DNA of 64,000 nucleotides from Prevotella sp. (GTDB lineage: Bacteria > Bacteroidota > Bacteroidia > Bacteroidales > Bacteroidaceae), in contig JAFZBK010000069.1 of NCBI GenBank assembly GCA_017561825.1, positions 57,249 through 121,248 on the forward strand. Direction: 5' to 3'. Under the pieces are notes generated by a model. That model made no database searches. It was given only the letters and a program-made list of their open reading frames with translations, and was not told the origin of the DNA. Position numbers and translations under genes: made by a program. Shown here piece after piece: positions 1 to 64,000 of this stretch. Each line of letters starts with the position of its first letter. The first letter of the stretch is position 1.

Positions 1-21
1 ATCCTATTAACACTATAAGAA

Positions 22-1407
22 ATGAAAAACTTCAGAATCTCGCTCCTGACAGCGATGCTCATCCTTGGCGGTGCCTTTGCATGGGCGGCAAAAGTTGACA
101 AAGCAGTCAACATCAAAGTTGGTAACAAAAACCGCAAGTATCGTCTTTATGTTCCTAATAACGTGAAGGAGAACACGGCACTCGTCTTCTGTCTTCATGG
201 CACTGGCGGTTCATCCGACAACAAACAGCCGGCTTTCGATGCTATTGCCAATTCGGAAGGCATCATCGTGGTCTATGGACACGGCGAGAATGTCACCTTC
301 CCCTTCTTCGGTAATATGCAGTTGCCAGGTTGGAACTCCACGGGCGAATGGAGCGGAGACATCGATTATATCAAAGCCATCATCGAGGATGTGGCAGCCA
401 ACTACAGTATCGACCGCAAGCGTATCTACTGTTGCGGATTCTCCAATGGTGGTATGATGACTTATACCGTGGCCAACCTCCTAGGCGATGTGTTCGCTGC
501 CTATGCTTCCATCAGCGGCTACCCCATCAACGAGTTCCACCTCCATCATACAGGAGCACGCCCCGTTCCCTTCCTGCATATCCACGGCACCACAGATGAT
601 CTTGTGAAATCGGCCTATGTTTCGAAGATTATCGATAACATCGTGGCGCGTAATGGCTGTAACCCTGTTCCGGAAGTTACCAAGGTATCAGGCAAGTTTA
701 CGAAGAATGTGTATGCAGCAGGTGAAGGCGGCTTCCCCATCGTCTTCTATTCCATCAATGGAATGGGACATTCACCCGAGACAAGCAGCACCGAGGACGG
801 CAATGCCAGTAAGACCATGTGGAACTTCATGAAGCAATTCACACTCGATGATCCTTGTGATCCTACCCTGAAATGGCGCCCTTGCATCGAGCAGGAAGGA
901 TGGGAACCTCAGAAGCACGGATGGACCATCAATTCAGGCACTACCATCTGCTCCTTCGGTAAAGACCAGAACACTAACGCCAATGCCAATGTCTATCCCT
1001 CACTGCAGTTCATCAAGGGCGACTACCGTCTCTCCTTCAATGCCATTGGTGAAGCAGGCAAGCAGGTTACCGTTCAACTCAAACGACTCGCTGGTAAGAA
1101 GGACGAGGTGTTCACAAAGACTATCGAAGTGGGCGAGAACCGTATCATCGAGTTCAATATCCCTGATGAATGGGCAGAGTTCAATATCTCCTTTACCAAA
1201 GAGAATGCTGAAGACGATATCACTATCACTGGCATAGAGATTCATTCCATCAACGGAACAACAGGCATCAACGAGATACGCAGCGACGCAACATCAAGTG
1301 CCGCTGGCATCTATAGTATTTCTGGAGCCCGTATGAACAGTCTTACCCATGGCATCAACATCATCAAAGGTCACGATGGCAAGACCAGAAAAGTATTAAG
1401 TCGTTAA
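22..1407 (+). CDS. Secreted CE1-like esterase (PHB-depolymerase/feruloyl esterase type)
   Basis: 461 residues. An N-terminal signal peptide (about 1-22) is followed by an alpha/beta-hydrolase domain. HGTGG near residue 59 is the oxyanion-loop type motif, GFSNGG places the nucleophile at Ser141, and GMGHSPE near 247-253 supplies the likely catalytic His. This is the LpqC/CE1 pattern, which in gut and rumen Bacteroidales usually removes feruloyl or acetyl groups from plant polysaccharide. Residues about 290-400 form a second, beta-rich domain. The last about 35 residues (GIYSISGARMN...KVLSR) resemble a type IX secretion sorting tail, so the enzyme may reach the cell surface. pgeF follows 5 nt downstream. 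The upstream promoter lies outside the window. Substrate is not determined by the sequence. Confidence 0.85.
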   Translation: MKNFRISLLTAMLILGGAFAWAAKVDKAVNIKVGNKNRKYRLYVPNNVKENTALVFCLHGTGGSSDNKQPAFDAIANSEGIIVVYGHGENVTFPFFGNMQLPGWNSTGEWSGDIDYIKAIIEDVAANYSIDRKRIYCCGFSNGGMMTYTVANLLGDVFAAYASISGYPINEFHLHHTGARPVPFLHIHGTTDDLVKSAYVSKIIDNIVARNGCNPVPEVTKVSGKFTKNVYAAGEGGFPIVFYSINGMGHSPETSSTEDGNASKTMWNFMKQFTLDDPCDPTLKWRPCIEQEGWEPQKHGWTINSGTTICSFGKDQNTNANANVYPSLQFIKGDYRLSFNAIGEAGKQVTVQLKRLAGKKDEVFTKTIEVGENRIIEFNIPDEWAEFNISFTKENAEDDITITGIEIHSINGTTGINEIRSDATSSAAGIYSISGARMNSLTHGINIIKGHDGKTRKVLSR

Positions 1408-1412
1408 AGCAA

Positions 1413-2195
1413 ATGATACAGCCACAACTGGATTACTATGATATGGGAGTAGGCGTAACCGCCTTCAGCAGCACCCGTCATGGAGGCTGCAGTAAGGGTA
1501 GTTATGCTACATTCAATATCAACCGTTATTGTGGCGACGAAGAAGAGGATATCCACACGAATCGCCTGGCACTATGCCAGTTGCTTGGGGTCACCGACGA
1601 CCGCCTGATCATGCCTCATCAGGTTCATCTGACAAAGACGGCATGCATCGATGAGCAGTTTCTGACTCTTCCTGCCATGGAAAGACAGGAGGAGTTGGAA
1701 GGTGTGGATGCACTGATGACAAACCTTAGTGGAGTATGTATAGGGGTGTCGACGGCTGATTGCATCCCTATACTACTCTATGACAAAGAACACCATGCTG
1801 CCTGCGCCATTCATGCCGGCTGGCGGGGTACTGTCAAACGCATCGTGATAAAAGCCGTGGAAGCCATGAGGAATACCTATGGCACCCATCCCGAACAACT
1901 ACGGGCACAGATTGGTCCTGGCATCAGTCTCGACAGTTTCGAGGTAGGCGATGAGGTGTATGAAGCCTTCCTGCAAGAAGGTTTCGATATGACGACCATC
2001 AGTGAGAGGAAGAAGAAATGGCATATCAACCTCCCCGAATGTAACCGTCAGCAACTGATGACAGCAGGACTCCTACCAGAACATATCGTCGTCTCACCAG
2101 TATGCACCATGAAACAGTCTGCCGACTATTTCTCCGCCCGTCGTCTGGGCATCAATTCCGGCAGGATCTTCACAGGTATCTTACTCAAAGACTAA
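1413..2195 (+). CDS. pgeF: Peptidoglycan editing factor PgeF / YfiH-type copper oxidoreductase family
   Basis: 260 residues, normal for the YfiH/PgeF (Cu-oxidase_4) family. Family signatures are present: STADCIPILLYD, with the conserved metal-site Cys, and HAGWRGT, with the conserved His, plus a C-terminal CTM...DYFSARR. In E. coli PgeF removes wrongly incorporated L-Ser from peptidoglycan precursors; other members were described as purine nucleoside phosphorylases or laccases. Cytoplasmic, no signal peptide. It lies 5 nt after the esterase gene, so the two are probably co-transcribed, although no functional link is obvious. It converges on the GH97 gene with only a 10-nt gap. Confidence 0.9.
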   Translation: MIQPQLDYYDMGVGVTAFSSTRHGGCSKGSYATFNINRYCGDEEEDIHTNRLALCQLLGVTDDRLIMPHQVHLTKTACIDEQFLTLPAMERQEELEGVDALMTNLSGVCIGVSTADCIPILLYDKEHHAACAIHAGWRGTVKRIVIKAVEAMRNTYGTHPEQLRAQIGPGISLDSFEVGDEVYEAFLQEGFDMTTISERKKKWHINLPECNRQQLMTAGLLPEHIVVSPVCTMKQSADYFSARRLGINSGRIFTGILLKD

Positions 2196-2205
2196 CTTAC
2201 TAATC

Positions 2206-4200
2206 TCAGTTATTTGTCAGGATGATGCCACCATTAGGCTGCATCGTGATGGTTGCCCTACCCTTTTTATCAACCTTCAGTTGACGCAGCTGTGACTCTC
2301 TCTTAGCATCATCCACATAGTAGTTAACCGTCTGACCCTTCCACTCAGGCATCTCTATCGTCAACGTCTTGGCCTCTGACTCAGCATTCAAGCCAGCCAC
2401 ATACCAGTTGTCACCATGACGACGGGCTAGTACCACGTACTTACCCGGATAGCCATCAATGAAGCGGGTATCATCCCACGTTGTCGGAACCTTCTTCAGG
2501 AAGTCGAGTTCAAACTGCGGTAACTCCTGCAGGTTGTTGGGCTGCATGGCAATGCACTGAACACGTGTCTGTGTAACGATGGCTACCGCCATTTCAAAGA
2601 TGTCGGTGGTGTAACGGCGATGACGACTCTTGTTGTCACGAGAGATATACTTATTCATGATGGTGCCACCCCAATCCATGGGTCCCATGGCGTTACGGAT
2701 GAAGGGATGCAGACAGAGTTCGAAGGCTTCGCTCTTGGCATGTCCTTCGGAGAAGAAGACATTCTCTGAAGCGAGTACAGCCTCTGATGCCACATAGTTG
2801 GGATACATATACTCCCAGCCTCGCGGCATGGTACAACCATGGAAGATGACCTGCAGACCGTAACGGTTGGCATCGAAGAGGATATCCTCGTAGAGCTGCA
2901 TGGTTGACTGCTTGTCACCACCGAAGAAATCCACCTTGATACCCTTCACACCAATCCTCTGAAGCCATGCCATCTCCTTGTCGCGAGCAATGGCCGTTGA
3001 CATACAGTCGCGGGGTGTCTGCGGGGCATCATTCTCGTAACCGTTGGAATTGTACCATAGCATCAGCGAGACACCTTTCGACTGGGCGTATTTCGACAAC
3101 TCCTCTATTCTTTCACGACCGATACGCTGATCCCACCAGTTATCAACGAGACAATATTCAAAGTTCATGGCTGCCGCGAGATCGATGAACTGCACCTGAT
3201 CGTCATAGTTAATGGATTCATCCTGCCAGATGAGCCACGACCAGGTATAACGACCAGGTTTGTATTCCTGAGAGGCATTGTACTTAGATGACAGTAGTCC
3301 TACGCCCACCGTGTTCTCCACAATAGGCTTCAGCGAGGCACCGATAACGATGGTACGCCACGGAGTAGTATAAGGGAGTGGGATGCCGGCATAGGGCGTA
3401 CCATTACCATTGTTCTCGCCTGCTTGGGGGAAAGCAATGGTGTAGCCCGTTTCAGGACTGTAATCGCTCAGATGAGAGCCTACATAACTGCCATTAACAC
3501 CTACCTCGCTGACGAGTACCCAAGCATTGGAAGAATTAGCAGTTTTGACTGATTTTCCGGATTCTCCGGGAATAGATATTGGCACACGGAACAAGCAAGG
3601 GAAGGTATATCCCTGTCCGAAGCGTGATTTGTCGGTCATCGGGGCATCAGCCTTATAGTCCTCCTCGTAACTGGGTTTCGTGCGCTCCCAACCCGTCATC
3701 GGACCGATCTGCGGACAAAGGAATGTGCTGGTGCCCTCAGGGAACTTAAATGAAGACACCTCACGACGGATAACGCCGCATTTAGGATTCTCACCAGGAC
3801 GAGGAATCTCATAACAGTATGACACACTGTTGCTCGTCATTTGGAACACCACCTTCATCTTCTGTCCTTTGGCATTTGAGAATTCTACGGTGTAACGTTC
3901 TGCGTTTTGCGCAACCTTCGACTTCTTCGGAGTTGGCTGCTTCCAAAGAATATCTCTGAACTCCGCCTTTGAGTCACCCATCTTCAGGTCCTTCGTGAAG
4001 TCACCGAAATCGGCCTCAAAACCTAAGCGTGACGGCTCCATCACCTGTACGCCACGATAACAGACGCAATAAGTGGCCAGTCCGCCATCATCACTAATGA
4101 TCAACTCAATCTGTCCTTTGGATGTAATCCAGGATCTTGTCTCAGCCATCAGTGTGATGGTGGTCAACAATGCAACGGCAAATGCAAATACTCTCTTCAT
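2206..4200 (-). CDS. Glycoside hydrolase family 97, retaining type
   Basis: 664 residues with a signal peptide (1-20), so periplasmic. The N-terminal beta-sandwich (about 25-290) and the catalytic barrel with C-terminal domain match the SusB/GH97 layout. GH97 contains inverting alpha-glucosidases (SusB) and retaining alpha-galactosidases. Here the barrel reads GIKVDFFGG with Asp424, the position of the catalytic nucleophile in retaining members (Asp415 in the B. thetaiotaomicron enzyme), and Glu473 in VASEAV is a candidate acid/base. The call of retaining, perhaps alpha-galactosidase, is therefore inference from one residue. It is the last gene of a minus-strand group after the BASS transporter and the UDG-like gene. 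Confidence 0.88.
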   Translation of the reverse strand: MKRVFAFAVALLTTITLMAETRSWITSKGQIELIISDDGGLATYCVCYRGVQVMEPSRLGFEADFGDFTKDLKMGDSKAEFRDILWKQPTPKKSKVAQNAERYTVEFSNAKGQKMKVVFQMTSNSVSYCYEIPRPGENPKCGVIRREVSSFKFPEGTSTFLCPQIGPMTGWERTKPSYEEDYKADAPMTDKSRFGQGYTFPCLFRVPISIPGESGKSVKTANSSNAWVLVSEVGVNGSYVGSHLSDYSPETGYTIAFPQAGENNGNGTPYAGIPLPYTTPWRTIVIGASLKPIVENTVGVGLLSSKYNASQEYKPGRYTWSWLIWQDESINYDDQVQFIDLAAAMNFEYCLVDNWWDQRIGRERIEELSKYAQSKGVSLMLWYNSNGYENDAPQTPRDCMSTAIARDKEMAWLQRIGVKGIKVDFFGGDKQSTMQLYEDILFDANRYGLQVIFHGCTMPRGWEYMYPNYVASEAVLASENVFFSEGHAKSEAFELCLHPFIRNAMGPMDWGGTIMNKYISRDNKSRHRRYTTDIFEMAVAIVTQTRVQCIAMQPNNLQELPQFELDFLKKVPTTWDDTRFIDGYPGKYVVLARRHGDNWYVAGLNAESEAKTLTIEMPEWKGQTVNYYVDDAKRESQLRQLKVDKKGRATITMQPNGGIILTNN

Positions 4201-4244
4201 AAATACTTGGTTTTTTGTTATTCGATGTGATTGATATGGTAAAC

Positions 4245-4823
4245 CTATATTATTAAGGTGTCGAAAACAGTCTGATAAAACGCTGCCTTCTTCTCAATGG
4301 CCATCGGGTAAGCACGAGAAGAACTGGGCATGCGGTAAAGACGTAAATCACGTTCTTCAAAACTGAGAGGAACGTAAGTTCCCACTTTGGGTTCTTCCAC
4401 GCCCATCTGCTGAGCACAAAGCGATGTAGCCAGTTGACCAGCCGTGACGATGGTCCTACATTGAGGAATCTGGTGCAGAAGTGCCTTGATATCTGTTTCC
4501 TGTACTACCTGAAGGTCCTTATCACTCGCTGTATTCTTTGTGCGGATGATTTGTGTACAGGTATCATAAAGCGCTATACCATGAGATGTAAGAAACGCCT
4601 TGAGATCATCTAGTCGATAGTGCCGCCCATCGTCTTCCACAAAGTATTGCTTGTCGCCAAAGAAACAGTATCCCACTATTCGCCACATATCATTGGTAAA
4701 GTTAGGATAATAGAAGGGCATGGACCACCGCTTCTCAGCAGGTGGAAACGTACCCAGCATCAGCATTTTTGCTCCTTCGGGCAAGAATGGTTCGAAAGGA
4801 TGGTGTTCTATCGCTGGATTCAT
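4245..4823 (-). CDS. Uracil-DNA-glycosylase-superfamily protein
   Basis: 192 residues. The N-terminal half reads MLMLGTFPP and then RWSMPFYYPNFTNDMW, the pattern of the UDG-fold DNA glycosylase proteins common in Bacteroidetes (Mug/UDG-like; some relatives excise hypoxanthine or uracil). TAGQLATSL near residue 126 lies in the region of the second catalytic motif but lacks the usual HPS. Probable base-excision repair enzyme in the cytoplasm; substrate not known. Its ATG lies 2 nt after the stop of the BASS transporter gene, so the two are translationally close. Confidence 0.75.
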   Translation of the reverse strand: MNPAIEHHPFEPFLPEGAKMLMLGTFPPAEKRWSMPFYYPNFTNDMWRIVGYCFFGDKQYFVEDDGRHYRLDDLKAFLTSHGIALYDTCTQIIRTKNTASDKDLQVVQETDIKALLHQIPQCRTIVTAGQLATSLCAQQMGVEEPKVGTYVPLSFEERDLRLYRMPSSSRAYPMAIEKKAAFYQTVFDTLII

Positions 4824-4825
4824 TG

Positions 4826-5791
4826 TTATGATTTTTTCTTTTGAAACCGCAGGAAGAGTCCTGCGAGGATTGTTCCACTAATGCTATGCCAGGCGCAAGA
4901 GATGGCACAGGGTAACACTGACAGCGGCTGAGCCGCAAAGAAGGTGCCTGCAAGAACAGTGGCCAGACCAGCGTTCTGCATACCCACCTCTATAGAGATA
5001 GTGCGCTTCTTGGCAGTATTGAATCCTGCTAATCGTCCTGCCGTCCATCCTAACAAATAACCGAAGGAGTTATGACAGAATACCACCGCAAAGGTCCAGA
5101 TGAAGAGCCACAGACCGCGGGCCACAAGATCATCGTGCACAGTACTGATAACACCACCCACGATACAGGCCAGACAGATGACACTCAGTCCTGGCATCAG
5201 TGATTGTACGGTGGGGAAACTCTTGCGGTTGGAATAGATATTATTCAAAAAACAACCGATTCCAACGGGGATAATCGTAACGATCAGGATATTCAGGAAC
5301 ATGCCGACTGCATCAATCTCAATGATCTCACCAGCGGTCAGTTCCATCAGTAAAGGAGTCATCACGGGAGCCAACAAGGTGGAGGTGCAGGTCATTCCTA
5401 CAGAGAATGCTACATCTCCATGACAGAGGTACGACATGATGTTACTTGATACACCTCCCGGGCAGCAACCTACCAACAGGATTCCTAAAGCCAGGGCGGG
5501 TTCCAGATGGAAGATGCGAACCAACAGCCAGGCCACACAAGGCATTACCAAGAACTGCGCACAGGCACCTATCAGGATATCTCCAGGACGACGGGCAAGG
5601 ATGCGGAAATCTTGGGTGGTCAATGTCAGTCCCATGGTCAACATGATAATTCCCAAAATCACTGTCTGGGTAGTGCCACGCACCCATACAAACAAATCGG
5701 GCACAAAGAATGTCAGCACAGCAACGGCTGTCACAAACAGCGAAGCATGCTGCGACAACTGGCGACTGAGTGTTTGGAGCGACTGTATCAT
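4826..5791 (-). CDS. Bile acid:sodium symporter (BASS) family transporter
   Basis: The reading frame is open to 6136, but the ATG at 5791 (MIQSLQTLS) is preferred: a CTCCT complement (AGGAG) lies just upstream at about 5794-5798 and a -7 box lies at 5827-5834, so anything upstream would be untranscribed. The product is 321 residues with about ten hydrophobic segments. GCCPGGVSSNIMSYL (about residues 100-115) and EVGMQNAGLA (about 260) match the two conserved crossover regions of the BASS fold. It probably moves an organic anion, bile acid or pantoate-like solute with Na+; substrate not predictable. First gene of the minus-strand group with the UDG-like and GH97 genes. Confidence 0.85.
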   Translation of the reverse strand: MIQSLQTLSRQLSQHASLFVTAVAVLTFFVPDLFVWVRGTTQTVILGIIMLTMGLTLTTQDFRILARRPGDILIGACAQFLVMPCVAWLLVRIFHLEPALALGILLVGCCPGGVSSNIMSYLCHGDVAFSVGMTCTSTLLAPVMTPLLMELTAGEIIEIDAVGMFLNILIVTIIPVGIGCFLNNIYSNRKSFPTVQSLMPGLSVICLACIVGGVISTVHDDLVARGLWLFIWTFAVVFCHNSFGYLLGWTAGRLAGFNTAKKRTISIEVGMQNAGLATVLAGTFFAAQPLSVLPCAISCAWHSISGTILAGLFLRFQKKKS

Positions 5792-5826
5792 ATCTCCTTT
5801 TGTTCTTGTATATGGGTTTATGAACG

Positions 5827-5859
5827 CAAAAGTATAAAGAATATCAGAAACAACCAAAA
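5827..5859 (-). promoter_or_regulatory. -33/-7 promoter of the BASS transporter gene
   Basis: On the minus strand TACTTTTG (5834-5827) fits the Bacteroidetes -7 box TAnnTTTG, with TTTTGG about 20 bp upstream (5859-5854). The ATG at 5791 would follow a short leader. Confidence 0.6.
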
Positions 5860-5893
5860 CTTCAGGGTAGTTTTCAAATAAAATGCTGGTTGT

Positions 5894-5925
5894 TTTGCAT
5901 TTCAGGAATAATTGCTTACTTTTGT
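5894..5925 (+). promoter_or_regulatory. -33/-7 promoter of the DUF1593 gene
   Basis: TTTTG at 5894-5898 and TACTTTTG at 5918-5925 are separated by 19 bp, matching the Bacteroidetes sigma consensus. The start codon lies 20 nt downstream. It is divergent from, and adjacent to, the BASS promoter. Confidence 0.65.
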
Positions 5926-5945
5926 AACAACTAAAACAAAGAAAG

Positions 5946-7337
5946 ATGAAAAAGACAACTATCATCCTACTGATGGCATTGTGCTTTTCTTCGATGAGTG
6001 TAGCACAAACGCCGTTGAAACCGCGACTTGTAGTTTGTACGGATATTGCTCCCGCCGATGTGGAACCCGACGATATGGAATCGATGGTACGACTGATGGC
6101 ATACGCTGATCTGTTTGAGATCGAGGCGTTGATCACGACGGTGGGATGGAACTGCGATCCCTATCCGTTGGAATGGTCACAGTATCTGTATCGCGTGATT
6201 ACTGCCTATGCCAAGGATGTGCCGAACCTGATGAAGCGTTCCGGACAAAAGAAATTCCTCTCGATCAAAAAGGAAAACACCAAACAAAAGATAGGCTACT
6301 GGCCAAGTGCAGAGTATATCACCAATCGTGCTGTGATGGGTAGTATGTATGGTGGCATCCGCTCCATTGGCGAGCGCAACGACTCGCCAGGCAGCGAACT
6401 GCTGATCCGTCTGGCTGATGAAGATGATGATCGTCCTATCTATGTGGCTGCCTGGGGTGGAGCAAACACCTTAGCGCAGGCCATCTGGCGTGTTCAGCAG
6501 ACACGCTCTGAAGAAGAGGTAAAAGCATTCGTCCGCAAGTTCCGCATCTATACCATCACGGATCAGGATATGGATTACGCCCATCGGATGGATCGGGCCC
6601 GCAGTTCGCATCAGTGGCTGCGCCAAGAGTTCAAAGACGATCTCCAGTTTATCTGGGATGAGGGCACATGGCAGGAGCAGTGCGAGTTAGGGAAGCGGAA
6701 CTGGAACCTTCATCAGCAGCTCATCCAGGGAAAGGGTGCTTTAGGTAAGGAATATCCTACCTACAAATGGGGTGTTGAGGGTGATACACCGAGTTTTCTA
6801 TATCTGATACCTAACGGGTTGAACAACCCGGAGGATCCTTCACAGGCAGGATGGGCTGGCTATCATCAGCGTGGCATTTGTCCTGATTCCCTTACTACGG
6901 CCTGGACCAGTTGGCAGGAGCCCATCCGTAGCAGCAGTGTTGGTTATAAAACACGCTTCTATCCCGATGAAATCAATGATTTCATAGCACGAATGCAGTG
7001 GGCCGACCAAGGGCGCGGCAACCATAACCCGCTTGTAGTGGTGAACGGTCAAAAGGGGCTGTCTCCATTAGAAGTGCAAGTAAAGGCGGGTGATACCATT
7101 CATCTGGATGCATCCCGCTCTTCTGATCCTGATGGCGATACCCTCAACTTCCTATGGTGGCAGCAGCCAGAAATAGGTACCTGCACATTGGATATCAGTA
7201 ATCCCGACAAGGCAGTAACCACCATTCACATTCCTCAGGATGCGCACCCCACCACCTTTCACCTCATCTGTGAAGTACACGACAACGGTCCCTTCCATCT
7301 TGTGGCATACAAAGCGATCAACCTGATAATAAAATGA
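5946..7337 (+). CDS. DUF1593 (nucleoside-hydrolase-like) secreted protein
   Basis: 463 residues with a signal peptide (1-20). The segment LVVCTDIAPADVEPDDMESMVRL contains the DxxPDD-like aspartate cluster of the inosine-uridine nucleoside-hydrolase fold, as in the DUF1593 family. The C-terminal about 90 residues (DASRSSDPDGDTLNFLWW) form an Ig/PKD-like beta-sandwich usual for this family. Members are sometimes annotated as cellulose-binding; the chemical role is not established. It likely acts on glycosides outside the inner membrane. Own promoter at 5894-5925, and a hairpin directly after the stop codon (7341-7371). Confidence 0.8.
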   Translation: MKKTTIILLMALCFSSMSVAQTPLKPRLVVCTDIAPADVEPDDMESMVRLMAYADLFEIEALITTVGWNCDPYPLEWSQYLYRVITAYAKDVPNLMKRSGQKKFLSIKKENTKQKIGYWPSAEYITNRAVMGSMYGGIRSIGERNDSPGSELLIRLADEDDDRPIYVAAWGGANTLAQAIWRVQQTRSEEEVKAFVRKFRIYTITDQDMDYAHRMDRARSSHQWLRQEFKDDLQFIWDEGTWQEQCELGKRNWNLHQQLIQGKGALGKEYPTYKWGVEGDTPSFLYLIPNGLNNPEDPSQAGWAGYHQRGICPDSLTTAWTSWQEPIRSSSVGYKTRFYPDEINDFIARMQWADQGRGNHNPLVVVNGQKGLSPLEVQVKAGDTIHLDASRSSDPDGDTLNFLWWQQPEIGTCTLDISNPDKAVTTIHIPQDAHPTTFHLICEVHDNGPFHLVAYKAINLIIK

Positions 7338-7340
7338 AAA

Positions 7341-7371
7341 CGGTTACGGTTACAGCTGTAACCATGTAACC
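7341..7371. repeat. 31-bp direct repeat, copy 1, with nested palindrome
   Basis: The unit holds four hexamer half-sites: GGTTAC, GGTTAC, an AGCT centre, GTAACC, two bases (AT), GTAACC. The inner GGTTACAGCTGTAACC is a perfect 16-bp palindrome. It starts 4 nt after the DUF1593 stop codon and is followed by TTTTTG, so as RNA it could act as an intrinsic terminator. An identical copy starts exactly 120 bp downstream. Confidence 0.85.
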
Positions 7372-7460
7372 TTTTTGTTCTTCAGGAAAGAGAAATCTTG
7401 CTATAAATACATAATAATCAATTCTTTACAATAATATTTAACAAATTGTTTACCTCTGCG

Positions 7461-7491
7461 CGGTTACGGTTACAGCTGTAACCATGTAACC
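7461..7491. repeat. 31-bp direct repeat, copy 2
   Basis: All 31 bases are identical to the copy at 7341-7371. This copy is not followed by a T-run, so it is not obviously a terminator. A protein-binding site with two inverted pairs of GGTTAC half-sites is an alternative reading. Confidence 0.85.
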
Positions 7492-7598
7492 ATTTGCTGT
7501 TTTATTCAGTATGTATGGTATTAGAGGGCATTATCTTAGGACTTACTGGGGTAATACCATAAGGAATAAGGGAGAAAAGTGCCGCTTTTCCATCGTTT

Positions 7599-7664
7599 GC
7601 CTATACCCAAACGATCGTGCGCCTATAGCCAAACGATCTGTCGCCTATACCCAAATTGAAACAT
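7599..7664. repeat. Triplet of 22-bp tandem units upstream of GH95
   Basis: Three head-to-tail units start at 7599, 7621 and 7643. Each begins GCCTATA(C/G)CC; the first two continue AAACGATC and the third diverges after CAAA. Unit period is exactly 22 bp. An ATCGTTT just before unit 1 (7592-7598) mirrors the AAACGAT inside it. The rest of the 7338-7781 gap holds the two 31-bp repeats and the GH95 promoter; no gene is seen. Confidence 0.8.
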
Positions 7665-7732
7665 ATTGAAAAATTCATTTACATCACTTTGCTGCTCCTT
7701 CTGTTCGGAAATGAAAAGAAAATATTTTTTCC

Positions 7733-7764
7733 TTTTGCATTTCACTCGTTTATTCGTATCTTTG
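7733..7764 (+). promoter_or_regulatory. -33/-7 promoter of the GH95 gene
   Basis: TTTTG (7733-7737) and TATCTTTG (7757-7764) are 19 bp apart. Transcription would start near 7770, which rules out the upstream in-frame start at 7656 and favours the ATG at 7782 with a leader of about 10 nt. Confidence 0.75.
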
Positions 7765-7781
7765 CACAAACTATTATTAAG

Positions 7782-10277
7782 ATGAACATGAGAAAAGCAA
7801 CAATCGTATTGATGCTGCTGATGGCGATGACGGCTCAGGCAGCGGAGAAGAAACTGTGGTATGAACGTCCTGCAACCGACTGGCTGGAGGCGCTGCCCAT
7901 TGGTAACTCACACCTGGGAGCCATGATCTATGGCAAGACCGACACGGAGGAGATACAGCTCAACGAGGAGACCTTCTGGAGCGGTTCGCCCCATAACAAT
8001 AACAGTCCTGAGGCCAAAGAACACCTGCAGGAGGTGCGCCAGCTGATCTTCGACGGGAAGGAGGAAGAGGCGCACAAGCTCATCGACAAATACTTCTTCA
8101 AAGGTCCGCACGGTATGCGCTACCTACCGTTAGGTAGCGTGAAACTCGCGTTCGACTATCAGAGCGAGGCCGAACCCACGAACTACCGCAGGGAACTGAA
8201 CCTGGCCACTGCCCTGAATACCACTACGTATGAGGTTGACGGCGTGAGATATGAACGTACGGTGTTTGCTTCGCAGGCCGACAACGTGATCATCGTGCGT
8301 ATCAAAGCGAGCAAGAAAGGGGCACTGAAGTTCGACCTGAACTTCGACTCGCAGTTGAAGGCACAGGTAATGAATGTGACAGAACGCGAGAATGTGAAGG
8401 TGAACGAACTCGCTGCCGTTATCGAAGGTGAGGATCATGAGGGCATCAAGGCCGGACTGAAAGCCGAATGTCGCATCAAGGTGGAGTGTGATGGTGACAT
8501 CGCGCATCTCTCCCAGAAGTTGGGCGTTACCAATGCAACTACCGCAACCATCTATATCACTGCTGCCACCAACTTCGTGAACTACCACGATGTGAGCGGT
8601 AATCCCATACAGAAGAACAACAAGGCGCTTGACGGCATCAAGGGAATATCGTACGATAACTTGTTGAACCGTCATCTTGAGAAATACCAGGAACAGTACA
8701 ACCGCGTGACTCTGGAGTTACCAACCAGCGCCAACTCCTCGTTGCCTACCGACAAACGATTGGCGAACTTCGCAGGAAGTGATGATATGGACATGGTGGC
8801 ATTGATGTTCCAATATGGACGCTACCTGCTCATCTCATCCTCACAGCCTGGCGGTCAGCCGGCAAACCTGCAAGGCGTATGGAACAACCAGCGGATGGCA
8901 CCATGGGATTCGAAATACACCATCAACATCAATGCGGAGATGAACTACTGGCCTGCCTTGGTGGGTAACCTGGCAGAGACGCAGGAGCCGCTGTTCGACA
9001 TGATTCGCGACCTGAGCGAGACGGGTGCAGAGACTGCCCGCACGATGTATGGATGCAACGGATGGGTGGCACACCATAACACTGACCTCTGGCGTGTTGC
9101 TGGTCCTATTGACGGTACCACATGGGGCATGTTCCCCACGGGTGGCGCATGGCTTACCACGCATCTGTGGCAGCACTATCTCTATACAGGCGACAAGCAG
9201 TTCCTGAAGAAATACTACGATGTGATGATAGGGGCAGCCAACTTCCTGATGGACTATATGGAGGAATATCCCGCTACAGGTGAGGTGAAAGGGGCTGCCG
9301 GCTGGCTGGTAACAGTTCCCACAGTATCACCGGAACACGGTCCTGTAGGAAAACGCACAACGGTTACCGCAGGATCTACGATGGATAACCAGATTGTGTT
9401 TGATGTGCTCTCGAATACCCTTGAGATGATGAAGGTGCTGGGTGTGAAAGATCTTAAGTATATAAAGAAACTCAAGACTTGTTTAGCTAAGCTGCCGCCG
9501 ATGCAGATAGGTAAGTACGGTCAGCTGCAGGAATGGCTCATCGACGGTGACGACCCGAAGGATCAACACCGTCATATCTCACACCTCTATGGTCTGTACC
9601 CCTCGAACCAGATCTCTCCCTATACGCATCCTGAACTCTTCACAGCTGCAGCTAACACGCTGAACCAGCGTGGTGATATGGCCACAGGATGGAGCTTAGG
9701 ATGGAAGATCAATTTCTGGGCAAGGATGCTCGACGGTAACCATGCCTTCACCATCATCTCGAATATGCTACGACTGCTACCCAACGACCGTCAGCAGCGT
9801 AACTATCCTGATGGTAGGACCTATCCGAACCTCTTTGATGCACATCCCCCCTTCCAGATTGATGGGAACTTCGGTTGTGCAGCAGGTATCGCAGAGATGC
9901 TCGTGCAGAGTCATGACGGAGCCGTACATCTCCTGCCTGCCCTTCCTGAAGTATGGAAGAAGGGCGAGGTAAAGGGCTTGCTGGCACGCGGTGGTTTTGA
10001 GGTGGATATGAGCTGGCAGAACAACACGTTGCAGAAGGCTGTTGTCCGCTCGAAGATCGGTGGTGTTCTCCGTCTGCGTTCCTATGTACCGTTGAAGGGC
10101 AAAGGACTGAAGGTTGCCAAGGGCAAGAACCGTAATGCACTGCTGCAGACCGCTGAGGTGAAAAACCCGTTGCGCTCCGCAGAGCTCTCCAGCTTTGATC
10201 AGCTACCTGTGAAGAAGGTGTATGAGTATGATGTGAAGACGAAAGCCGGACAGATTGTCACGGTTTTCGCCGAATAA
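7782..10277 (+). CDS. Glycoside hydrolase family 95 (alpha-L-fucosidase / alpha-L-galactosidase)
   Basis: 831 residues from the ATG at 7782; a longer frame starts at 7656 but lies upstream of the promoter, and [20 protein letters not shown] is a clear signal peptide. The N-terminal beta-sandwich begins [21 protein letters not shown], typical of GH95. The (alpha/alpha)6 barrel carries [11 protein letters not shown] (about residues 378-388, the paired Asn that activate water in this inverting family) and [10 protein letters not shown] with Glu584 as the expected general acid. It removes terminal alpha-1,2-L-fucose or L-galactose from glycans in the periplasm. It is not in a SusC/D locus here. 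Own promoter and terminator. A link to the oxidative sugar operon at 34-39 kb is possible but unproven. Confidence 0.92.
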
Positions 10278-10280
10278 AAT

Positions 10281-10310
10281 AAGGGCAGTTGAAACTGCCC
10301 TTTCTTTTTC
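10281..10310 (+). terminator. Intrinsic terminator after GH95
   Basis: A nine-base-pair stem (AAGGGCAGT / ACTGCCCTT) with a four-base loop is followed by TCTTTTTC, 4 nt after the GH95 stop. The opposite strand is also U-rich after the stem, so it may serve the convergent tlpA-like gene as well. Confidence 0.8.
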
Positions 10311-10484
10311 TTTGTGTCAAAGAAACCATTCTTCCCCTCTTTTTCTCTGGCGCAGAGAAAAGAGGCAAAAGAGACATCCACCTACCCCCATCCCCTCCCT
10401 ATATGGAGGGGCTCAACCGCTCCTACTCGTCACTCGTTCATTAAGGTAAGCTCGCCCCATCAAAGGGGCGGCTTTTCTTTCTTT
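10308..10484. other. Cluster of short hairpins in the GH95/tlpA convergent gap
   Basis: After the terminator the gap holds four more inverted repeats: TTCTTTG/CAAAGAA (10308-10324), TTTTCTCTG/CAGAGAAAA (10341-10361, 3-nt loop), CCCCTCC/GGAGGGG (10392-10411) and CGCCCC/GGGGCG (10453-10470), the last followed by a pyrimidine-rich stretch. No open frame of convincing composition is seen. Confidence 0.6.
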
Positions 10485-10515
10485 TCGGCTGGCGCCATAC
10501 CAACGCAGCCTATTC

Positions 10516-11070
10516 TCAATTTGCGAAGAGTTGATCAAGGAAGGTATAGAACTCAGGATCTTCACCAACGATGGTTTTCACAATTTTGCCATCAGGATCA
10601 ACAATGATCTTGGTGGGGAATCCCTCAATTGCGTAGGCTTCCAGCACACCACTGTCGTTCGTGTTATACACATGCAGCCACGGCAGTTCATATTCCTTCA
10701 CGGCTGCCTTCCATTCCTTTTCCGAATCGTTGCAGTCGATACCTAAGATTTCGAACTTTCCCTTATACTTATTATAATATTCCTTCATATTGGGAATACC
10801 CCTGATGCACCATCCGCACCAGCTGCCCCAGAAATCGAGCACCACATACTTTCCGCGCAGACTTGATAATGCCAACGCCTTTCCGTTGATATCGTTCAAG
10901 GTGAAGTCGGGAGCCACCTCACTGGCTACCTGCTCTTCAACATTGGCAACCTGTTCTTCAACAGCTGTTGTCCCTTCTTTTTCCTGTGCCTTTGAGTTTT
11001 CCTTACCGTTATTATCACAGCTTGCCAATACGAAGACCATCATGGTCATTAGAACTATTATCTTTTTCAT
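10516..11070 (-). CDS. TlpA-like thioredoxin-fold lipoprotein
   Basis: 184 residues. The N terminus ends in the lipobox LASC (Cys18), so it is a lipoprotein. A low-complexity Glu/Ala linker (about 25-50) leads into an AhpC/TSA-type thioredoxin domain with DFWGSWCGWC (redox Cys-Gly-Trp-Cys), a conserved cis-Pro region GFPTKIIVD and the ResA/TlpA-like insertion. It should reduce disulfides in periplasmic proteins. Last gene of the minus-strand tsaB-murA-rseP group, 17 nt after rseP. Confidence 0.9.
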   Translation of the reverse strand: MKKIIVLMTMMVFVLASCDNNGKENSKAQEKEGTTAVEEQVANVEEQVASEVAPDFTLNDINGKALALSSLRGKYVVLDFWGSWCGWCIRGIPNMKEYYNKYKGKFEILGIDCNDSEKEWKAAVKEYELPWLHVYNTNDSGVLEAYAIEGFPTKIIVDPDGKIVKTIVGEDPEFYTFLDQLFAN

Positions 11071-11087
11071 AAGCAGTTCTCACATTT

Positions 11088-12458
11088 TTATAAGTACCCT
11101 AGCCATCTCAAGATATCATTGAGATTCGCGACGATCATCAGGAGGATAAGGATGGTGAAGCCCACATATTCCGCCTTGATCATGAAGTTCTCACTGGGTT
11201 TACGTCCTGTAACCATCTCGTAGATCAGGAAGAGCACATGTCCGCCATCGAGGGCAGGAATGGGCAGGATATTCATGAAGGCGAGGATGATGGAGAGGAA
11301 GGCGGTCATACGCCAGAACATCATCCAGTCCCATGTCGGTGGGAATAGACTGCCAATGGCGCCAAAACCACCCAACGACTTCGCTCCATCTGCCGTAGCC
11401 ACATATTTCAGGTCGTTGACATATCCGCGCAACACACCCAGACCGTACTTGATACCTGCAGGGAAGCTCGCAAAGAAACCGTATTTCAGCTGCGTGGGCT
11501 TGTAGTAGTTAGCCAGTGACGTTTGTGTCACACCCAGCATCAGCTCAGGAGAGAGCACCACCTGGGTGGTATCAACAGCTTCTCCAGAAGCATATACCAA
11601 CTGTACGGTACGTGTCTTCAGACTGTCAGCCGAGGTCTTGGCTGTAGAGAGCACATCACTCAGCACACCCACCTGATACACGAACTCGTTCCAGGAGTCA
11701 ACAGGTTTATCGTTGATGGCCAAGATCTTATCCCCTTTCTTGATACCAACCTTTGCTGCAGGAGATTCAGGCAACACACTATCGATCTCGGCAGGGATGA
11801 ACGGACGGGCAAAGGCAGGAGATGCTTGGAGCATCGTGAGCAGACTCAAGTCCTCTGGCATGTTTATCGTCACCTCCTTACCGCCACGTTTCACCGTTAC
11901 AGTCTTGGCATCAGCTAGATGACGGAACACATCCACATCATAGCGGTCGAAGAGCTTACCATCATAAGAATAAAGGATATCGTGATCCTGGAAACCCATC
12001 TGCTTGGCTTCGGTATTGAACTTGAATCCCATTGACATATCCTTGACGCCAATATACTCATCACCCCAGTGGAAGAGAACCATGGAATAGATGAAGAGGG
12101 CCAGGAGGAAGTTCACGAGTACGCCACCGATCATGATCAGTAATCGCTGCCACGTTGGCTTGCTGCGGAACTCCCAGGGCTGCTGTGGCTGTTTCATCTG
12201 TTCAACATCGAAACTCTCATCGATCATTCCTGCAATCTTACAATAGCCACCTAAAGGCAGCCAACCTATACCGTAGGCCGTATCGCTGTTCTTGGGTTTG
12301 AATTCGAACAGGTGGAACCAAGGGTCGAAGAACAGGTAGAACTTATCTACGCGCACCCCGAAGAGCTTGGCGAAGAAGAAATGACCGCCCTCGTGGAGAA
12401 GAACCAGGAGGGAGATGGCGAGCATGAACTGTAACAGTCTAATCAAAAATACTTCCAT
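11088..12458 (-). CDS. rseP: RIP zinc metalloprotease RseP (site-2 protease)
   Basis: 456 residues, inner membrane. The first helix carries HEGGH (HExxH zinc motif, about residues 22-26), a PDZ region spans about 205-300 with GIKKGDKILAINDKPV, and the C-terminal membrane part has NILPIPALDGGH (LDG motif completing the zinc site). It performs intramembrane proteolysis, classically of anti-sigma factors. It follows dxr by 4 nt; the dxr-rseP pair is common in bacteria. The substrate in this organism is not known. Confidence 0.95.
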   Translation of the reverse strand: MEVFLIRLLQFMLAISLLVLLHEGGHFFFAKLFGVRVDKFYLFFDPWFHLFEFKPKNSDTAYGIGWLPLGGYCKIAGMIDESFDVEQMKQPQQPWEFRSKPTWQRLLIMIGGVLVNFLLALFIYSMVLFHWGDEYIGVKDMSMGFKFNTEAKQMGFQDHDILYSYDGKLFDRYDVDVFRHLADAKTVTVKRGGKEVTINMPEDLSLLTMLQASPAFARPFIPAEIDSVLPESPAAKVGIKKGDKILAINDKPVDSWNEFVYQVGVLSDVLSTAKTSADSLKTRTVQLVYASGEAVDTTQVVLSPELMLGVTQTSLANYYKPTQLKYGFFASFPAGIKYGLGVLRGYVNDLKYVATADGAKSLGGFGAIGSLFPPTWDWMMFWRMTAFLSIILAFMNILPIPALDGGHVLFLIYEMVTGRKPSENFMIKAEYVGFTILILLMIVANLNDILRWLGYL

Positions 12459-12462
12459 TGTT

Positions 12463-13620
12463 TTATTTGTTTAATAATTCTGAGGCAATGTTTCGTGCCT
12501 CGGTATCAGTCTTGAAATACGTGTCGAGCGACGGATTCTTGTCGAAGCTGCATTGTGCCATTGTCTTCTCGATAATCTCCGCCATCTGGGGGAACGAACA
12601 GCGGTCATGACGGAACGCTTCGTTAACCACCTCATTGGCAGCATTCACGATGCAGGGCATGTTTCCTCCTCGACGGATGGCTTCGAAGGCCAGTGCCAGA
12701 CATCTGAACTTCTCGATATCAGGCTCAAGGAACTCCAGATCGCGAGCAGCAAACAGATCGAGTCGGCTACCGTTAAGTGTTAACCTGTCGGGATAGGAGA
12801 ACGCATACTGGATAGGCAAGCGCATATCAGGAACACCTAACTGTGCCTTGACAGAGCCGTCGATGAACTGCACGGCACTATGCACAATACTCTGAGGATG
12901 TATCAGCACCTGAATCTTCTCTGCAGGAACGCCGAAGAGCCATTTCGCCTCGATCACCTCAAAGCCTTTGTTCATCAGCGTGGCAGAGTCGATGGTGATC
13001 TTCGCACCCATATCCCATGTGGGATGACGCAAGGCATCAGCCGCCGTCACCTTCCTGATCTGCTCATCGCTCATCTTACGGAACGGTCCGCCTGAGCAAG
13101 TGAGCAGAATCTTCTCTATCTCATTGTTTCCCTCTCCCACCAGACTCTGGAAGATGGCAGAGTGCTCACTGTCAACAGGCAGGATAGGCGTATGGTACTG
13201 GTTGGCCAGCTGACAGATCAGCTCGCCTGCAACCACTAATGTCTCTTTGTTGGCCAGACAGATCTTCTTTCCTGCCTTGATGGCATGGACAGTAGGTGAA
13301 AGTCCTGCAAAGCCCACCATGGCGGTGAGCACCATGTTGATAGGACCCGCCTCCACGATCTCGTCGAGCGCCTGTCGTCCAGCATAAACCTTGATGTCAG
13401 GCTCGTCGGCCAACAGTTGCTTCAGCTCATCATAGCGAGCTTCGTTAGCAATCACCACAGCGGCAGGCTTGAACTGATGCGCCTGTTCTGCCAATAGTTC
13501 CACCTTGTTGTTGGCAGTAAGACAATACACCTCGTAGAGGTCGCTGTGCTGTGCAATGACATCCAGCGCCTGCGTACCAATACTGCCGGTAGAGCCTAAG
13601 ATAGCTATTTGTTTCTTCAT
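12463..13620 (-). CDS. dxr: 1-deoxy-D-xylulose-5-phosphate reductoisomerase
   Basis: 385 residues from ATG at 13620 (MKKQIAILGSTGSIG); a TTG two codons upstream is less likely. The N-terminal NADPH-binding motif GSTGSIG, then ANKETLVVAG, PVDSEHSAIFQ (metal-binding Asp/Glu) and HPQSIVHS are all present. It converts DXP to MEP in the non-mevalonate isoprenoid pathway and is the fosmidomycin target. The gene lies 2 nt after rimM and 4 nt before rseP. Confidence 0.97.
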   Translation of the reverse strand: MKKQIAILGSTGSIGTQALDVIAQHSDLYEVYCLTANNKVELLAEQAHQFKPAAVVIANEARYDELKQLLADEPDIKVYAGRQALDEIVEAGPINMVLTAMVGFAGLSPTVHAIKAGKKICLANKETLVVAGELICQLANQYHTPILPVDSEHSAIFQSLVGEGNNEIEKILLTCSGGPFRKMSDEQIRKVTAADALRHPTWDMGAKITIDSATLMNKGFEVIEAKWLFGVPAEKIQVLIHPQSIVHSAVQFIDGSVKAQLGVPDMRLPIQYAFSYPDRLTLNGSRLDLFAARDLEFLEPDIEKFRCLALAFEAIRRGGNMPCIVNAANEVVNEAFRHDRCSFPQMAEIIEKTMAQCSFDKNPSLDTYFKTDTEARNIASELLNK

Positions 13621-13622
13621 AA

Positions 13623-14150
13623 TCAATGATTGATGTTCAGCAATCCTTCGGGCAGTTCCACCCGAATATGTCTTTCCTCCATGTCGATACCTTTGATGAA
13701 CGACTCCACGGCAGGAATCAGTAACTCCTCCCCTTTCTCATCGTTGATCACCAGTAAGACATTCTCTGTGGAGTCATCAACAGCGGTAACAGTACCTATG
13801 CACTGCCCGTTCTGGTTGTTGATGAGTTGCATTCCTGTGAGCTGAGCCCAGCTAACCTCGTCTGATTGATCCTCAGCCAATGACCTTGGAAAGAACACCT
13901 CGCAGTTGGTCAGGTTCCTGGCCTGTTCCAGCGTGTCTATTCCTTCGAACTTGATCAGTGCCGTGTCATTGCTGCGGAATCGGTATTCCTCCATGAAGAA
14001 AGGTACCAGGATGCCATCCACCTGCAGAACGAGGTAGTCGGCATCCACACGGTCGAACACATCATCAGTAAACAGGAAGGTTGTCTCTCCCTTGACGCCA
14101 TGCGGCTTACCAATGCGTCCGATGCGGAACACTTCTTCTTGTCGGATCAT
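13623..14150 (-). CDS. rimM: 16S rRNA processing protein RimM
   Basis: 175 residues. The N-terminal beta-barrel starts RIGRIGKPHGVKGE, the RimM signature, and the C-terminal PRC-barrel domain contains DDSTENVLLVINDEKGEELLIP. It assists maturation of the 30S head domain with ribosomal protein S19. Sandwiched between murA (1-nt gap) and dxr (2-nt gap) rather than next to rpsP/trmD, an arrangement seen in Bacteroidales. Confidence 0.95.
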   Translation of the reverse strand: MIRQEEVFRIGRIGKPHGVKGETTFLFTDDVFDRVDADYLVLQVDGILVPFFMEEYRFRSNDTALIKFEGIDTLEQARNLTNCEVFFPRSLAEDQSDEVSWAQLTGMQLINNQNGQCIGTVTAVDDSTENVLLVINDEKGEELLIPAVESFIKGIDMEERHIRVELPEGLLNINH

Positions 14151-14151
14151 G

Positions 14152-15462
14152 CTAAGAGCTTATTCGTTGTATATGCGCACCGAGGGCGTTCAGTCGTGCC
14201 TCGATATCCTCATAACCACGGTCTATCTGCGCCACATTATCGATCCTGCTGGTACCGTTGGCACTCAGCGCAGCAATGAGCAAGGCGATACCTGCACGGA
14301 TATCCGGACTGGTCATACGTCCTGCCCGTAACCGTTTACGACGGTCATGCCCCACCACCACAGCACGGTGCGGATCGCAGAGGATGATCTGTGCGCCCAT
14401 ATCGATGAGCTTATCCACAAAGAACAACCTACTCTCGAACATCTTCTGATGGAACAGCACGCTACCTCTTGCCTGTGTAGCCACCACGAGCAGTACAGAG
14501 AGTAAGTCGGGTGTAAGACCCGGCCATGGGGCATCCGCCAATGTCATGATGGAACCATCAATGAACGAGTCGATGATATAGTGTGCCTGTCGGGGAATAA
14601 CCAGATCATCATCTTCCATCTTCATCTTCACGCCTAACCTGCGGAAGGCATCAGGGATAATGCCGAGATCTTTCAACGACACGTTCTTGATGCGAATGCC
14701 GTTACCCACCATGGCAGCCATGCCGATAAACGAGCCCACCTCGATCATATCGGGCAGGATACGGTGCTGCGCCCCATGGAGGGAATTCACACCAACGATG
14801 GTGAGGAGGTTACTGCCAATACCGCTGATCTCTGCGCCCATCTTGTTGAGCAGATGACACAGCTGCTGGATATAGGGTTCGCAGGCGGCATTGTAGATGG
14901 TGGTGGTGCCCTTGGCAAAGACAGCAGCCATGATGATGTTAGCCGTACCCGTTACCGAAGCCTCATCGAGCAGCATATAACAGCCCTTGAGCTTATTGGA
15001 ATGGATCTCATAGACATTCCGCTTCTCGTTGAAATCGAACTTGGCACCTAAGTATTTGAAGCCAAGGAAGTGCGTGTCGAGACGGCGCCTTCCAATCTTG
15101 TCACCACCCGGCTCAGCCACCACAGCCTTGCCATAGCGGGCCAGCAACGGACCGATCATCAATACGCTGCCTCGCAAGGCGGCACATTTACGGACGAACT
15201 CATCACTCTGCAGGTAGTCGAGATTCAGGTCGGAGGCTTGGAAGGTATAGTCGTGCCTGCTCCGTTTGTTCACCTTCACGCCAATCTCCTTCAGTAATGA
15301 GATGAGGTTGTTCACATCCAGGATATCAGGGATGTTCTGGATGGTTACCTCCTCGTCGGTGAGCAAGGTGGCACAGATAACCTGTAAGGCTTCGTTCTTT
15401 GCACCCTGAGGAGTGATCTCCCCCTGTAACAGGTGTCCGCCTTCGATGATAAATGATTCCAT
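14152..15462 (-). CDS. murA: UDP-N-acetylglucosamine 1-carboxyvinyltransferase
   Basis: 436 residues, complete inside-out alpha/beta barrel protein. GAKNEALQVICATLLT at the N terminus carries the catalytic Lys-Asn pair. The flexible catalytic loop reads AEPGGDKIGRRRLDTH: the residue equal to E. coli Cys115 is Asp121 (codon at 15100-15102). Cys to Asp at this position is known to keep activity and confer fosfomycin insensitivity. First committed step of peptidoglycan synthesis, cytoplasm. The ATG is 2 nt after DUF4290 and the stop 1 nt before rimM. Confidence 0.97.
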   Translation of the reverse strand: MESFIIEGGHLLQGEITPQGAKNEALQVICATLLTDEEVTIQNIPDILDVNNLISLLKEIGVKVNKRSRHDYTFQASDLNLDYLQSDEFVRKCAALRGSVLMIGPLLARYGKAVVAEPGGDKIGRRRLDTHFLGFKYLGAKFDFNEKRNVYEIHSNKLKGCYMLLDEASVTGTANIIMAAVFAKGTTTIYNAACEPYIQQLCHLLNKMGAEISGIGSNLLTIVGVNSLHGAQHRILPDMIEVGSFIGMAAMVGNGIRIKNVSLKDLGIIPDAFRRLGVKMKMEDDDLVIPRQAHYIIDSFIDGSIMTLADAPWPGLTPDLLSVLLVVATQARGSVLFHQKMFESRLFFVDKLIDMGAQIILCDPHRAVVVGHDRRKRLRAGRMTSPDIRAGIALLIAALSANGTSRIDNVAQIDRGYEDIEARLNALGAHIQRISS

Positions 15463-15464
15463 GC

Positions 15465-16064
15465 TTATCTCTTTTTCTTGTTGCGTGGTGTCAGATCGTC
15501 GCGCAGTTGAACACGATCGAACTTGAACGTGCCCAGATCCAGTTGGATAACGCCATCAGTATAGCGAGCCAGGTCAGAGGCAATCTTCTCATCATCGTTG
15601 GCACCATGACTCCATTGCATGAGGTTGCGTTTCATCTGATTGGCGGTGATACGAGTCAGTTCGTCACGCTCCTCACCAGGAGGCATGCTCTTCAGCTTGT
15701 CGAATGCCTCGAAGATCAGATGACCGTAATGACGTACGGGAATGGCCTGCATGGGATACTCCAGCGGCTGGGGTTTGGTGGCAATCTTCATGGCCGAGCT
15801 CACATCATAAGGGTAGTCGATATCCAACTGGAAACCGCTCATGATGGCGAGGTGATCCCACAGCTTCTGTTCATAGTCGGCACTGTCACGATTCTGCGGG
15901 AACATCCTGTCCATGATGCGGATAATGGTCTCCGCACACCGTTGACGCTCCTCTTTGGTAGGAAGCGAAATGGCATGGTCAACCATGTTCTGCACTTCCC
16001 TGCCATATTCAGGGAGAACCAGCTTTTCCCGCTGCGTGTTATAATCTAATCCTTTGATATCCAT
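15465..16064 (-). CDS. DUF4290 family protein
   Basis: 199 residues, no signal peptide or membrane segment. MDIKGLDYNTQREKLVLPEYGREVQNMV is characteristic of DUF4290, found in Bacteroidetes and nearly always beside murA, as here (2-nt gap). Rich in Arg, Asp and Glu, mostly helical by composition. Function unknown; the fixed partner suggests a role tied to cell-wall precursor synthesis, which is inference. Confidence 0.85.
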   Translation of the reverse strand: MDIKGLDYNTQREKLVLPEYGREVQNMVDHAISLPTKEERQRCAETIIRIMDRMFPQNRDSADYEQKLWDHLAIMSGFQLDIDYPYDVSSAMKIATKPQPLEYPMQAIPVRHYGHLIFEAFDKLKSMPPGEERDELTRITANQMKRNLMQWSHGANDDEKIASDLARYTDGVIQLDLGTFKFDRVQLRDDLTPRNKKKR

Positions 16065-16087
16065 ATGATAAATATTTGTTATTCGTA

Positions 16088-16777
16088 TTAAAGAAGTATC
16101 TTGGGCATCTTGGCCACGAAGTCCTTCAGATAGAACGGAACGAAGTAGGCCACATCCTCATACTGCTCCAGGGCAATGCGCTTCTCTGCCAGCGGGAACA
16201 TCCATTTGGCCTGCGGCACGATGTTCTCGATGAGATGGGCGTTGGGGTGGTTGATGGCCTCCATGCACTTGGCAGCTCCGTTACCGAAGAAATACACGGG
16301 GTGCTCATCCAGAAATGCTTTGTATGTTTCAGCCTCAACGACATCAGCCTGTACAGGTCGGATAGGGCGCAGGGAACGATCATATATTCCTGCATACACC
16401 TCCATCCTGCGCGCATCGATCATCGGACACAGCAGGGCATCTTCTTCCAACTCCTGACGGAGCAGGACGGGTACGCACAGCAGTTCCAAGGTGGGAATGC
16501 CGATGAGTTTGACATCACGACCATAGCAGATGCCTTTGGCCATGGAAGCCCCGATACGTAAGCCCGTATAGCTACCAGGACCACTGCTGACGGATACTGC
16601 ATCAAGGGGGATGGCATGACTGTCGATGAACGACAGAGCCTCATCCACAAAGATGCCCAGTTTGACAGCATGATTAGGTCCTTCGCTGTCCTCTTCGTTG
16701 AAGATGACAGCCCCATCCTGACTGGCTGAAACCGAGCAAACGTCCGTACTCGTTTCTATATTGATGATACAAGACAT
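16088..16777 (-). CDS. tsaB: tRNA threonylcarbamoyladenosine biosynthesis protein TsaB
   Basis: 229 residues from ATG at 16777 (MSCIINIETSTDVCSV); the frame opens at 16804 but the extra nine residues precede the conserved start. SSGPGSYTGLRIG near residues 67-79 is the TsaB signature of this ASKHA-fold protein, which scaffolds TsaD in making t6A37 in ANN-decoding tRNAs. First gene of the seven-gene minus-strand operon; its -7 box is at 16802-16809. Confidence 0.95.
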   Translation of the reverse strand: MSCIINIETSTDVCSVSASQDGAVIFNEEDSEGPNHAVKLGIFVDEALSFIDSHAIPLDAVSVSSGPGSYTGLRIGASMAKGICYGRDVKLIGIPTLELLCVPVLLRQELEEDALLCPMIDARRMEVYAGIYDRSLRPIRPVQADVVEAETYKAFLDEHPVYFFGNGAAKCMEAINHPNAHLIENIVPQAKWMFPLAEKRIALEQYEDVAYFVPFYLKDFVAKMPKILL

Positions 16778-16801
16778 AAAATATCTTTCTAAATTAAAGT
16801 G

Positions 16802-16839
16802 CAAAAATACGCATTTTCCGGAAATTATTTGTACTTTTG
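16802..16839. promoter_or_regulatory. Divergent promoters for tsaB (minus) and yicC (plus)
   Basis: On the minus strand TATTTTTG occupies 16809-16802; on the plus strand TACTTTTG occupies 16832-16839. Both fit TAnnTTTG. They lie 22 bp apart and diverge, so their upstream elements overlap. Clear -33 boxes are not seen for either. Confidence 0.6.
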
Positions 16840-16864
16840 CATAAATTTAACTTCAAACAAGATT

Positions 16865-17740
16865 ATGATACAGTCAATGACAGGCTACGGCAAGGCGGTC
16901 GTAACCTTTAAAGAGAAGAAGATAAATGTTGAGATAAAGTCACTGAACAGTAAGCAGCTTGACTTGAACACACGCGTGGCTCCCATCTATCGCGAGAAAG
17001 AGATGGAGATCCGTCAGATGATCGCTGCAGCGCTACTTCGTGGAAAGGTTGACTTCTCCCTCTGGATAGAGAAAGATGCTTCGTTAGACCCCACACCCAT
17101 TAACACAGCACTTGTTGAGAATTATTACCAACAGATCAAGGCCATCTCTGCCGCTACAGGTATTCCTGAGCCAGCCGATTGGTATTACACCATCCTACGA
17201 CTCCCTGATGTCACCACCAAGACTGATGTAGAGGTGTTGAGTGATGAGGAATGGGAGGTGGTGAGAAAGGCCATTGAAGAGGCCATTGCCAACCTGGTGG
17301 CCTTCCGCAAGCAGGAAGGTGCCGCCCTCCAAAAGAAATTCGAGGAGAAGATCAACAATATCGGTCGTCTGCTGGAAAGCATCGAACCTTTGGAGAAGTC
17401 GCGCGTGGAGAAAATCCGTGCCAGGATTGTTGAAGGACTGAAGAATATTCCTGAGGTTGACTACGACAAGAATCGCTTGGAGCAAGAGCTGATCTATTAT
17501 ATTGAAAAGCTGGATATCAGTGAGGAGAAGCAGCGCTTGGCCAACCACCTGAAATACTTCCGCGACACCATGAACGAGGAAAGCGGTCAGGGCAAGAAAT
17601 TAGGCTTCATTGCCCAGGAGATGGGACGAGAGATCAATACCACTGGCTCGAAGAGCAATCAGGCTGAGATGCAGAACATCGTAGTGATGATGAAGGACGA
17701 GCTGGAGCAGATCAAGGAACAGGTACTGAACGCATTGTAA
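16865..17740 (+). CDS. yicC: YicC/YloC family endoribonuclease
   Basis: 291 residues from ATG at 16865 (MIQSMTGYGKA), the conserved family start; the longer frame from 16799 begins upstream of the -7 box. Central KSLNSKQLDLNTR and the C-terminal DUF1732 region (MGREINTTGSKSN near 255-268) are typical. E. coli YicC is an endoribonuclease that cleaves RNA, including the small RNA RyhB. It precedes gmk by 21 nt, a widely conserved pair. Confidence 0.93.
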   Translation: MIQSMTGYGKAVVTFKEKKINVEIKSLNSKQLDLNTRVAPIYREKEMEIRQMIAAALLRGKVDFSLWIEKDASLDPTPINTALVENYYQQIKAISAATGIPEPADWYYTILRLPDVTTKTDVEVLSDEEWEVVRKAIEEAIANLVAFRKQEGAALQKKFEEKINNIGRLLESIEPLEKSRVEKIRARIVEGLKNIPEVDYDKNRLEQELIYYIEKLDISEEKQRLANHLKYFRDTMNEESGQGKKLGFIAQEMGREINTTGSKSNQAEMQNIVVMMKDELEQIKEQVLNAL

Positions 17741-17761
17741 ACAACCAAAACAACATACGCT

Positions 17762-18394
17762 ATGGACAATCAGAAGAAGACGAAACGGAAATCAACGGGC
17801 TGTAAGCGTCCTAAGAAGAATCGCGGACGGTTAATCGTTGTCAGTGCTCCCTCCGGCAGCGGAAAGAGCACGATCATCAACTGGCTGTTGCAGGAGCATC
17901 CTGAGCTGAACCTCAGCTTCTCTATCAGCTGTACGAGCAGAGCGCCACGAGGTACGGAGCAGAACGGCGTGGAGTATTTCTTCCTGACGCCAGAGGAATT
18001 CCGTCAGCGCATTGACAACAACGAGTTCCTGGAGTATGAGGAGGTGTATGAAGGACGGTTCTACGGCACCCTGAAAAAGCAGGTGGAGCGTCAGCGTTCG
18101 AAAGGCGAGAACGTGGTGTTTGACGTGGATGTGAAGGGTGGCTGTAACATCAAGAAATATTATGGTGATGAGGCCTTGAGCATCTTTATCCAGCCCCCGT
18201 CGATTGAAGAGCTGCGCCGACGCTTGGAAGGTCGTGGCACGGATACCCCTGAGGTCATCAACCAGCGTATTGAGCGTGCTGGCTTCGAGCTCACCTTTGC
18301 TGATCAGTTCGACCGTGTAGTGGTGAACGACGATCTGGCTACGGCAGAAAATGAAACCCTCGGGATCATCCAGGAATTCTTGGCGAAAGCATAA
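17762..18394 (+). CDS. gmk: Guanylate kinase
   Basis: 210 residues. A basic N-terminal extension of about 25 residues (rich in Lys/Arg) precedes the usual start of the domain at RLIVVSAPSGSGKST, where APSGSGKS is the P-loop. SCTSRAPRGTEQNGVEYFF is the GMP-binding segment. It phosphorylates GMP or dGMP. The extension is longer than in E. coli; an alternative internal start lacks an ATG before the P-loop, so the annotated start stands. Between yicC and nadD on the plus strand. Confidence 0.96.
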   Translation: MDNQKKTKRKSTGCKRPKKNRGRLIVVSAPSGSGKSTIINWLLQEHPELNLSFSISCTSRAPRGTEQNGVEYFFLTPEEFRQRIDNNEFLEYEEVYEGRFYGTLKKQVERQRSKGENVVFDVDVKGGCNIKKYYGDEALSIFIQPPSIEELRRRLEGRGTDTPEVINQRIERAGFELTFADQFDRVVVNDDLATAENETLGIIQEFLAKA

Positions 18395-18409
18395 ATCATA
18401 CCTTGCTGT

Positions 18410-18982
18410 ATGAAGACAGGTTTATTTGGCGGGACCTTCAACCCCATTCATTTCGGACATATCCGACTGGCCCGGCAACTTCTGGAAAGTGCAGGGTTGG
18501 ATGAGGTGTGGTTCATGGTTACCCCCCAGAACCCGTTCAAAGTGAACCATGAACTGCTGTGGGACAGAACGCGCTTTCGGATGGTGGAGATGGCGTTGCA
18601 ACGATACAAGAACCTGGTTGCCTGCGACTATGAGTTCCGTCTGCCCAAACCGTCATTTACCTGGAACACCCTGCAGTCATTGGAGAAGGATTACCCGGAT
18701 CGTACCTTCACACTGCTCATTGGCGGTGACAACTGGGAGAAATTCCCTCAGTGGTACAGATGGGATGATATATTAAGGAACTATGACGTGGTGGTCTATC
18801 CGCGAGAAGGCAGTACCTTCGACAGAGAAAACCTGCCCCCTCGAGTAAAGGTTGTTGAAACCAAACTCATCCCCATCAGCAGTACGCAGATCAGACAACG
18901 TGTGGCGGCAGGGAAATCCATCAGCAGACTGGTCCCTAAGGCCGTAGCCGATTATATCTCGCAAGAGCATCTATACGTATGA
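18410..18982 (+). CDS. nadD: Nicotinate-nucleotide adenylyltransferase
   Basis: 190 residues. GLFGGTFNPIHFGH gives the GxFxPxHxGH nucleotidyltransferase motif, and ISSTQIRQRV near 160 is the second conserved motif. It adenylates nicotinate mononucleotide in NAD synthesis. The last 4 nt overlap the ATG of the following phosphoethanolamine transferase gene (ATGA). Confidence 0.96.
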   Translation: MKTGLFGGTFNPIHFGHIRLARQLLESAGLDEVWFMVTPQNPFKVNHELLWDRTRFRMVEMALQRYKNLVACDYEFRLPKPSFTWNTLQSLEKDYPDRTFTLLIGGDNWEKFPQWYRWDDILRNYDVVVYPREGSTFDRENLPPRVKVVETKLIPISSTQIRQRVAAGKSISRLVPKAVADYISQEHLYV

Positions 18983-20847
18983 GGTATCTTCTGCAGAACA
19001 TCAAAAAGAACGTCGCATTCTGGGTGTTCATGTATGTATTGGGCATCGTGACGGCCTATGTCGTTCTTCCCAACACGCGGAATGCGAAGATATACGACCA
19101 TCTCTATACGGAGCTGTTCGTGGATGTTACCGTGCTGTTCCTCTTTCTCTCCCTACTTCCGCAGAAGATCAGCGTGTGGATCAAACGATTGTTCTATCTC
19201 ATTGCCTATACCGTGGCCATTGTGGATGTGTACTGCTTCATCAAGTTCGGCAGTACGCTTACTCCTACCATGCTGTTGTTGGTAGGTGAGACGAATGCGC
19301 AGGAGGCAGGGGAGTTCCTGAAATCCTATCTCTCTGCCGACATCATCTTCAGTAAGCTCGGATGGGTGTTGCTGGTGATGGTGGTGCATGTTATTTGGAG
19401 TATTTTCCTTTCGAGGAAGGAGAAAGGAGTAGGGAGGAAGGAGAATACTACTAAGTTAAGGCCTGAGGAAACAGGAGAAAGTAGCAAAACACATCATACT
19501 AATCTCCTTACTCGAGTATCCTTACTCCTTTCTCTTATAGCATTCATTTTCTCCCTCACCGACTACTGGCAGAACAAGGTGGCGTTCTATCGGCTGATGT
19601 CGTACCAGACCATTGGTGAGGTGGAGCATGAGCTGACGGAGAAGACCAGGGCAGAGCTGTATCAGCCACTCTACCGGCTGGCGTTCAGCATACGGGCAAA
19701 CCAACTCACAGCCAAGCAGGTGCAGAAGCTGATAACGGGTATCGACAAGGTGCAGGTTGACAGCTGTGCGTTCACCACACCCCATATCGTACTGATTATC
19801 GGTGAGAGCTATAACCGTTACCATGCACAGCTGTATGGCTATGAGAAACCTACCACCCCACGACAGCTGAGACGGGCCCGTCAAGGGGAGCTGATAGCTT
19901 ATCAGGATGTAGTGGCACCGTGGAACCTGACGAGCTTCGTCTTCAAATACCTCTTCTCGCTCTATACCGTGGGCGACAAAGGGGAGTGGTGCAACTATCC
20001 GCTGTTCCCCGAGATCTTCCGTCAGGCGGGCTATCATGTCACCTTCCTCACCAATCAGTTCCTGCCACAGGCTAAGGAAGCGGTGTATGACTTCAGTGGT
20101 GGCTTCTTCCTGAACAACCCCACACTCAGTAACGCGATGTTCGATGCAAGGAACGAGAAGCTGTCGTATTTTGATGAAGGACTGCTGAAAGATTGGGATC
20201 AGTTAATTCGGGAGTACGGGGGTGCGAAGGTACGGGGGAACGAAGATACGAAAAAGGGTGAGCTGACCATCGTACATCTGAAAGGACAGCATCTCGACTA
20301 CCGCACCAGGAGTCCTAAAAACCGCTGGCACTTCAAGCAGGAAGATTATAACCGTCCTGACTTACGACCTGCGGAGATTCAACGTCTGGCCTACTATGAC
20401 AATGCCGTACTGTATAACGACTCTATCGTGGATCAGGTCATCCAACGGGTGGAAGATGAGCAGGCCGTGGTGATCTATGTACCTGATCATGGTGAGGAGT
20501 GCTATGGCGAGGGCGTGCATTTCTGCGGAAGGATGCACAGTACGGAGATTACCGGCAGACTGGCACATGAGGAGTTTGACATTCCGTTCTGGATATGGTG
20601 CTCCCGTTCGTTCAAGACGGAACAGTCAGCACTCTTTGACACCATTGTCAAGGCCAAGAACCGCAGGTATATGACCGATGCGCTACCGTTCCTCTTGCTT
20701 CATCTGGCGGGTATTCATTCGCCCGACTATCGTGAAGAACTGGATATACTGAGTCCGCAGTACTACGAGATGCGTCCGCGTATCCTGAAGAATACGACGG
20801 ACTATGATGAGGTGAAATTAAAAAATAATAAATCGAGTAAGGAGTAA
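18979..20847 (+). CDS. Phosphoethanolamine transferase, sulfatase superfamily, with an inserted repeat-derived segment
   Basis: 622 residues: four or five N-terminal membrane helices (about 1-205) and a periplasmic alkaline-phosphatase-like domain. IGESYNRYHAQLYGYEKPTTP (about 272-292) matches the EptA/CptA nucleophile region, with Ser rather than Thr after GE. YVPDHGEE near 500 supplies metal ligands. It should move phosphoethanolamine to lipid A or another surface glycolipid. Residues about 145-186 (SRKEKGVGRKENTT onward) come from a 123-bp palindromic repeat (19412-19534) lying in frame between two membrane helices; 123 is a multiple of 3 and no stop occurs. The final SSKE and the stop codon come from a second copy at 20834. 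Whether the enzyme still works is not known. Confidence 0.85.
   Translation: MRYLLQNIKKNVAFWVFMYVLGIVTAYVVLPNTRNAKIYDHLYTELFVDVTVLFLFLSLLPQKISVWIKRLFYLIAYTVAIVDVYCFIKFGSTLTPTMLLLVGETNAQEAGEFLKSYLSADIIFSKLGWVLLVMVVHVIWSIFLSRKEKGVGRKENTTKLRPEETGESSKTHHTNLLTRVSLLLSLIAFIFSLTDYWQNKVAFYRLMSYQTIGEVEHELTEKTRAELYQPLYRLAFSIRANQLTAKQVQKLITGIDKVQVDSCAFTTPHIVLIIGESYNRYHAQLYGYEKPTTPRQLRRARQGELIAYQDVVAPWNLTSFVFKYLFSLYTVGDKGEWCNYPLFPEIFRQAGYHVTFLTNQFLPQAKEAVYDFSGGFFLNNPTLSNAMFDARNEKLSYFDEGLLKDWDQLIREYGGAKVRGNEDTKKGELTIVHLKGQHLDYRTRSPKNRWHFKQEDYNRPDLRPAEIQRLAYYDNAVLYNDSIVDQVIQRVEDEQAVVIYVPDHGEECYGEGVHFCGRMHSTEITGRLAHEEFDIPFWIWCSRSFKTEQSALFDTIVKAKNRRYMTDALPFLLLHLAGIHSPDYREELDILSPQYYEMRPRILKNTTDYDEVKLKNNKSSKE
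19412..19534 (+). repeat. Palindromic heptamer-armed element, copy 1 (inside a CDS)
   Basis: 123 bp. The left arm is purine-rich and reads as 7-bp units (GAGGAAG, GAGAAAG, GAGTAGG, GAGGAAG). A 67-bp core follows, beginning GAGAATACTACTAAG and ending CTAATCTCC, then a pyrimidine-rich right arm. The left arm is the reverse complement of the right arm of copy 2 with one mismatch in 33. It lies in frame in the phosphoethanolamine transferase gene. Confidence 0.85.
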
Positions 20848-20957
20848 GGACGAAGGAGTAAGGAGAATACTACTAAGTCTAGGCATGAGGAAACAGGAGC
20901 AAATGGCACAATACTCAAAGCTAATCTCCTTCCTCCCTACTCCTTCCTCCTTCCTCG
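20834..20957 (+). repeat. Palindromic heptamer-armed element, copy 2
   Basis: 124 bp. The left arm reads GAGTAAG, GAGTAAG, GACGAAG, GAGTAAG; the core matches copy 1 at 54 of 67 positions by eye without gaps; the right arm is CCTTCCT-type heptamers. It begins inside the 3' end of the phosphoethanolamine transferase gene and provides its stop codon. A short GAGCGAAGCGAACGTAAA follows, repeated at about 22044 before the next junction. Confidence 0.85.
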
Positions 20958-20993
20958 AAAAAGTGAGCGAAGCGAACGTAAAATATATTATTA

Positions 20994-22061
20994 ATGAGGG
21001 ATGAGATATTGAGTAAGGTGGAGTCACAGGCGTTGCGCGGCATAGCCATTCTGGGCATTGTGCTGCACAACTACTGTCATTTCCTGGGTTTTGCGGTGAA
21101 GGAGAACGAATACACGTTCACCACCGAGAAACCTATGCAGATGCTGGAGAAGGTGATGGCAATGGACAAAGACCTGTTCATCCACTTCTTCTCGTTCTTC
21201 GGTCATTATGGCGTACCTATCTTTCTCTTCATCAGTGGCTACGGATTGGTGAAGAAATACGAGAGCACGACAAGACAAGGGAACGAGGGCACGGCACAGT
21301 GGATATGGAAGCATTTCCGCAAGCTGTTCCGACTGATGATCTGGGGCTACCTGCTGTTCATGGCGATTTATTTCCTGCGCCATACGGATGGGGCACGGAT
21401 ATTCACCATAGACCGTATCATGGCACATCTCACCATGACAGTAAACTTCCTCTATTGGTTGCCCGACAAGGTCATCTTCCCTGGACCGTATTGGTTCTTC
21501 GGACTGATGATTCAGCTGTATATCCTCTACCGGTTAGTGTTCTACCGCTGGCGAGGCTATGGTCTGCTGTTGGGAACAGTGGTGGTATGCTGGCTCCTGC
21601 AATGGTGGGCGGCACTGAGCAACCCCTGCGATTTCAACCTGCTGAACTACCTCAGGTATAACTTCATCGGGGGCATGTTGCCCTTCTGCATGGGAATAGC
21701 ATATGCACGCTATATGAAAAGACAGCTTTCCTCTGTACGTTACCTGCTCATTGCCCTCCTCTCGGCAGTGGGAGTAGTGGTAGGAAGCATGAGTGTGCAT
21801 ACCTGGCTGTGGGTTCCCCTGTTCATCACCACGGGTGGCGTGGCCACAGTGAAACTGCTACCGCAGTGGCTGATGAAGCCCTGTGCGTGGTTTGGAGGTA
21901 TCTCGGCAGCCTTGTTTGTGATGCATCCCGTGATGCGCGAACTGATCATCTCGCATTACCGCAAGGTTGACATCTATTGGGGCATCATCATCTATCTGCT
22001 GGCGGCAGTGGCACTGGCGATGCTGATGCAGTATTTGATGAATAGAGCGAAGCGAACGTAA
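20994..22061 (+). CDS. Acyltransferase 3 family membrane protein (first of two)
   Basis: 355 residues with about ten hydrophobic segments. LRGIAILGIVLHNYCHF (about 14-30) has the conserved LRG...H of the acyltransferase-3 family, and YGVPIFLFISGYGLVKKY matches the second motif (FFxxSGF-like). Such proteins O-acetylate or otherwise acylate surface polysaccharides or lipids. It lies between repeat copy 2 and a second acyltransferase-3 gene (2-nt gap), in a group that looks devoted to envelope modification. Confidence 0.8.
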   Translation: MRDEILSKVESQALRGIAILGIVLHNYCHFLGFAVKENEYTFTTEKPMQMLEKVMAMDKDLFIHFFSFFGHYGVPIFLFISGYGLVKKYESTTRQGNEGTAQWIWKHFRKLFRLMIWGYLLFMAIYFLRHTDGARIFTIDRIMAHLTMTVNFLYWLPDKVIFPGPYWFFGLMIQLYILYRLVFYRWRGYGLLLGTVVVCWLLQWWAALSNPCDFNLLNYLRYNFIGGMLPFCMGIAYARYMKRQLSSVRYLLIALLSAVGVVVGSMSVHTWLWVPLFITTGGVATVKLLPQWLMKPCAWFGGISAALFVMHPVMRELIISHYRKVDIYWGIIIYLLAAVALAMLMQYLMNRAKRT

Positions 22062-22063
22062 AT

Positions 22064-23068
22064 ATGAAGATAAAAGAGATAGAGTGGTTGGATTTCAGTA
22101 AGTACCGCAGTGCACTGATGGGTGCTGCGATGCTGTTCGTGATGTTCTTCCATGTGTCTATGCCGAATAGCTACATGATGTATGGCGTGGTGCGTTGCGG
22201 TAATATCGGTGTTGACATGTTCCTCTTTCTCAGCGGTATCGGGTTATGGTATTCGTGGACGAAGCAACCCTCGCTGAAACACTTCTTCAAGCGCCGTTAT
22301 CTCCGTATCTATCCTGCCTGGCTCATCATGGCACTGCTGTTCTATATCCCCAACTACCTGAATGTGAAGGGAGGCGGGTATAGTCCTAATATCGGTCATC
22401 TGATAGCGAACATCCTGTTCAACTGGAGTTTCTGGCGCATCGATGATCTCACCTTCTGGTTCATCCCCTCCATCATGATGCTCTACACGGTGGCTCCTTT
22501 CTATATGGAACTCATCAAGAAGCACCCTTCCTACCAATGGCTCGTGGTGGTGGCTATCGTATGGGCCGTGATGGTGCAGTACTACCCGCCTGTGCATCGT
22601 TCCGTAGGACATGTAGAGATCTTCTGGAGCAGGATTCCCATCTTCCTGTTAGGTATCAACTTCGGACAGTGGGTCAAGGAGAAGCGTACGATGGAAGGAG
22701 CGGCCATCTGGTGGATCCTGCTATTGTTCATCCTCTCGTTCATGATGTGCATAGAGTTCGAGAACCACTGGCGTGGCAAGTTCCCGCTGTTCCTGGAGCG
22801 AATGGTCTATATCCCCTGCTCCATCACGGCCATGATCCTGCTGTGTCGTGCCTTCCGCTATGCGCCCAAGTGGCTCCTCACCTTCCTCACCTTCATCGGT
22901 GGCATCAGTCTGGAGCTCTACCTCATCCATGTGCAGTTCGTGCTGAAATACGTCAATGAGTACCATCTGGGCTATTGCTTAACCGTCCTGCTCATGATCG
23001 CCATCAGCATCCCTCTTGCCTGGCTACTGTCAAAGGCAGTAAGTAAAATTGAAAAATTGAAAAATTAA
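22064..23068 (+). CDS. Acyltransferase 3 family membrane protein (second of two)
   Basis: 334 residues with about ten hydrophobic segments. YRSALMGAAMLFVMFFHVSMP carries the conserved helix-1 His, NIGVDMFLFLSGIGLWYSW the second family motif and KRRYLRIYPAW the RRxxRIxP-like basic motif. It likely acylates a surface glycan. The C-terminal KIEKLKN is encoded by a short tandem array (octamer-like ATTGAAAA units) that also contains the stop codon, so the native C terminus may have been replaced. Confidence 0.82.
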   Translation: MKIKEIEWLDFSKYRSALMGAAMLFVMFFHVSMPNSYMMYGVVRCGNIGVDMFLFLSGIGLWYSWTKQPSLKHFFKRRYLRIYPAWLIMALLFYIPNYLNVKGGGYSPNIGHLIANILFNWSFWRIDDLTFWFIPSIMMLYTVAPFYMELIKKHPSYQWLVVVAIVWAVMVQYYPPVHRSVGHVEIFWSRIPIFLLGINFGQWVKEKRTMEGAAIWWILLLFILSFMMCIEFENHWRGKFPLFLERMVYIPCSITAMILLCRAFRYAPKWLLTFLTFIGGISLELYLIHVQFVLKYVNEYHLGYCLTVLLMIAISIPLAWLLSKAVSKIEKLKN

Positions 23069-23108
23069 AAAATTGAAGTTCAAAGGTAATCATAATGTTC
23101 AATGTTCA
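23046..23108 (+). repeat. Tandem short-unit arrays at the acyltransferase/UbiA junction
   Basis: 23046-23079 holds ATTGAAAA-type units of about 8 bp spanning the upstream stop codon. 23095-23108 holds two ATGTTCA heptamers, and a third diverged unit begins with the ATG of the prenyltransferase gene at 23109. Confidence 0.7.
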
Positions 23109-23987
23109 ATGATAAATAGCATCCTAAATCTCATTCGTCCCCAGCAATGGCTCAAGAACGCCTTTGTGCTGATGCCGGTGTTCTTCGGTGGCAGCTTGTT
23201 AGACCGTAGTGCCTTGTACGCATCCGTGGTCACCTTCATTGCCTTCTGCTGGATAGCCTCAGCGGTGTATTGTTTCAATGATATCATTGATGTGGCATAC
23301 GACAGGCGTCATCCCGTGAAATGTCATCGTCCTATTGCCAGTGGGGCAGTCAGCATGAAGCAGGCATACGGCTTGATGATCCTGATGTTCATCCTGTCGA
23401 TAGGCACTATCCTGCTGCTGAAAGACAACATGCTGTTGGTAGGTGGCATCATCCTGTTCTACTTCGTGTTGAACCTCGCCTACTGTCTTTGGCTGAAGCA
23501 GCATGCCATCGTGGATGTTTGTGTGATTGCCTTCGGTTTCGTGTTACGGTTGATTGCCGGTGGTGAGGCCTCTGGAGTGGTGTTGAGTAAGTGGATTGTG
23601 CTGATGACCTTCCTCATCACCCTGTTCATGTCATTCGCCAAGCGTCGTGATGATGTGCTCAGGATGGAGGCTACAGGCGAGGCACCCCGCAAGAACACCA
23701 TCCGTTACAATCTCACGTTCATCAACCAAGCCATCACCATCACCGCCTCAGTAACACTGGTCTGCTATATCATGTACACGGTGAGTCCTGAGGTAACAGC
23801 TCGTACACATTCCGAATACCTGTACCTCACTACCTGTTTAGCATTATTAGGATTATTACGTTACATCCAGCTCACGGTGGTTGACAAGCGCAGTGGTGAC
23901 CCCACGAAAATCATGCTGCGCGACCGGTTCACTCAGATCATTGTGGTGCTTTTCGCCCTCGTGTTCTTCTTCGTTATCTATATGTGA
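23109..23987 (+). CDS. UbiA-family prenyltransferase (decaprenyl-phosphate phosphoribosyltransferase-like)
   Basis: 292 residues from ATG at 23109 (MINSILNLIRPQQWLKN), which fits the family N terminus; an upstream in-frame ATG at 23073 would add repeat-derived residues. Nine or so membrane helices. SAVYCFNDIIDVAYDRRHP matches the first Asp-rich motif of the UbiA superfamily, and RPxQWLKN with KCHRPIASG is typical of the DPPR-synthase branch, which transfers 5-phosphoribose to a polyprenyl phosphate. The donor and product here are inference. Its last 10 nt overlap the end of the convergent WG-repeat gene. Confidence 0.82.
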   Translation: MINSILNLIRPQQWLKNAFVLMPVFFGGSLLDRSALYASVVTFIAFCWIASAVYCFNDIIDVAYDRRHPVKCHRPIASGAVSMKQAYGLMILMFILSIGTILLLKDNMLLVGGIILFYFVLNLAYCLWLKQHAIVDVCVIAFGFVLRLIAGGEASGVVLSKWIVLMTFLITLFMSFAKRRDDVLRMEATGEAPRKNTIRYNLTFINQAITITASVTLVCYIMYTVSPEVTARTHSEYLYLTTCLALLGLLRYIQLTVVDKRSGDPTKIMLRDRFTQIIVVLFALVFFFVIYM

Positions 23988-24637
23988 TTCAATTTCACCT
24001 TCTTCTTATTAACGATCCCTTCAAAATACGGCGGTTCATCCATCAAATGGATATCATCGTAGATGAAGTCAGCCACCACTGTATCCTTCTGGTCAGGCAG
24101 GATCAGTCCCATCTTCCCATCCTTCTGCGCGATAATCGGCATCGTTACCAGATCATCCACATAGGTATAACAGGTGCGAAGGAAATCATATTGCGGTGAC
24201 ACGAGGATATTGCCTTTGCAGTCCTTGATGCCGAACTTCCCATCCTGTTCAAACACCTCATGAAACTGGATATACTTGCTTTTTATTCGCTTCAGGTAGA
24301 ACTCCATCTTCTGACGGTTGTTCGCCATTTCCAGCATATAGTCGAACGTGTCGCAGTAGTTGGCGATGGCGCGAGCCAGAACGATCTTGAAGTCAAGACC
24401 GCTGATGGATTTCCTGTTCAGGTCGATATAATGTGCAATGGCCTCCTCTTTTTGGGGAATGGTAAGGGTTGACAGCGCCTCTTCGAATTTCTCCATGATT
24501 CGCTTGCTACCGCTCATCCCTTTGATGTAACGATGCATCTGACGTCCCATTTCCTGACACACAAACTTATCGATCTGGTGGATCTCAATGGGATCGATAT
24601 ACAATTCCTCGAAGTTTTCCTGTGTTATCTTGTTCAT
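23978..24637 (-). CDS. WG-repeat-containing protein, function unknown
   Basis: 219 residues from ATG at 24637, chosen because a strong AGGAGG (complement at 24645-24650) precedes it; the frame remains open to 24796 but that part crosses the promoter. The N-terminal about 125 residues are helical and rich in Glu/Lys. The C-terminal part carries KFGIKDCKGNILVSPQYD and KMGLILPDQKDTVVADFIYDDI, two KWG/WG-type beta repeats. Cytoplasmic by composition. No function can be assigned. It ends inside the 3' end of the convergent UbiA gene. Confidence 0.75.
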   Translation of the reverse strand: MNKITQENFEELYIDPIEIHQIDKFVCQEMGRQMHRYIKGMSGSKRIMEKFEEALSTLTIPQKEEAIAHYIDLNRKSISGLDFKIVLARAIANYCDTFDYMLEMANNRQKMEFYLKRIKSKYIQFHEVFEQDGKFGIKDCKGNILVSPQYDFLRTCYTYVDDLVTMPIIAQKDGKMGLILPDQKDTVVADFIYDDIHLMDEPPYFEGIVNKKKVKLNHI

Positions 24638-24668
24638 GGTAATACCTCCTATTTCTTTGCTACTGGTA

Positions 24669-24790
24669 CAAAGGTACGAATAAGCGAGCGAAAAACAAAA
24701 CAAATAATGAAAAATTTGTTTATATTTCCGAGCGGGAGTACCTTCAACGTAGTTAGAGGTACGAATAAGCGAGCGAAATACAAAATAAAA
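24669..24790 (-). promoter_or_regulatory. Repeated promoter cassette (two copies) upstream of the WG gene
   Basis: Copy 1 (24669-24699, minus strand) has a TACCTTTG -7 box at 24676-24669, a 19-bp spacer containing CGCTCGCTTATTCG, and TTTTG. Upstream on the minus strand AAACAAAT/ATTTGTTT can form a hairpin. Copy 2 (24757-24790) keeps the spacer but its -7 box has decayed to TACCTCTA. Confidence 0.6.
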
Positions 24791-24832
24791 ACTCAATTAT
24801 TTTGTTTATATGAATAAAGGAGTAATAAAAAA

Positions 24833-26248
24833 ATGGTTATAAAGAATATATACAGATTAGGTTTGTTATATATCTTCTTATTTGTCTTTCTCACACAGAC
24901 AGATGCCGAAGTGCTTAACGACTCTACCATCAACGAATTGATAAAGGTTGGCCTACCCGTGGTTATCGTGGAAACAGAGGGTGGCATCGAACCAACCTAT
25001 GAAGATGTTGATGCACAAGAAGGTTGTCTTGGCGGCAGTATCCGCAATGCCACGAAAGAGCCAGGAAGGGTTGTGGTGAAGGATACGGCAGGTGTGATTT
25101 ACGACAGTGGTTACTTCGTTGAAGATGAAAGCGGCATGACGGTGAAGGTGAGGGGAAACTGGAGCGCACGCCGCCCTAAGAAACCATATCGTATCAAACT
25201 CCAGAAGAAGGCTGATCTGTTGGGAAGAGGTGATAAGCACTTTAACGACAAGAAATGGCTGTTGCTCCCCTTTTTCGATTTGAACGAGATGATTGGACTG
25301 AAGGTGAGCGAACTGATGGAGATGGAGTGGACTCCACAGTTTCGTTTCGTTAATCTGGTGTTCAATGGCGACTTCCGCGGCCTTTACCTGCTGATGGAGG
25401 CAGTGGAGCGCAATACCGACTGTCGGATTAATGTGAAGAAGTCAGGCTTCCTTGTCGAACTGGATCCTTACTGGTGGAACGAACCTGTCTATGTTCCCTC
25501 CTCCGTAGAACTGCCGCTGAATTACACCTTCAAGTATCCTGACGACGAGGATGTGACGGAGGAACAGATGTCGTATATCGGACAGGTACTGCTTGAAGCA
25601 GAGAGTGCCATGGAAGATAGTACAGGCTTGTACGAACAAAAGATCGACGTTGAGTCGTTTGCCCGATGGATGTTGGCGCACGACATACTGGGAAACACCG
25701 ACGGTGCTGGCTCGAACATCTTCCTGTCGAAGTATGACGATACGGATGCTTCGTTGTTGAAGATGCCCTGTCTATGGGACTATGAGGCCATCATGAAGAG
25801 TGAAGAATGGGACGACATGCATGGACGATACTATTTCCAACGACTTTTTAATAACAGTGACAGTACTTTCACCAATTGTTACAGGGAACTATGGGAACAG
25901 AACAAGGACAGAGTCTTTAGTGAGTTGCTCGCGTTCCTCAAAGATTATCTGGCTTCAGATATCAGGAAAGCCGTTGATGCTTCCATCAAGCTCAATAATA
26001 ATCGATGGGCTCGTTATACGTACAAGTTGTCGCTTTCGGCAAAGTTCATCAGTCAGGCACGAAACTATTTTACAAATCGGAAAGAATGGCTCGATCATGC
26101 CATCAGAGATCTCAACACATCAGATATCGTATCATGCCAAGAATCTCCTAACCTGAACGGATCATACTACACCCTGCAGGGTATCCGTGTATCTCATCCA
26201 ACGCGTGGGGTATATATTAAAGGGGGAAAGAAGATGGTGGTGCGTTAA
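24833..26248 (+). CDS. CotH kinase-like secreted protein
   Basis: 471 residues with an N-terminal hydrophobic signal (about 8-25). The CotH-type protein-kinase fold is indicated by VKVRGNWSARRPKKPYRIKLQKK (about 102-125), KKWLLLPFFDLNEMIG, FRGLYLLMEAVER and the metal-site region AHDILGNTDGAGSNIFL followed by LWDYEAI, close to the usual HxxxxxxDxxxxN...WDxD. The second Asp of WDxD is replaced by Glu (WDYE). The last about 28 residues (YYTLQGIRVSHPTRGVYIKG) resemble the tail of the esterase at the window start and a type IX sorting signal. A GGAG-like sequence precedes the ATG. Target of phosphorylation, if any, is unknown. Confidence 0.82.
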   Translation: MVIKNIYRLGLLYIFLFVFLTQTDAEVLNDSTINELIKVGLPVVIVETEGGIEPTYEDVDAQEGCLGGSIRNATKEPGRVVVKDTAGVIYDSGYFVEDESGMTVKVRGNWSARRPKKPYRIKLQKKADLLGRGDKHFNDKKWLLLPFFDLNEMIGLKVSELMEMEWTPQFRFVNLVFNGDFRGLYLLMEAVERNTDCRINVKKSGFLVELDPYWWNEPVYVPSSVELPLNYTFKYPDDEDVTEEQMSYIGQVLLEAESAMEDSTGLYEQKIDVESFARWMLAHDILGNTDGAGSNIFLSKYDDTDASLLKMPCLWDYEAIMKSEEWDDMHGRYYFQRLFNNSDSTFTNCYRELWEQNKDRVFSELLAFLKDYLASDIRKAVDASIKLNNNRWARYTYKLSLSAKFISQARNYFTNRKEWLDHAIRDLNTSDIVSCQESPNLNGSYYTLQGIRVSHPTRGVYIKGGKKMVVR

Positions 26249-26276
26249 ATCGCAAAATGTGAAAATGTTTTGTACT

Positions 26277-26342
26277 CTGGGAGTGAGAACGTCAAACGCT
26301 AAGAGAGAGAACGTCACTCTCTGGGAGCGAATGACGCGTTCA
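26277..26342. repeat. Triplet of 22-bp tandem units upstream of the GNAT pair
   Basis: Units begin at 26277, 26299 and 26321, each exactly 22 bp: CT(G/A)(G/A)GAG followed by GAGAACGTCA in units 1 and 2, with a more diverged third (CTGGGAGCGAATGACG). Unit 2 contains AGAGAG...CTCTCT as an inverted pair around AACGTCA when read into unit 3. No gene lies in 26249-26460. Confidence 0.7.
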
Positions 26343-26404
26343 GTGTTTTTTAACAGTACAGTCCTATTCCTTTAACGGATTTTTGCACGCTACAAGGCGT
26401 GATA

Positions 26405-26436
26405 TTTGGAAGTGTCGGGAAAAATCCGTAATTTTG
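26405..26436 (+). promoter_or_regulatory. -33/-7 promoter of the GNAT gene pair
   Basis: TTTG (26405-26408) and TAATTTTG (26429-26436) are 20 bp apart. The -33 context GATATTTGGAAGT is shared with the aroQ promoter at 50577-50589, which also has a 20-bp spacer. Confidence 0.65.
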
Positions 26437-26460
26437 CAACAAAATCAGAAAACTAAGGAA

Positions 26461-27618
26461 ATGGGATCTGTAGAAATCAAACGAGTAGAGACGAAAGCCG
26501 ACCTGAAGACATTTGTAGAGTTCCACTATGATCTTTATGAAGGTAACGAGTATGATGCACCGAACCTGTTCAGCGATGAGATGTTCACGCTGGACAAGAA
26601 GAGGAATGCAGCCTTCGACTTCTGCGAAGCTGAGTATTTCTTGGCCTACAAGGAGGGAAAGGTGGTTGGACGTATTGCCGCCATCATCAATCACAAGGCC
26701 AACGAGCGCTGGCAGCGCAAGAGTGTGCGCTTCGGCTGGATTGACTTCGTGGATGACATCGAGGTGAGCCGCGCCCTGTTCAAGGCCGTAGAGGACTATG
26801 GTCGTGAGAAGGGAATGACAGAGATCATCGGTCCGCTGGGCTTCACGGATTTCGATCCCGAAGGCATGCTCATCGAGGGTTTCGACCAACTGGGAACCAT
26901 GGCCACTATCTATAACTATCCCTACTATCCTCAGCACATGGAACAGTTAGGAGGATGGGAGAAGGATAACGACTACGTGGAGTTCAAGATCTATATCCCT
27001 GAGCAGATTCCTGAGAAGTTCGCCAAGATTGCACAGATGATCGAGAAACGCTATAACCTGCATGCGCGTTCACTGTCGATGAAGGAGGTGCAGGGCGGCA
27101 AAGGCCTAGAGGTGTTCCATCTGATCAACGAGACATTCAAGGATCTCTACGGCTTCTCTGAACTCTCTGACAAGCAGATCAAGCAGTACCTCGATATGTA
27201 CCTGCGGTGGGCTGACCTGAACCTGATCGTGGCGATAGAGGACTGGACCACAGATGAGCATAAGCTGGTAGGTGTGGGTATCACACTGCCTTCGCTCTCA
27301 CGGGCTATTCAGAAATGCCGTCGCGGACGACTCTTGCCGTTCGGATGGTGGCACCTGATTCGCGCGCTGAAGTTCCACAAGACCGACTATGTGGATCTGG
27401 AGATGGTGGGCATACTGCCGGAATACCGCACCAAAGGCGCCAATGCCCTGCTCTTCTCTTACCTCATTCCGTGGTACCAGAAGTACGGATTCATCTGGGG
27501 AGAGAGTCAGGTGGAAATGGAAACAAACGAGAAAGTACAAAGTCAGTGGCAACACCTCGAAACCGAACAGCATAAGCGCCGCCGCTGCTATATCAAGAAC
27601 CTATCAACAACCGAATAG
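26461..27618 (+). CDS. GNAT-like protein, paralogue A
   Basis: 385 residues from ATG at 26461 (MGSVEIKRVETKADLK); the frame opens earlier but upstream of the -7 box. The family is common in Bacteroidetes and has an N-terminal domain with AEYFLAYKEGKVVGRIAAIINHKAN and a C-terminal GNAT-like segment ending EYRTKGANALLFSYLIPWYQKYGF, where RTKGAN is close to an acetyl-CoA-binding (Q/R)xxGxG/A loop. No signal or membrane segment. About half identical, by eye, to the next gene; tandem duplication is likely. Substrate unknown. Confidence 0.72.
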   Translation: MGSVEIKRVETKADLKTFVEFHYDLYEGNEYDAPNLFSDEMFTLDKKRNAAFDFCEAEYFLAYKEGKVVGRIAAIINHKANERWQRKSVRFGWIDFVDDIEVSRALFKAVEDYGREKGMTEIIGPLGFTDFDPEGMLIEGFDQLGTMATIYNYPYYPQHMEQLGGWEKDNDYVEFKIYIPEQIPEKFAKIAQMIEKRYNLHARSLSMKEVQGGKGLEVFHLINETFKDLYGFSELSDKQIKQYLDMYLRWADLNLIVAIEDWTTDEHKLVGVGITLPSLSRAIQKCRRGRLLPFGWWHLIRALKFHKTDYVDLEMVGILPEYRTKGANALLFSYLIPWYQKYGFIWGESQVEMETNEKVQSQWQHLETEQHKRRRCYIKNLSTTE

Positions 27619-27641
27619 AGATTGTCTGCACGAACCCATCT

Positions 27642-28778
27642 ATGGAAATCAAGAGCGTAAAGACGAAGAAAGATCTTGAGGCCTTCATACAGTTCAGGTA
27701 CGACCTGTACAGAAACGACCCGTATGACGTGCCTTATCTGCATTTTGATGAGATGAACACGCTGAGGCATGATAAGAATGCCTCGTTTGAGGACTGCGAA
27801 GCCGCGTATTTCCTGGCTTTGCAAGATAACCAAGTGGTGGGACGCATTGCGGCCATCATCAACCATAAGGCCAACGAGCGGTGGGAGAAGAAGATTGTGC
27901 GCTTCGGATGGTTCGATTTTATCGATGACATCGAGGTGAGCAAGGCACTGATTCAGGCGGTTGAGGAATGGGGGCGCCAGCGGGGAATGATACAGATGGT
28001 TGGTCCGATGGGCTTTGCAGATACCGATCGTGAAGGAATGCTCGTGGAGGGTTTCGACACGATTGGCACGATGTATGCCCACTATAACTATCCCTACTAC
28101 CCCCAGCACATCGAGCAGATGGGCGGTTTCCGCAAGGACAACGATTATGTACAGTGCATGGTAAGGGTACCGGAGCAGGTGCCGGAAAAGATCAATCGTA
28201 TTGCCCGAATTGCCGAACAGCATTTCCATCTGCATGTGCATAAGCTGACGCGCCACGAACTGCTCAAGGAGGGTTTCGGACGTGAGGTGTTCCGCTTGCT
28301 GAATGCCACCTATAAGGATCTCTACGGCTTTGCCCAGCTATCTGACAACAAGGTGGACCAGCTGGTGGATCAGTATATCAAGATTGCCGACATGGACTTG
28401 ATTTGCACGGTGGTTGACAGCAATGAGAACAATAAGATGGTGGGATTCGGCATCACGTTCCCATCGCTCTCTGCTGCCATGAAGAAGACGCATGATGGCA
28501 GGTTGTTCCCATTGGGATGGTGGCACTTGATCAACGCCATCAAATGGCACTATGCCGATACGGTGGACATGCTGCTTATCGGTGTCCTGCCCGAATATCG
28601 CTCACGTGGTGCCAATGCCCTGATCTTTGACGACCTGGTGCGACAATACCAGCGCTACGGATTCAAATGGGCTCAAGCCATGCCGCAGATGGAAACGAAT
28701 ACCCATGTGCTGGGCAACTGGCAGTATTTCGATTCGCATATCAACAAACGACTCCGTTGTTTCAAAAAAGACCTATAA
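27642..28778 (+). CDS. GNAT-like protein, paralogue B
   Basis: 378 residues, collinear with the preceding protein across its whole length: GRIAAIINHKANERW is shared exactly, as are HYNYPYYPQH-like and QMETN/VEMETN segments. LPEYRSRGANALIFDDL is the acetyl-CoA loop region. 23 nt separate the genes, so they form an operon behind the promoter at 26405-26436. Differences concentrate in the central region (about 170-280), which may reflect different substrates; this is inference. Confidence 0.72.
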   Translation: MEIKSVKTKKDLEAFIQFRYDLYRNDPYDVPYLHFDEMNTLRHDKNASFEDCEAAYFLALQDNQVVGRIAAIINHKANERWEKKIVRFGWFDFIDDIEVSKALIQAVEEWGRQRGMIQMVGPMGFADTDREGMLVEGFDTIGTMYAHYNYPYYPQHIEQMGGFRKDNDYVQCMVRVPEQVPEKINRIARIAEQHFHLHVHKLTRHELLKEGFGREVFRLLNATYKDLYGFAQLSDNKVDQLVDQYIKIADMDLICTVVDSNENNKMVGFGITFPSLSAAMKKTHDGRLFPLGWWHLINAIKWHYADTVDMLLIGVLPEYRSRGANALIFDDLVRQYQRYGFKWAQAMPQMETNTHVLGNWQYFDSHINKRLRCFKKDL

Positions 28779-28793
28779 CCCCATAACGTGATC

Positions 28794-30743
28794 ATGGAAG
28801 AAAACATCATCATAGAAAACGAACAGGTTCAATATACCGATGAGAATATCCGTCATTTGTCGGATATGGAACACGTACGAACACGCCCAGGCATGTATAT
28901 CGGTCGTCTGGGCGATGGCTCATTACCCGAAGATGGTATCTATGTGCTGCTGAAGGAGGTGATCGACAACTCCATCGACGAGTTCAAGATGAATGCCGGC
29001 AAGCGCATAGAGATCGATATCGAGGATAACCTGCGGGTAACCGTGCGCGACTATGGTCGTGGCATCCCTCAGGGAAAGCTCGTGGAGGCGGTAAGCGTGC
29101 TCAATACGGGTGGTAAATACGACTCAAAGGCGTTCAAGAAGAGTGTGGGCTTGAATGGTGTGGGCGTGAAGGCGGTGAATGCGCTGAGTGCCCACTTCGA
29201 GGTGAGGAGCTTCCGTGAAGGACAGGTGCGTTCGGTAACCTTTGAGAGAGGTGTGATGAAAAGCGACAAGACCGAGGCTACACAGGATGAGAACGGTACG
29301 TATATCTTCTTCGAGCCCGACAACACCTTGTTCAAGAACTACCAGTTCCATAACGACATCGTGGAGATCATGCTCCGTAACTATACTTACCTGAACACGG
29401 GTCTCACCATCATGTATAACGGCAGGCGCATCCTCAGTCGTAACGGCTTGGAGGACCTGCTGAACGATAACATGACCACCGAGGGCATCTATCCCATCAT
29501 CCATCTCAAAGGCGAGGATATCGAGATTGCTTTCACCCATACCAATCAGTATGGCGAGGAGTATCACTCGTTCGTGAACGGTCAGCATACCACCCAGGGC
29601 GGTACGCATCAGAGCGCGTTCAAGGAGCATATTGCCCGCACCATCAAGGAGTATTCGGGTAAGAACTTCGAATATACGGATATCCGTAACGGTATCGTGG
29701 CAGCCATTGCCGTGAACGTGGAGGAGCCGATGTTCGAGAGTCAAACGAAGATCAAACTGGGCTCACTGACGATGAGTCCGAATGGGGTGAGCGTGAACAA
29801 ATATGTAGGTGACTTTATCAAGACCGAGGTGGATAACTACCTGCATAAGCATACGGATGTGGCTGAGGTGATGCTGCAGAAGGTGAGCGAAAGTGAGAAG
29901 GAACGCAAGGCCATGGCGGGCGTGACAAAGCTTGCCCGTGAGCGGGCCAAGAAGGCGAACCTGCATAACAGGAAACTGCGCGACTGCCGTATCCACTTCA
30001 GTGATGTGAAGAACAACCGCAAGGAGGAGAGCAGTATCTTCATCACCGAGGGTGACTCTGCCAGCGGATCCATCACCAAGAGTCGTGATGTGAACACACA
30101 GGCGGTGTTCTCCCTGCGCGGTAAACCACTGAACTCATTCGGTCTTACCAAGAAGGTGGTCTATGAGAACGAGGAGTTCAACCTGCTGCAGGCTGCCCTC
30201 GATATTGAGGACGGACTGGACACGCTGAGATATAATAAGGTGATTGTGGCCACGGATGCGGATGTTGACGGTATGCATATCCGCTTGCTGATCATCACCT
30301 TCTTCCTGCAGTTCTTCCCTGAGCTGATCAAAAAGGGTCATGTGTATGTGTTGCAAACTCCACTGTTCCGCGTTCGTAACCGTCGTACGAAGATTAAGAA
30401 CAAGAAGGTGCTAGCTGAAGCTGATGAAAAGAAGAGCAAGAAGAGTGATTTCATCACGCGCTACTGCTATAGCGAGGAGGAACGGTTGAATGCCATCAAC
30501 GAGTTAGGACCCGAGCCGGAGATTACGCGCTTCAAAGGTCTTGGCGAGATTTCGCCTGATGAGTTCGTGAACTTCATCGGTCCAGATATGCGTCTTGAGC
30601 AGGTTACGCTTCATAAGAATGACCAGGTGCAGAAGTTGCTGGAGTATTACATGGGCAAGAATACGGCTGAACGCCAGAACTTCATCATCGATAACCTCGT
30701 AGTGGAAGAGGACCGCCCCGAAGAGGAGGAAGAAATTTATTAA
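28794..30743 (+). CDS. parE: DNA topoisomerase IV subunit B (type IIA)
   Basis: 649 residues from ATG at 28794; a GTG two codons earlier is possible. GHKL ATPase domain with EVIDNSIDE (catalytic Glu and Mg2+-binding Asn), DYGRGIP and [20 protein letters not shown] domain with [17 protein letters not shown] and [20 protein letters not shown] instead of VEGDSAGG and the about 650-residue length fit the ParE-type subunit of Bacteroidales rather than GyrB. It decatenates and relaxes DNA with a ParC subunit, which is not in this window. ctpA follows 9 nt downstream. Confidence 0.93.
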
Positions 30744-30752
30744 CTAGAGAAA

Positions 30753-32324
30753 ATGAAAAGAAACATCATAACCTTAGCAGCCCTGCTGCTTACCCTCTCA
30801 CTGAGCGCACAGATGCGCATCAATATCGGAGCAGAGAACCTGCGGAAACTGCAGATTGCCGAGATGGCCATCAGTAACCTCTATGTGGATTCCGTGGATG
30901 AAACCAAATTGGTGGAAGATGCCATCCGTGGTATGCTGAAGGAACTGGATCCTCATTCCTCGTATGCTACGCCCAAAGAGGTGAAATCCTTGAACGAGCC
31001 GCTCCAAGGAAACTTCGACGGTATTGGCGTGCAGTTCAACATGGTGGAGGATACCCTGCTGGTGATTCAGACTGTGGTGAATGGTCCTTCGGAGAAGGTG
31101 GGAATACTCTCAGGCGATCGTATCGTAACGGTTAACGACACAGCCATTGCTGGCGTGAAGATGCCGAAGGAGGATATCATGAAACGACTGCGCGGTCCGC
31201 GTGGCACGAAGGTGAAACTGGGCATTGTGCGTCGCAGCGTTCCTGAGATGCTCTATTTCACCGTTACACGTGATAAGATTCCCGTGAAGAGCATCACGGC
31301 CTCTTATATGATTCGCCCCACTATCGGCTATATCCGCATTGATAATTTCGGGGCTACCACCCATCAGGAGTTTGTCGAAGCCTTGTCATCACTGAAGGAG
31401 CAGGGGATGAAGAACCTGATGCTCGACCTGCAGGACAACGGGGGTGGCTACCTGCAGGCGGCTGTTCAGATTGCCAATGAGTTCCTGCAGCGGAATGATC
31501 TGATTGTCTATACCGAAGGACTCAGGCAGAACCGTCATGATTACTTGGCTGAGGGTAACGGACAGATGCTGACGGGTAAGGTGGTGGTGCTGGTGAATGA
31601 GCTCACAGCCTCAGCGGCAGAGATTGTCTCGGGTGCCCTTCAGGATCATGATCGCGGATGGGTAGTAGGAAGACGCACCTTCGGTAAGGGATTGGTACAA
31701 CGTCCCATCGATCTTCCTGACGGCTCCATGATTCGTCTCACCATCGCGCATTACTATACTCCTTCGGGACGTTGTATCCAGAAGCCGTATAAGAAAGGTG
31801 ACCTGAAGGAATACGAGATGGACTTCGAGAACCGCTTGAAGCATGGCGAACTGATGAACCCTGACAGCATCCACTTCGATGATTCACAGAAGTTCCAAAC
31901 ACTGCGCCAGCATCGTACAGTATATGGCGGAGGTGGTATCATGCCTGATGCCTTCGTTCCCCTCGACACGATGCAATACACACGGTTCCATCGACAGTTA
32001 GCCGCCAAGAGCATTGTCACGGATAAGAGTCTGCGCTACATCGACAACAACCGTAATACGCTGAAGAAGACCTACCCGTCGTTCCAGGAGTTCAACAGTA
32101 AGTACCAGGTACCGCAGTCACTCATCGATACGATCCTTGATGCTGCAGAGAAGCAGAATCTGAAATTCAAGGATGATGAGGAGATGAAGCGCACACTACC
32201 TTACCTGCGTCTGCAACTGAAGGCGCTCGTAGCGCGCGACCTTTGGGATATGACGGAGTATTTCCAGGTGATGAACGAGGAAAACCATATTGTGCAAAAA
32301 GCGTTGGAAGTAATTAAGAATTAA
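30753..32324 (+). CDS. S41 family carboxy-terminal processing protease
   Basis: 523 residues with a signal peptide (about 1-19). A PDZ domain (about 75-165) carries GVQFNMVEDTLLV and GDRIVTVND. The S41 catalytic core has ELTASAAEIVSGAL (nucleophile Ser in TASAAE) and FGKGLVQ (general-base Lys), the Ser-Lys dyad of CtpA/Prc. It cleaves periplasmic proteins at their C termini. Its last residues and stop codon (IKN, stop) lie within the AATTAAG array at 32312-32339. Confidence 0.92.
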   Translation: MKRNIITLAALLLTLSLSAQMRINIGAENLRKLQIAEMAISNLYVDSVDETKLVEDAIRGMLKELDPHSSYATPKEVKSLNEPLQGNFDGIGVQFNMVEDTLLVIQTVVNGPSEKVGILSGDRIVTVNDTAIAGVKMPKEDIMKRLRGPRGTKVKLGIVRRSVPEMLYFTVTRDKIPVKSITASYMIRPTIGYIRIDNFGATTHQEFVEALSSLKEQGMKNLMLDLQDNGGGYLQAAVQIANEFLQRNDLIVYTEGLRQNRHDYLAEGNGQMLTGKVVVLVNELTASAAEIVSGALQDHDRGWVVGRRTFGKGLVQRPIDLPDGSMIRLTIAHYYTPSGRCIQKPYKKGDLKEYEMDFENRLKHGELMNPDSIHFDDSQKFQTLRQHRTVYGGGGIMPDAFVPLDTMQYTRFHRQLAAKSIVTDKSLRYIDNNRNTLKKTYPSFQEFNSKYQVPQSLIDTILDAAEKQNLKFKDDEEMKRTLPYLRLQLKALVARDLWDMTEYFQVMNEENHIVQKALEVIKN

Positions 32325-32339
32325 GAATTAAGAATTTTG
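32312..32339 (+). repeat. AATTAAG heptamer array spanning ctpA stop and ybeY start
   Basis: Three exact AATTAAG units and one AATTTTG. The ctpA stop TAA (32322-32324) and the ybeY TTG start (32337-32339) are both within the array. Confidence 0.85.
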
Positions 32340-32759
32340 ATTACATATAGTGCAGAAGGCGTGAAGATGCCGAAGATCAAGAAGAGAGAGACCACCGCAT
32401 GGATTCGTGCCGTGGCAGCCTCTTATGGAAAGAAGGTGGGAGAGGTAGGCTATCTTTTCTGCGATGATGAGAAGATCCTGGAGGTGAACAACGCCTATTT
32501 AGGTCATGACTACTACACCGATATCATCACCTTCGACTATTGCGAAGGTAACACGCTGAATGGGGATATCGTTATCTCGTTAGACACCATTCGCACCAAT
32601 GCAGAGAAGTTCGGAAAGGACTATGATGAGGAACTGCACCGTGTCATCATCCATGGCATCCTCCACCTTTGTGGCATCAACGACAAGGGTCCTGGAGAAC
32701 GCGAGATCATGGAAGCGGCAGAGAACAAAGCGCTTGCTCAGTTGACAATTAAGAATTAA
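32337..32759 (+). CDS. ybeY: Endoribonuclease YbeY
   Basis: 140 residues from TTG at 32337, since MITYSAEGVKMPKIKKRET matches the family N terminus; the next ATG (32367) would remove ten conserved-looking residues. DYYTDIITFDY and the C-terminal metal site HGILHLCGIND identify YbeY, which matures 16S rRNA ends and takes part in ribosome quality control. Canonical ligands are H-x3-H-x5-H; here the third position is Asp116. The start codon lies in a heptamer array, as does the stop codon. Confidence 0.9.
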   Translation: MITYSAEGVKMPKIKKRETTAWIRAVAASYGKKVGEVGYLFCDDEKILEVNNAYLGHDYYTDIITFDYCEGNTLNGDIVISLDTIRTNAEKFGKDYDEELHRVIIHGILHLCGINDKGPGEREIMEAAENKALAQLTIKN

Positions 32760-32809
32760 TAATTAAGAATGAAGAATTAATTTTTAATTTTTAATCTTTA
32801 ATTTTTAAT
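32747..32809. repeat. Inverted heptamer arrays between ybeY and coaD
   Basis: Nine perfect-length 7-bp units: AATTAAG, AATTAAT, AATTAAG, AATGAAG, AATTAAT, then TTTTAAT, TTTTAAT, CTTTAAT, TTTTAAT. The second half is roughly the reverse complement of the first, so the array can form a long A/T stem between convergent genes. The ybeY stop (32757-32759) is inside; the coaD stop is 8 nt beyond. Confidence 0.85.
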
Positions 32810-32816
32810 TTAATAG

Positions 32817-33254
32817 TTACGGTAGGAACTCACGTACGTCCTTACCAAAGTGAACGAGTTCGCGTACAAGGGAGGAACTGATGCTCTCCATGCCCGGCTC
32901 AGCGAAGAAGAACATGGTATCGATGTTGCCCAGACGACGGTTCACATCTGCCTGCTCACGCTCATATTCAAAGTCCTTTACCGTCCTCACCCCCTTGATG
33001 ATGTAATCAGCCATTTCGCGTTTGGCAAAATCGATGGTGAGGTCGGAATAGGTCTTCACCGTAATCTTCTTCTCGTTCTTATAGAGCTTCTGGATCTTCT
33101 GCTTGCGGATCTCGGCGCTCTGCATATACTGCTTACGTTCGTTCACACCAATACCGATGATGATACGGTCGAAAAGCGGCAGCGCCCTTTTCACGATATG
33201 ATCATGACCAATGGTAAAGGGATCGAAACTCCCCACGAATATTCCTGTTTTCAT
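32817..33254 (-). CDS. coaD: Phosphopantetheine adenylyltransferase
   Basis: 145 residues, slightly short for the family (about 150-165). GIFVGSFDPFTIGHDHI carries the GxFDPxTxGH nucleotidyltransferase motif, YIIKGVRTVKDFEYE the substrate-binding Arg/Lys region and ISSSLVRELVHFGKDV the second conserved motif. It transfers AMP from ATP to 4'-phosphopantetheine in CoA synthesis. Last gene of the minus-strand run after ruvB. Confidence 0.95.
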   Translation of the reverse strand: MKTGIFVGSFDPFTIGHDHIVKRALPLFDRIIIGIGVNERKQYMQSAEIRKQKIQKLYKNEKKITVKTYSDLTIDFAKREMADYIIKGVRTVKDFEYEREQADVNRRLGNIDTMFFFAEPGMESISSSLVRELVHFGKDVREFLP

Positions 33255-33281
33255 CTTATTCTGATCTCGTAATCACATTTC

Positions 33282-33316
33282 CTTTGACTTTTGACCGAAT
33301 CCCTTTGCCCTTCAAA
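33282..33316 (-). repeat. Degenerate heptamer array at the ruvB/coaD junction
   Basis: On the plus strand CTTTGAC, TTTTGAC, CGAATCC, CTTTGCC, CTTCAAA run in register at 7 bp; the ruvB stop codon lies in the last unit. Units are diverged, so this is weaker than the other arrays. Confidence 0.45.
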
Positions 33317-34340
33317 AAAGTTCCGGTTCCATGATATTCCCTGTGTAGGGATTCCTTCCATAGTGCTTGTAGGCCAGTTCCGTGGCCATTCGTCCTCGAG
33401 GGGTACGCTTGATGAATCCCTCCATGATCAGGAACGGCTCATACACTTCCTCCACGGTACCTGCTTCCTCACCAATAGCCGTGGCAATGGTGCCCACGCC
33501 CACTGGTCCGCCCTTGAACTTATCAATGATGGTGAGCAGGATCTTGTTGTCAATCTCATCCAGTCCGTACTGGTCGATGTTCAGTGCCGTTAACGAGAGC
33601 TTGGTGATCTCCGTATCGATATTGCCGTTTCCCTTTACCTGAGCAAAGTCACGTACTCTACGCAACAGGGCATTGGCAATACGGGGCGTACCACGTGAAC
33701 GACGGGCAATCTCCATGGAAGCCTCATCAGAAATGGGCACCTTCAGGATATAAGCCGAACGCTTGACAATCTTCTGCAACGTTTCGGGCTCGTAGTATTC
33801 CAGATGCATGTTGATGCCGAAGCGGGCACGAAGAGGGGCTGTCAACAATCCGCTTCGTGTGGTGGCTCCCACCAAGGTGAAGGGGTTCAGGTCGATCTGG
33901 ATGCTGCGTGCCGAAGGACCCTTATCAATCATGATATCGATACGGTAGTCCTCCATGGCGGAATACAGGTATTCCTCCACGACAGGCGACAGACGGTGAA
34001 TCTCATCTATGAACAGCACATCATTGGGTTCCAACGAAGTAAGGATACCGGCTAAGTCACCTGGCTTATCCAGCACAGGACCGCTGGTGATCTTAAACCC
34101 CACGCCCAGTTCATTGGCGATGATGTTCGAGAGTGTTGTCTTTCCTAAGCCCGGAGGACCATGCAGCAGGGTATGGTCGAGCGGTTCCCCACGGTACTTT
34201 GCTGCCTCCACGAACACCTCCAGGTTCTCCACCACCTTTTTCTGTCCGCTGAAGTCATGGAACCGCAATGGGCGAAGGGCATTCTCAAAATCCTTCTCCG
34301 CCGATGACATCTCCCTTCTTATGTCAAATTCTTCATTCAT
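33312..34340 (-). CDS. ruvB: Holliday junction branch-migration helicase RuvB
   Basis: 342 residues. AAA+ domain with Walker [10 protein letters not shown] (about 63-71), Walker B LFIDEIHR, sensor-1 GATTRSGLL, Arg finger region LRARFG, and a C-terminal winged helix ending [13 protein letters not shown]. It drives branch migration with RuvA. It follows the MFS gene by 44 nt. Confidence 0.97.
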
Positions 34341-34384
34341 CCCTTCTTATTTCGTTCATCCCTGCAAAAATACAAAAATTTTTC

Positions 34385-35596
34385 CTATTGTCTTCGTCTT
34401 TGCTCGAAAAAAAACTTCGTAGCGAAGAAAAAGAGCAGCGTACCTATGGCATTATCAATGGCAACCATCCAGAACGTGGCTGCATATCCCACATATTCAG
34501 ACACCACACCACCCAGCAGAATACCGAACCCCATACCTAAGTCCCACGCCGTCAGAATACTCGAATTGGCAGTACCCCGCTCTTCGTTTCTGGCCACGGC
34601 AATGAACATGTTCAGGAAGGCAGGGAACATATGACCGTTGCCTAATCCGATAAGGATGGCTGATCCGTAATAGCATATAGGTATCAGCGTGGTGTTAGAG
34701 AGATGGGCGGTAAGGGCAAAGAGGGTATAGCCCACCAAGGAGGTCACGATACCCCCTGCTGCATTCTGGGTGAGTCGTCCTTCACGCAGTTGATGCGCCC
34801 CTTGCAACCTGCTGACAAACAAACCTATTGACAACAGCATGAAATAGGTTCCCGTACCTGTGGTGATATGCAGCACCTGCTTACTGTAGATGGCCAGGTA
34901 GTTACTCAGTACACCGAAACAGAAGCTGAACAGCGCGATGTTCACTGCCATCAGCCGAGCACGGGTGAGGAAGAAACGATCGAGCGAGAGATGTGGCAAT
35001 CGCTTACCCTTGACCGTCATCTTCCTTTGTGGTGCTTTATGTATCTTCACCGTGGCATCCACAAGCATGCCCAATCCAGCCACGATAAAGGCGGTCCAGA
35101 ACAGGATATCGAAGCTGTTACAGACGCGATAAAGCCAGATACCTATTGATGGAGCAATGGCCATGGCGAGGTTGTTGCTCAGTCCGTAGTACCCTATCCC
35201 CTCATTACGACGAGAGGAGGGCAGTACATCAATGGCCACGGTACTGTTAGCCACGGTCAGTGCCCCAAAGGGTGCGCCATGCACGGTTCGTACAATGGCG
35301 AACATCAGCAGTGTTCCCGCAGCAATATATCCCGCAAAGCAGATGAAGAAAAAGAAAAAGCAGGTCATCAGCACCTTCTTCCTATTGAAGGTATCCACGA
35401 TGAAACCGCTAAAAGGACGGATCAGTAGTGCAGCAATAATATAGCCTGAAAGGATGATACCAATAGTATCCTTGTTCGTCCCGAACACCTCCGAAAGATA
35501 CAAAGGCAGTAGGGGCGTAAGAAGATAAAAGGCGAAGAACAGCGAGAAGTTGGCTGTCATCACCTTGATGTAGTTTCTGTTCCACAAACGTTCCAC
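34385..35596 (-). CDS. MFS transporter
   Basis: 403 residues, twelve predicted membrane helices. The loop between helices 2 and 3 reads GFIVDTFNRKK, the MFS D-x-x-x-R-K signature. Related proteins are drug or sugar exporters/importers; substrate not predictable from sequence alone. It begins 3 nt after the Fur-like gene and belongs to the run aldo/keto reductase, amidohydrolase, dehydrogenase, Fur-like. That context suggests a small carbohydrate or its oxidation product as substrate. Confidence 0.8.
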   Translation of the reverse strand: MERLWNRNYIKVMTANFSLFFAFYLLTPLLPLYLSEVFGTNKDTIGIILSGYIIAALLIRPFSGFIVDTFNRKKVLMTCFFFFFICFAGYIAAGTLLMFAIVRTVHGAPFGALTVANSTVAIDVLPSSRRNEGIGYYGLSNNLAMAIAPSIGIWLYRVCNSFDILFWTAFIVAGLGMLVDATVKIHKAPQRKMTVKGKRLPHLSLDRFFLTRARLMAVNIALFSFCFGVLSNYLAIYSKQVLHITTGTGTYFMLLSIGLFVSRLQGAHQLREGRLTQNAAGGIVTSLVGYTLFALTAHLSNTTLIPICYYGSAILIGLGNGHMFPAFLNMFIAVARNEERGTANSSILTAWDLGMGFGILLGGVVSEYVGYAATFWMVAIDNAIGTLLFFFATKFFFEQRRRQ

Positions 35597-35599
35597 TTC

Positions 35600-36028
35600 C
35601 TACTCCTTACTACACTCAGGACACAGTCCTTTCAACACATAATTAATACTATTGAGTTTGAAGCCCTCGGGCAGGGGCACCACGGGCACCTGGATCTGCT
35701 TCAGACAGAAGGTCCTGTGGCACTGTTCGCAGTAGAAATGCGTATGCTCATCATCTATCTCCTCAGCACAATCGCAATCGTCGGCACACACATTATATTT
35801 CAGTGAGCCACTCCCATCATCCACCGCATGGATCAGTCCGTTGAGCAGGAAGAGCGTCAACGACCGTGAGATGGTGGATTTATCCACCGTGGGCAATAAG
35901 CGCTCCAATTCAGGTAGCGACACCATCTCATCACCACGGTACATCTGCTGCAAGATGAGCAGTCGTGTGGCCGTGGGCTTGATATGCCTGTGCTCCAGTT
36001 TATGGATAAAGAATTCTTCGTGTTCCAT
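35600..36028 (-). CDS. Fur-family transcriptional regulator
   Basis: 142 residues from ATG at 36028 (MEHEEFFIHKLEHRHIKPTATR); the longer frame to 36115 runs into the dehydrogenase gene. A winged helix with TVDKSTISRSLTLF is followed by the dimerisation domain HTHFYCEQCHRTFCL and a C-terminal CPECS, giving two CxxC-type structural Zn sites, and a preceding Cys-rich CADDCDC insert. Metal (Zn or Fe) sensing is expected. Its 1-nt and 3-nt gaps to the neighbours put it in the operon, so it may control it or respond to the metal need of the Zn-dehydrogenase; this is inference. Confidence 0.88.
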   Translation of the reverse strand: MEHEEFFIHKLEHRHIKPTATRLLILQQMYRGDEMVSLPELERLLPTVDKSTISRSLTLFLLNGLIHAVDDGSGSLKYNVCADDCDCAEEIDDEHTHFYCEQCHRTFCLKQIQVPVVPLPEGFKLNSINYVLKGLCPECSKE

Positions 36029-36029
36029 A

Positions 36030-37049
36030 TTAAAAACCAACCAATATTCTGAACACCTTTGCCGGTGCTGCTGCCCACTGTTGCATGGCCTCCAAAGCCG
36101 TATCAGGAGTGGCAACGGCAGAGATCAGTTCCTCCTTGGGGTAATCGCGGTTCTGCTGCATGTAATGAATCACGGCACGGAAGTCAGCTGGCTTCGCATT
36201 GCGTGAGCCGCGGATATCCAGCTCCTTCTGTACGAACAGCTTGGTGATGAACGCCGTCTCAGCCTTGGCGTAGCCGATAAAGACAATCCTTCCGCAGAAG
36301 GCCACCTCGCTGACAGCCTGGTTCTGGGTGATAGGACTGCCTACGGCTTCGATCACCACATCAGGACCTAACCCCTCGGTGATCTCCAGAAGTCGTGCAT
36401 GCAGATCATCGGTCTTGGAATTGATGACGTATGCCGCACCCATCCTCTTGGCCAGTGCTAACTTCTCATCGTCTAAGTCAACAGCAATCACTGTGGCGCC
36501 CCGCAGACTGGCACGTACGATAGCACCAATGCCAATCATACCGCAACCAATCACGAGCACATGGTCGATATCTGTCACCTCAGCGCGGTTCACTGCATGG
36601 AAGCCCACGCTCATGGGTTCTATCAGGGCAATCTCCTTCGATGTCAGTCCTTCGGCAGGAATAATCTTCTGCCACGGCATGACGAAATACTCACGCATGG
36701 CACCATTGCGCTGCACACCTAAGGTCTCGTTATGCTCACACGCATTGGCACGCTCATGGCGACAAGAGGAGCAATGACCGCAGTTGCTGTAAGGATCTAC
36801 GGTTACCTTCATGCCCACCTTCAGGGTTTCGGGCACATCATCACCTATTGCGGCAATGGTGGCGCTTACCTCATGACCAGAAATCACGGGCATCTTCACC
36901 ATCGGGTTTCTACCTAAGAACGTGTTCAGGTCGCTGCCGCAGAATCCCACGTAATTGATTTGCAAGAGCACTTCACCGCTCTTCACTTCCGGTTTCTCTA
37001 ACTCTACTACCGCCATCTGCTGTTCGGCGGTTATCTGTACTGCTTTCAT
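36030..37049 (-). CDS. Zinc-dependent alcohol dehydrogenase family protein
   Basis: 339 residues. GroES-like domain with CGSDLN (catalytic Zn ligand), GHE and the structural Zn loop CGHCSSCRHERANAC; Rossmann domain with VIGCGMIGIGAI. This is the COG1063 (sorbitol/threonine/galactitol dehydrogenase) branch. Its ATG overlaps the stop of the amidohydrolase gene by 1 nt (TAATG). In context it may oxidise a sugar acid or keto-deoxy sugar acid. Confidence 0.88.
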   Translation of the reverse strand: MKAVQITAEQQMAVVELEKPEVKSGEVLLQINYVGFCGSDLNTFLGRNPMVKMPVISGHEVSATIAAIGDDVPETLKVGMKVTVDPYSNCGHCSSCRHERANACEHNETLGVQRNGAMREYFVMPWQKIIPAEGLTSKEIALIEPMSVGFHAVNRAEVTDIDHVLVIGCGMIGIGAIVRASLRGATVIAVDLDDEKLALAKRMGAAYVINSKTDDLHARLLEITEGLGPDVVIEAVGSPITQNQAVSEVAFCGRIVFIGYAKAETAFITKLFVQKELDIRGSRNAKPADFRAVIHYMQQNRDYPKEELISAVATPDTALEAMQQWAAAPAKVFRILVGF

Positions 37050-37978
37050 TATTCCGACATATTTTTAATATACGGTAAGTCCACCAACTCTTCGAACCCG
37101 AAGAACCGACGGGCATTCTCACCTAAGAACAATTCCTTTTCCTGTTCCGACAGTTCCTTACTCTTCACCACGAAGTCGTACGACATCTTATAGGTGATGG
37201 CCGTGATGGTGCGCGGATAATCAGATCCCCACATCAGTTTCTCTACACCCACAAGATCAATGGCTTCACGAATCGCCTTGATAGCAGAGGGGAACGGATA
37301 GAACTCCGCGTTATACAGCCAGGTGATGCCACCCGACTCAATCATCACATGCTTGTTCCTTGCCAACTTGATCTGCTCCTGCCAGCCCTCGATGGTAGGC
37401 ATGCCGAAGTGTCCAATGGCAATCTTCAGCTCAGGGCACTCCTGAATAACCTCTTTCAGTTCCCCCACCTGCATGTCACCATCAGCCAGTGTCACACAGA
37501 GAATCATCTTGCGGGCTTCCATCTCGCGGAACATCTGCATCATCTCATCACTGTTCAGCAGGATGCGCACCTTGTCGGTAATGATGCGATGACCAGGAAT
37601 GGTAATGGCACGGAAACCGCGTTGCGCCAAATCCTTCAGCTGCTGCAGGTAGGTACCCTGTTGGAAATAATCCACCATTCCGTTGCAGAGGAACCGTTGT
37701 GGATATTGTTTCTGCACCCCTTCGAGATAGTCGTTCTGCAATCCATCGATAAACTCCTGCACTACCACCGCAGCTGACACCTGGGCGTAGTTCATATTCG
37801 AGAGGAACACCTCTGCTGTGTTCCTGCCGTCAATCATGAACGGCGGTACCATCTGCACCTCTTCGCCAAGGAACATCGCCCTGCCGTTCTCTAACGGGTA
37901 GATACGCTTACCGTTCCACTCCGTGTCTTGTTTCAGCCATAAATGACTGTGAGCATCTATGATTTTCACTTCGTTCAA
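37049..37978 (-). CDS. Amidohydrolase family protein (lactonase-like)
   Basis: 309 residues from a TTG start at 37978 (NEVKIIDAHSHLWLKQD). DAHSH is the first metal-binding HxH; IAIGHFGMP and MWGSDYPRT (His and Asp ligands) complete the amidohydrolase-2 barrel site. Members next to sugar dehydrogenases are often sugar lactonases such as L-fuconolactonase. There is no upstream ATG before the stop, and the start sits next to the heptamer array 37985-38012. It overlaps the dehydrogenase gene by 1 nt. Confidence 0.82.
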   Translation of the reverse strand: MNEVKIIDAHSHLWLKQDTEWNGKRIYPLENGRAMFLGEEVQMVPPFMIDGRNTAEVFLSNMNYAQVSAAVVVQEFIDGLQNDYLEGVQKQYPQRFLCNGMVDYFQQGTYLQQLKDLAQRGFRAITIPGHRIITDKVRILLNSDEMMQMFREMEARKMILCVTLADGDMQVGELKEVIQECPELKIAIGHFGMPTIEGWQEQIKLARNKHVMIESGGITWLYNAEFYPFPSAIKAIREAIDLVGVEKLMWGSDYPRTITAITYKMSYDFVVKSKELSEQEKELFLGENARRFFGFEELVDLPYIKNMSE

Positions 37979-37984
37979 ATCAAA

Positions 37985-38012
37985 TTGAAAATTGATAATT
38001 GAGAATTGAAAA
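37985..38012 (-). repeat. Heptamer array between the aldo/keto reductase and amidohydrolase genes
   Basis: On the plus strand TTGAAAA, TTGATAA, TTGAGAA, TTGAAAA follow in perfect 7-bp register, with a decayed AATCAAA at 37978-37984. The array starts directly after the reductase stop codon and ends 6 nt before the TTG start of the amidohydrolase. Confidence 0.85.
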
Positions 38013-38963
38013 TTACGTGTTTTGCCAGCGGACGCGCATCTGGTCGCCTATAATCTCTTGTACCTCCTTCACCAACTGCTCATCGATAGGTGCATTCACA
38101 TAATCGATGTTCTTCAATACATTGGCGGGATTGGCGGAGCTGAACAGCGTGGTGGCGATACGGGGATTCAGACTGGTACTGTACTGTATGGCCAGCTTCT
38201 CAATGGGGTAGTTCTTCTCGGCACAGTAGGCAGCTGCCTTTGCGCATGCCTCCTTCAGTGCTTCGGGTGCCGGATGCCAGTCAGGTGTGCCCCGTTGCGA
38301 GAGGAGTCCCATGGAGAACGGAGAAGCATTGATGATACCAATGCCACGACTCTCGAAGAAGTCAAGGTAGTCGAGCAGCAGTTCATCGTTCAGACTGTAA
38401 TGACAGAAGCAGAGTATCGACTCCACCGTACCTTCAGCACTGTTCTCCACCACCCATTTCAGGTTCTCGGGCTGCAGGTCGGTGATACCCACATGCTTCA
38501 CCACCCCTTTCTCGCGCAGTTTCACCAATGCGGGCAATGTCTCGTCAACAATCTTCTGCAGTCCTCCTTCAAGGTGTGACTGGAACTCCACGTCATGCAC
38601 ATTGATCAGGTCAATGTAGTCGATGTTCAGTCGTTCCATGCTCTCATACACGCTGTCGGTAACACGTTGTGCGGAGTAATCCCATAGATTCACCCCATCC
38701 TTGCCGTAGCGCCCCACCTTGGTGGAGAGGTAGAATTGGTTACGAGGAATCTCCTTCAATGCCTTGCCCAATACCGTCTCGGCTTTCAGATGACCGTAAT
38801 ACGGTGACACATCAATAAAGTTGATTCCGTTGTCAACAGCGGTGTGTACGGCCTGTATTCCCTCCGCCTCGCGGATCTCGTGGAATACACCACCTAACGA
38901 GGAGGCCCCGAATCCAAGATTCGACACCAACATTCCCGTCTTTCCTAATTCATTATATACCAT
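38013..38963 (-). CDS. Aldo/keto reductase (L-galactose/L-fucose dehydrogenase-like)
   Basis: 316 residues from ATG at 38963 (MVYNELGKTGMLVSNLGFGAS); the frame is open to 39086 but that region holds the promoter. AKR tetrad is visible: Asp in FIDVSPYYG with its Tyr, Lys in LSTKVGRYG, His in LINVHDVEF. The sequence resembles L-galactose dehydrogenase-type AKRs, which oxidise a sugar at C1 to a lactone using NAD(P)+. The lactonase-like gene follows, so the pair could turn a 6-deoxy or L-sugar into its acid. First gene of the operon. Confidence 0.85.
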   Translation of the reverse strand: MVYNELGKTGMLVSNLGFGASSLGGVFHEIREAEGIQAVHTAVDNGINFIDVSPYYGHLKAETVLGKALKEIPRNQFYLSTKVGRYGKDGVNLWDYSAQRVTDSVYESMERLNIDYIDLINVHDVEFQSHLEGGLQKIVDETLPALVKLREKGVVKHVGITDLQPENLKWVVENSAEGTVESILCFCHYSLNDELLLDYLDFFESRGIGIINASPFSMGLLSQRGTPDWHPAPEALKEACAKAAAYCAEKNYPIEKLAIQYSTSLNPRIATTLFSSANPANVLKNIDYVNAPIDEQLVKEVQEIIGDQMRVRWQNT

Positions 38964-38972
38964 AAGTAACTG

Positions 38973-39005
38973 CAAAGTTACGATTAAGCGAGCGAAAAAA
39001 CAAAA
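38973..39005 (-). promoter_or_regulatory. Repeated promoter cassette of the aldo/keto reductase operon
   Basis: Minus strand: TAACTTTG (-7) at 38980-38973, a 20-bp spacer with CGCTCGCTTAATCG, then TTTTG at 39005-39001. The leader to the ATG at 38963 is only a few nucleotides. Confidence 0.7.
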
Positions 39006-39038
39006 AAAAGCAAAAGAAATGCGTTTTCTTTTGCTTTT
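39002..39038 (-). terminator. Intrinsic terminator of the carboxylesterase gene
   Basis: Minus strand: a 14-bp stem (AAAAGCAAAAGAAA with TTTCTTTTGCTTTT) and 5-nt loop is followed by a T-run. It merges directly into the promoter cassette of the next gene. Confidence 0.7.
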
Positions 39039-39122
39039 TCGTTGGAAAGTAAGTAATTCCAAATTCTTTCTCGTCGCAGCCGACACATCATACTTCGTAA
39101 CTCCACATTCATAATTAAATGA

Positions 39123-40652
39123 TTATTGCGCCCTCAAACTACGAACGTACTTCATGAAGCGGTCGATGAGACTGATGCCCTCCATGTTCGGCGTTTCGAT
39201 GAGCGTGGCACCATTATTGAACTGCATCACCGTCTTCTTCCCCTCCTCATACACGGGCCAGTTAGGCAGTCCTGCCCCATTGGGATTCATTGTCTTGGCG
39301 AAGTTCACCCAGTACTGCTGCATGGCTTCCGACACCGCAGCCTCTTGGGGATACTTATCCGCCTCCTTCTGGAAGGCACCACCCAGGTAGAGCAGATCAT
39401 CCGCATGGGCAGCACCTCTACGGTTTCCCTTGGCATAGACGGTACGTTCCGATTTCTGTGCGAGGTAGGCAGAATATACAGGACTCTTCCCCGTCTTCTT
39501 CTGCAATGTCAACCAAGCGTATGCAGGCCACCCGAAATTCAGGTCGCGCACCACATCACGGATGCTATAGAACGCCTCCTCATCCGTGGTGCCAGGATAG
39601 ATGGCCATCACGCTGTCAGCATAGTTGAGCGGTAGTTGCTTCATCTGCTCCTTGTACTGCTCGGCCGTCATGCCGTCAATCACAGCACCCTCATCACTGT
39701 TGTGCATCACAATCACGGGTATCTCCATGAATTCCCCACGCTCGTAGAGCTGATACACATCATCCGTGAGCACCTTACCGTCGATGATAGGCGAGCAAGC
39801 AGGGAAGTTCACCCCCGTACCCGTCAGCGACTTCGTATCCATCTTACGCATCTCCTCGATGGAGGTCTTCTGCAGTTGCTGCATGAACATATTCCCCAGC
39901 ATCTCGGCCTGCTGCTGGTTTATCAGGTTCATAGACGACATGAACGCACCGCTCTGACTGATACAGGCACGGAACAACCCTTTGGCCATGGGCGAGGCGC
40001 AGAGGATGTTACAAGCCATGGCACCCGCCGACTCCCCAAAGATCGTCACCTTGGAGGGATCACCACCGAAGTTCTTGATGTTACGCTGGATCCATTGCAA
40101 CGCGAAGATCTGATCCAGCATGCCGTAGTTGCCCGACTTGCCGTCAGCCGACTCCTTGCTCAGTTCAGGATGTGCCATGAATCCCAAGGCACCAGCACGA
40201 TACTCAATAGATACGGTTACCACGCCCTTACGAGCCAGACTCTGCCACAACTCAGCACCATAGTGCTCCGTCTGGAAAGAACCGCCATGGATATACACCA
40301 TCACGGGCAACGCATCGTTAACCGTCTTGGCAGGTGTTACCACACTCAGGTACAGACAGTCCTCGCTCATCATGTCGTACGACACATCCCCTCGTTCCGG
40401 CTGTGGTGGCCACTTGGCACACTCCTCAGCTTTCAGTACCCCTTTCCAGGGCTTCGCCGGCTGTGGAGCCTTCCAACGAAGTTCGCCCACTGGGGGCGCA
40501 GCAAAAGGAATTGCCTTATACACTGCAAGGTCATTCCCTTCCAGGATACCCTCCACATCACCTGTCTCCACATGCGTTTTCAGTAGCGGCTGCGCCTGCG
40601 CAGCCACCATGCTCAGTAGTCCGCAGACCACCATGAATAGTTGTTTCATCAT
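39123..40652 (-). CDS. Type B carboxylesterase / lipase family, secreted
   Basis: 509 residues (start at either of two adjacent ATGs, 40652 or 40649) with a signal peptide ending at AQA. EDCLYLSVVTP is the conserved family signature, YIHGGSF the oxyanion loop, GESAGAMA (about 205-212) the nucleophile elbow, and GAAHADDL near 430 the likely catalytic His. Acts on esters in the periplasm, possibly acyl groups on polysaccharides; the substrate is not known. It precedes the aldo/keto reductase operon but is separated from it by a terminator. Confidence 0.88.
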   Translation of the reverse strand: MMKQLFMVVCGLLSMVAAQAQPLLKTHVETGDVEGILEGNDLAVYKAIPFAAPPVGELRWKAPQPAKPWKGVLKAEECAKWPPQPERGDVSYDMMSEDCLYLSVVTPAKTVNDALPVMVYIHGGSFQTEHYGAELWQSLARKGVVTVSIEYRAGALGFMAHPELSKESADGKSGNYGMLDQIFALQWIQRNIKNFGGDPSKVTIFGESAGAMACNILCASPMAKGLFRACISQSGAFMSSMNLINQQQAEMLGNMFMQQLQKTSIEEMRKMDTKSLTGTGVNFPACSPIIDGKVLTDDVYQLYERGEFMEIPVIVMHNSDEGAVIDGMTAEQYKEQMKQLPLNYADSVMAIYPGTTDEEAFYSIRDVVRDLNFGWPAYAWLTLQKKTGKSPVYSAYLAQKSERTVYAKGNRRGAAHADDLLYLGGAFQKEADKYPQEAAVSEAMQQYWVNFAKTMNPNGAGLPNWPVYEEGKKTVMQFNNGATLIETPNMEGISLIDRFMKYVRSLRAQ

Positions 40653-40744
40653 ATATATAAATAATGTAATAGGATTATTATCTGTGTATTAGATGCAGTT
40701 AATCGCGAAAAAGTTTCAAAAGGAAGCAAAAAAGTTGAGAATCC

Positions 40745-42724
40745 TCAGAATTTCCACTTTAACTGCACATCCAGATCTGTCATGGATGAATGGTTGATTT
40801 GTTGAAGTCCGCTGGAGATGAAGGAACGGTCGAAATAATCTGTTACGCCTCCCTTGATGTTGAGAAGTAACCGTTCTGACAACTGTGCCTTGAGAAGAAC
40901 CGAATAGCGAATACCATGACCATAGCATACTGGGTAGGAGAACTGATAGAGCATGCCCCGTTCATAAAGATAAACCCTGCTGTTATAGTCATCTGTGTGG
41001 AAATAAGTCATTCCTGCATGGAGTTGAAATGACTTTGACAGTTGATAGCCGAACTGCTGACTGACAGACCATCCCAAGGAAGAAATGTTTTTGCTGATGG
41101 ATGCAAGATCTATTTGGGTACGACTATTGAGTTTCGTTCCATGATAGGCAGAAAGCAGTCGGACGCGCTGTTCCTGTTGGCACACAAGACCCGTTTTCTC
41201 CTCATTATCCTTCTCCTTCATCCGCAGTCGGTAGCGAAGAGAGAACGACCAGTCATTCCATTGATAACTGATGGTTGTCTGATAATCCTGTGCTTTGGAA
41301 GAACTTGAAATCTGATACCTCGCCCATGGGAAGTAAGCCCAGTCGCCATAGGCAGAGACCGTCAGACGGTTAAACGGTTTCCATTCCACACCTATATATA
41401 TACCACTCTCATTCTGCACCCGTCCACCCTCGCTGAAACTATGGGCATGTAAGGCAGCATATTTCATTCCATAGAAGCGTTGGACGACTAACACATTCAC
41501 CTCTTGAGTAATCCGCCAGTTAGCCGTATTCATGGTAGCTAATGCTCTATGGCGGTCGATGGCTGTTTCTCCGTTAATGGAGAACCTTCCTGCTCTCCAA
41601 CCATAGTCAATCCCAAGGTTCATGAAATCCTTCCCGCTGGGATAGTAATAACGATAAATGACATTCCTGTTGGGATTCAGAGAGCGTGAAAGATGAGTAT
41701 ATACGGCACTCATTCCTACATGGAATCCCCCGCTTCTATAGGATAGATGCGAGCCTGCAGTCACCTGTCCTGTATTGTCTTTTTTCGCCATTTCACCGAC
41801 GGTTCGATGATATCCTCCCGTCACGATACTCGAGATCGTTGCGGAGTCTTTGTTCACCGTTCCATCCAATAATCTGTAAGAAAAGAAGGGCGTGAACATC
41901 AAATGCTTGGAAAGACGTAGGGTAGTAGCAATGCCTTGTAAGTAGTTATCCGCTGATGTGGATGAATGGGGTTGTAACACCTGTCGTTGGCGCCCCATGG
42001 CAGTGAGGGCCGTTGACTTCCCCAATAGGAAATCATTGTTGAGAACCAGTCCCATTCCCATATTCATCCTATATTTTCCTGCAATGGCCGATTTCACCAT
42101 CTTCCAGTCACTTACCATTATATAATAGGAATAGTAGTCGTAACCCATCTTGTTCTTATTGGCCAGAAAAGGCTCCCCGGCATCCTGCGCCCCAATCAAT
42201 CCCAAACGTAGGTGGTTGCCATGCTGGTAACGATAGCGGAACTGATGACGGTAGCGTTCTCCCAGATACCCGCTCTTATCTCCTTCCCGTCGATAAAAAG
42301 GAATCTTCAATGTAGTGATGAGCTCATGGCGGTCATATACCTTGTGAGTTAGAATATCTGATGCCTGCTCTTCGCCTAAATAGACAAAGCATTGCAGCAG
42401 TTTGCGCTTGGATGCATCCAAAGATTTGATCATGGCGAGTTCCCCCATACTCTTCAGTGGAGCATAATGATAGACATACACGCAGATATCCTCTATCTCC
42501 TGTTCTGTGAGAAAGGGAAGTCGTTCGAGCTGTTCCTTTGTAATCGTGTTCAGATTCAAGGGATGCTGTTCCAGTTCGCTGAGCAGCTGACTGGTTTCTT
42601 CCCAAGTCGAAGACTCCACATCATCCATGCTAACCATCTGCTCATAGTAGTCCTGCCACGACTGTCCTAAGACTGTTTGTAGGGGGAGGAATAAGACGAA
42701 TAACGTCAATGCCATCTTTTTCAT
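40745..42724 (-). CDS. Helix-hairpin-helix N-terminal, outer-membrane barrel-like protein
   Basis: 659 residues with a signal peptide (about 1-20). Residues about 45-120 hold two ComEA-type HhH units (LNLNTITKEQLERLPFLTEQEI and LKSMGELAMIKSLD). From about 140 to the end the protein is rich in alternating aromatic/polar strands and ends with KWKF (terminal Phe), the pattern of an outer-membrane beta barrel. This architecture is recurrent in Bacteroidetes but unassigned; DNA uptake has been suggested from the HhH domain only. Own -7 box at 42755-42762. Confidence 0.72.
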   Translation of the reverse strand: MKKMALTLFVLFLPLQTVLGQSWQDYYEQMVSMDDVESSTWEETSQLLSELEQHPLNLNTITKEQLERLPFLTEQEIEDICVYVYHYAPLKSMGELAMIKSLDASKRKLLQCFVYLGEEQASDILTHKVYDRHELITTLKIPFYRREGDKSGYLGERYRHQFRYRYQHGNHLRLGLIGAQDAGEPFLANKNKMGYDYYSYYIMVSDWKMVKSAIAGKYRMNMGMGLVLNNDFLLGKSTALTAMGRQRQVLQPHSSTSADNYLQGIATTLRLSKHLMFTPFFSYRLLDGTVNKDSATISSIVTGGYHRTVGEMAKKDNTGQVTAGSHLSYRSGGFHVGMSAVYTHLSRSLNPNRNVIYRYYYPSGKDFMNLGIDYGWRAGRFSINGETAIDRHRALATMNTANWRITQEVNVLVVQRFYGMKYAALHAHSFSEGGRVQNESGIYIGVEWKPFNRLTVSAYGDWAYFPWARYQISSSSKAQDYQTTISYQWNDWSFSLRYRLRMKEKDNEEKTGLVCQQEQRVRLLSAYHGTKLNSRTQIDLASISKNISSLGWSVSQQFGYQLSKSFQLHAGMTYFHTDDYNSRVYLYERGMLYQFSYPVCYGHGIRYSVLLKAQLSERLLLNIKGGVTDYFDRSFISSGLQQINHSSMTDLDVQLKWKF

Positions 42725-42754
42725 AGTTTTACCATTTAAGTTGTTTTATGGTTG

Positions 42755-42762
42755 CAAAGGTA
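42755..42762 (-). promoter_or_regulatory. -7 box of the HhH/barrel gene
   Basis: TACCTTTG on the minus strand, 31 nt upstream of the ATG at 42724. Confidence 0.55.
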
Positions 42763-42864
42763 CGATTATTTTCTTGTTTTTGCAAATATTCTTCTGCGAA
42801 ACTTGATGCAGAAATCACATAGTATTATGGTCTAAGTTTACCACTTGCTCATAGTAATGAACTT

Positions 42865-42930
42865 TTCCCAACGTGGGAACATTTTATTCCCAACGTGGGA
42901 ACACTTTATTCCCAACGTGGGAATAATTAC
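42865..42930. repeat. Triplet of 22-bp units, each with a TTCCCA/TGGGAA palindrome
   Basis: Units start at 42865, 42887 and 42909. Each begins with the identical 15-mer TTCCCAACGTGGGAA (inverted TTCCCA and TGGGAA around ACG) and ends with a variable A/T-rich 7-mer. They lie between divergent genes, about 100 bp from the minus-strand -7 box and 62 bp before the plus-strand -7 box. A 22-bp period puts all palindromes on one face of the helix. Confidence 0.85.
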
Positions 42931-42991
42931 CCCTACTAATGCTTTTATGAATTATTAATTCTGTTTTCTATTGCTTATCTTGGTTTTTTAT

Positions 42992-42999
42992 TACCTTTG
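42992..42999 (+). promoter_or_regulatory. -7 box of the DUF4294 gene, leaderless arrangement
   Basis: TACCTTTG ends only 5 nt before the ATG at 43005, and TTG at 42971 lies 18 bp upstream of the box. The expected transcription start falls at or next to the A of ATG. Confidence 0.6.
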
Positions 43000-43004
43000 C
43001 CCCC

Positions 43005-43652
43005 ATGAAACAGTGTTTCTCATTTCTTCTGCTCATCTTCCTCCTGATGGGAGGTGGTGCTTGGGGACAGACAACAAAGAAGGGACATGTCAATCCGGAG
43101 GATCGTCCGGTTGATATGGACAACCCTACGTTTGTGCCGTTGATTAAGGTGAGCAAGGTGATGCACGAGGGCGACAGCATACAGTATATAGAGATGAATA
43201 ATGTGTATGTGTATCCGCAACCCGTGTTCAAGAACGAGAAACAACGTCAGGCGTATAACCGCTTGGTGTATAATGTGAAGAAGGTGCTGCCCATTGCCAA
43301 AGAGGTGAACAAAATCATCATTGAGACGGGTGACTACCTGCAGACACTGCCCGACAAGAAAGCACGGGATGCGCACATGAAACTGGTGGAGGAGGACATC
43401 AAAAAGACCTATACGCCACGCATGAAGAAGCTGACGTACTCGCAGGGTAAGCTGTTGATCAAGCTGGTGTATCGCGAATGTAACAGTTCAGGATATGAAC
43501 TGATCAACGCGTTCTTAGGTCCTGTACGCGCAGGTGTATGGCAGACATTCGCCTGGCTATATGGTGCCAGTCTGACCAAGAAATATGAACCTGAGGGGAT
43601 TGATAGGTTGACGGAACGGGTGGTGCTGCAGGTGGAAGCAGGCCAAATTTGA
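43005..43652 (+). CDS. DUF4294 family protein, exported
   Basis: 215 residues with a signal peptide (about 1-23, MKQCFSFLLLIFLLMGGGAWG). The C-terminal two thirds (VLPIAKEVNKII...FAWLYGASLTKKYEPEG) is the DUF4294 domain, found in Bacteroidetes, helical and rich in Lys/Arg. No catalytic motif is recognised. Apparent leaderless promoter. Its stop codon lies inside a perfect palindrome (43642-43665). Confidence 0.8.
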   Translation: MKQCFSFLLLIFLLMGGGAWGQTTKKGHVNPEDRPVDMDNPTFVPLIKVSKVMHEGDSIQYIEMNNVYVYPQPVFKNEKQRQAYNRLVYNVKKVLPIAKEVNKIIIETGDYLQTLPDKKARDAHMKLVEEDIKKTYTPRMKKLTYSQGKLLIKLVYRECNSSGYELINAFLGPVRAGVWQTFAWLYGASLTKKYEPEGIDRLTERVVLQVEAGQI

Positions 43653-43665
43653 AATCAAATTTGGC
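43642..43665 (+). terminator. Perfect palindrome overlapping the DUF4294 stop codon
   Basis: GCCAAATTTGA and TCAAATTTGGC form an 11-bp stem around AA. The stop TGA (43650-43652) is within the left arm. There is no strong T-run, so a terminator role is possible but not certain. Confidence 0.5.
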
Positions 43666-43695
43666 AGTTTATAGATAATAGATAATAGTTAATAA

Positions 43696-44241
43696 TTATT
43701 TTAGAAGTAGTTGACGGGCGAACTCCCAGATAACGATTCCGGCGGTGACGGAAACGTTCATGGAGTGTTTGGTGCCGAACTGAGGAATCTCCAAGCAGCC
43801 ATCACAGATATCCACCACTTCCTGATGAACACCTTTTACCTCGTTACCGAATATAACAGCAAAGCTGTTAATTGACAATTGACAATTGACAATTGACAAT
43901 TCTTGAAGTTTGGTGCTGCCTTCGCATTGTTCCACGGCATAGACAAAGGTGTTGTTGCGATGCAGCTCTTCCACAGCTTCCTTGGCGGTCTTGAAATAGC
44001 GCCATGTCACACTGTCCTCACCACCCAAGGCGGTCTTGTGTATCTCAGGATGTGGCGGCTGGGCAGTGATACCGCAGAGATACACGGCTTCCACGCGGAA
44101 GGCATCACAGGTGCGGAACACACTACCTATATTATACATCGAACGCACATCATCGAGCACTACGATCAAGGGCATCTTGGGTGCTTCCTTGAACGCATCT
44201 ACCGACAAGCGGTTCATCTCTATGGTCCTTAGTTTCCGCAT
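43696..44241 (-). CDS. SpoU/TrmH-family RNA methyltransferase with heptamer-encoded insert
   Basis: 181 residues. LDDVRSMYNIGSVFRTCDAFRVEAVYLCG is the SPOUT N-terminal motif 1, FGNEVKGV motif 2 and IPQFGTKHSMNVSVTAGIVIWE motif 3 with the knot. Likely 2'-O-ribose methylation of tRNA or rRNA. Residues about 114-125 (ELSIVNCQLSIN) are encoded by the AATTGAC array 43870-43901 and lie in the loop just before motif 2. Last gene of the minus-strand run after sufE. Confidence 0.88.
   Translation of the reverse strand: MRKLRTIEMNRLSVDAFKEAPKMPLIVVLDDVRSMYNIGSVFRTCDAFRVEAVYLCGITAQPPHPEIHKTALGGEDSVTWRYFKTAKEAVEELHRNNTFVYAVEQCEGSTKLQELSIVNCQLSINSFAVIFGNEVKGVHQEVVDICDGCLEIPQFGTKHSMNVSVTAGIVIWEFARQLLLK
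43870..43901 (-). repeat. AATTGAC heptamer array inside the RNA methyltransferase gene
   Basis: Four exact AATTGAC units plus AATT. In the minus-strand frame three units (21 bp) encode the 7-residue period QLSIVNC. A change of one unit would shift the frame. Confidence 0.9.
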
Positions 44242-44269
44242 TTTTAATGTTTAATCTTTAATGTTTAAT
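44242..44269 (-). repeat. Heptamer array spanning sufE stop and RNA methyltransferase start
   Basis: Plus-strand units TTTTAAT, GTTTAAT, CTTTAAT, GTTTAAT. The sufE stop (44258-44260) is in the array and the methyltransferase ATG (44241-44239) abuts it. Confidence 0.85.
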
Positions 44270-44677
44270 ATTGTAAGCCAAAGCGTACGCGCGCATCTGC
44301 TTCACCATGGCCAGCAGACCGTTGGAGCGGGTGGGTGAGAGATGTTCGCGGAGACCGATACGCTCAATAAAGTAGAGGTCAGCATCCAGGATCTCCTGTG
44401 GGGTATGACCGCTGAGTACGCGGATCAGCAATGATACGATACCCTTCACGATAAGCGCATCACTCTCGGCCGAGAACCACAGCTTGTCATCGTGGTAGTC
44501 AGCCTGCAGCCATACACGACTCTGGCAACCGTCAATAAGATTGCTTTCAGTCTTGTATTTCTCATCCAACGGCTCCTGCTCATTACCTAAATCGATGAGC
44601 AACTGGTAGCGGTCCATCCAGTCATCGAGTTCTGAGAACTCCTCAATAATCTCGTCTTGTATCTCTTGAATACTCAT
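44258..44677 (-). CDS. sufE: SufE-family sulfur acceptor protein
   Basis: 139 residues from ATG at 44677 (MSIQEIQDEIIEEF); a TTG two codons upstream lies in repeat sequence. NLIDGCQSRVWLQA contains the conserved persulfide-accepting Cys, and SNGLLAMVKQMRAYAL is the family C terminus. It takes sulfur from SufS for Fe-S cluster assembly; sufS and sufBCD are not in the window. Its last residues (NIKH) and stop codon are encoded by a heptamer array. Confidence 0.93.
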   Translation of the reverse strand: MSIQEIQDEIIEEFSELDDWMDRYQLLIDLGNEQEPLDEKYKTESNLIDGCQSRVWLQADYHDDKLWFSAESDALIVKGIVSLLIRVLSGHTPQEILDADLYFIERIGLREHLSPTRSNGLLAMVKQMRAYALAYNIKH

Positions 44678-44679
44678 TT

Positions 44680-44706
44680 CCAATTTTTCAATTTTTCAAC
44701 TTTCAA
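44680..44706 (-). repeat. Short-unit array between the U32 gene and sufE
   Basis: CAATTTTT-type units of 7-8 bp (plus strand) run from the sufE start to the U32 stop codon. Register is less regular than in the other arrays. Confidence 0.5.
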
Positions 44707-45940
44707 TTAGTTTGAACAGTTTATCCGACGGTCGTACCTTATCCGGCACGGCCACAGATACACGGGTGCCCTGTTGTGCCACCTGTACAGCACCATGATC
44801 ATCGTGTATCTCATTGGCGGTGATATACATCACACCTGTTGTAGGACCCGTGATCAGCAGCTTGTCGCCTACCTGGAACGTGGTGGCCTCCACAGAGAAC
44901 TCAGCCACGCCGAGCTTGGAGAAGTACTTCTGTCCTCTACCCACATACACCTTGCGTTCGGTGGCACAGGATCCATATTCCATGTTCCACTCACCCATCT
45001 GCTGTCCTTGGTAGTAACCATCCCAAAAACCACGGTTGAAGACACGCGCCAAACGTTCATCCCATTGATCCTTCTTTTCCTCGGTAAACGTACCATCGAG
45101 CACGCTTTGTATCGCCTCCTTGTAGCATTTCACCACGGTATAGACATACTCAGGACCGCGTGCCCTGCCCTCGATCTTGAACACCCGCACACCAGCCTTC
45201 ATCATACGGTCGATGAAACGAACCGTCTTGAGGTCCTTAGGACTCATCAGGTATTTGTTGTCAACCTCTATCTGATGACCCGTCTCGGTATCTGTGAGGG
45301 TGTAGGAACGACGACAGATCTGCACGCACTCGCCACGGTTGGCAGAGCGGTTGGCAGCATCCAGACTCATATAGCACTTGCCTGAAATGGCCATGCAGAG
45401 AGCGCCATGACAGAACATCTCGATGCGGATGGGATTGCCCGAAGGACCGCAGATCTGTTGCTCCACAGCCTGACGGTGAATCTCTGCCACCTGATCCATG
45501 TTCAACTCGCGCGCCAGCACCACCACATCGGCAAACTGGGCATAGAAGCGCAGGGCCTCGATATTCGAGATGTTCAGCTGCGTGCTCAAATGCACCTCCT
45601 GCTGCACCTGCCGACAGTAGGTCATCACCGCCACATCAGAGGCAATGACGGCAGAGATGCCCGCCTTCTTGGCCGCATCCACAATCTCGTGCATCAGAGA
45701 TATATCCTCGTCGTAGATGATGGTGTTCACCGTGAGGTACGACTTGATGCCGTGCTGGTTGCAGGTCTCGGCAATCTCCTGCAGATCAGTGATGGTGAAC
45801 GTGCTGGCAGAATGCGCCCGCATGTTCAGCTTCTCGATGCCGAAATAGATGGAGTCGGCACCCGACTGGATAGCTGCCGCCAGACTCTCTCTGGAGCCAA
45901 CGGGAGCCATGATCTCAAAATCACTCAGTTTCTGTTCCAT
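44696..45940 (-). CDS. Peptidase U32 family protein (TrhP-like)
   Basis: 414 residues from ATG at 45940. MAPVGSRESLAAAIQSGADSIYFG is the family N terminus, and IEMFCHGALCMAISGKCYMS with RGECVQICRR is the U32 signature with Fe-S-type cysteines. E. coli relatives (TrhP, RlhA, UbiU/V) hydroxylate RNA or ubiquinone, and genuine protease activity is doubtful. By length and the C-terminal beta domain it is closest to TrhP, which makes 5-hydroxyuridine in tRNA; sub-family assignment is inference. 6 nt after the DUF3108 gene. Confidence 0.85.
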   Translation of the reverse strand: MEQKLSDFEIMAPVGSRESLAAAIQSGADSIYFGIEKLNMRAHSASTFTITDLQEIAETCNQHGIKSYLTVNTIIYDEDISLMHEIVDAAKKAGISAVIASDVAVMTYCRQVQQEVHLSTQLNISNIEALRFYAQFADVVVLARELNMDQVAEIHRQAVEQQICGPSGNPIRIEMFCHGALCMAISGKCYMSLDAANRSANRGECVQICRRSYTLTDTETGHQIEVDNKYLMSPKDLKTVRFIDRMMKAGVRVFKIEGRARGPEYVYTVVKCYKEAIQSVLDGTFTEEKKDQWDERLARVFNRGFWDGYYQGQQMGEWNMEYGSCATERKVYVGRGQKYFSKLGVAEFSVEATTFQVGDKLLITGPTTGVMYITANEIHDDHGAVQVAQQGTRVSVAVPDKVRPSDKLFKLIES

Positions 45941-45946
45941 CAATGG

Positions 45947-46753
45947 TTACGGTACGATACAGGTAACGGGGTTCTTATTGCCTTTCATGTTCGTGAGGAA
46001 CGCCTTGGCAGAGCCGAAGCGCAGGAACATATCAAGACGAACGGGGATATGGTTACTGTCGTCGGTGACATAGAAACGTACAATCTCCTTGTACTTGCCA
46101 TTCTCCAACTCCATATACGAGAGCTCCAGACAGCGGTATTTCTTGCCGTTGTCGGCCTTGATGGTTGACTTACCACGATAGCGCAGCTGGGCAGGATCGA
46201 TACTGTTGCCGTCAGCAATAGGGATTTTCACCACATGACCCTTGGCCCATCCTTCGGGATTGAAGCTGCGGGCACGAAGGAAGATGTTCAGCATGTCATA
46301 CACACAATCCTCCCTGCTGTTGGTAACGGTCTTGCTGGTGCCGTCCTTGAACTGTCGGCGTTGGGTGAGATGGGTGTTACCACCCTTATAGCTGTACCAT
46401 ACCTCATCCACCGTATAGCGGTCGCCCTCGCGAGCACCCTTGCGGAAATACAGCGGAGCCATGTCAAGACTGCTGTAGCAGAGCAATGTGTCGCGCAGCA
46501 CGAACATCTCATCCACCTTGTTGTTGCCACGGGTGGTAAGACTGGCGCGGTAGGCTGGTTTGCCCTTGTAATTACTCTGCACGGTGTACATCGAGGCGGT
46601 GCCTGCCTTCACCCATACGAACTTCCAGTTATAATAAAGGTTGTACGACAAAAACTCACCTCCCTTGAAGGCGGTGTTCTTGAAAGTACATTGTGCGGAT
46701 GCTGCCGAGAACATGCATATGCTCAGGAGCAACAAGGTTATTTTTCTTTTCAT
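45947..46753 (-). CDS. DUF3108 family exported protein
   Basis: 268 residues from ATG at 46753 (MKRKITLLLLS); a GTG three codons earlier is possible. Signal peptide about 1-20 (SAASAQC). The mature part, FKGGEFLSYNLYYNWKFVWVKAG onward, is the DUF3108 beta-rich domain seen in Bacteroidetes envelope proteins. No enzymatic motif. Function unknown; co-transcribed with the U32 and Ig-like genes. Confidence 0.8.
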   Translation of the reverse strand: MKRKITLLLLSICMFSAASAQCTFKNTAFKGGEFLSYNLYYNWKFVWVKAGTASMYTVQSNYKGKPAYRASLTTRGNNKVDEMFVLRDTLLCYSSLDMAPLYFRKGAREGDRYTVDEVWYSYKGGNTHLTQRRQFKDGTSKTVTNSREDCVYDMLNIFLRARSFNPEGWAKGHVVKIPIADGNSIDPAQLRYRGKSTIKADNGKKYRCLELSYMELENGKYKEIVRFYVTDDSNHIPVRLDMFLRFGSAKAFLTNMKGNKNPVTCIVP

Positions 46754-46815
46754 ATGTTTCACTGTTTTGATCTACATGATGTTTTATGTATATGATGACC
46801 AACGTCTCAATTCGT

Positions 46816-48768
46816 TTAATAGGGCATATTCTCCTTCAGGTACTCGATGCCCAGCTGCTTGGCTCGCTCGAGGTTTCGGTTCTTGATGGTCTTGGCCTTG
46901 TCAGCCTTCTGCTTTACCAGCTCACTGGGTTTCAGGGAGGTAGCACTGCCACGTAGCGGACTCCATGTTTCGGTATAGTCCCATTTCTCCTTACATTCTA
47001 TCTTCGAGGGATAGTAATAGATGGTTTCCGCCTGTCGTCCCTCGTCGTAGTTACCCGTATCCCACTTCCCGTTGTTGTTCTCATCCACAAATATGCGAAG
47101 ATAGTAGGTGTTGGGGGCGACATAGAAGAACTCGGCATTACCGTTGTTGGTACGCACCTCCTTTACCACCGCGTCGCTGGTGTTGACCAGCTGTGCTACC
47201 ACGTTCTTGCCACGCATCCCTTCGAGGGTCATGAAGATGGTGCCGTAGGCATCGTTCGACTTCACCTTAAACCCTTTCTTGGCCGAATCACTTACACTGC
47301 CGTAGATATCGGTGAAAGCAGCGGAGTCAACCTCCAGACTGTATTCGGTGTCAGGTCGCCACTCGCCAATCACCTCATAGGTGCGTGCCTTGTTGAGCTT
47401 CTCGCGGAAGATGAAAGGTGACCGATACCAAAGCGTATCGTGTTTCGAGTAGAGGTGTATCTTGGACGTATCAGCATGTTCGAGGGGTGTCTCGAAGGAG
47501 AGCACAGGATTCTTGTCGGGATCAATCTCCGAGGCGAAACTCATGTTGATGCCTAAGCTCCGTGCGGGCATCTCCGTCTGGAAAGGCTCACCACGTTTCT
47601 CTGCCTTCTCCTGTTTCTTCTTCCATTCGTTGTACTCCTTCTCCCGCTGTTTCAACCGCTTTTCATAAGGGTCCTTGGAGAGAAGAGTCAGCGTATCCGT
47701 CTGTGTATAAAGGATACCTGCCGTATCTGTGGCATGGTACTGCACCTCCATCTGCAGCGTGTCCTGATTCACCAACAAGGTGTCGCGCAGCCAGTAGGTG
47801 ATGGTGTCACGTTTCTCTGTTGCCTCCACTAGGAAGGCACCCTCTTCGTTGAAGTTCAGTCCGCGGATAACGGGCAAGTCATCATCGCCATAGCTGAACA
47901 ACAACGTGAACCTATTAGCCTCCTTCCGTTCGTTCTTCACCATGTAGCGGTCGGTCTGCACCTCTGTAAAGGCCCGCAGCACAATATCGTCGGGGAGAAA
48001 ATGCGTATAGGGTACCTGCAGGATATTCTCGATATGCAAGGAATCGCGCCAGATGGTGTCCTGACGGATATCCGGCTTACTGCTGGGTACAATGATATCG
48101 CGGTTGAACGCGATCTTCTCACTCTTCTGATTATAGAGGTAGTTCCCGTCGGCATCCATCAGGGCATACACACGATAGTTTCCTGGTTTGATACCCTTGA
48201 TGACGAAGCGTCCACGACTATCCGTACGACTCACGCGCTGGAAGGGTTCCTTGCGGAACACCGAGTCCTCGAGGTTGTCATAAAGACCCACCATGATACC
48301 CTTGATGGGTTCCAGGTTCTCTGCCTCATAGACATAACCCGACACCTCCATCGTATCAATCTCGCCACCTGTTGAGAACGAGTAGGTGTAGTTGCCTAAT
48401 GGGTTGCCCTCGTTATTGTCGCTGATGGCATCACTGAAGTCGATGGTGTAGGTGGTATTCGGTTTCAGCGAGTCCTTCAAGTTGATGATGATGCGCTTAC
48501 CTGCATCCTTGATGTCGGGCGCCTCCATCTGCGGTGGTGATACCACTACCTTCTGCGAAGCATCCGAGAGCTTGATGAACTCATTGAAGTAGATATACAT
48601 CTTATGGTCTGTCACCTCAGTAGCCTTGTCGGCAGGACTAGCCCCAAGGATACGTGGCGGTGTTTCATCATACCAGCCACCATCAGGCTGTCCCATCTTG
48701 GCGCAAGAAGAGAGAAGACAGACAAAGACTGTCAGGAGGATATAATATAGTTGATTCCTTCGGATCAT
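46816..48768 (-). CDS. Ig-like domain lipoprotein
   Basis: 650 residues. Lipobox LSSC gives an acylated Cys22. The first domain (about 35-135, TPPRILGASPADKATEV...YFNEFI) is a Big_5-type Ig fold; the second (about 140-215, VSGYVYEAENLEPIKGIMVGLYD) resembles the carboxypeptidase-regulatory/prealbumin fold. A charged coiled-coil-like stretch lies near 365-385. A late segment LRIFVDENNNGKWDTGNYDEG contains an Asp/Asn-rich possible Ca2+ loop. Such proteins are conserved in Bacteroidetes without known role. Sits 21 nt after the GH3-like gene. Confidence 0.78.
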   Translation of the reverse strand: MIRRNQLYYILLTVFVCLLSSCAKMGQPDGGWYDETPPRILGASPADKATEVTDHKMYIYFNEFIKLSDASQKVVVSPPQMEAPDIKDAGKRIIINLKDSLKPNTTYTIDFSDAISDNNEGNPLGNYTYSFSTGGEIDTMEVSGYVYEAENLEPIKGIMVGLYDNLEDSVFRKEPFQRVSRTDSRGRFVIKGIKPGNYRVYALMDADGNYLYNQKSEKIAFNRDIIVPSSKPDIRQDTIWRDSLHIENILQVPYTHFLPDDIVLRAFTEVQTDRYMVKNERKEANRFTLLFSYGDDDLPVIRGLNFNEEGAFLVEATEKRDTITYWLRDTLLVNQDTLQMEVQYHATDTAGILYTQTDTLTLLSKDPYEKRLKQREKEYNEWKKKQEKAEKRGEPFQTEMPARSLGINMSFASEIDPDKNPVLSFETPLEHADTSKIHLYSKHDTLWYRSPFIFREKLNKARTYEVIGEWRPDTEYSLEVDSAAFTDIYGSVSDSAKKGFKVKSNDAYGTIFMTLEGMRGKNVVAQLVNTSDAVVKEVRTNNGNAEFFYVAPNTYYLRIFVDENNNGKWDTGNYDEGRQAETIYYYPSKIECKEKWDYTETWSPLRGSATSLKPSELVKQKADKAKTIKNRNLERAKQLGIEYLKENMPY

Positions 48769-48789
48769 ATTCCAATTCTTCGAATAGCG

Positions 48790-50292
48790 TTATTCTTTCA
48801 GCATCTGCTCGATATACTCCCTGCTGTTGCTCAGTCGGGGTATCTTATGCTGACCGCCCAGTTTACCGTTCCGCTTCAGCCAGTCGTTGAACAAACCCTT
48901 GCGGGCTTTCACGATCTCCAGTGGCTGCAGGGTGATATCCTTGTAGCGTTTTGCCTCGTAGTCGCTGTTGATCTCCTGCAGTTTCTTGTCAAGGATGGAA
49001 GCAAAGACTGCCAGGTCGTCTGGCTCTTTCGAGAACTCGATGAGCCACTGGTGGCGACATTGGGCATGGTCGTCCATGAACACTGGCGCAGCCGTATATT
49101 CCAGCACCTCAGCACCTGTTTCCTCACATGCAAACTTCAGGCCCTGCTCGGCATTATCCACTATCAGCTCCTCACCAAAGGCATTGATGAAATGCTTGGT
49201 TCTTCCAGAGATGATGAACTTATACGGATCTTTCTGTGTGAACTTCACCGTGTCACCAATCATATAGCGCCACAGACCGCACGAGGTAGAGATCACCATG
49301 GCGTAGTTCTTTCCTATCTCCACACCCTCCAAGGGCACGACGGTAGGATTCTCCTTGTCTATCATGTCCATGGGGATGAACTCATAGAACACACCATAGT
49401 CGAGCATCAGCATCAAGGCAGGATCCGTGGGGTCGTTCTGTAAGCCGAAGAAGCCCTCACTGGCATTATACACCTCCATATAATGCATCTGCTCAGAAGG
49501 GATGAGTTGCTCGTACTGATGACGGTAGGGTGTAAAGGCCACACCGCCATGGAAGAACACCTCCAGGTTCGGCCATACCTCCAAGAGGTTCTGCTTGCCC
49601 GAGATCTCCATCACCCTTGTCAACACCGACAGCATCCACGAAGGCACACCACTGAGATTCGTCACGTTCTTATTCAAGGTCTCAAGAGCAATACGCTCGC
49701 GCTTGATCTCAAAGTCGCTCAGCAGAGCCGTATGCTTCTTCGGCACACGTGCCAGGTTGGCTATGGGGTTGATATTCTCGATGAGGATGGCACTGAGGTC
49801 ACCCACGAGTGAGTTGCGAAGGGAGTAGTTGGGGGAATGACTGCCACCGAGAATCAGTGAACGACCGTCGAAGAGTCGACTTTTAGGGTTGTTCTTCAGG
49901 TAGAGAGCCACAGAGTCGAAACCTCCGCGGTAATGGATATTCTTCAATCCAGCCTCGCTCACGGGGATGAACTTACTCTTGTCGTTGGTGGTGCCAGATG
50001 ACTTTGCATACCATTTCACACTGCCCGGCCAAAGCACATCACGTTCCCCATGGCGCATCCTGTCGATACTACCTTTAAGGTCCTCGTAGTTGCTTACCGG
50101 TACATGCTGTGCCCAGTCGTCATAGCTCTTGAAAGTAGAAAAGAGATGTTTACGCCCGAATTCCGTATCGCGCGCCTCTTTCACGAGATAGTGCCACACG
50201 GTATCCTGCAGCACTAACGGTTCCTGATCATATCGTTCCAGTTCCTTCGGTCGTGACTGAAAGACATGCTTCACAATTCCTGTCAGACTCAT
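48790..50292 (-). CDS. GH3 auxin-responsive-promoter family protein (acyl-adenylate-forming fold)
   Basis: 500 residues. KWYAKSSGTTNDKSKFIP is the P-loop-like adenylation motif A, YNASEGFFGLQND motif B and YRYMIGDTVKF-like WRYMIGDTVKF motif C of the plant GH3 family, which joins amino acids to carboxylic-acid hormones. Bacterial members are widespread in Bacteroidetes with unknown substrates. First gene of a six-gene minus-strand run, with the promoter cassette at 50315-50346. Confidence 0.88.
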   Translation of the reverse strand: MSLTGIVKHVFQSRPKELERYDQEPLVLQDTVWHYLVKEARDTEFGRKHLFSTFKSYDDWAQHVPVSNYEDLKGSIDRMRHGERDVLWPGSVKWYAKSSGTTNDKSKFIPVSEAGLKNIHYRGGFDSVALYLKNNPKSRLFDGRSLILGGSHSPNYSLRNSLVGDLSAILIENINPIANLARVPKKHTALLSDFEIKRERIALETLNKNVTNLSGVPSWMLSVLTRVMEISGKQNLLEVWPNLEVFFHGGVAFTPYRHQYEQLIPSEQMHYMEVYNASEGFFGLQNDPTDPALMLMLDYGVFYEFIPMDMIDKENPTVVPLEGVEIGKNYAMVISTSCGLWRYMIGDTVKFTQKDPYKFIISGRTKHFINAFGEELIVDNAEQGLKFACEETGAEVLEYTAAPVFMDDHAQCRHQWLIEFSKEPDDLAVFASILDKKLQEINSDYEAKRYKDITLQPLEIVKARKGLFNDWLKRNGKLGGQHKIPRLSNSREYIEQMLKE

Positions 50293-50314
50293 TTCCCTAA
50301 AAATGATTTGGGTG

Positions 50315-50402
50315 CAAAGTTACGATTAAGTGAGTGAAAAACCAAATTTTGAAGCAGCAAAACAAAGAAATGCTTGCATTTCATTGTTGGGATGTTGCAA
50401 AA
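50315..50402 (-). promoter_or_regulatory. Hairpin-plus-promoter module upstream of the GH3-like gene
   Basis: Minus strand: TAACTTTG (-7) at 50322-50315, 20-bp spacer with CACTCACTTAATCG, TTTG at 50346-50343; upstream a GAAATGC/GCATTTC hairpin followed by TTTGTTTTG. Nearly the whole sequence recurs at 63760-63979. The remaining 50403-50580 holds a second cassette and no gene. Confidence 0.65.
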
Positions 50403-50484
50403 TAAGACCGTAGGTCCAATTTTATTGGGGTTTTTCCGAGCGTGAGGAGTTTCCTTGAGCGAAGCGAAAAAGTTCGGCGAAGCC

Positions 50485-50515
50485 AAAGTACGGATAAGCA
50501 GGCGAATAACCAAAA
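50485..50515 (-). repeat. Additional copy of the promoter cassette, no gene attached
   Basis: CCAAAGTACGGATAAGCAGG continues into CGAATAACC and CAAAAAA. The -7 position is TACTTTGG, one base short of consensus. It is preceded by GAGCGAAGCGAAAAAGTTCGG, text also seen at 63750 and partly at 20966 and 22044. Confidence 0.5.
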
Positions 50516-50580
50516 AAAACTTGTTTTTCATTTCATTTCCGAGTGATATTACAGATTATTATAAGCCACGAGCCTTGATA

Positions 50581-50612
50581 TTTGGAAGTTGAGAAAAAAA
50601 GTTGTACCTTTG
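50581..50612 (+). promoter_or_regulatory. -33/-7 promoter of aroQ
   Basis: TTTG (50581-50584) and TACCTTTG (50605-50612) with a 20-bp spacer; the -33 context is shared with the GNAT promoter at 26403-26415. Confidence 0.7.
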
Positions 50613-50658
50613 CACATAAATGTGGGAAACCCCACAAACAGATAAAATCAATAAGCCC

Positions 50659-51090
50659 ATGAAAATTCTGATTCTAAACGGTCCCAACCTGAACCTGCTC
50701 GGCGTTCGCGAGCCGGGTATCTATGGCAACAGCTCGTTTGACGAGTACCTGCCGCAACTGCGTGCCAAGTATCCCGATGTGGAGATAGAATACTATCAGA
50801 GCAACATCGAGGGAGAGATGATCAACAAGATGCAGGAGGTGGGATTCACCTATGATGGCATCGTACTGAATGCTGGTGCCTATACGCATACCAGTGTGGC
50901 CTTGCACGACTGTATCCGCTCGCTGAAGAGTCCGGTCATCGAGGTACATATCTCTAATGTTCACCAGCGCGAACCCTTCCGTCGCCACTCCCTCATCAGC
51001 AGTGCCTGCAAGGGTGTCATCTGCGGATTCGGACTGGATAGCTATCGGTTGGCCGTGGAAGCAATTATTCAATTGAACATTGAAAATTGA
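50659..51090 (+). CDS. aroQ: 3-dehydroquinate dehydratase, type II
   Basis: 143 residues from ATG at 50659. ILILNGPNLNLLGVREPGIYG holds the catalytic Tyr of the flexible loop region, YDGIVLNAGAYTHTS the substrate-binding Asn, and EVHISNVHQREPFRRHS the catalytic His and Arg. Dodecameric type II enzyme of the shikimate pathway. The last codons (LNIEN) and stop lie in a heptamer array. Confidence 0.95.
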   Translation: MKILILNGPNLNLLGVREPGIYGNSSFDEYLPQLRAKYPDVEIEYYQSNIEGEMINKMQEVGFTYDGIVLNAGAYTHTSVALHDCIRSLKSPVIEVHISNVHQREPFRRHSLISSACKGVICGFGLDSYRLAVEAIIQLNIEN

Positions 51091-51134
51091 TAATTGATAA
51101 TTAATAATTAACCTTTGACCTTTGACCATTGAAG
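51072..51134 (+). repeat. Nine-unit heptamer array spanning aroQ stop and methyltransferase start
   Basis: ATTGAAC, ATTGAAA, ATTGATA, ATTGATA, ATTAATA, ATTAACC, TTTGACC, TTTGACC, ATTGAAG in perfect register. It contains the aroQ stop (51088-51090) and the TTG start (51122-51124) of the next gene. Units drift stepwise from ATTGAAx to TTTGACC. Confidence 0.9.
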
Positions 51135-51760
51135 ATTATATTCTTGAGCATATAGATCCGGAAGGCGATTACCTTTACCGTCTTTACCGCGATACGAACG
51201 TGCATCTGCTGCGCGGACGCATGGCCAGTGGTCATCTGCAAGGACGGTTACTGAAGATGCTCGTTCACATGATCCGTCCTAAGAATATCCTCGAAGTCGG
51301 CACCTTCAGCGGTTACAGCGCCATCTGCATGGCCGAAGGGTTGGAGGATGACGGCAGGGTCTATACCTTCGAAATCAACGATGAAATGGAGGATTTTACA
51401 CGACCGTGGATCGAGGGTTCTGCCGTGGCCGACAAGATCACGTTCACCATCGGCGATGCTATCCAGGAGGCACCCAAGTTAGGCATCACGTTCGATATGG
51501 CATTCATCGATGGTGATAAACGCACGTATCTGCAGACTTACGAAATGGCGCTCAGCGTGTTGCGTCCAGGTGGTTTCATCCTTGCCGACAACACCTTGTG
51601 GGACGGTCATGTACTCGAGGTTCCTGCTGCGGCCGACCGTCAGACGCAGGGCATTGAGGATTTCAATGACTTCGTGGCCCATGATGAGCGCGTGGAAAAA
51701 GTCATCCTCCCGCTCCGCGACGGTCTCACACTGATTCGCAAGAAATCCCTCACCACCTGA
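51122..51760 (+). CDS. O-methyltransferase (COG4122 type)
   Basis: 212 residues from TTG at 51122; an in-frame stop lies two codons upstream, and TIEDYILEHIDPE fits the family N terminus. MASGHLQGRLLKML and ILEVGTFSGYSAICMAEGL (SAM motif I), FIDGDKRTY (metal/SAM Asp) and LADNTLWDGHV (metal-binding Asp-Asn) identify the caffeoyl-CoA/catechol O-methyltransferase-like fold. Mg2+-dependent; substrate unknown. The start codon was provided by, or embedded in, the heptamer array. Confidence 0.88.
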   Translation: MTIEDYILEHIDPEGDYLYRLYRDTNVHLLRGRMASGHLQGRLLKMLVHMIRPKNILEVGTFSGYSAICMAEGLEDDGRVYTFEINDEMEDFTRPWIEGSAVADKITFTIGDAIQEAPKLGITFDMAFIDGDKRTYLQTYEMALSVLRPGGFILADNTLWDGHVLEVPAAADRQTQGIEDFNDFVAHDERVEKVILPLRDGLTLIRKKSLTT

Positions 51761-51868
51761 GGGAGATTGAACTATCCAATCCTTGCCTTTGACGTATTCT
51801 CATGCCCCTTGAGATTACTTCAATCTATTCACCACCTCAGTCCCGACATAATTATGCGTATTTCCATG

Positions 51869-51933
51869 CGAACGACTCAGGTATTTTCGATATAATTATG
51901 ATATTTTGGCTGCCCTGAAAATACTCACGTTCG
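51869..51933. other. Interrupted inverted repeat in the 51761-51982 gap
   Basis: CGAACG...GTATTTTC (51869-51888) faces GAAAATAC...CGTTCG (51917-51933), separated by 28 bp. TATAATTATGATAT lies in the loop. It sits downstream of two convergent genes; no gene is visible in the gap. Confidence 0.45.
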
Positions 51934-51982
51934 ACAGAACATAAAAAAACGTTTTCCTTTTTATTGTTGAGTGGGAGTAAGT

Positions 51983-53245
51983 TCAGCGAAGGCAGAAATC
52001 TTTCTCCGTGAACTTCGAAAGCGGCAAGCCGAGCGACGAATCAATGAGAGAAATAGTAAAAAGAATTATATGCTTTCCTTCTTCTGTAGTCGTACCAAAC
52101 AGATAACAATCACCCCCGTCGGCCAGTTTCAGTTTCCTGCGCAGTTCCTCTGCCTTGAGTGGAAAATTCCTCACCGCCACGTTGGCCTTTTTCACACCCT
52201 GAAGAGCATCTTTCAGTTCACGCTTGTTCATAGACGAAACGGCCGTGATGCGGAATATCCTACCAGGGAAGTGAGGGATTAGGGTGTCGCTGACAAACAG
52301 ATGACTGTTCCTGGCTATGCCTTTCACGCCATATTGTTCGGCACAGGCACCAAAGCAACCAACCTTCATGATAGAGGCGTTCGGTTCGTAGAGAAACATC
52401 TCAAGCTCTATCTTTTCTGCTATCCTCACGTGCTCATTCATCTGTTCCATACTGCATGTGAACACCTGCTTATCATTCACACAGTAGATGGTCATGGGAG
52501 ATTCTTCCTGTTCGCTTTCCTTCCCTGCCATCACCAACAGCAGTTCCTTGCATTCGTTCCCCACTGAGACCACATGCACCTCCACTACCGACTGCAGTTC
52601 TTGCACCGCCTTGTGCCAGTCGAGCATCGGTGAAAGTTTCACGATAACCCACCGTGCCTTTTGCAGCAGTTCGTCCTTGATGTCCAAGATATTAGGGGTG
52701 CAATCCTGTAAGGCAAAGGTTCGCGCCCCATTCGCATCCCGTCGGGCAGGGTCCAGGTAGATGATATCCGCGTGTTCCATCTGAAGCAGGTAGGCAATGC
52801 CGTCGGCATGGACAACACACGACTGCCGCAGTCCTAACACTTTGAAGTTCTCCTCTGCTATCTTGCACAGATGCTCCTGCTGCTCCACATACACCGCCTC
52901 ATCGAAGACAGGAGAGAGGAAGGAGAAGTCAACCCCGAAGCCACCCGTCAGATCCACCAAACGATGACTCCCCTCCTGCTTCTTCAGCAACCGTTCCGCC
53001 AATGCCGCTTTATACCTGGCCGTCTGCTCACTTGAGCACTGTTCCATGGAGAGACGAGGCGGAAAGGTGATACCCTCGATGGTAGTCCATGAAGGAATCT
53101 TCTTCCTTGCCGTTTGCCACCCCGCAATCTGGTCGAGGGCAAACGACAGGTCAACATCGGGGAAGCGCGCCCCCTGTAAAGCCAGTTCGCGCACATCCTT
53201 CTCACGGTATTGTTGTATAAACTCCTGGGTAGTCATATCTGACAT
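51983..53245 (-). CDS. SAM-dependent methyltransferase with THUMP-like C-terminal domain
   Basis: 420 residues from ATG at 53245; an ATG three codons later (53236) is equally possible. VDLTGGFGVDFSFLS is SAM motif I and DIIYLDPARRD resembles the (D/N)PPY-type motif IV. The C-terminal about 80 residues (KADAL...LKLADGGDCYLFGTT-like) correspond to the THUMP-like domain that accompanies this family. Probably modifies RNA; target unknown. -7 box TACTTTTG at 53262-53255. Confidence 0.8.
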   Translation of the reverse strand: MSDMTTQEFIQQYREKDVRELALQGARFPDVDLSFALDQIAGWQTARKKIPSWTTIEGITFPPRLSMEQCSSEQTARYKAALAERLLKKQEGSHRLVDLTGGFGVDFSFLSPVFDEAVYVEQQEHLCKIAEENFKVLGLRQSCVVHADGIAYLLQMEHADIIYLDPARRDANGARTFALQDCTPNILDIKDELLQKARWVIVKLSPMLDWHKAVQELQSVVEVHVVSVGNECKELLLVMAGKESEQEESPMTIYCVNDKQVFTCSMEQMNEHVRIAEKIELEMFLYEPNASIMKVGCFGACAEQYGVKGIARNSHLFVSDTLIPHFPGRIFRITAVSSMNKRELKDALQGVKKANVAVRNFPLKAEELRRKLKLADGGDCYLFGTTTEEGKHIILFTISLIDSSLGLPLSKFTEKDFCLR

Positions 53246-53254
53246 ATTATGCTA

Positions 53255-53333
53255 CAAAAGTACAAAAAGATACGCGAAAACAAAACAAATACCGTCAAAA
53301 CGTTTCAATGTATTTGTTTTTTTATTACCTTTG
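53255..53333. promoter_or_regulatory. Divergent -7 boxes for the THUMP-like methyltransferase and the 53401 gene
   Basis: Minus: TACTTTTG at 53262-53255, about 10 nt before the first ATG. Plus: TACCTTTG at 53326-53333, 67 nt before the ATG at 53401. Confidence 0.55.
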
Positions 53334-53400
53334 TCGCGGTATTCAATACCGATGTCACCAAAAACAATACCGACAGATTACTTAACCGTTTAAAGGGAAG

Positions 53401-54144
53401 ATGAAAGAGTATATCAAAAAGCTTCAGGAGTTGCTGAAGCAGATCAACAAGAAGCATTTGATTGCTGCGGCCGCCGCAGTGGTAATATTCATCCTTGGCT
53501 TTATCTCAGGATGCAGCTGTGGAGGTCATCATTACGGTAGTTCAAAAGATCTGGGCGTCAGCGAGGCTCTCGACAGCTTTGTGCAAGTCATCCCCGAAGG
53601 TTCTCAGGTTGTGGCCCGCTTTAACGACAACCGTCATTCGTTGTTCTACCTGAACAGCGGTCGTTTGATGCGTTTCAATGCCAAATCGAAGATGCTCGAG
53701 GAGGTGATTCCCTACGAGATCAACAAAGAGGCACGCGTATATTATAATGAGAAAGAGGATATGCAGGGAATCCTAAGTGCAGTGCTGTCAGAGGATGAGC
53801 AGTTCATCATCATCACGGCAGTAACCGACAAGAAGCAGGATAATGAAGAAGAGCCGCAGACCGCCACATATAAACTGAACACCTCAAGCATGAACCTACT
53901 GCCGTTCACACCGCCGCCCGTGAAGGCTGCGCCCGTGAAGAAAGACTCGGTAAGAAGAAGTGCTGCAGCACCGGTGAAGCAACAGCAAGCCATTCCAGTG
54001 GAGGATCTGCCCGAGGTGGGTGATATCGTTCAACCTGAGGATAACACCCCCAAGCCTGCTGCAGAGCCTAAGCCCGCTCCTCAACCTGAGGAGAAGCCCG
54101 CTGCACCACGCGGTCAGGAAACAGTTATTGTGCCTGCAGGATAA
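53401..54144 (+). CDS. Single-pass membrane protein with Pro/Ala-rich tail, unknown
   Basis: 247 residues. A cytoplasmic Lys-rich start (1-20), one membrane helix (about 20-38), then a Cys/His-rich short stretch SGCSCGGHHYG. The middle (about 50-165) is a beta-rich domain with VIPEGSQVVARFNDNRHSLFYLNSG. The C-terminal about 80 residues are Pro/Ala/Glu-rich, like periplasm-spanning linkers. No known family is recognised. It converges on the Fe-ADH gene with a 3-nt gap. Confidence 0.7.
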   Translation: MKEYIKKLQELLKQINKKHLIAAAAAVVIFILGFISGCSCGGHHYGSSKDLGVSEALDSFVQVIPEGSQVVARFNDNRHSLFYLNSGRLMRFNAKSKMLEEVIPYEINKEARVYYNEKEDMQGILSAVLSEDEQFIIITAVTDKKQDNEEEPQTATYKLNTSSMNLLPFTPPPVKAAPVKKDSVRRSAAAPVKQQQAIPVEDLPEVGDIVQPEDNTPKPAAEPKPAPQPEEKPAAPRGQETVIVPAG

Positions 54145-54147
54145 ACA

Positions 54148-55332
54148 TTACTTATTCGCCAGAACATAAACGTTTCTCATATCGGCTTCATCCAATACCT
54201 TGAAGCCGCCAATGGTGATGGTACCACCTCTGCTGCACTGATGGGCCAGCTGGTCGAGTTCCGCCTCGGTAGTCTTCCTACCCAACAGTTCTGTAAGACA
54301 GGTGGGCATGCCAATGGCGCGATAGAACTGCTCCATGGCCTCAATACCCCGAAGGGCAGTACCCTCAGGATCGGTATAGTCGTTTGTCACCCCCATCACA
54401 TTCACTGCAAAGCGTACGAAGCGCGAAACATTCTCGTTCATCACATAGCGTGCCCATGAGCCCCAGATAGCTGCCAAGCCTGCACCATGGGCCACATCGA
54501 ACAACGCACTGAGCTCGTGTTCCAGCTTGTGTGAGGCAAAGTCACGTCGGGTACCACAACCCGTCAAATCATTGTGCGACAAGCTTCCTGCCCACATGAT
54601 CTGGGCACGATGACGGTAGTCGTTCGGATCTTTCAGTACATAGAACACACTATCCTTCACGTTGCGCATCAGCGCCTCGGCAATCTCGTCCGTCAACGTC
54701 ATATCATCATCCTTCGAGAAATAGCGTTCCATGGTATGCATCATGATATCCGTAGCTCCGCAGGCTGTCTGATACGGCGGCAGGGTAAAGGTACGCTCAG
54801 GATTCATCACGGTAAACTTACATCGCACCAGGTTGTTGTTCACGCCACGTTTTAGGCCCTTCTCGTCATCACTGATCACACAGCTGTCGCTCATCTCACT
54901 GCCCGCAGCAGGAATGGTCACCACAGCTCCCACAGGATAGCATGCCTTGGGCACGGCAGTTCCCTCAAAGAAATCCCACACATCACCCTCATACGGCAAT
55001 CCATAAGCAATGGCCTTGGCTGAGTCGATCACGCTACCGCCACCCACAGCAAGGATGAAGTCAACACCCTCCTCTTTGCAGAGTGCAATACCTTTGCGCA
55101 CCAGCGACACACGAGGATTGGGCACTACACCACCCAGCTGCACAAAGGGAATCCCCTCCTGCTGTAGCAGACGGCAAACCTTATCTATCAGTCCTGACCG
55201 CAATGCGCTCTGACCACCGTAATGTACCAGCACTTTCGTGCCACCATATTTCTTCACGAGCAGACCTATCTGCTCCTCTGACTTCTTGCCGAACGCCACC
55301 TCGGTGGGCGTGTAATAAGTGAAATCTACCAT
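54148..55332 (-). CDS. Iron-containing alcohol dehydrogenase (YqhD/BdhA-like)
   Basis: 394 residues from ATG at 55332 (MVDFTYYTPTEVAFG); the frame to 55377 crosses the promoter. GGGSVIDSAKAIA is the NADP-binding motif of group III ADHs; DFASHKLEHELSALFDVAHGAGLA carries the His ligands of the metal site. It reduces or oxidises short-chain aldehydes and alcohols in fermentation. Own -7 box at 55375-55382. Confidence 0.92.
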   Translation of the reverse strand: MVDFTYYTPTEVAFGKKSEEQIGLLVKKYGGTKVLVHYGGQSALRSGLIDKVCRLLQQEGIPFVQLGGVVPNPRVSLVRKGIALCKEEGVDFILAVGGGSVIDSAKAIAYGLPYEGDVWDFFEGTAVPKACYPVGAVVTIPAAGSEMSDSCVISDDEKGLKRGVNNNLVRCKFTVMNPERTFTLPPYQTACGATDIMMHTMERYFSKDDDMTLTDEIAEALMRNVKDSVFYVLKDPNDYRHRAQIMWAGSLSHNDLTGCGTRRDFASHKLEHELSALFDVAHGAGLAAIWGSWARYVMNENVSRFVRFAVNVMGVTNDYTDPEGTALRGIEAMEQFYRAIGMPTCLTELLGRKTTEAELDQLAHQCSRGGTITIGGFKVLDEADMRNVYVLANK

Positions 55333-55374
55333 GATTATTACTGTTTGGGTTAGTGATACTGTTATATTTGATGA

Positions 55375-55382
55375 CAAAGATA
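55375..55382 (-). promoter_or_regulatory. -7 box of the Fe-ADH gene
   Basis: TATCTTTG on the minus strand, about 42 nt upstream of the ATG at 55332. Confidence 0.55.
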
Positions 55383-55417
55383 CAAAAAGTCGAGAGCAGA
55401 AAAAAATAAATTTATAT

Positions 55418-58400
55418 TTATTTTTGCCGAGACGGAGTATCTTCTTGAAATTGTTCCATGAGATTCCTAAACAGCGGGTTAGCTGACAAGATCTGCGGAT
55501 TTCCCGTAACGATTAGTTGCTTGCGGGCACGAGTAAGCGCCACATTCAGTTTACGGTCGATGATACGGAAAGTGCCATCAGCATCTCTCTCTATGAAACA
55601 GTTAGCCGTCAGGAACTCCAACTGATACATGTTCTGTACGGTAAACGAATAGATGATCACATCCCGCTGACTACCTTGATAGCGTTCCACGGTATCAATG
55701 GAAATCTCCAGCAGTGCAGGAATCTGCAACTTCTCTATCTCCCTGCGGATGACAGCAATCTGGTTGCGGTAGGGAACAATCACGCCTACGGTGGTGTTCG
55801 GATCAAAGGATCCGCCGTATGCATCGTAGATTCGCTTCAGTTGTGTTGCCACGATCTGTGCCTCCTCGGTATTCACCTTGTCAGACAATCCCGGTACTTT
55901 GCAGAATTGTGAGGGGATGAACAGGAGGTTGGCGTGGGCTGGCTCCTGCTGATGTTGCAAGGGAACAGGCTCCAGGTGCTCGTTGGGGTAGAACATCCTA
56001 CAAGGGAACTCCGCAATGGCAGGATGCATACGTCCTTGTTTGTGGAGAACCCCCTTGACGTTATCAGGAGCAGTGCGAAGCAAACGTTCAAAGAGTGATT
56101 GTCTGCAGTTGGTGAGTCCAATGCCTTGCAGTAAGGGATCATCCGTACGACTGTCCTTATCATCCTGTTGCACCACTGCTGGCAACTGCTTATGGTCACC
56201 AATGAGAATGAACTTGTTGATACAGCATTGATTGTCTTTATGGGCAGCAAGGAGTCCTATGATGTCAGGCTCGAGTATCTGACTGGCCTCATCAATGACC
56301 GCCAGGGTGAATGACCTCAGGTTAAAGATCTCCGTATGACTCAGTAGCGTGGCTGTAGTTCCCACGATGATGGGTGTCTGAAGGATGCGCCTGCTAATGG
56401 CATCCAATCGTGGGTTCTCTTCAATGATGTTGGCGATGAGGTTACCATGGAACCGAGGATCACAACGATGGGCACTGCCCATGCGGATAAAGTCATGATG
56501 ACTGTTTGCCAACATCGAGCAGATCTCATCCACAGCACGGTTGGTATAAGCCATGAGAAGGATGGATGCCTGCGGATCAGTCATCTCTTCCTCTACTAAG
56601 AAACGCAAGGCCATACTGGTCTTACCCGTCCCTGGAGGTCCTGTTATCAGGAAGTAATCCTTAGCTTGTTTGGCTTGCAGCAACACCTCATCGTAATGCG
56701 GATGATAAGAGCGTGATAAGGTGCGTGAAGGATCCGTCTGTGGCACCCGTTGTGCCAACAGCAGGTCTTTGCGTTCCTTGGGTGCTGAGATAAAGGTATG
56801 AAGAGAGCGTATGGCGGAACCTGACAGTTCAGAAGAAGTATGCTCAATGGCATAGCAGATGTCGTCAGGTGTCAAAAGCGAATCATCCTTGGTAAGCAGT
56901 CGTCCGAAGATATCGGGGTTCTGCTGACCTTCAGAAAGAACCACCGTCACTTCATCCGTGAGGATATGCTGGAGCACGCCTTTGAAGAGGATGCTGTTAC
57001 GCACGTCAGGCTCTTTCCCTTTGAGGTAGGCATACAGGTACACCATATCACCAGGACGGAAGTTCGGAAGGAAATCCTCACCCTGATCAGGAACGCTCAG
57101 TGTCAAGGTGTCGAAACCATTGTATTCTGCGCTCTTCTCCTTTTTCATGAGTTGTAGTCCTATGAAGATATCCCCTATTTCCTTCTTCTCTGCCAACGGC
57201 ATATTCCATAGGTCAGCCCCACATCTGCTGATACCCTCCTGTGCACCTAATTTACTGATACGTTGCTCTCGATAGACGAAGGTCATCATCCTGCAATAAT
57301 AGGCTCGTTCAAGGGGTGACAAGTTATGTAAGGGGGCGCATATCTGCTGCAATGACGGCAGTTTCCAACGATGATAGAACTCGTTGTTGAGCTGTTTCAC
57401 ATTCACTGTTTCAGGACGAATCATGTCAATCACCGCCTCAAAGCCGTAACGGGCCATATAGAGCTCCCATGCCACGATGAGGTTCCGCAGTTGTATCGCC
57501 TCGCGGAAGAGCTTCTGGAAGAAGTTCACCACCACCAATCCCTGACGTGCTGGATACTTCGAATAGAGCAGTCGTATATCCGTTTCATCAACCCCCAAAT
57601 GGAAGTTCTGACGCAACACGCCATAGTACAACAGCAGCTGCACATAATTGGGTTCCAGCATCATGCTACCATGCTCGTCAGGTCTTCCCGACTCAATGAA
57701 GAAGTTCTTGCCCGACTTCTGTTCCACCAGCAGTTTCCCGTCAGTGGTCATCAGGTCAACACGACCTGCAATGCCGAGGTGCTCGCATACGAACGAAGGC
57801 TCCAGGATGGCCTTGTCCCTGTTGTTCGCCTCAAAGAGGGTTTGTACCGCCTCCCTGATATTTGTCGTCTGACTCTTCGCATCTTCAAGGAACTTGTCAG
57901 GATTGAAATCAGGACAAGTGCAGAACTCCATGGCTTTCTGCTTGAAGCATTTGATGATGGTGGTGTTGAGTGAACCCTTGTCATCATTGATGGTGTCATC
58001 CAACGACTGACTCGCGAAGAATCCCAGCAGGATGGGTTGCGAGACGGTCGAAGGTGCCATGCGGTTAAGGGTATAGTTAAGCGGATGGTGGCCATACTGC
58101 TCGAAGCAACGGGCAATACTACTGATATCAATGAGGAAATCAGGTTCTACCACGATGAGAGAAGGAATCATCCGCTCATCCTCTTTCCGCACCTCCAGCA
58201 GATTCAGTTGCATCCCTTCCTGCAGTACCTCCTTCAGGTAGCACAGATGGGGTGCCGTGTAATCAACCACCAGCAGGTCGTCTGCATCTTCCTGTGCCGT
58301 GGTGACAGTAATGGTCTCTTCATCCCATTCCCTGACGATGCAGCGGATATAGTCGTAACGATCACCTTGATGCGAATCGGGAATCTTGTTCGTGGCAGGT

Positions 58401-58789
58401 ATTCGTGTCAAGATGTTGTGAGGCACGGAGGTGTGGAACACCGCCGAGATGAACAGACACAAAGCACGGATGTCGTACATCAAATCCTCATACGACAATG
58501 GCTCACGACGGTTACTGTGGCGGCGCATGGTCTGGATGGCAATCCTGTCGGTTACCGCCACCTGGTGCTTCTTACAAAGGTAGTCAACCTGTGAGAAGAG
58601 GTTACCGTAGGCTTGGTTGGTATCCCGTATGGCCTCATGACAGGCCAAGACGAGGATGCGATGAAGGGAGTTGACAATTGACAATTGACAATTGACAAAT
58701 GACAGTTGGTCCAAGAGTTCACTGATCTGTCCGAATAGATCCTCGGCAGACACATGATACACATACTCCATTTCCATCCCGTCAACCAT
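55418..58789 (-). CDS. Dna2-like nuclease-helicase (PD-(D/E)XK plus SF1 helicase)
   Basis: 1123 residues. The N-terminal third ends in a Cas4/RecB-like nuclease with GIAGRVDLMTTDGKLLVEQKSG (about 335-356; Asp and Glu-x-Lys of the PD-(D/E)XK site). The helicase core starts at ITGPPGTGKTSMA (Walker A, about 715) and has LAVIDEASQ (motif II), GDHKQLPAV (III), VGVIVPYRNQ (IV), TVERYQGSQRDVII (V) and NVALTRARKQLI (VI), the UPF1/Dna2 type. It probably processes DNA ends or flaps. Residues about 28-40 (LSFVNCQLSIVNS) are encoded by the TTGACAA array at 58671-58705. Its ATG overlaps the upstream stop by 1 nt. Confidence 0.85.
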   Translation of the reverse strand: MVDGMEMEYVYHVSAEDLFGQISELLDQLSFVNCQLSIVNSLHRILVLACHEAIRDTNQAYGNLFSQVDYLCKKHQVAVTDRIAIQTMRRHSNRREPLSYEDLMYDIRALCLFISAVFHTSVPHNILTRIPATNKIPDSHQGDRYDYIRCIVREWDEETITVTTAQEDADDLLVVDYTAPHLCYLKEVLQEGMQLNLLEVRKEDERMIPSLIVVEPDFLIDISSIARCFEQYGHHPLNYTLNRMAPSTVSQPILLGFFASQSLDDTINDDKGSLNTTIIKCFKQKAMEFCTCPDFNPDKFLEDAKSQTTNIREAVQTLFEANNRDKAILEPSFVCEHLGIAGRVDLMTTDGKLLVEQKSGKNFFIESGRPDEHGSMMLEPNYVQLLLYYGVLRQNFHLGVDETDIRLLYSKYPARQGLVVVNFFQKLFREAIQLRNLIVAWELYMARYGFEAVIDMIRPETVNVKQLNNEFYHRWKLPSLQQICAPLHNLSPLERAYYCRMMTFVYREQRISKLGAQEGISRCGADLWNMPLAEKKEIGDIFIGLQLMKKEKSAEYNGFDTLTLSVPDQGEDFLPNFRPGDMVYLYAYLKGKEPDVRNSILFKGVLQHILTDEVTVVLSEGQQNPDIFGRLLTKDDSLLTPDDICYAIEHTSSELSGSAIRSLHTFISAPKERKDLLLAQRVPQTDPSRTLSRSYHPHYDEVLLQAKQAKDYFLITGPPGTGKTSMALRFLVEEEMTDPQASILLMAYTNRAVDEICSMLANSHHDFIRMGSAHRCDPRFHGNLIANIIEENPRLDAISRRILQTPIIVGTTATLLSHTEIFNLRSFTLAVIDEASQILEPDIIGLLAAHKDNQCCINKFILIGDHKQLPAVVQQDDKDSRTDDPLLQGIGLTNCRQSLFERLLRTAPDNVKGVLHKQGRMHPAIAEFPCRMFYPNEHLEPVPLQHQQEPAHANLLFIPSQFCKVPGLSDKVNTEEAQIVATQLKRIYDAYGGSFDPNTTVGVIVPYRNQIAVIRREIEKLQIPALLEISIDTVERYQGSQRDVIIYSFTVQNMYQLEFLTANCFIERDADGTFRIIDRKLNVALTRARKQLIVTGNPQILSANPLFRNLMEQFQEDTPSRQK
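58671..58705 (-). repeat. TTGACAA heptamer array inside the nuclease-helicase gene
   Basis: Four exact TTGACAA units and one ATGACAG. In the minus-strand frame they encode the same QLSIVNC period as the array in the RNA methyltransferase gene (43870-43901). Confidence 0.9.
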
Positions 58790-59817
58790 TACTGTCCTCC
58801 CAGTCTTTCAAAATAGGGGATGATATCCTCCCAGGTCTTGAAGGTCTCACTGCCGAAGACAATGCGTGTACCCATAAAATCCTCTGATCTGTTGCTTGCT
58901 GAGGCATCAATGAGATAATCCCCATAGAGCAGATCCTTTCGATGAGTGAACACCAGGTGCTGATAAGCAGGCACATTCACATTTTCCTGTACCCAGCTAT
59001 AGATATCCTGTGTTGCAGTGAGATCATGATCAGGAGCCTCAGCAACAATGAACACATTATACGTTTCTAACAGATAACGGAAGGCTTTCATGGCTGATGA
59101 GCGTTGCATTCCACGCTGGTCGCGCAGCGCATCCACGGTGATATAGATGATGGGGCGCTCCCGCCCTTCCTGCTTGTCATCTATCCATCGAATCAGTGGC
59201 ATCACACTATCATGGAAAACCTTATCGTTGGTGCGGTGCTCGCCATGGAACGAGATGCCCTGGAAATAATGTTGCATATACAGATCATAGGTATCAACAA
59301 GCTCATCCTTGTCACCAAAGAGTGCCCATACCCTGCTGCGCTCCTTCTGCTTCTCCTCATCAGTCATCTCATCAAGACCTTTGAAACACTGCTCCTGCAT
59401 CTCATGGTATTCCTTCACGATACCTTTGGTCACGAGGAACTCCTGCACACCGTCTTTTCTAGGATTCTGGTAAACCTGCTTCCCAGTCAGTCCGTGGGCA
59501 CCCATCGTATCCGCAATCTCAAAGGCAGGATTGATCAGGATACGGTCAAAGCCATAGAGCATCTCTGTGTACATGCCCCCCATCGACGTGCCGATAATCA
59601 GATCAGGCTTCTCGCGTGCTACCATCGTCTTCAGCATGGCAATCCCTTCCTCAGGATGCAGGGGGATATCCTCTGCCACCACGATGGCATTGGGCAACAT
59701 CTCCTGGATGCGCTTTACTGTACCCGACTGTGCCGAAGAGCCGAAGCCGTGCACATACATAACCTTCTTTCCCTTCATGATGTCGGGGAACTGTTTGATA
59801 TAGCTGTTTGTTTCCAT
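58789..59817 (-). CDS. YqiA-like alpha/beta hydrolase fused to a degenerate HAD-like domain
   Basis: 342 residues from ATG at 59817. Residues 18-215 form a small alpha/beta hydrolase with YVHGFGSS, nucleophile Ser78 in GTSMGG, ALFGDKDEL (acid) and His191 in FHGEH. Residues about 222-342 resemble the C-terminal part of cytosolic 5'(3')-deoxyribonucleotidases of the HAD superfamily (LLYGDYLIDASASN, IVFGSETFKTWEDII), but the first HAD motif reads IYITVDAL, with Thr227 where the nucleophilic Asp is expected. The HAD half may be a non-catalytic domain. Overlaps the helicase ATG by 1 nt. Confidence 0.78.
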   Translation of the reverse strand: METNSYIKQFPDIMKGKKVMYVHGFGSSAQSGTVKRIQEMLPNAIVVAEDIPLHPEEGIAMLKTMVAREKPDLIIGTSMGGMYTEMLYGFDRILINPAFEIADTMGAHGLTGKQVYQNPRKDGVQEFLVTKGIVKEYHEMQEQCFKGLDEMTDEEKQKERSRVWALFGDKDELVDTYDLYMQHYFQGISFHGEHRTNDKVFHDSVMPLIRWIDDKQEGRERPIIYITVDALRDQRGMQRSSAMKAFRYLLETYNVFIVAEAPDHDLTATQDIYSWVQENVNVPAYQHLVFTHRKDLLYGDYLIDASASNRSEDFMGTRIVFGSETFKTWEDIIPYFERLGGQ

Positions 59818-59821
59818 ATTG

Positions 59822-59829
59822 CAAAGATA
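59822..59829 (-). promoter_or_regulatory. -7 box of the hydrolase/helicase operon, leaderless arrangement
   Basis: TATCTTTG ends 4 nt before the ATG at 59817, so the transcript is predicted to start at or beside the start codon. Confidence 0.6.
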
Positions 59830-59912
59830 CGCTATTTTTGCCACTTCGTTCCTGTTCTATACAAAAAAATGCAAATTCATTGGCAAAACATGTAATGAAT
59901 AGATTTTTTTTG

Positions 59913-59920
59913 TATCTTTG
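59913..59920 (+). promoter_or_regulatory. -7 box of the 59966 gene
   Basis: TATCTTTG on the plus strand, with a poly-T stretch immediately upstream; the ATG follows about 45 nt later behind a GGAGGA ribosome-binding site. Confidence 0.55.
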
Positions 59921-59965
59921 TAGCAGAATACTAACCATTATCAATTTATTACAGGAGGAAAAGGT

Positions 59966-61264
59966 ATGAGGCTTTGGATATGTATGCTACTTGGATTCGT
60001 GGGCATTACACCCGCGATGAGTCAGACCATGCTGACTGCCAAGGAAGATCCGACAGCAGTTTTGGAGGTACGTGAAGAACAAAAAGACACCGCCAAGCTT
60101 ACTTATGTGATTACAGGAGAAGTGCGTGATGCTTCTTCAGGCAAGCACCTGCAGTATGTGAACGTGCAGATTCCCGGTAAACGGTATGCTACAGTGACCA
60201 ATGCGGATGGTGGTTTCACCATCAAGACCACAGAAAGGCCACGCCAGCTGTCGTTCTCACATATCGGTTATCACACACAGCGGGTGAACATCACCGACAG
60301 GAACAGCGGTAACCTGCAGGTGCAACTGATGCCCAGCACGGTGGTTCTCGATGAGGTGATTGTGCGTTCAGGCAATCCCGAGGATATTGTCAACGAGGCC
60401 ATCAATAAGATTCCCGTGAACTACAGTCGTGACCCTTCCCTCTACCAGTGTTTCTATCGTGAGGTGGTTCAGAAGCGCAAGAACTACATCTATATTGCTG
60501 AGGCTGTGACGGATATGTATAAGTCGTCTTACAAGAACGGGGGTATAGGACTTGATCGTGTTTCCATCACCAAGGGGCGCCGACTGGTCAGTCCTCGTAA
60601 GAGCGATACGCTGACAGTGAAGGTGATTGGCGGTCCGGTACAGGCTGTCATGCTCGACGTGGTAAAGAACCTCGAGTTCCTGCTCAACAAGGAAGATCTG
60701 AAACTCTATGAGATGAGGATGGAGGATCCTGTGATGATTGCCGACCGTCAGCAGTATGCCATCAGCATCCGACCAAGGGCAACGGTGAACTACGCCCTGT
60801 TCCATGGCACCTTGTATATCGACTGGCAGACGCTGGCTTTCACCAGGGTGGAGTTGTCGTTGGATATGAACGACCGTGAGAAGGCTACACGGGCCATGCT
60901 GGTCAACAAGCCTTTAGGCGTACGTTTCCGTCCGCGCGAGCTCTCATTCCTGATCAACTACAACTACGACGGCAAGCTGTCACACATCAGTTATGTGCGT
61001 TCCTTGTTCCGCTTCAATTGCGATTGGAAGAAACGACTGCTGGCCACGAATTTCACAGCTGTGAACGAGATGGTGGTTACCGACCGTCAGGATCAGGATG
61101 TGAAACCCATACCGCGCCGTGATTCCTTCGGCGAACGGGAGTCGTTGGCTGATCAGGCACAGTTCTTCGAGGAGTCTGACTTCTGGAAAGGCTACAACAT
61201 CATCAAGCCCACCGAGAGCTTGGAGGATGCAGTGGATAAACTGAAAAAGAAGGTATTGCAATAA
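59966..61264 (+). CDS. Carboxypeptidase-regulatory-like domain outer-envelope protein
   Basis: 432 residues with a signal peptide (about 1-19). Residues about 50-125 form the CarboxypepD_reg-like beta domain (GEVRDASSGKHLQYVNVQIPG and GYHTQRVNI), as at the N terminus of SusC-like proteins, but no plug or TonB barrel follows. The rest (SRDPSLYQCFYREVVQKRKNYIYI onward) matches a Bacteroidetes family of periplasmic or outer-membrane-associated proteins of unknown role. GGAGGA precedes the ATG, which is strong for this phylum. Convergent with glnN across a palindromic element. Confidence 0.8.
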   Translation: MRLWICMLLGFVGITPAMSQTMLTAKEDPTAVLEVREEQKDTAKLTYVITGEVRDASSGKHLQYVNVQIPGKRYATVTNADGGFTIKTTERPRQLSFSHIGYHTQRVNITDRNSGNLQVQLMPSTVVLDEVIVRSGNPEDIVNEAINKIPVNYSRDPSLYQCFYREVVQKRKNYIYIAEAVTDMYKSSYKNGGIGLDRVSITKGRRLVSPRKSDTLTVKVIGGPVQAVMLDVVKNLEFLLNKEDLKLYEMRMEDPVMIADRQQYAISIRPRATVNYALFHGTLYIDWQTLAFTRVELSLDMNDREKATRAMLVNKPLGVRFRPRELSFLINYNYDGKLSHISYVRSLFRFNCDWKKRLLATNFTAVNEMVVTDRQDQDVKPIPRRDSFGERESLADQAQFFEESDFWKGYNIIKPTESLEDAVDKLKKKVLQ

Positions 61265-61265
61265 A

Positions 61266-61398
61266 AAGAAGCAAGAAGCAAGAGGTGAGAAGATTAGAGA
61301 TATGTAATAAGATACAGGTGAATATATCTAGTGCCTATATAATAATACTATTCTCTCACCTCTTGCTTCTAATTTCTTGCTTCTAACTTCTTGCTTCT
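61266..61398 (-). repeat. Diverged palindromic heptamer-armed element, copy 3
   Basis: It fills the gap between two convergent stop codons. Arms are AAGAAGC/AAGAGGT-type heptamers on the left and their complement on the right (TTGCTTC units). On the minus strand the core, again 67 bp, begins GAGAATA and ends CTAATCTTC, with TAGGCA near position 20, as in copies 1 and 2; the middle is too diverged to align with confidence. Confidence 0.6.
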
Positions 61399-63588
61399 TT
61401 ACCGTATAAACAACAGTTCGCGATATTTCGGCAAAGTCCAGAGCTCATCGGCCACGGTGAGCTCTAACTTGTCTATATGGTAACGAATCTCGTCCATCTT
61501 AGGCTCCACGGTATCATGGTAGGCAATGGCTTTCTCGCGCTCGCACTCGATTCGGTTAGCCACCTTACGGGCGTTCACCAGTTCCTCCACCATGGTTTCG
61601 ATGGTCTGCGTACGCTCAGCAATCTCCCTGATGATCTTGATGTTGCGTGCACATAGCTTCTCAGCCTCTTCGGCAGAGAAGATGTCACGCATGCATTCCA
61701 CGTTCTTAGCAAGACGCGTTTGGTAATGCGTAGCCACAGGGATGATATGGTTCATGGTGAGGTCACCTAATACACGAGCCTCAATCTGAATCTTCTTGGT
61801 ATAGGTCTCCCATTTCACCTCGTTGCGGGCCCTGAGCTCCTTGCGGTTCATGATGTTCAGACTCTCGAACATGTCGATGCTCTCCTTGTCGAGATAGCGG
61901 TCGAAGATCACAGGACAGCTCTTCTCTACATCAAGACCACGCTTGGTGGCCTCCACCACCCACTCGTCACTGTAGCCGTTTCCATCGAAATGAATCGGCT
62001 TACAGGTGCGGATATCATCACGGAGAATATCAATGATGGCACTCGTCTGATCCTGTCCTTTGGCTATCAGTGCATCCACACGTTTCTTGAAGTCAACCAA
62101 CGCCTCTGCCACAGCCGCATTCAGCGCAATCATCGCACTAGCGCAGTTAGCCTCCGAGCCTACGGCACGGAACTCAAAGCGGTTACCCGTGAAGGCGAAA
62201 GGTGAGGTGCGGTTACGGTCGGTATTGTCGATGAGCAGTTCGGGAATCTCAGGAATATCCAACTCCATCTTCTGCTTCCCTGCCACCATGAACAGGTCGT
62301 CCTTATCCGCCTTCTCGATATGCTCCAACAGCTCGCTTACCTGCTTGCCGAGGAACGAAGAGATGATGGCGGGCGGTGCCTCGTTGGCACCCAGACGATG
62401 AGCGTTGGTGGCCGACATGATACTGGCCTTGAGCAGTCCGTTATGACGATACACACCCATCAGCGTTTCCACGATGAACGTCACGAAGCGCAGGTTCTGT
62501 TCGGGTGTCTTACCTGGTGCATGCAACAGGATACCATTGTCGGTACTCAGACTCCAGTTGTTGTGCTTACCCGAGCCGTTGATACCATCGAAAGGCTTCT
62601 CATGGAGCAGCACGCGGAATCCATGCTTCCGTGCCACCTTCTTCATCAATGACATCAGCAACATGTTATGGTCAACGGCCAGGTTCGTCTCCTCATAGAT
62701 CGGGGCTATCTCGAACTGGTTCGGGGCCACCTCGTTATGACGGGTCTTACAGGGAATGGCCAGCTCTAATGCCTGGATCTCCAAGTCCTTCATGAACGCC
62801 TGCACACGATCAGGAATCGTACCGAAGTAGTGGTCATCCATCTGCTGGTTCTTGGCAGAGTCATGTCCCATCAGTGTTCTACCTGTCAGCATCAGGTCAG
62901 GACGGGCGGAATACAATCCTTCATCCACCAGGAAATACTCCTGTTCCCATCCGAGGTTACTGATCACCTTCTTGACAGTAGGATCGAAATAGTGAATCAC
63001 GCCCAATGCGGCCTCACCCACGGCACGAAGTGCACGCTTCAACGGTGCTTTGTAGTCGAGCGACTCCCCTGTATAGGAAATGAATATCGTGGGAATACAC
63101 AGTGTATCATCGATGATGAACACCGGTGATGTAGGATCCCAGGCAGAATAGCCGCGAGCCTCGAAGGTAGCACGGATACCACCGCTGGGGAAAGAAGATG
63201 CGTCAGGCTCCTGCTGTACGAGCAGTTTTCCTGAGAACTCCTCGAGCATACCACCCTTCCCGTCATGTTCGATAAAGGCATCATGCTTCTCGGCCGTTCC
63301 CTCTGTCAGCGGTTGGAACCAGTGGGTATAATGCGTCACGCCGTTCTCATCGGCCCACTGCTTCATTCCCTTTGCCACAGCATTGGCAATACTCCTGTCA
63401 AGCGGAGCGCCATTGTCAATGACATCGATAAGCTGTTCATACACATCACGCTGCAGATACTTGTACATCTTGGCGCGTGTGAACACGTTCTTACCGAAAT
63501 ACTCTGACGGGCGCTCTTCGGGTGCCGTCACTTCCAAAGGCTTCTTGGTAAAGGCTTCCTCTACAACCTGAAATCTTAAATTTGCCAT
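61399..63588 (-). CDS. glnN: Glutamine synthetase, type III
   Basis: 729 residues from ATG at 63588 (MANLRFQVVEEAF), the standard GSIII length; the frame to 63813 crosses the promoter and repeats. RAKMYKYLQRDVYEQLIDVID is the GSIII N-terminal region; QEPDASSFPSGGIRATFEARGYSAWDP, CKTRHNEVAPNQFEIAPIYEE and GINGSGKHNNWS carry active-site residues of the GS catalytic barrel. It assimilates ammonia and is the main glutamine synthetase of Bacteroidales. It has its own promoter cassette with a hairpin upstream. Confidence 0.96.
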   Translation of the reverse strand: MANLRFQVVEEAFTKKPLEVTAPEERPSEYFGKNVFTRAKMYKYLQRDVYEQLIDVIDNGAPLDRSIANAVAKGMKQWADENGVTHYTHWFQPLTEGTAEKHDAFIEHDGKGGMLEEFSGKLLVQQEPDASSFPSGGIRATFEARGYSAWDPTSPVFIIDDTLCIPTIFISYTGESLDYKAPLKRALRAVGEAALGVIHYFDPTVKKVISNLGWEQEYFLVDEGLYSARPDLMLTGRTLMGHDSAKNQQMDDHYFGTIPDRVQAFMKDLEIQALELAIPCKTRHNEVAPNQFEIAPIYEETNLAVDHNMLLMSLMKKVARKHGFRVLLHEKPFDGINGSGKHNNWSLSTDNGILLHAPGKTPEQNLRFVTFIVETLMGVYRHNGLLKASIMSATNAHRLGANEAPPAIISSFLGKQVSELLEHIEKADKDDLFMVAGKQKMELDIPEIPELLIDNTDRNRTSPFAFTGNRFEFRAVGSEANCASAMIALNAAVAEALVDFKKRVDALIAKGQDQTSAIIDILRDDIRTCKPIHFDGNGYSDEWVVEATKRGLDVEKSCPVIFDRYLDKESIDMFESLNIMNRKELRARNEVKWETYTKKIQIEARVLGDLTMNHIIPVATHYQTRLAKNVECMRDIFSAEEAEKLCARNIKIIREIAERTQTIETMVEELVNARKVANRIECEREKAIAYHDTVEPKMDEIRYHIDKLELTVADELWTLPKYRELLFIR

Positions 63589-63609
63589 TCTCTTCTTTGT
63601 TTTGCCCTG

Positions 63610-63641
63610 CAAAGTTACGGATAAGCGAGCACAAAACCAAA
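63610..63641 (-). promoter_or_regulatory. Repeated promoter cassette of glnN
   Basis: TAACTTTG (-7) at 63617-63610 and TTTG at 63641-63638 on the minus strand, 20 bp apart, with the spacer TGCTCGCTTATCCG. Upstream an AAAACAAAG/CTTTGGTTTT imperfect hairpin. Confidence 0.7.
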
Positions 63642-63759
63642 GGAAAGCTTGTTTTTCTTTGTTTTGTCGAACCGATGGAGCAGCGAATGCCATCAAGTAT
63701 ACTTGGATGGCTGAGTCGTGAAAGAGGAAAACGTAGTTAACGGAAGTACTTTCGGCGAA

Positions 63760-63790
63760 GCCAAAATTACGAATAAGCGAGAGAAAAACC
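63760..63790 (-). repeat. Extra promoter-cassette copy upstream of glnN
   Basis: CCAAAATTACGAATAAGCGA and GAGAAAAACC match the cassette. The -7 position reads TAATTTTG, still consistent with TAnnTTTG, so it could be a second, distal glnN promoter. Confidence 0.5.
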
Positions 63791-63979
63791 AAATTTTGGA
63801 GCAGCGAATACAAAGAAATGCTTGCATTTTATTTGTTGAGTCGTGACAAAACTCATCATTCAGATAAATTTTGGAGCAGCGAATACAAAGAAATGCTTGC
63901 ATTTTATTTGTTGAGTCGTGACAAAACTCATCATTCAGATAAATTTTGGAGCAGCGAATACAAAGAAATGCTTGCATTT
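63791..63979. repeat. 75-bp tandem repeat, 2.5 copies
   Basis: Two identical 75-bp units (63791-63865, 63866-63940) and a 39-bp partial third. Each holds AAATTTTGGAGCAGC and the AAATGC/GCATTT palindrome. The first part of the unit also follows the cassette at 50343. An open frame with a 25-residue period exists across it but is a product of the repeat. With the cassettes it accounts for the 63589-64000 gap; no gene is visible. Confidence 0.9.
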
Positions 63980-64000
63980 AACACCTCAGAGTGGATTTTA

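Follow-up and report, generated by a model that had tools for sequence, protein, structure and literature searches.

The question raised by this stretch of DNA, a 64,000-nt window of a Prevotella sp. contig, is how short arrays of tandem 7-nt units come to lie at the ends of its genes. Heptamer repeats are seen in unrelated bacteria, among them the STRR, the tandem heptanucleotide repeats of filamentous cyanobacteria, and their origin has no accepted account. Here, the same sites carry different repeat words in relatives, arms are paired, a core can be traced and copies lie inside genes, so that origin and turnover become directly testable.

In this Prevotella-like genome, the arrays are a real feature, occurring genome-wide and far more often than expected by chance. 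In the window, where the lowest score threshold was 9, 12 runs score at least 10 at period 7, against 0-2 at other periods from 4 to 15, save for the harmonic period 14 with 11 runs. Across 574 kb of the genome, made up of the four longest contigs among those with earlier heptamer matches and hence not a blind draw, 82 period-7 runs were found, whereas local order-1 resampling, done three times, yielded 2, 2 and 0. The remaining periods between 3 and 30 had 0-18 runs there, barring the harmonics 14 (64) and 21 (49). Period 7 is thus far commoner in the 574 kb than in resampled sequence, and its runs are related to gene ends, so that neither of the outcomes which an earlier note on this DNA had named as refuting its view was obtained. 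A MAG artefact is disfavoured, since orthologous sites agree between separate assemblies and, among ten loci taken from non-MAG records or named strains, six contain 14 period-7 runs (197 kb).

Five main loci carry period-7 arrays within a few bases of where the earlier note had placed them. The first array (AATTAAG, 3.6 units, 32312-32336, plus strand) contains the stop codon of an S41 peptidase gene (30753-32324). It is followed by ybeY (32337-32759, plus strand; start TTG here, ATG in L031/L032), the stop of which lies where two arrays of inverted orientation, (AATTAAG)n and (TTTTAAT)n, are fused at a convergent junction (32747-32811). An AAATTGA array at 37982-38014 stands between two minus-strand genes, and its G060 orthologue is gap-free. 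A TTTAATG array at 44243-44269 covers a stop codon; its counterpart in G060 is a GAAGGAC array, next to which part of a type-I core can be made out by eye. The fifth array (ATTGAAC..TTTGACC, 51072-51132) spans both the aroQ stop codon (gene 50620-51090) and the start that follows, and is represented by an AACATTA array in G061 and by no array run in G060. The weaker arrays fared less well. A period-8 AAAATTGA run (23045-23077) and an adjoining short period-7 AATGTTC run (23094-23111) occur around GGTAATCAT, together covering 23045-23111. The run at 44677-44708, at a gene end, has period 8 and not 7, and no run reaches score 9 at 33282-33316.

Several runs are new relative to the earlier note. 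An ATAGATA array (43671-43698) overlaps the stop of an RlmB-like gene (43696-44241, minus strand), and an AATTGAC array (43870-43901) lies in frame inside that gene; the counterpart of the latter in G060 is an array pair, 57 nt longer. A TTGACAA array (58671-58704) lies in frame within a minus-strand helicase gene (55418-58789), in its 5' part, and the same interval in G060 holds heptamer tracts with different words. The remaining ones belong to palindromic elements. The run at 19413-19443 is part of an element (19413-19534, plus strand) in frame inside a phosphoethanolamine-transferase-like gene (18979-20847); this membrane-protein gene carries an in-frame element in five genomes, and the elements of G060-G063 at this place differ in arms and cores. 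The inverted pair 20835-20865 and 20926-20956, at the 3' end of that gene, forms an element (20833-20958) with arms GAGTAAG/CTCCTTC and a 52-nt core. The run at 61266-61283 belongs to a palindromic element, AAGAAGC..GCTTCTT (61266-61398), which has a type-I core and sits where two genes converge.

Position relative to genes was tallied for 81 arrays in the 574 kb. A stop codon is overlapped by 31 of them, where about 2.4% would be expected under uniform placement; 30 are intergenic (including C11:92659, through which an open frame nevertheless runs), 18 lie inside genes and 2 touch a start only. Altogether, 33 of the 81 overlap gene ends, and four touch start codons, the called starts being uncertain as the gene calls come from our own codon-usage script. 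Placement at gene junctions, as the earlier note had it, does not hold as a rule in view of the 18 in-gene arrays, and it is broken within the note's own range by the gene interiors at 43870-43901 and 58671-58704. The same 18 refute the suggestion that only intercistronic sites are tolerated. Several in-gene hosts outside the window are presumably, from motifs recognized by eye, RadA, SufS, GH95, GH3, guanine deaminase, GltD, amylase, M6 peptidase and beta-galactosidase. Translational coupling, another suggestion, is unsupported: so few (uncertainly called) starts are touched, arrays also lie in gene interiors and at convergent junctions, and the words vary among relatives. The similar C-terminal tails (IKN etc.) are real, but they follow from the unit words. 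Because 7 is coprime to 3, a stretch of 21 nt is enough for a stop-bearing unit to close all frames, and the C-terminal end read from (AATTAAG)n is ..I-K-N-stop. The coding strand carries a stop-bearing word in 26 of 32 cases of stop overlap vs 5 of 18 inside genes (Fisher p=0.0003).

By hand tally, 16 of the 81 arrays (20%) are arms of palindromes. In its fullest form an element typically measures 90-160 bp: 3-6 heptamers make up one arm, a second arm is complementary to it, and the core between the two is mostly 30-110 nt long. There are 44 candidate paired elements (18 in the genome's own 814 kb, 15 in the G060/G061 stretches and 11 in 78 relative loci), at least one of which, G61C23:36244, is not heptamer-built. 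In 14 aligned elements, 88.2% of cells are paired, as compared with 53-64% in slid controls, and double changes occur in 15 of 34 pairs, a level reached by none of 500 shuffles. Among 35 elements, at least four of which look misanchored or truncated and were yet retained, arm-to-arm identity is 0.83 vs 0.71 under shuffled pairing (maximum of 5000 shuffles 0.77). Both arms fall in one word class in 32 of the 35, against 58% expected, with arms fitting no class going to 'octamer' by the tie rule of the script. In many of these elements, variant units stand in the same order in both arms; hybrids with unlike arms are also found (G060:C2:56084 and L117:2550). The core model R1 has at least 14 copies in G000, 44 in G060, 27 in G061, 17 in G062, 14 in G063 and 42 in G122, numbers that are possibly low as at most 150 candidates were scored per genome. 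These six genomes are relatives, and 31 further genomes gave no copy. The cores were read in six frames for possible coding remnants, and open frames are present, and an Rfam search of the window at gathering score returned no known RNA family.

REP/BIME and MITE are short, dispersed, non-autonomous palindromes in spacers. The elements described here have the terminal inverted repeats and the many dispersed copies of a MITE. They differ in that no Y1 (RAYT-type) transposase (PF01797) was found in G060-G063 and one weak match in G000, and mobilisation by Y1/RAYT is rejected for G060-G063. Among the sites listed in occupied/empty comparisons, no convincing clean empty site with a target-site duplication was seen. 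Rickettsia palindromic elements, of about 150 bp, lie in frame in unrelated protein genes, according to a review of MITEs (PMC10969869). In-frame insertion in unrelated protein genes is shared by the present elements, although their arms are heptamer tandem arrays.

The closest printed analogue found, inverted pairs included, is the GGGAATC / GGGGA(C/T)T repeats of Xanthomonas and Nostoc (PMC4692102). These likewise have 7-nt units with variable positions and are dispersed, mostly intergenic and close after the upstream ORF. Inverted neighbours make up 70 cases among 186 patterns and 75 among 183, and in sister species the same genes flank repeats that differ in length and sequence. Over-representation of tandem 7-nt units (82 vs 0-2 runs) and inverted pairs in close proximity (the 44 candidates) are found here too. 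In contrast, the present words are A/T-rich or G/A-rich, many of them coexist, and G3 tracts are almost missing: among 35 dominant words, AGGAGGG alone has three adjacent G, the others having by eye at most two on either strand, so that quadruplex-forming G-tract words are not characteristic here. Moreover, 22% of arrays lie inside genes, 30 of 81 are wholly intergenic as against ~90%, and between some of the arms stands a core that is conserved and present in many copies. The STRR comparison of the earlier note is reasonable in kind. Beggiatoaceae, some Cyanobacteria and five Bacteroidetes have TAACTGA repeats (PMC4679880), which are also 7-nt direct repeats, intergenic and patchy in distribution, Bacteroidetes included. 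In the Beggiatoa genome they lie mostly just before start codons, the present arrays at gene ends, and none of the 35 dominant words here is TAACTGA. The available portion of a paper on P. gingivalis repeats (PMC5771137) says nothing on heptamers. An open-access literature search did not find the system as such in print, though other papers may exist. The nearest kinds are the Xanthomonas heptamers and the Rickettsia palindromic elements.

Words are shared between loci, and they can differ at conserved sites. Identical dominant words occur in 3.6% of pairs of loci vs 0.18% under a random-seed null (0.29% AT-matched), and the value is again 3.6% vs 0.18% when each 400-bp cluster contributes a single array (69 clusters; 0.32% AT-matched; highest value in 500 draws 1.1%). 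Sharing between unlinked loci is thus ~20x the random-seed null and 11-13x the AT-matched one. After overlap-based removal of double counts, 39 distinct site pairs remained from 42; they are non-independent, coming from three genomes with one site in three pairs. The counterpart also has an array in 17 of them (like word in 10, unlike in 7) and has none in 22; the random-site baseline is 16 of 543, covering all site types and not gene ends alone. Of the like-word orthologous arrays listed, 6 of 7 align without gaps. Between G060 and G122, there is one site with flanks 95-97% identical at which the word has changed in both arms, an octamer-armed element is nested, by eye, inside a heptamer-armed one, and 7- and 21-nt indels occur at several sites. 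In that comparison, 26 clusters differ in length (15 sites) and 16 keep it, so the signs of a hypermutable contingency locus are mixed, the listed like-word orthologues mostly keeping length. The prevailing word varies from genome to genome. AATTRAN recurs across many further families of the order Bacteroidales, 52 of 119 genomes sampled there having it, and both it and its mirror are absent from 71 of 299 genomes of the genus. Reversed patterns give no null here, as AATTAAG reversed is a rotation of itself and AATTRAN reversed is a frequent word of other genomes. Graded arrays, in which the word changes stepwise along the array, are also seen, for instance at C17:157149-157240.

The reading preferred here, to which about half of our confidence is given, is that of dispersed REP/MITE-like palindromic repeats, modified by slippage and positioned by selection. 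The earlier note had listed a mobile or templated repeat system among its options, and this option gains support from the complementary arms, the dispersed core, the shared words and the differing words at conserved sites. The elements would be non-autonomous, of REP/MITE/RPE-like kind, and would spread by copying. Many solo arrays may be half-elements, remnants or arrays seeded from elements, with slippage afterwards adding or removing 7- and 21-nt steps. Position would be set by selection, the elements surviving after genes, in spacers and in frame inside genes. A stop-bearing word at a gene end could provide a new stop in any frame, and no dedicated coupling or regulatory role would be necessary. 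Against this, most arrays are solo, only those 16 of 81 standing in detected pairs, and descent from a palindrome is hypothetical for the majority of A/T-rich solo arrays. The elements could be linked to no transposase, nor was a clean target duplication seen among the sites listed; hybrids exist, many site pairs lack an array in the counterpart, and the order-wide AATTRAN is not explained by a clade-specific mobile element alone.

A possible but rather doubtful alternative is that the arrays are simple repeats born of slippage, with 7-nt steps favoured, arrays drifting neutrally, selection purging frames and palindromes arising via template switching. A polymerase slippage preferring 7-nt steps was proposed by Mrazek in 2007, as cited in PMC4679880 and PMC4692102, and the heptamer excess in unrelated bacteria reported there agrees with it. 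So do the graded arrays, the G060/G122 indels and the order-wide AATTRAN. It is opposed by the words common to unlinked loci, the conserved dispersed core, the site where both arms differ in word and the unlike words at 7 of 17 shared sites. The gap-free like-word orthologues also speak against it, but the G060/G122 clusters, more of which differ in length than keep it, do not.

It is unlikely, though in keeping with several observations, that the repeat word is a rewritable 'dialect', both arms being renewed together and the current word spread genome-wide. One hairpin arm would be copied from the other by fold-back replication or repair, or heptamers would be templated at DNA ends, so that the 7-nt period and the palindrome, and not the sequence, would be inherited. 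Arms that differ together at one site, the same variant-unit order in both arms, unlike words at one site, the octamer-armed element nested in a heptamer-armed one and the genome-specific prevailing words all fit this. Unlike-arm hybrids do not, and whole-element replacement would give the same picture.

Less probable still is a functional cis element selected at gene ends, be it a terminator, an mRNA-stabilising hairpin, a protein-binding array or a coupling device. The stop-codon overlap, the long hairpins that paired forms can make and a similar downstream bias of the Xanthomonas repeats (PMC4692102) favour such a role. However, words, cores and presence vary among relatives, starts are seldom touched, and the genus genomes without AATTRAN or its mirror are many; the in-gene arrays argue against a terminator, which would be harmful there.

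Very improbable, finally, is a defence-type reverse transcriptase writing heptamers, as an analogue of DRT10, by which cDNA of tandem repeats is made (PMC12632851): a UG26-class enzyme occurs in each of the five element-bearing genomes that were tested first and in G122 (the G060 protein matches PADLOC RT_UG26 at 532 bits), and AATTRAN matches have a median of 26 in 29 UG26 genomes vs 7 in 270 (p=0.001, uncorrected for ancestry), but UG26 does not accompany the arrays everywhere, with up to 252 matches in genomes without it, none in 3 of the 29 with it (one 50% complete) and nine UG26 genomes without the core family, so that UG26 as the maker is largely refuted, being neither necessary nor sufficient.

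The arrays also mark changes in the genes around them. The orientation of ybeY is inverted relative to G060, G061, G062 and G063, and the breakpoints fall at arrays: the left one at ~32329-32336, in the AATTAAG array, and the right one at ~32750-32790 against G060 and 32735-32792 against G061. Gene order is thus altered at ybeY, and in the membrane protein of the five genomes the in-frame insert alters the protein itself.

Tandem Repeats Finder and a lag-7 scan recovered all five main arrays of 7-nt units that an earlier note had described; of its three weaker ones, one has period 7, another has period 8, and the third found no support. In the window (64 kb, 49.6% GC), period 7 accounts for 12 runs and every other period, harmonic 14 excepted, for 0-2 each. 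Four contigs of the source genome, G000, taken whole (574,185 bp in all), contain 82 runs; local order-1 resampling, done three times, gave 2, 2 and 0. G000 is a draft of 2.98 Mb, 88% complete. The S41 peptidase of the window is 93% identical to two rumen Prevotella assemblies, and by this sequence likeness the genome is kin to them. Its contigs C4, C36 and C49 begin or finish at heptamer arrays (C4:3-23, C36:1-28 and C49:32965-32985 of 32989), suggesting that assemblies are broken by the arrays.

The 81 merged arrays of this 574-kb sample use only 35 dominant words (unit sequences), while about 76 are expected from random intergenic seeds, and array pairs with identical words are 20 times commoner than under such seeds. 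This excess is unchanged after thinning to one array per 400-bp cluster: the 69 clusters hold 31 words, and identical-word pairs make up 3.6%, against 0.18% in the null and 0.32% in an AT-matched null.

Many arrays form the arms of palindromes built around a core. A search for arms of complementary sequence gave 44 candidate inverted pairs, of which 814 kb of G000 contributed 18, stretches of the related genomes G060 and G061 contributed 15, and 78 other loci of relatives contributed 11. By hand tally, 16 of the 81 arrays are paired; thus, roughly four in five stand alone. A 34-pair stem could be aligned across fourteen elements whose cores are related; 88.2% of its pairs are formed, and 15 of the 34 have changed on both sides. 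None of 500 shuffles attains any of five covariation measures, and pairing falls to 53-64% when the partner is slid as a control. In 35 elements found with a sequence-only model of one core family, which partly overlap the 14, an arm is 83% identical to the reverse complement of its partner, against 71% for shuffled pairing. Hybrids with unlike arms (G060:C2:56084 and L117:2550, the latter a locus from a relative) argue against a strict two-arm copying rule. Octamer-armed elements are present in G122, G060 and G000, and octamers resembling GGTACGAG make up seven of the eight period-8 runs of another relative's locus, L042; a unit length of 7 is thus dominant, not fixed.

The core model found at least 14 copies in G000, 44 in G060, 27 in G061, 17 in G062, 14 in G063 and 42 in G122; G207, G291 and G242, with match places identical to G061, G062 and G063 respectively, were treated as the same genomes. 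There was no match to this model in 31 other genomes (19 + 12), and the core family is, therefore, confined to a single group of relatives. Heptamer arrays in general have a wider distribution. The word pattern AATTRAN occurs, in very uneven numbers per genome, in 218 of the 299 genus genomes and in 52 of a sample of 119 from the order. It prevails (at least 20 matches, more than four times its mirror) in 54 of the 299; the mirror, ARTTAAN, does so (at least 20, more than twice AATTRAN) in 15.

Turnover was observed between relatives. At 39 distinct orthologous site pairs (G000:C25, G060, G061), a counterpart array exists at 17, with the word alike in 10 and differing at two or more positions in 7, and is missing at 22; random sites have one in 16 of 543. 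G060 and G122 are 86-99% identical along G060:C2 blocks, mostly 92-98%. Of 54 array clusters tallied there from both sides, 12 are without a colinear counterpart, 16 keep the same interval length and 26 (15 sites) differ in length. The element at G060:C2:96426 has two GGAAGGA-type arms, whereas its G122 counterpart, at the same site and with a homologous core, has GTGGAGT-type arms on both sides. At G060:C2:52959 the left outer arm is identical in G122, whose core holds a nested octamer-armed element, and at G060:C2:88293 an AATTGAA array lies opposite an AGTTCAT tract. Steps of 7 or 21 nt account for several other differences.

With genes called by our own codon-usage caller (445 genes), 28 of the 81 arrays overlap a stop codon only, two a start and a stop, one two stops and two only a start; of the rest, 30 are in intergenic sequence and 18 lie within genes. 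A stop codon is thus overlapped by 38%, where uniform placement predicts about 2.4% per kind of gene end. Because 7 is coprime to 3, any stop-bearing word ends all three frames within 21 nt. Such a word stands on the coding strand in 26 of 32 stop-overlapping cases vs 5 of 18 in-gene arrays (p = 0.0003), a contrast in which a stop-word filter on array position is visible. The C-terminal tails IKN and IEN, pointed out in the earlier note, are simply what frames running into (AATTAAG)n or (AATTGAA)n encode and are thus no evidence for a common device.

Elements are also carried in frame. A phosphoethanolamine-transferase-like gene (window 18979-20847) holds one, and G060, G061, G062 and G063 hold one at the same place with different arms and cores; the frame is open in all five genomes (618-650 codons, stop to stop). 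Judged by eye, the element-coded part looks to sit between two membrane helices. An RlmB-like gene has an array in G000 and G060, the intervals differing by 57 nt (19 codons). Two related genes of G000, M6-peptidase-like to judge by a motif, share an in-frame element (C11:92534-92686 and C11:111724-111886) in which heptamer arms enclose a core that is 93% identical between them.

We favour, at about even odds, the reading that the arrays are a population of REP/MITE/RPE-like palindromic repeats with heptamer-array arms, plus slippage and positional selection. As the core is dispersed and words are shared, the repeats would spread by copying; slippage would alter the unit number in the arms, and selection would determine where arrays stay. 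A Y1 (RAYT-type) transposase is absent from the four genomes G060-G063, and the element sites that were compared showed no clean target duplication. A UG26 reverse transcriptase was considered as maker because it is present in all five element-bearing genomes first tested and because DRT10 produces tandem-repeat cDNA (PMC12632851); across the genomes surveyed, it proved neither necessary nor sufficient. The gene lies at L223:1318-2520 (G060:C30), adjoining radC and a 169-aa ORF, and at G000:C50:206-1384; a close relative occurs in 29 of 299 genomes of the genus.

Among known repeats, the GGGAATC repeats of Xanthomonas resemble these in their period, their bias to downstream positions, the presence of inverted pairs and turnover between sister species, but their units are G-rich and 89-93% of them are intergenic (PMC4692102). 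TAACTGA repeats differ in word and place (PMC4679880), and Rickettsia palindromic elements have the in-frame habit in common (PMC10969869). No description of the combination found here was met in the open-access literature searched.

Gene order is also involved. In all four of G060-G063, ybeY and the S41 peptidase are on opposite strands; in the window they share a strand. One inversion breakpoint is placed near 32329-32336 and the other, in the comparison with G060, near 32750-32790, so that both coincide with the two arrays or lie inside them. ybeY starts with TTG in the window and ATG in the relatives' loci L031 and L032. As the arrays flanking it in L031 are in inverted orientation, the inversion may plausibly have come about by their recombination.

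Other repeats are dispersed as well. A structured one of about 65 nt, TTTTGGAGCAGCGA..CGAGTCGTGACAAAA, has a variable hairpin and often flanking heptamer arrays; its 17 matches, including the query's own place, comprise window 63791-63979, C17:11553, C17:18544, C11:49463 and L124:13437, among others. A related 75-bp unit is in tandem in the window. Two further families of about 120 bp (window 24669-24789 and 26282-26409) have many matches in G060-G063 at about 70-82% identity.
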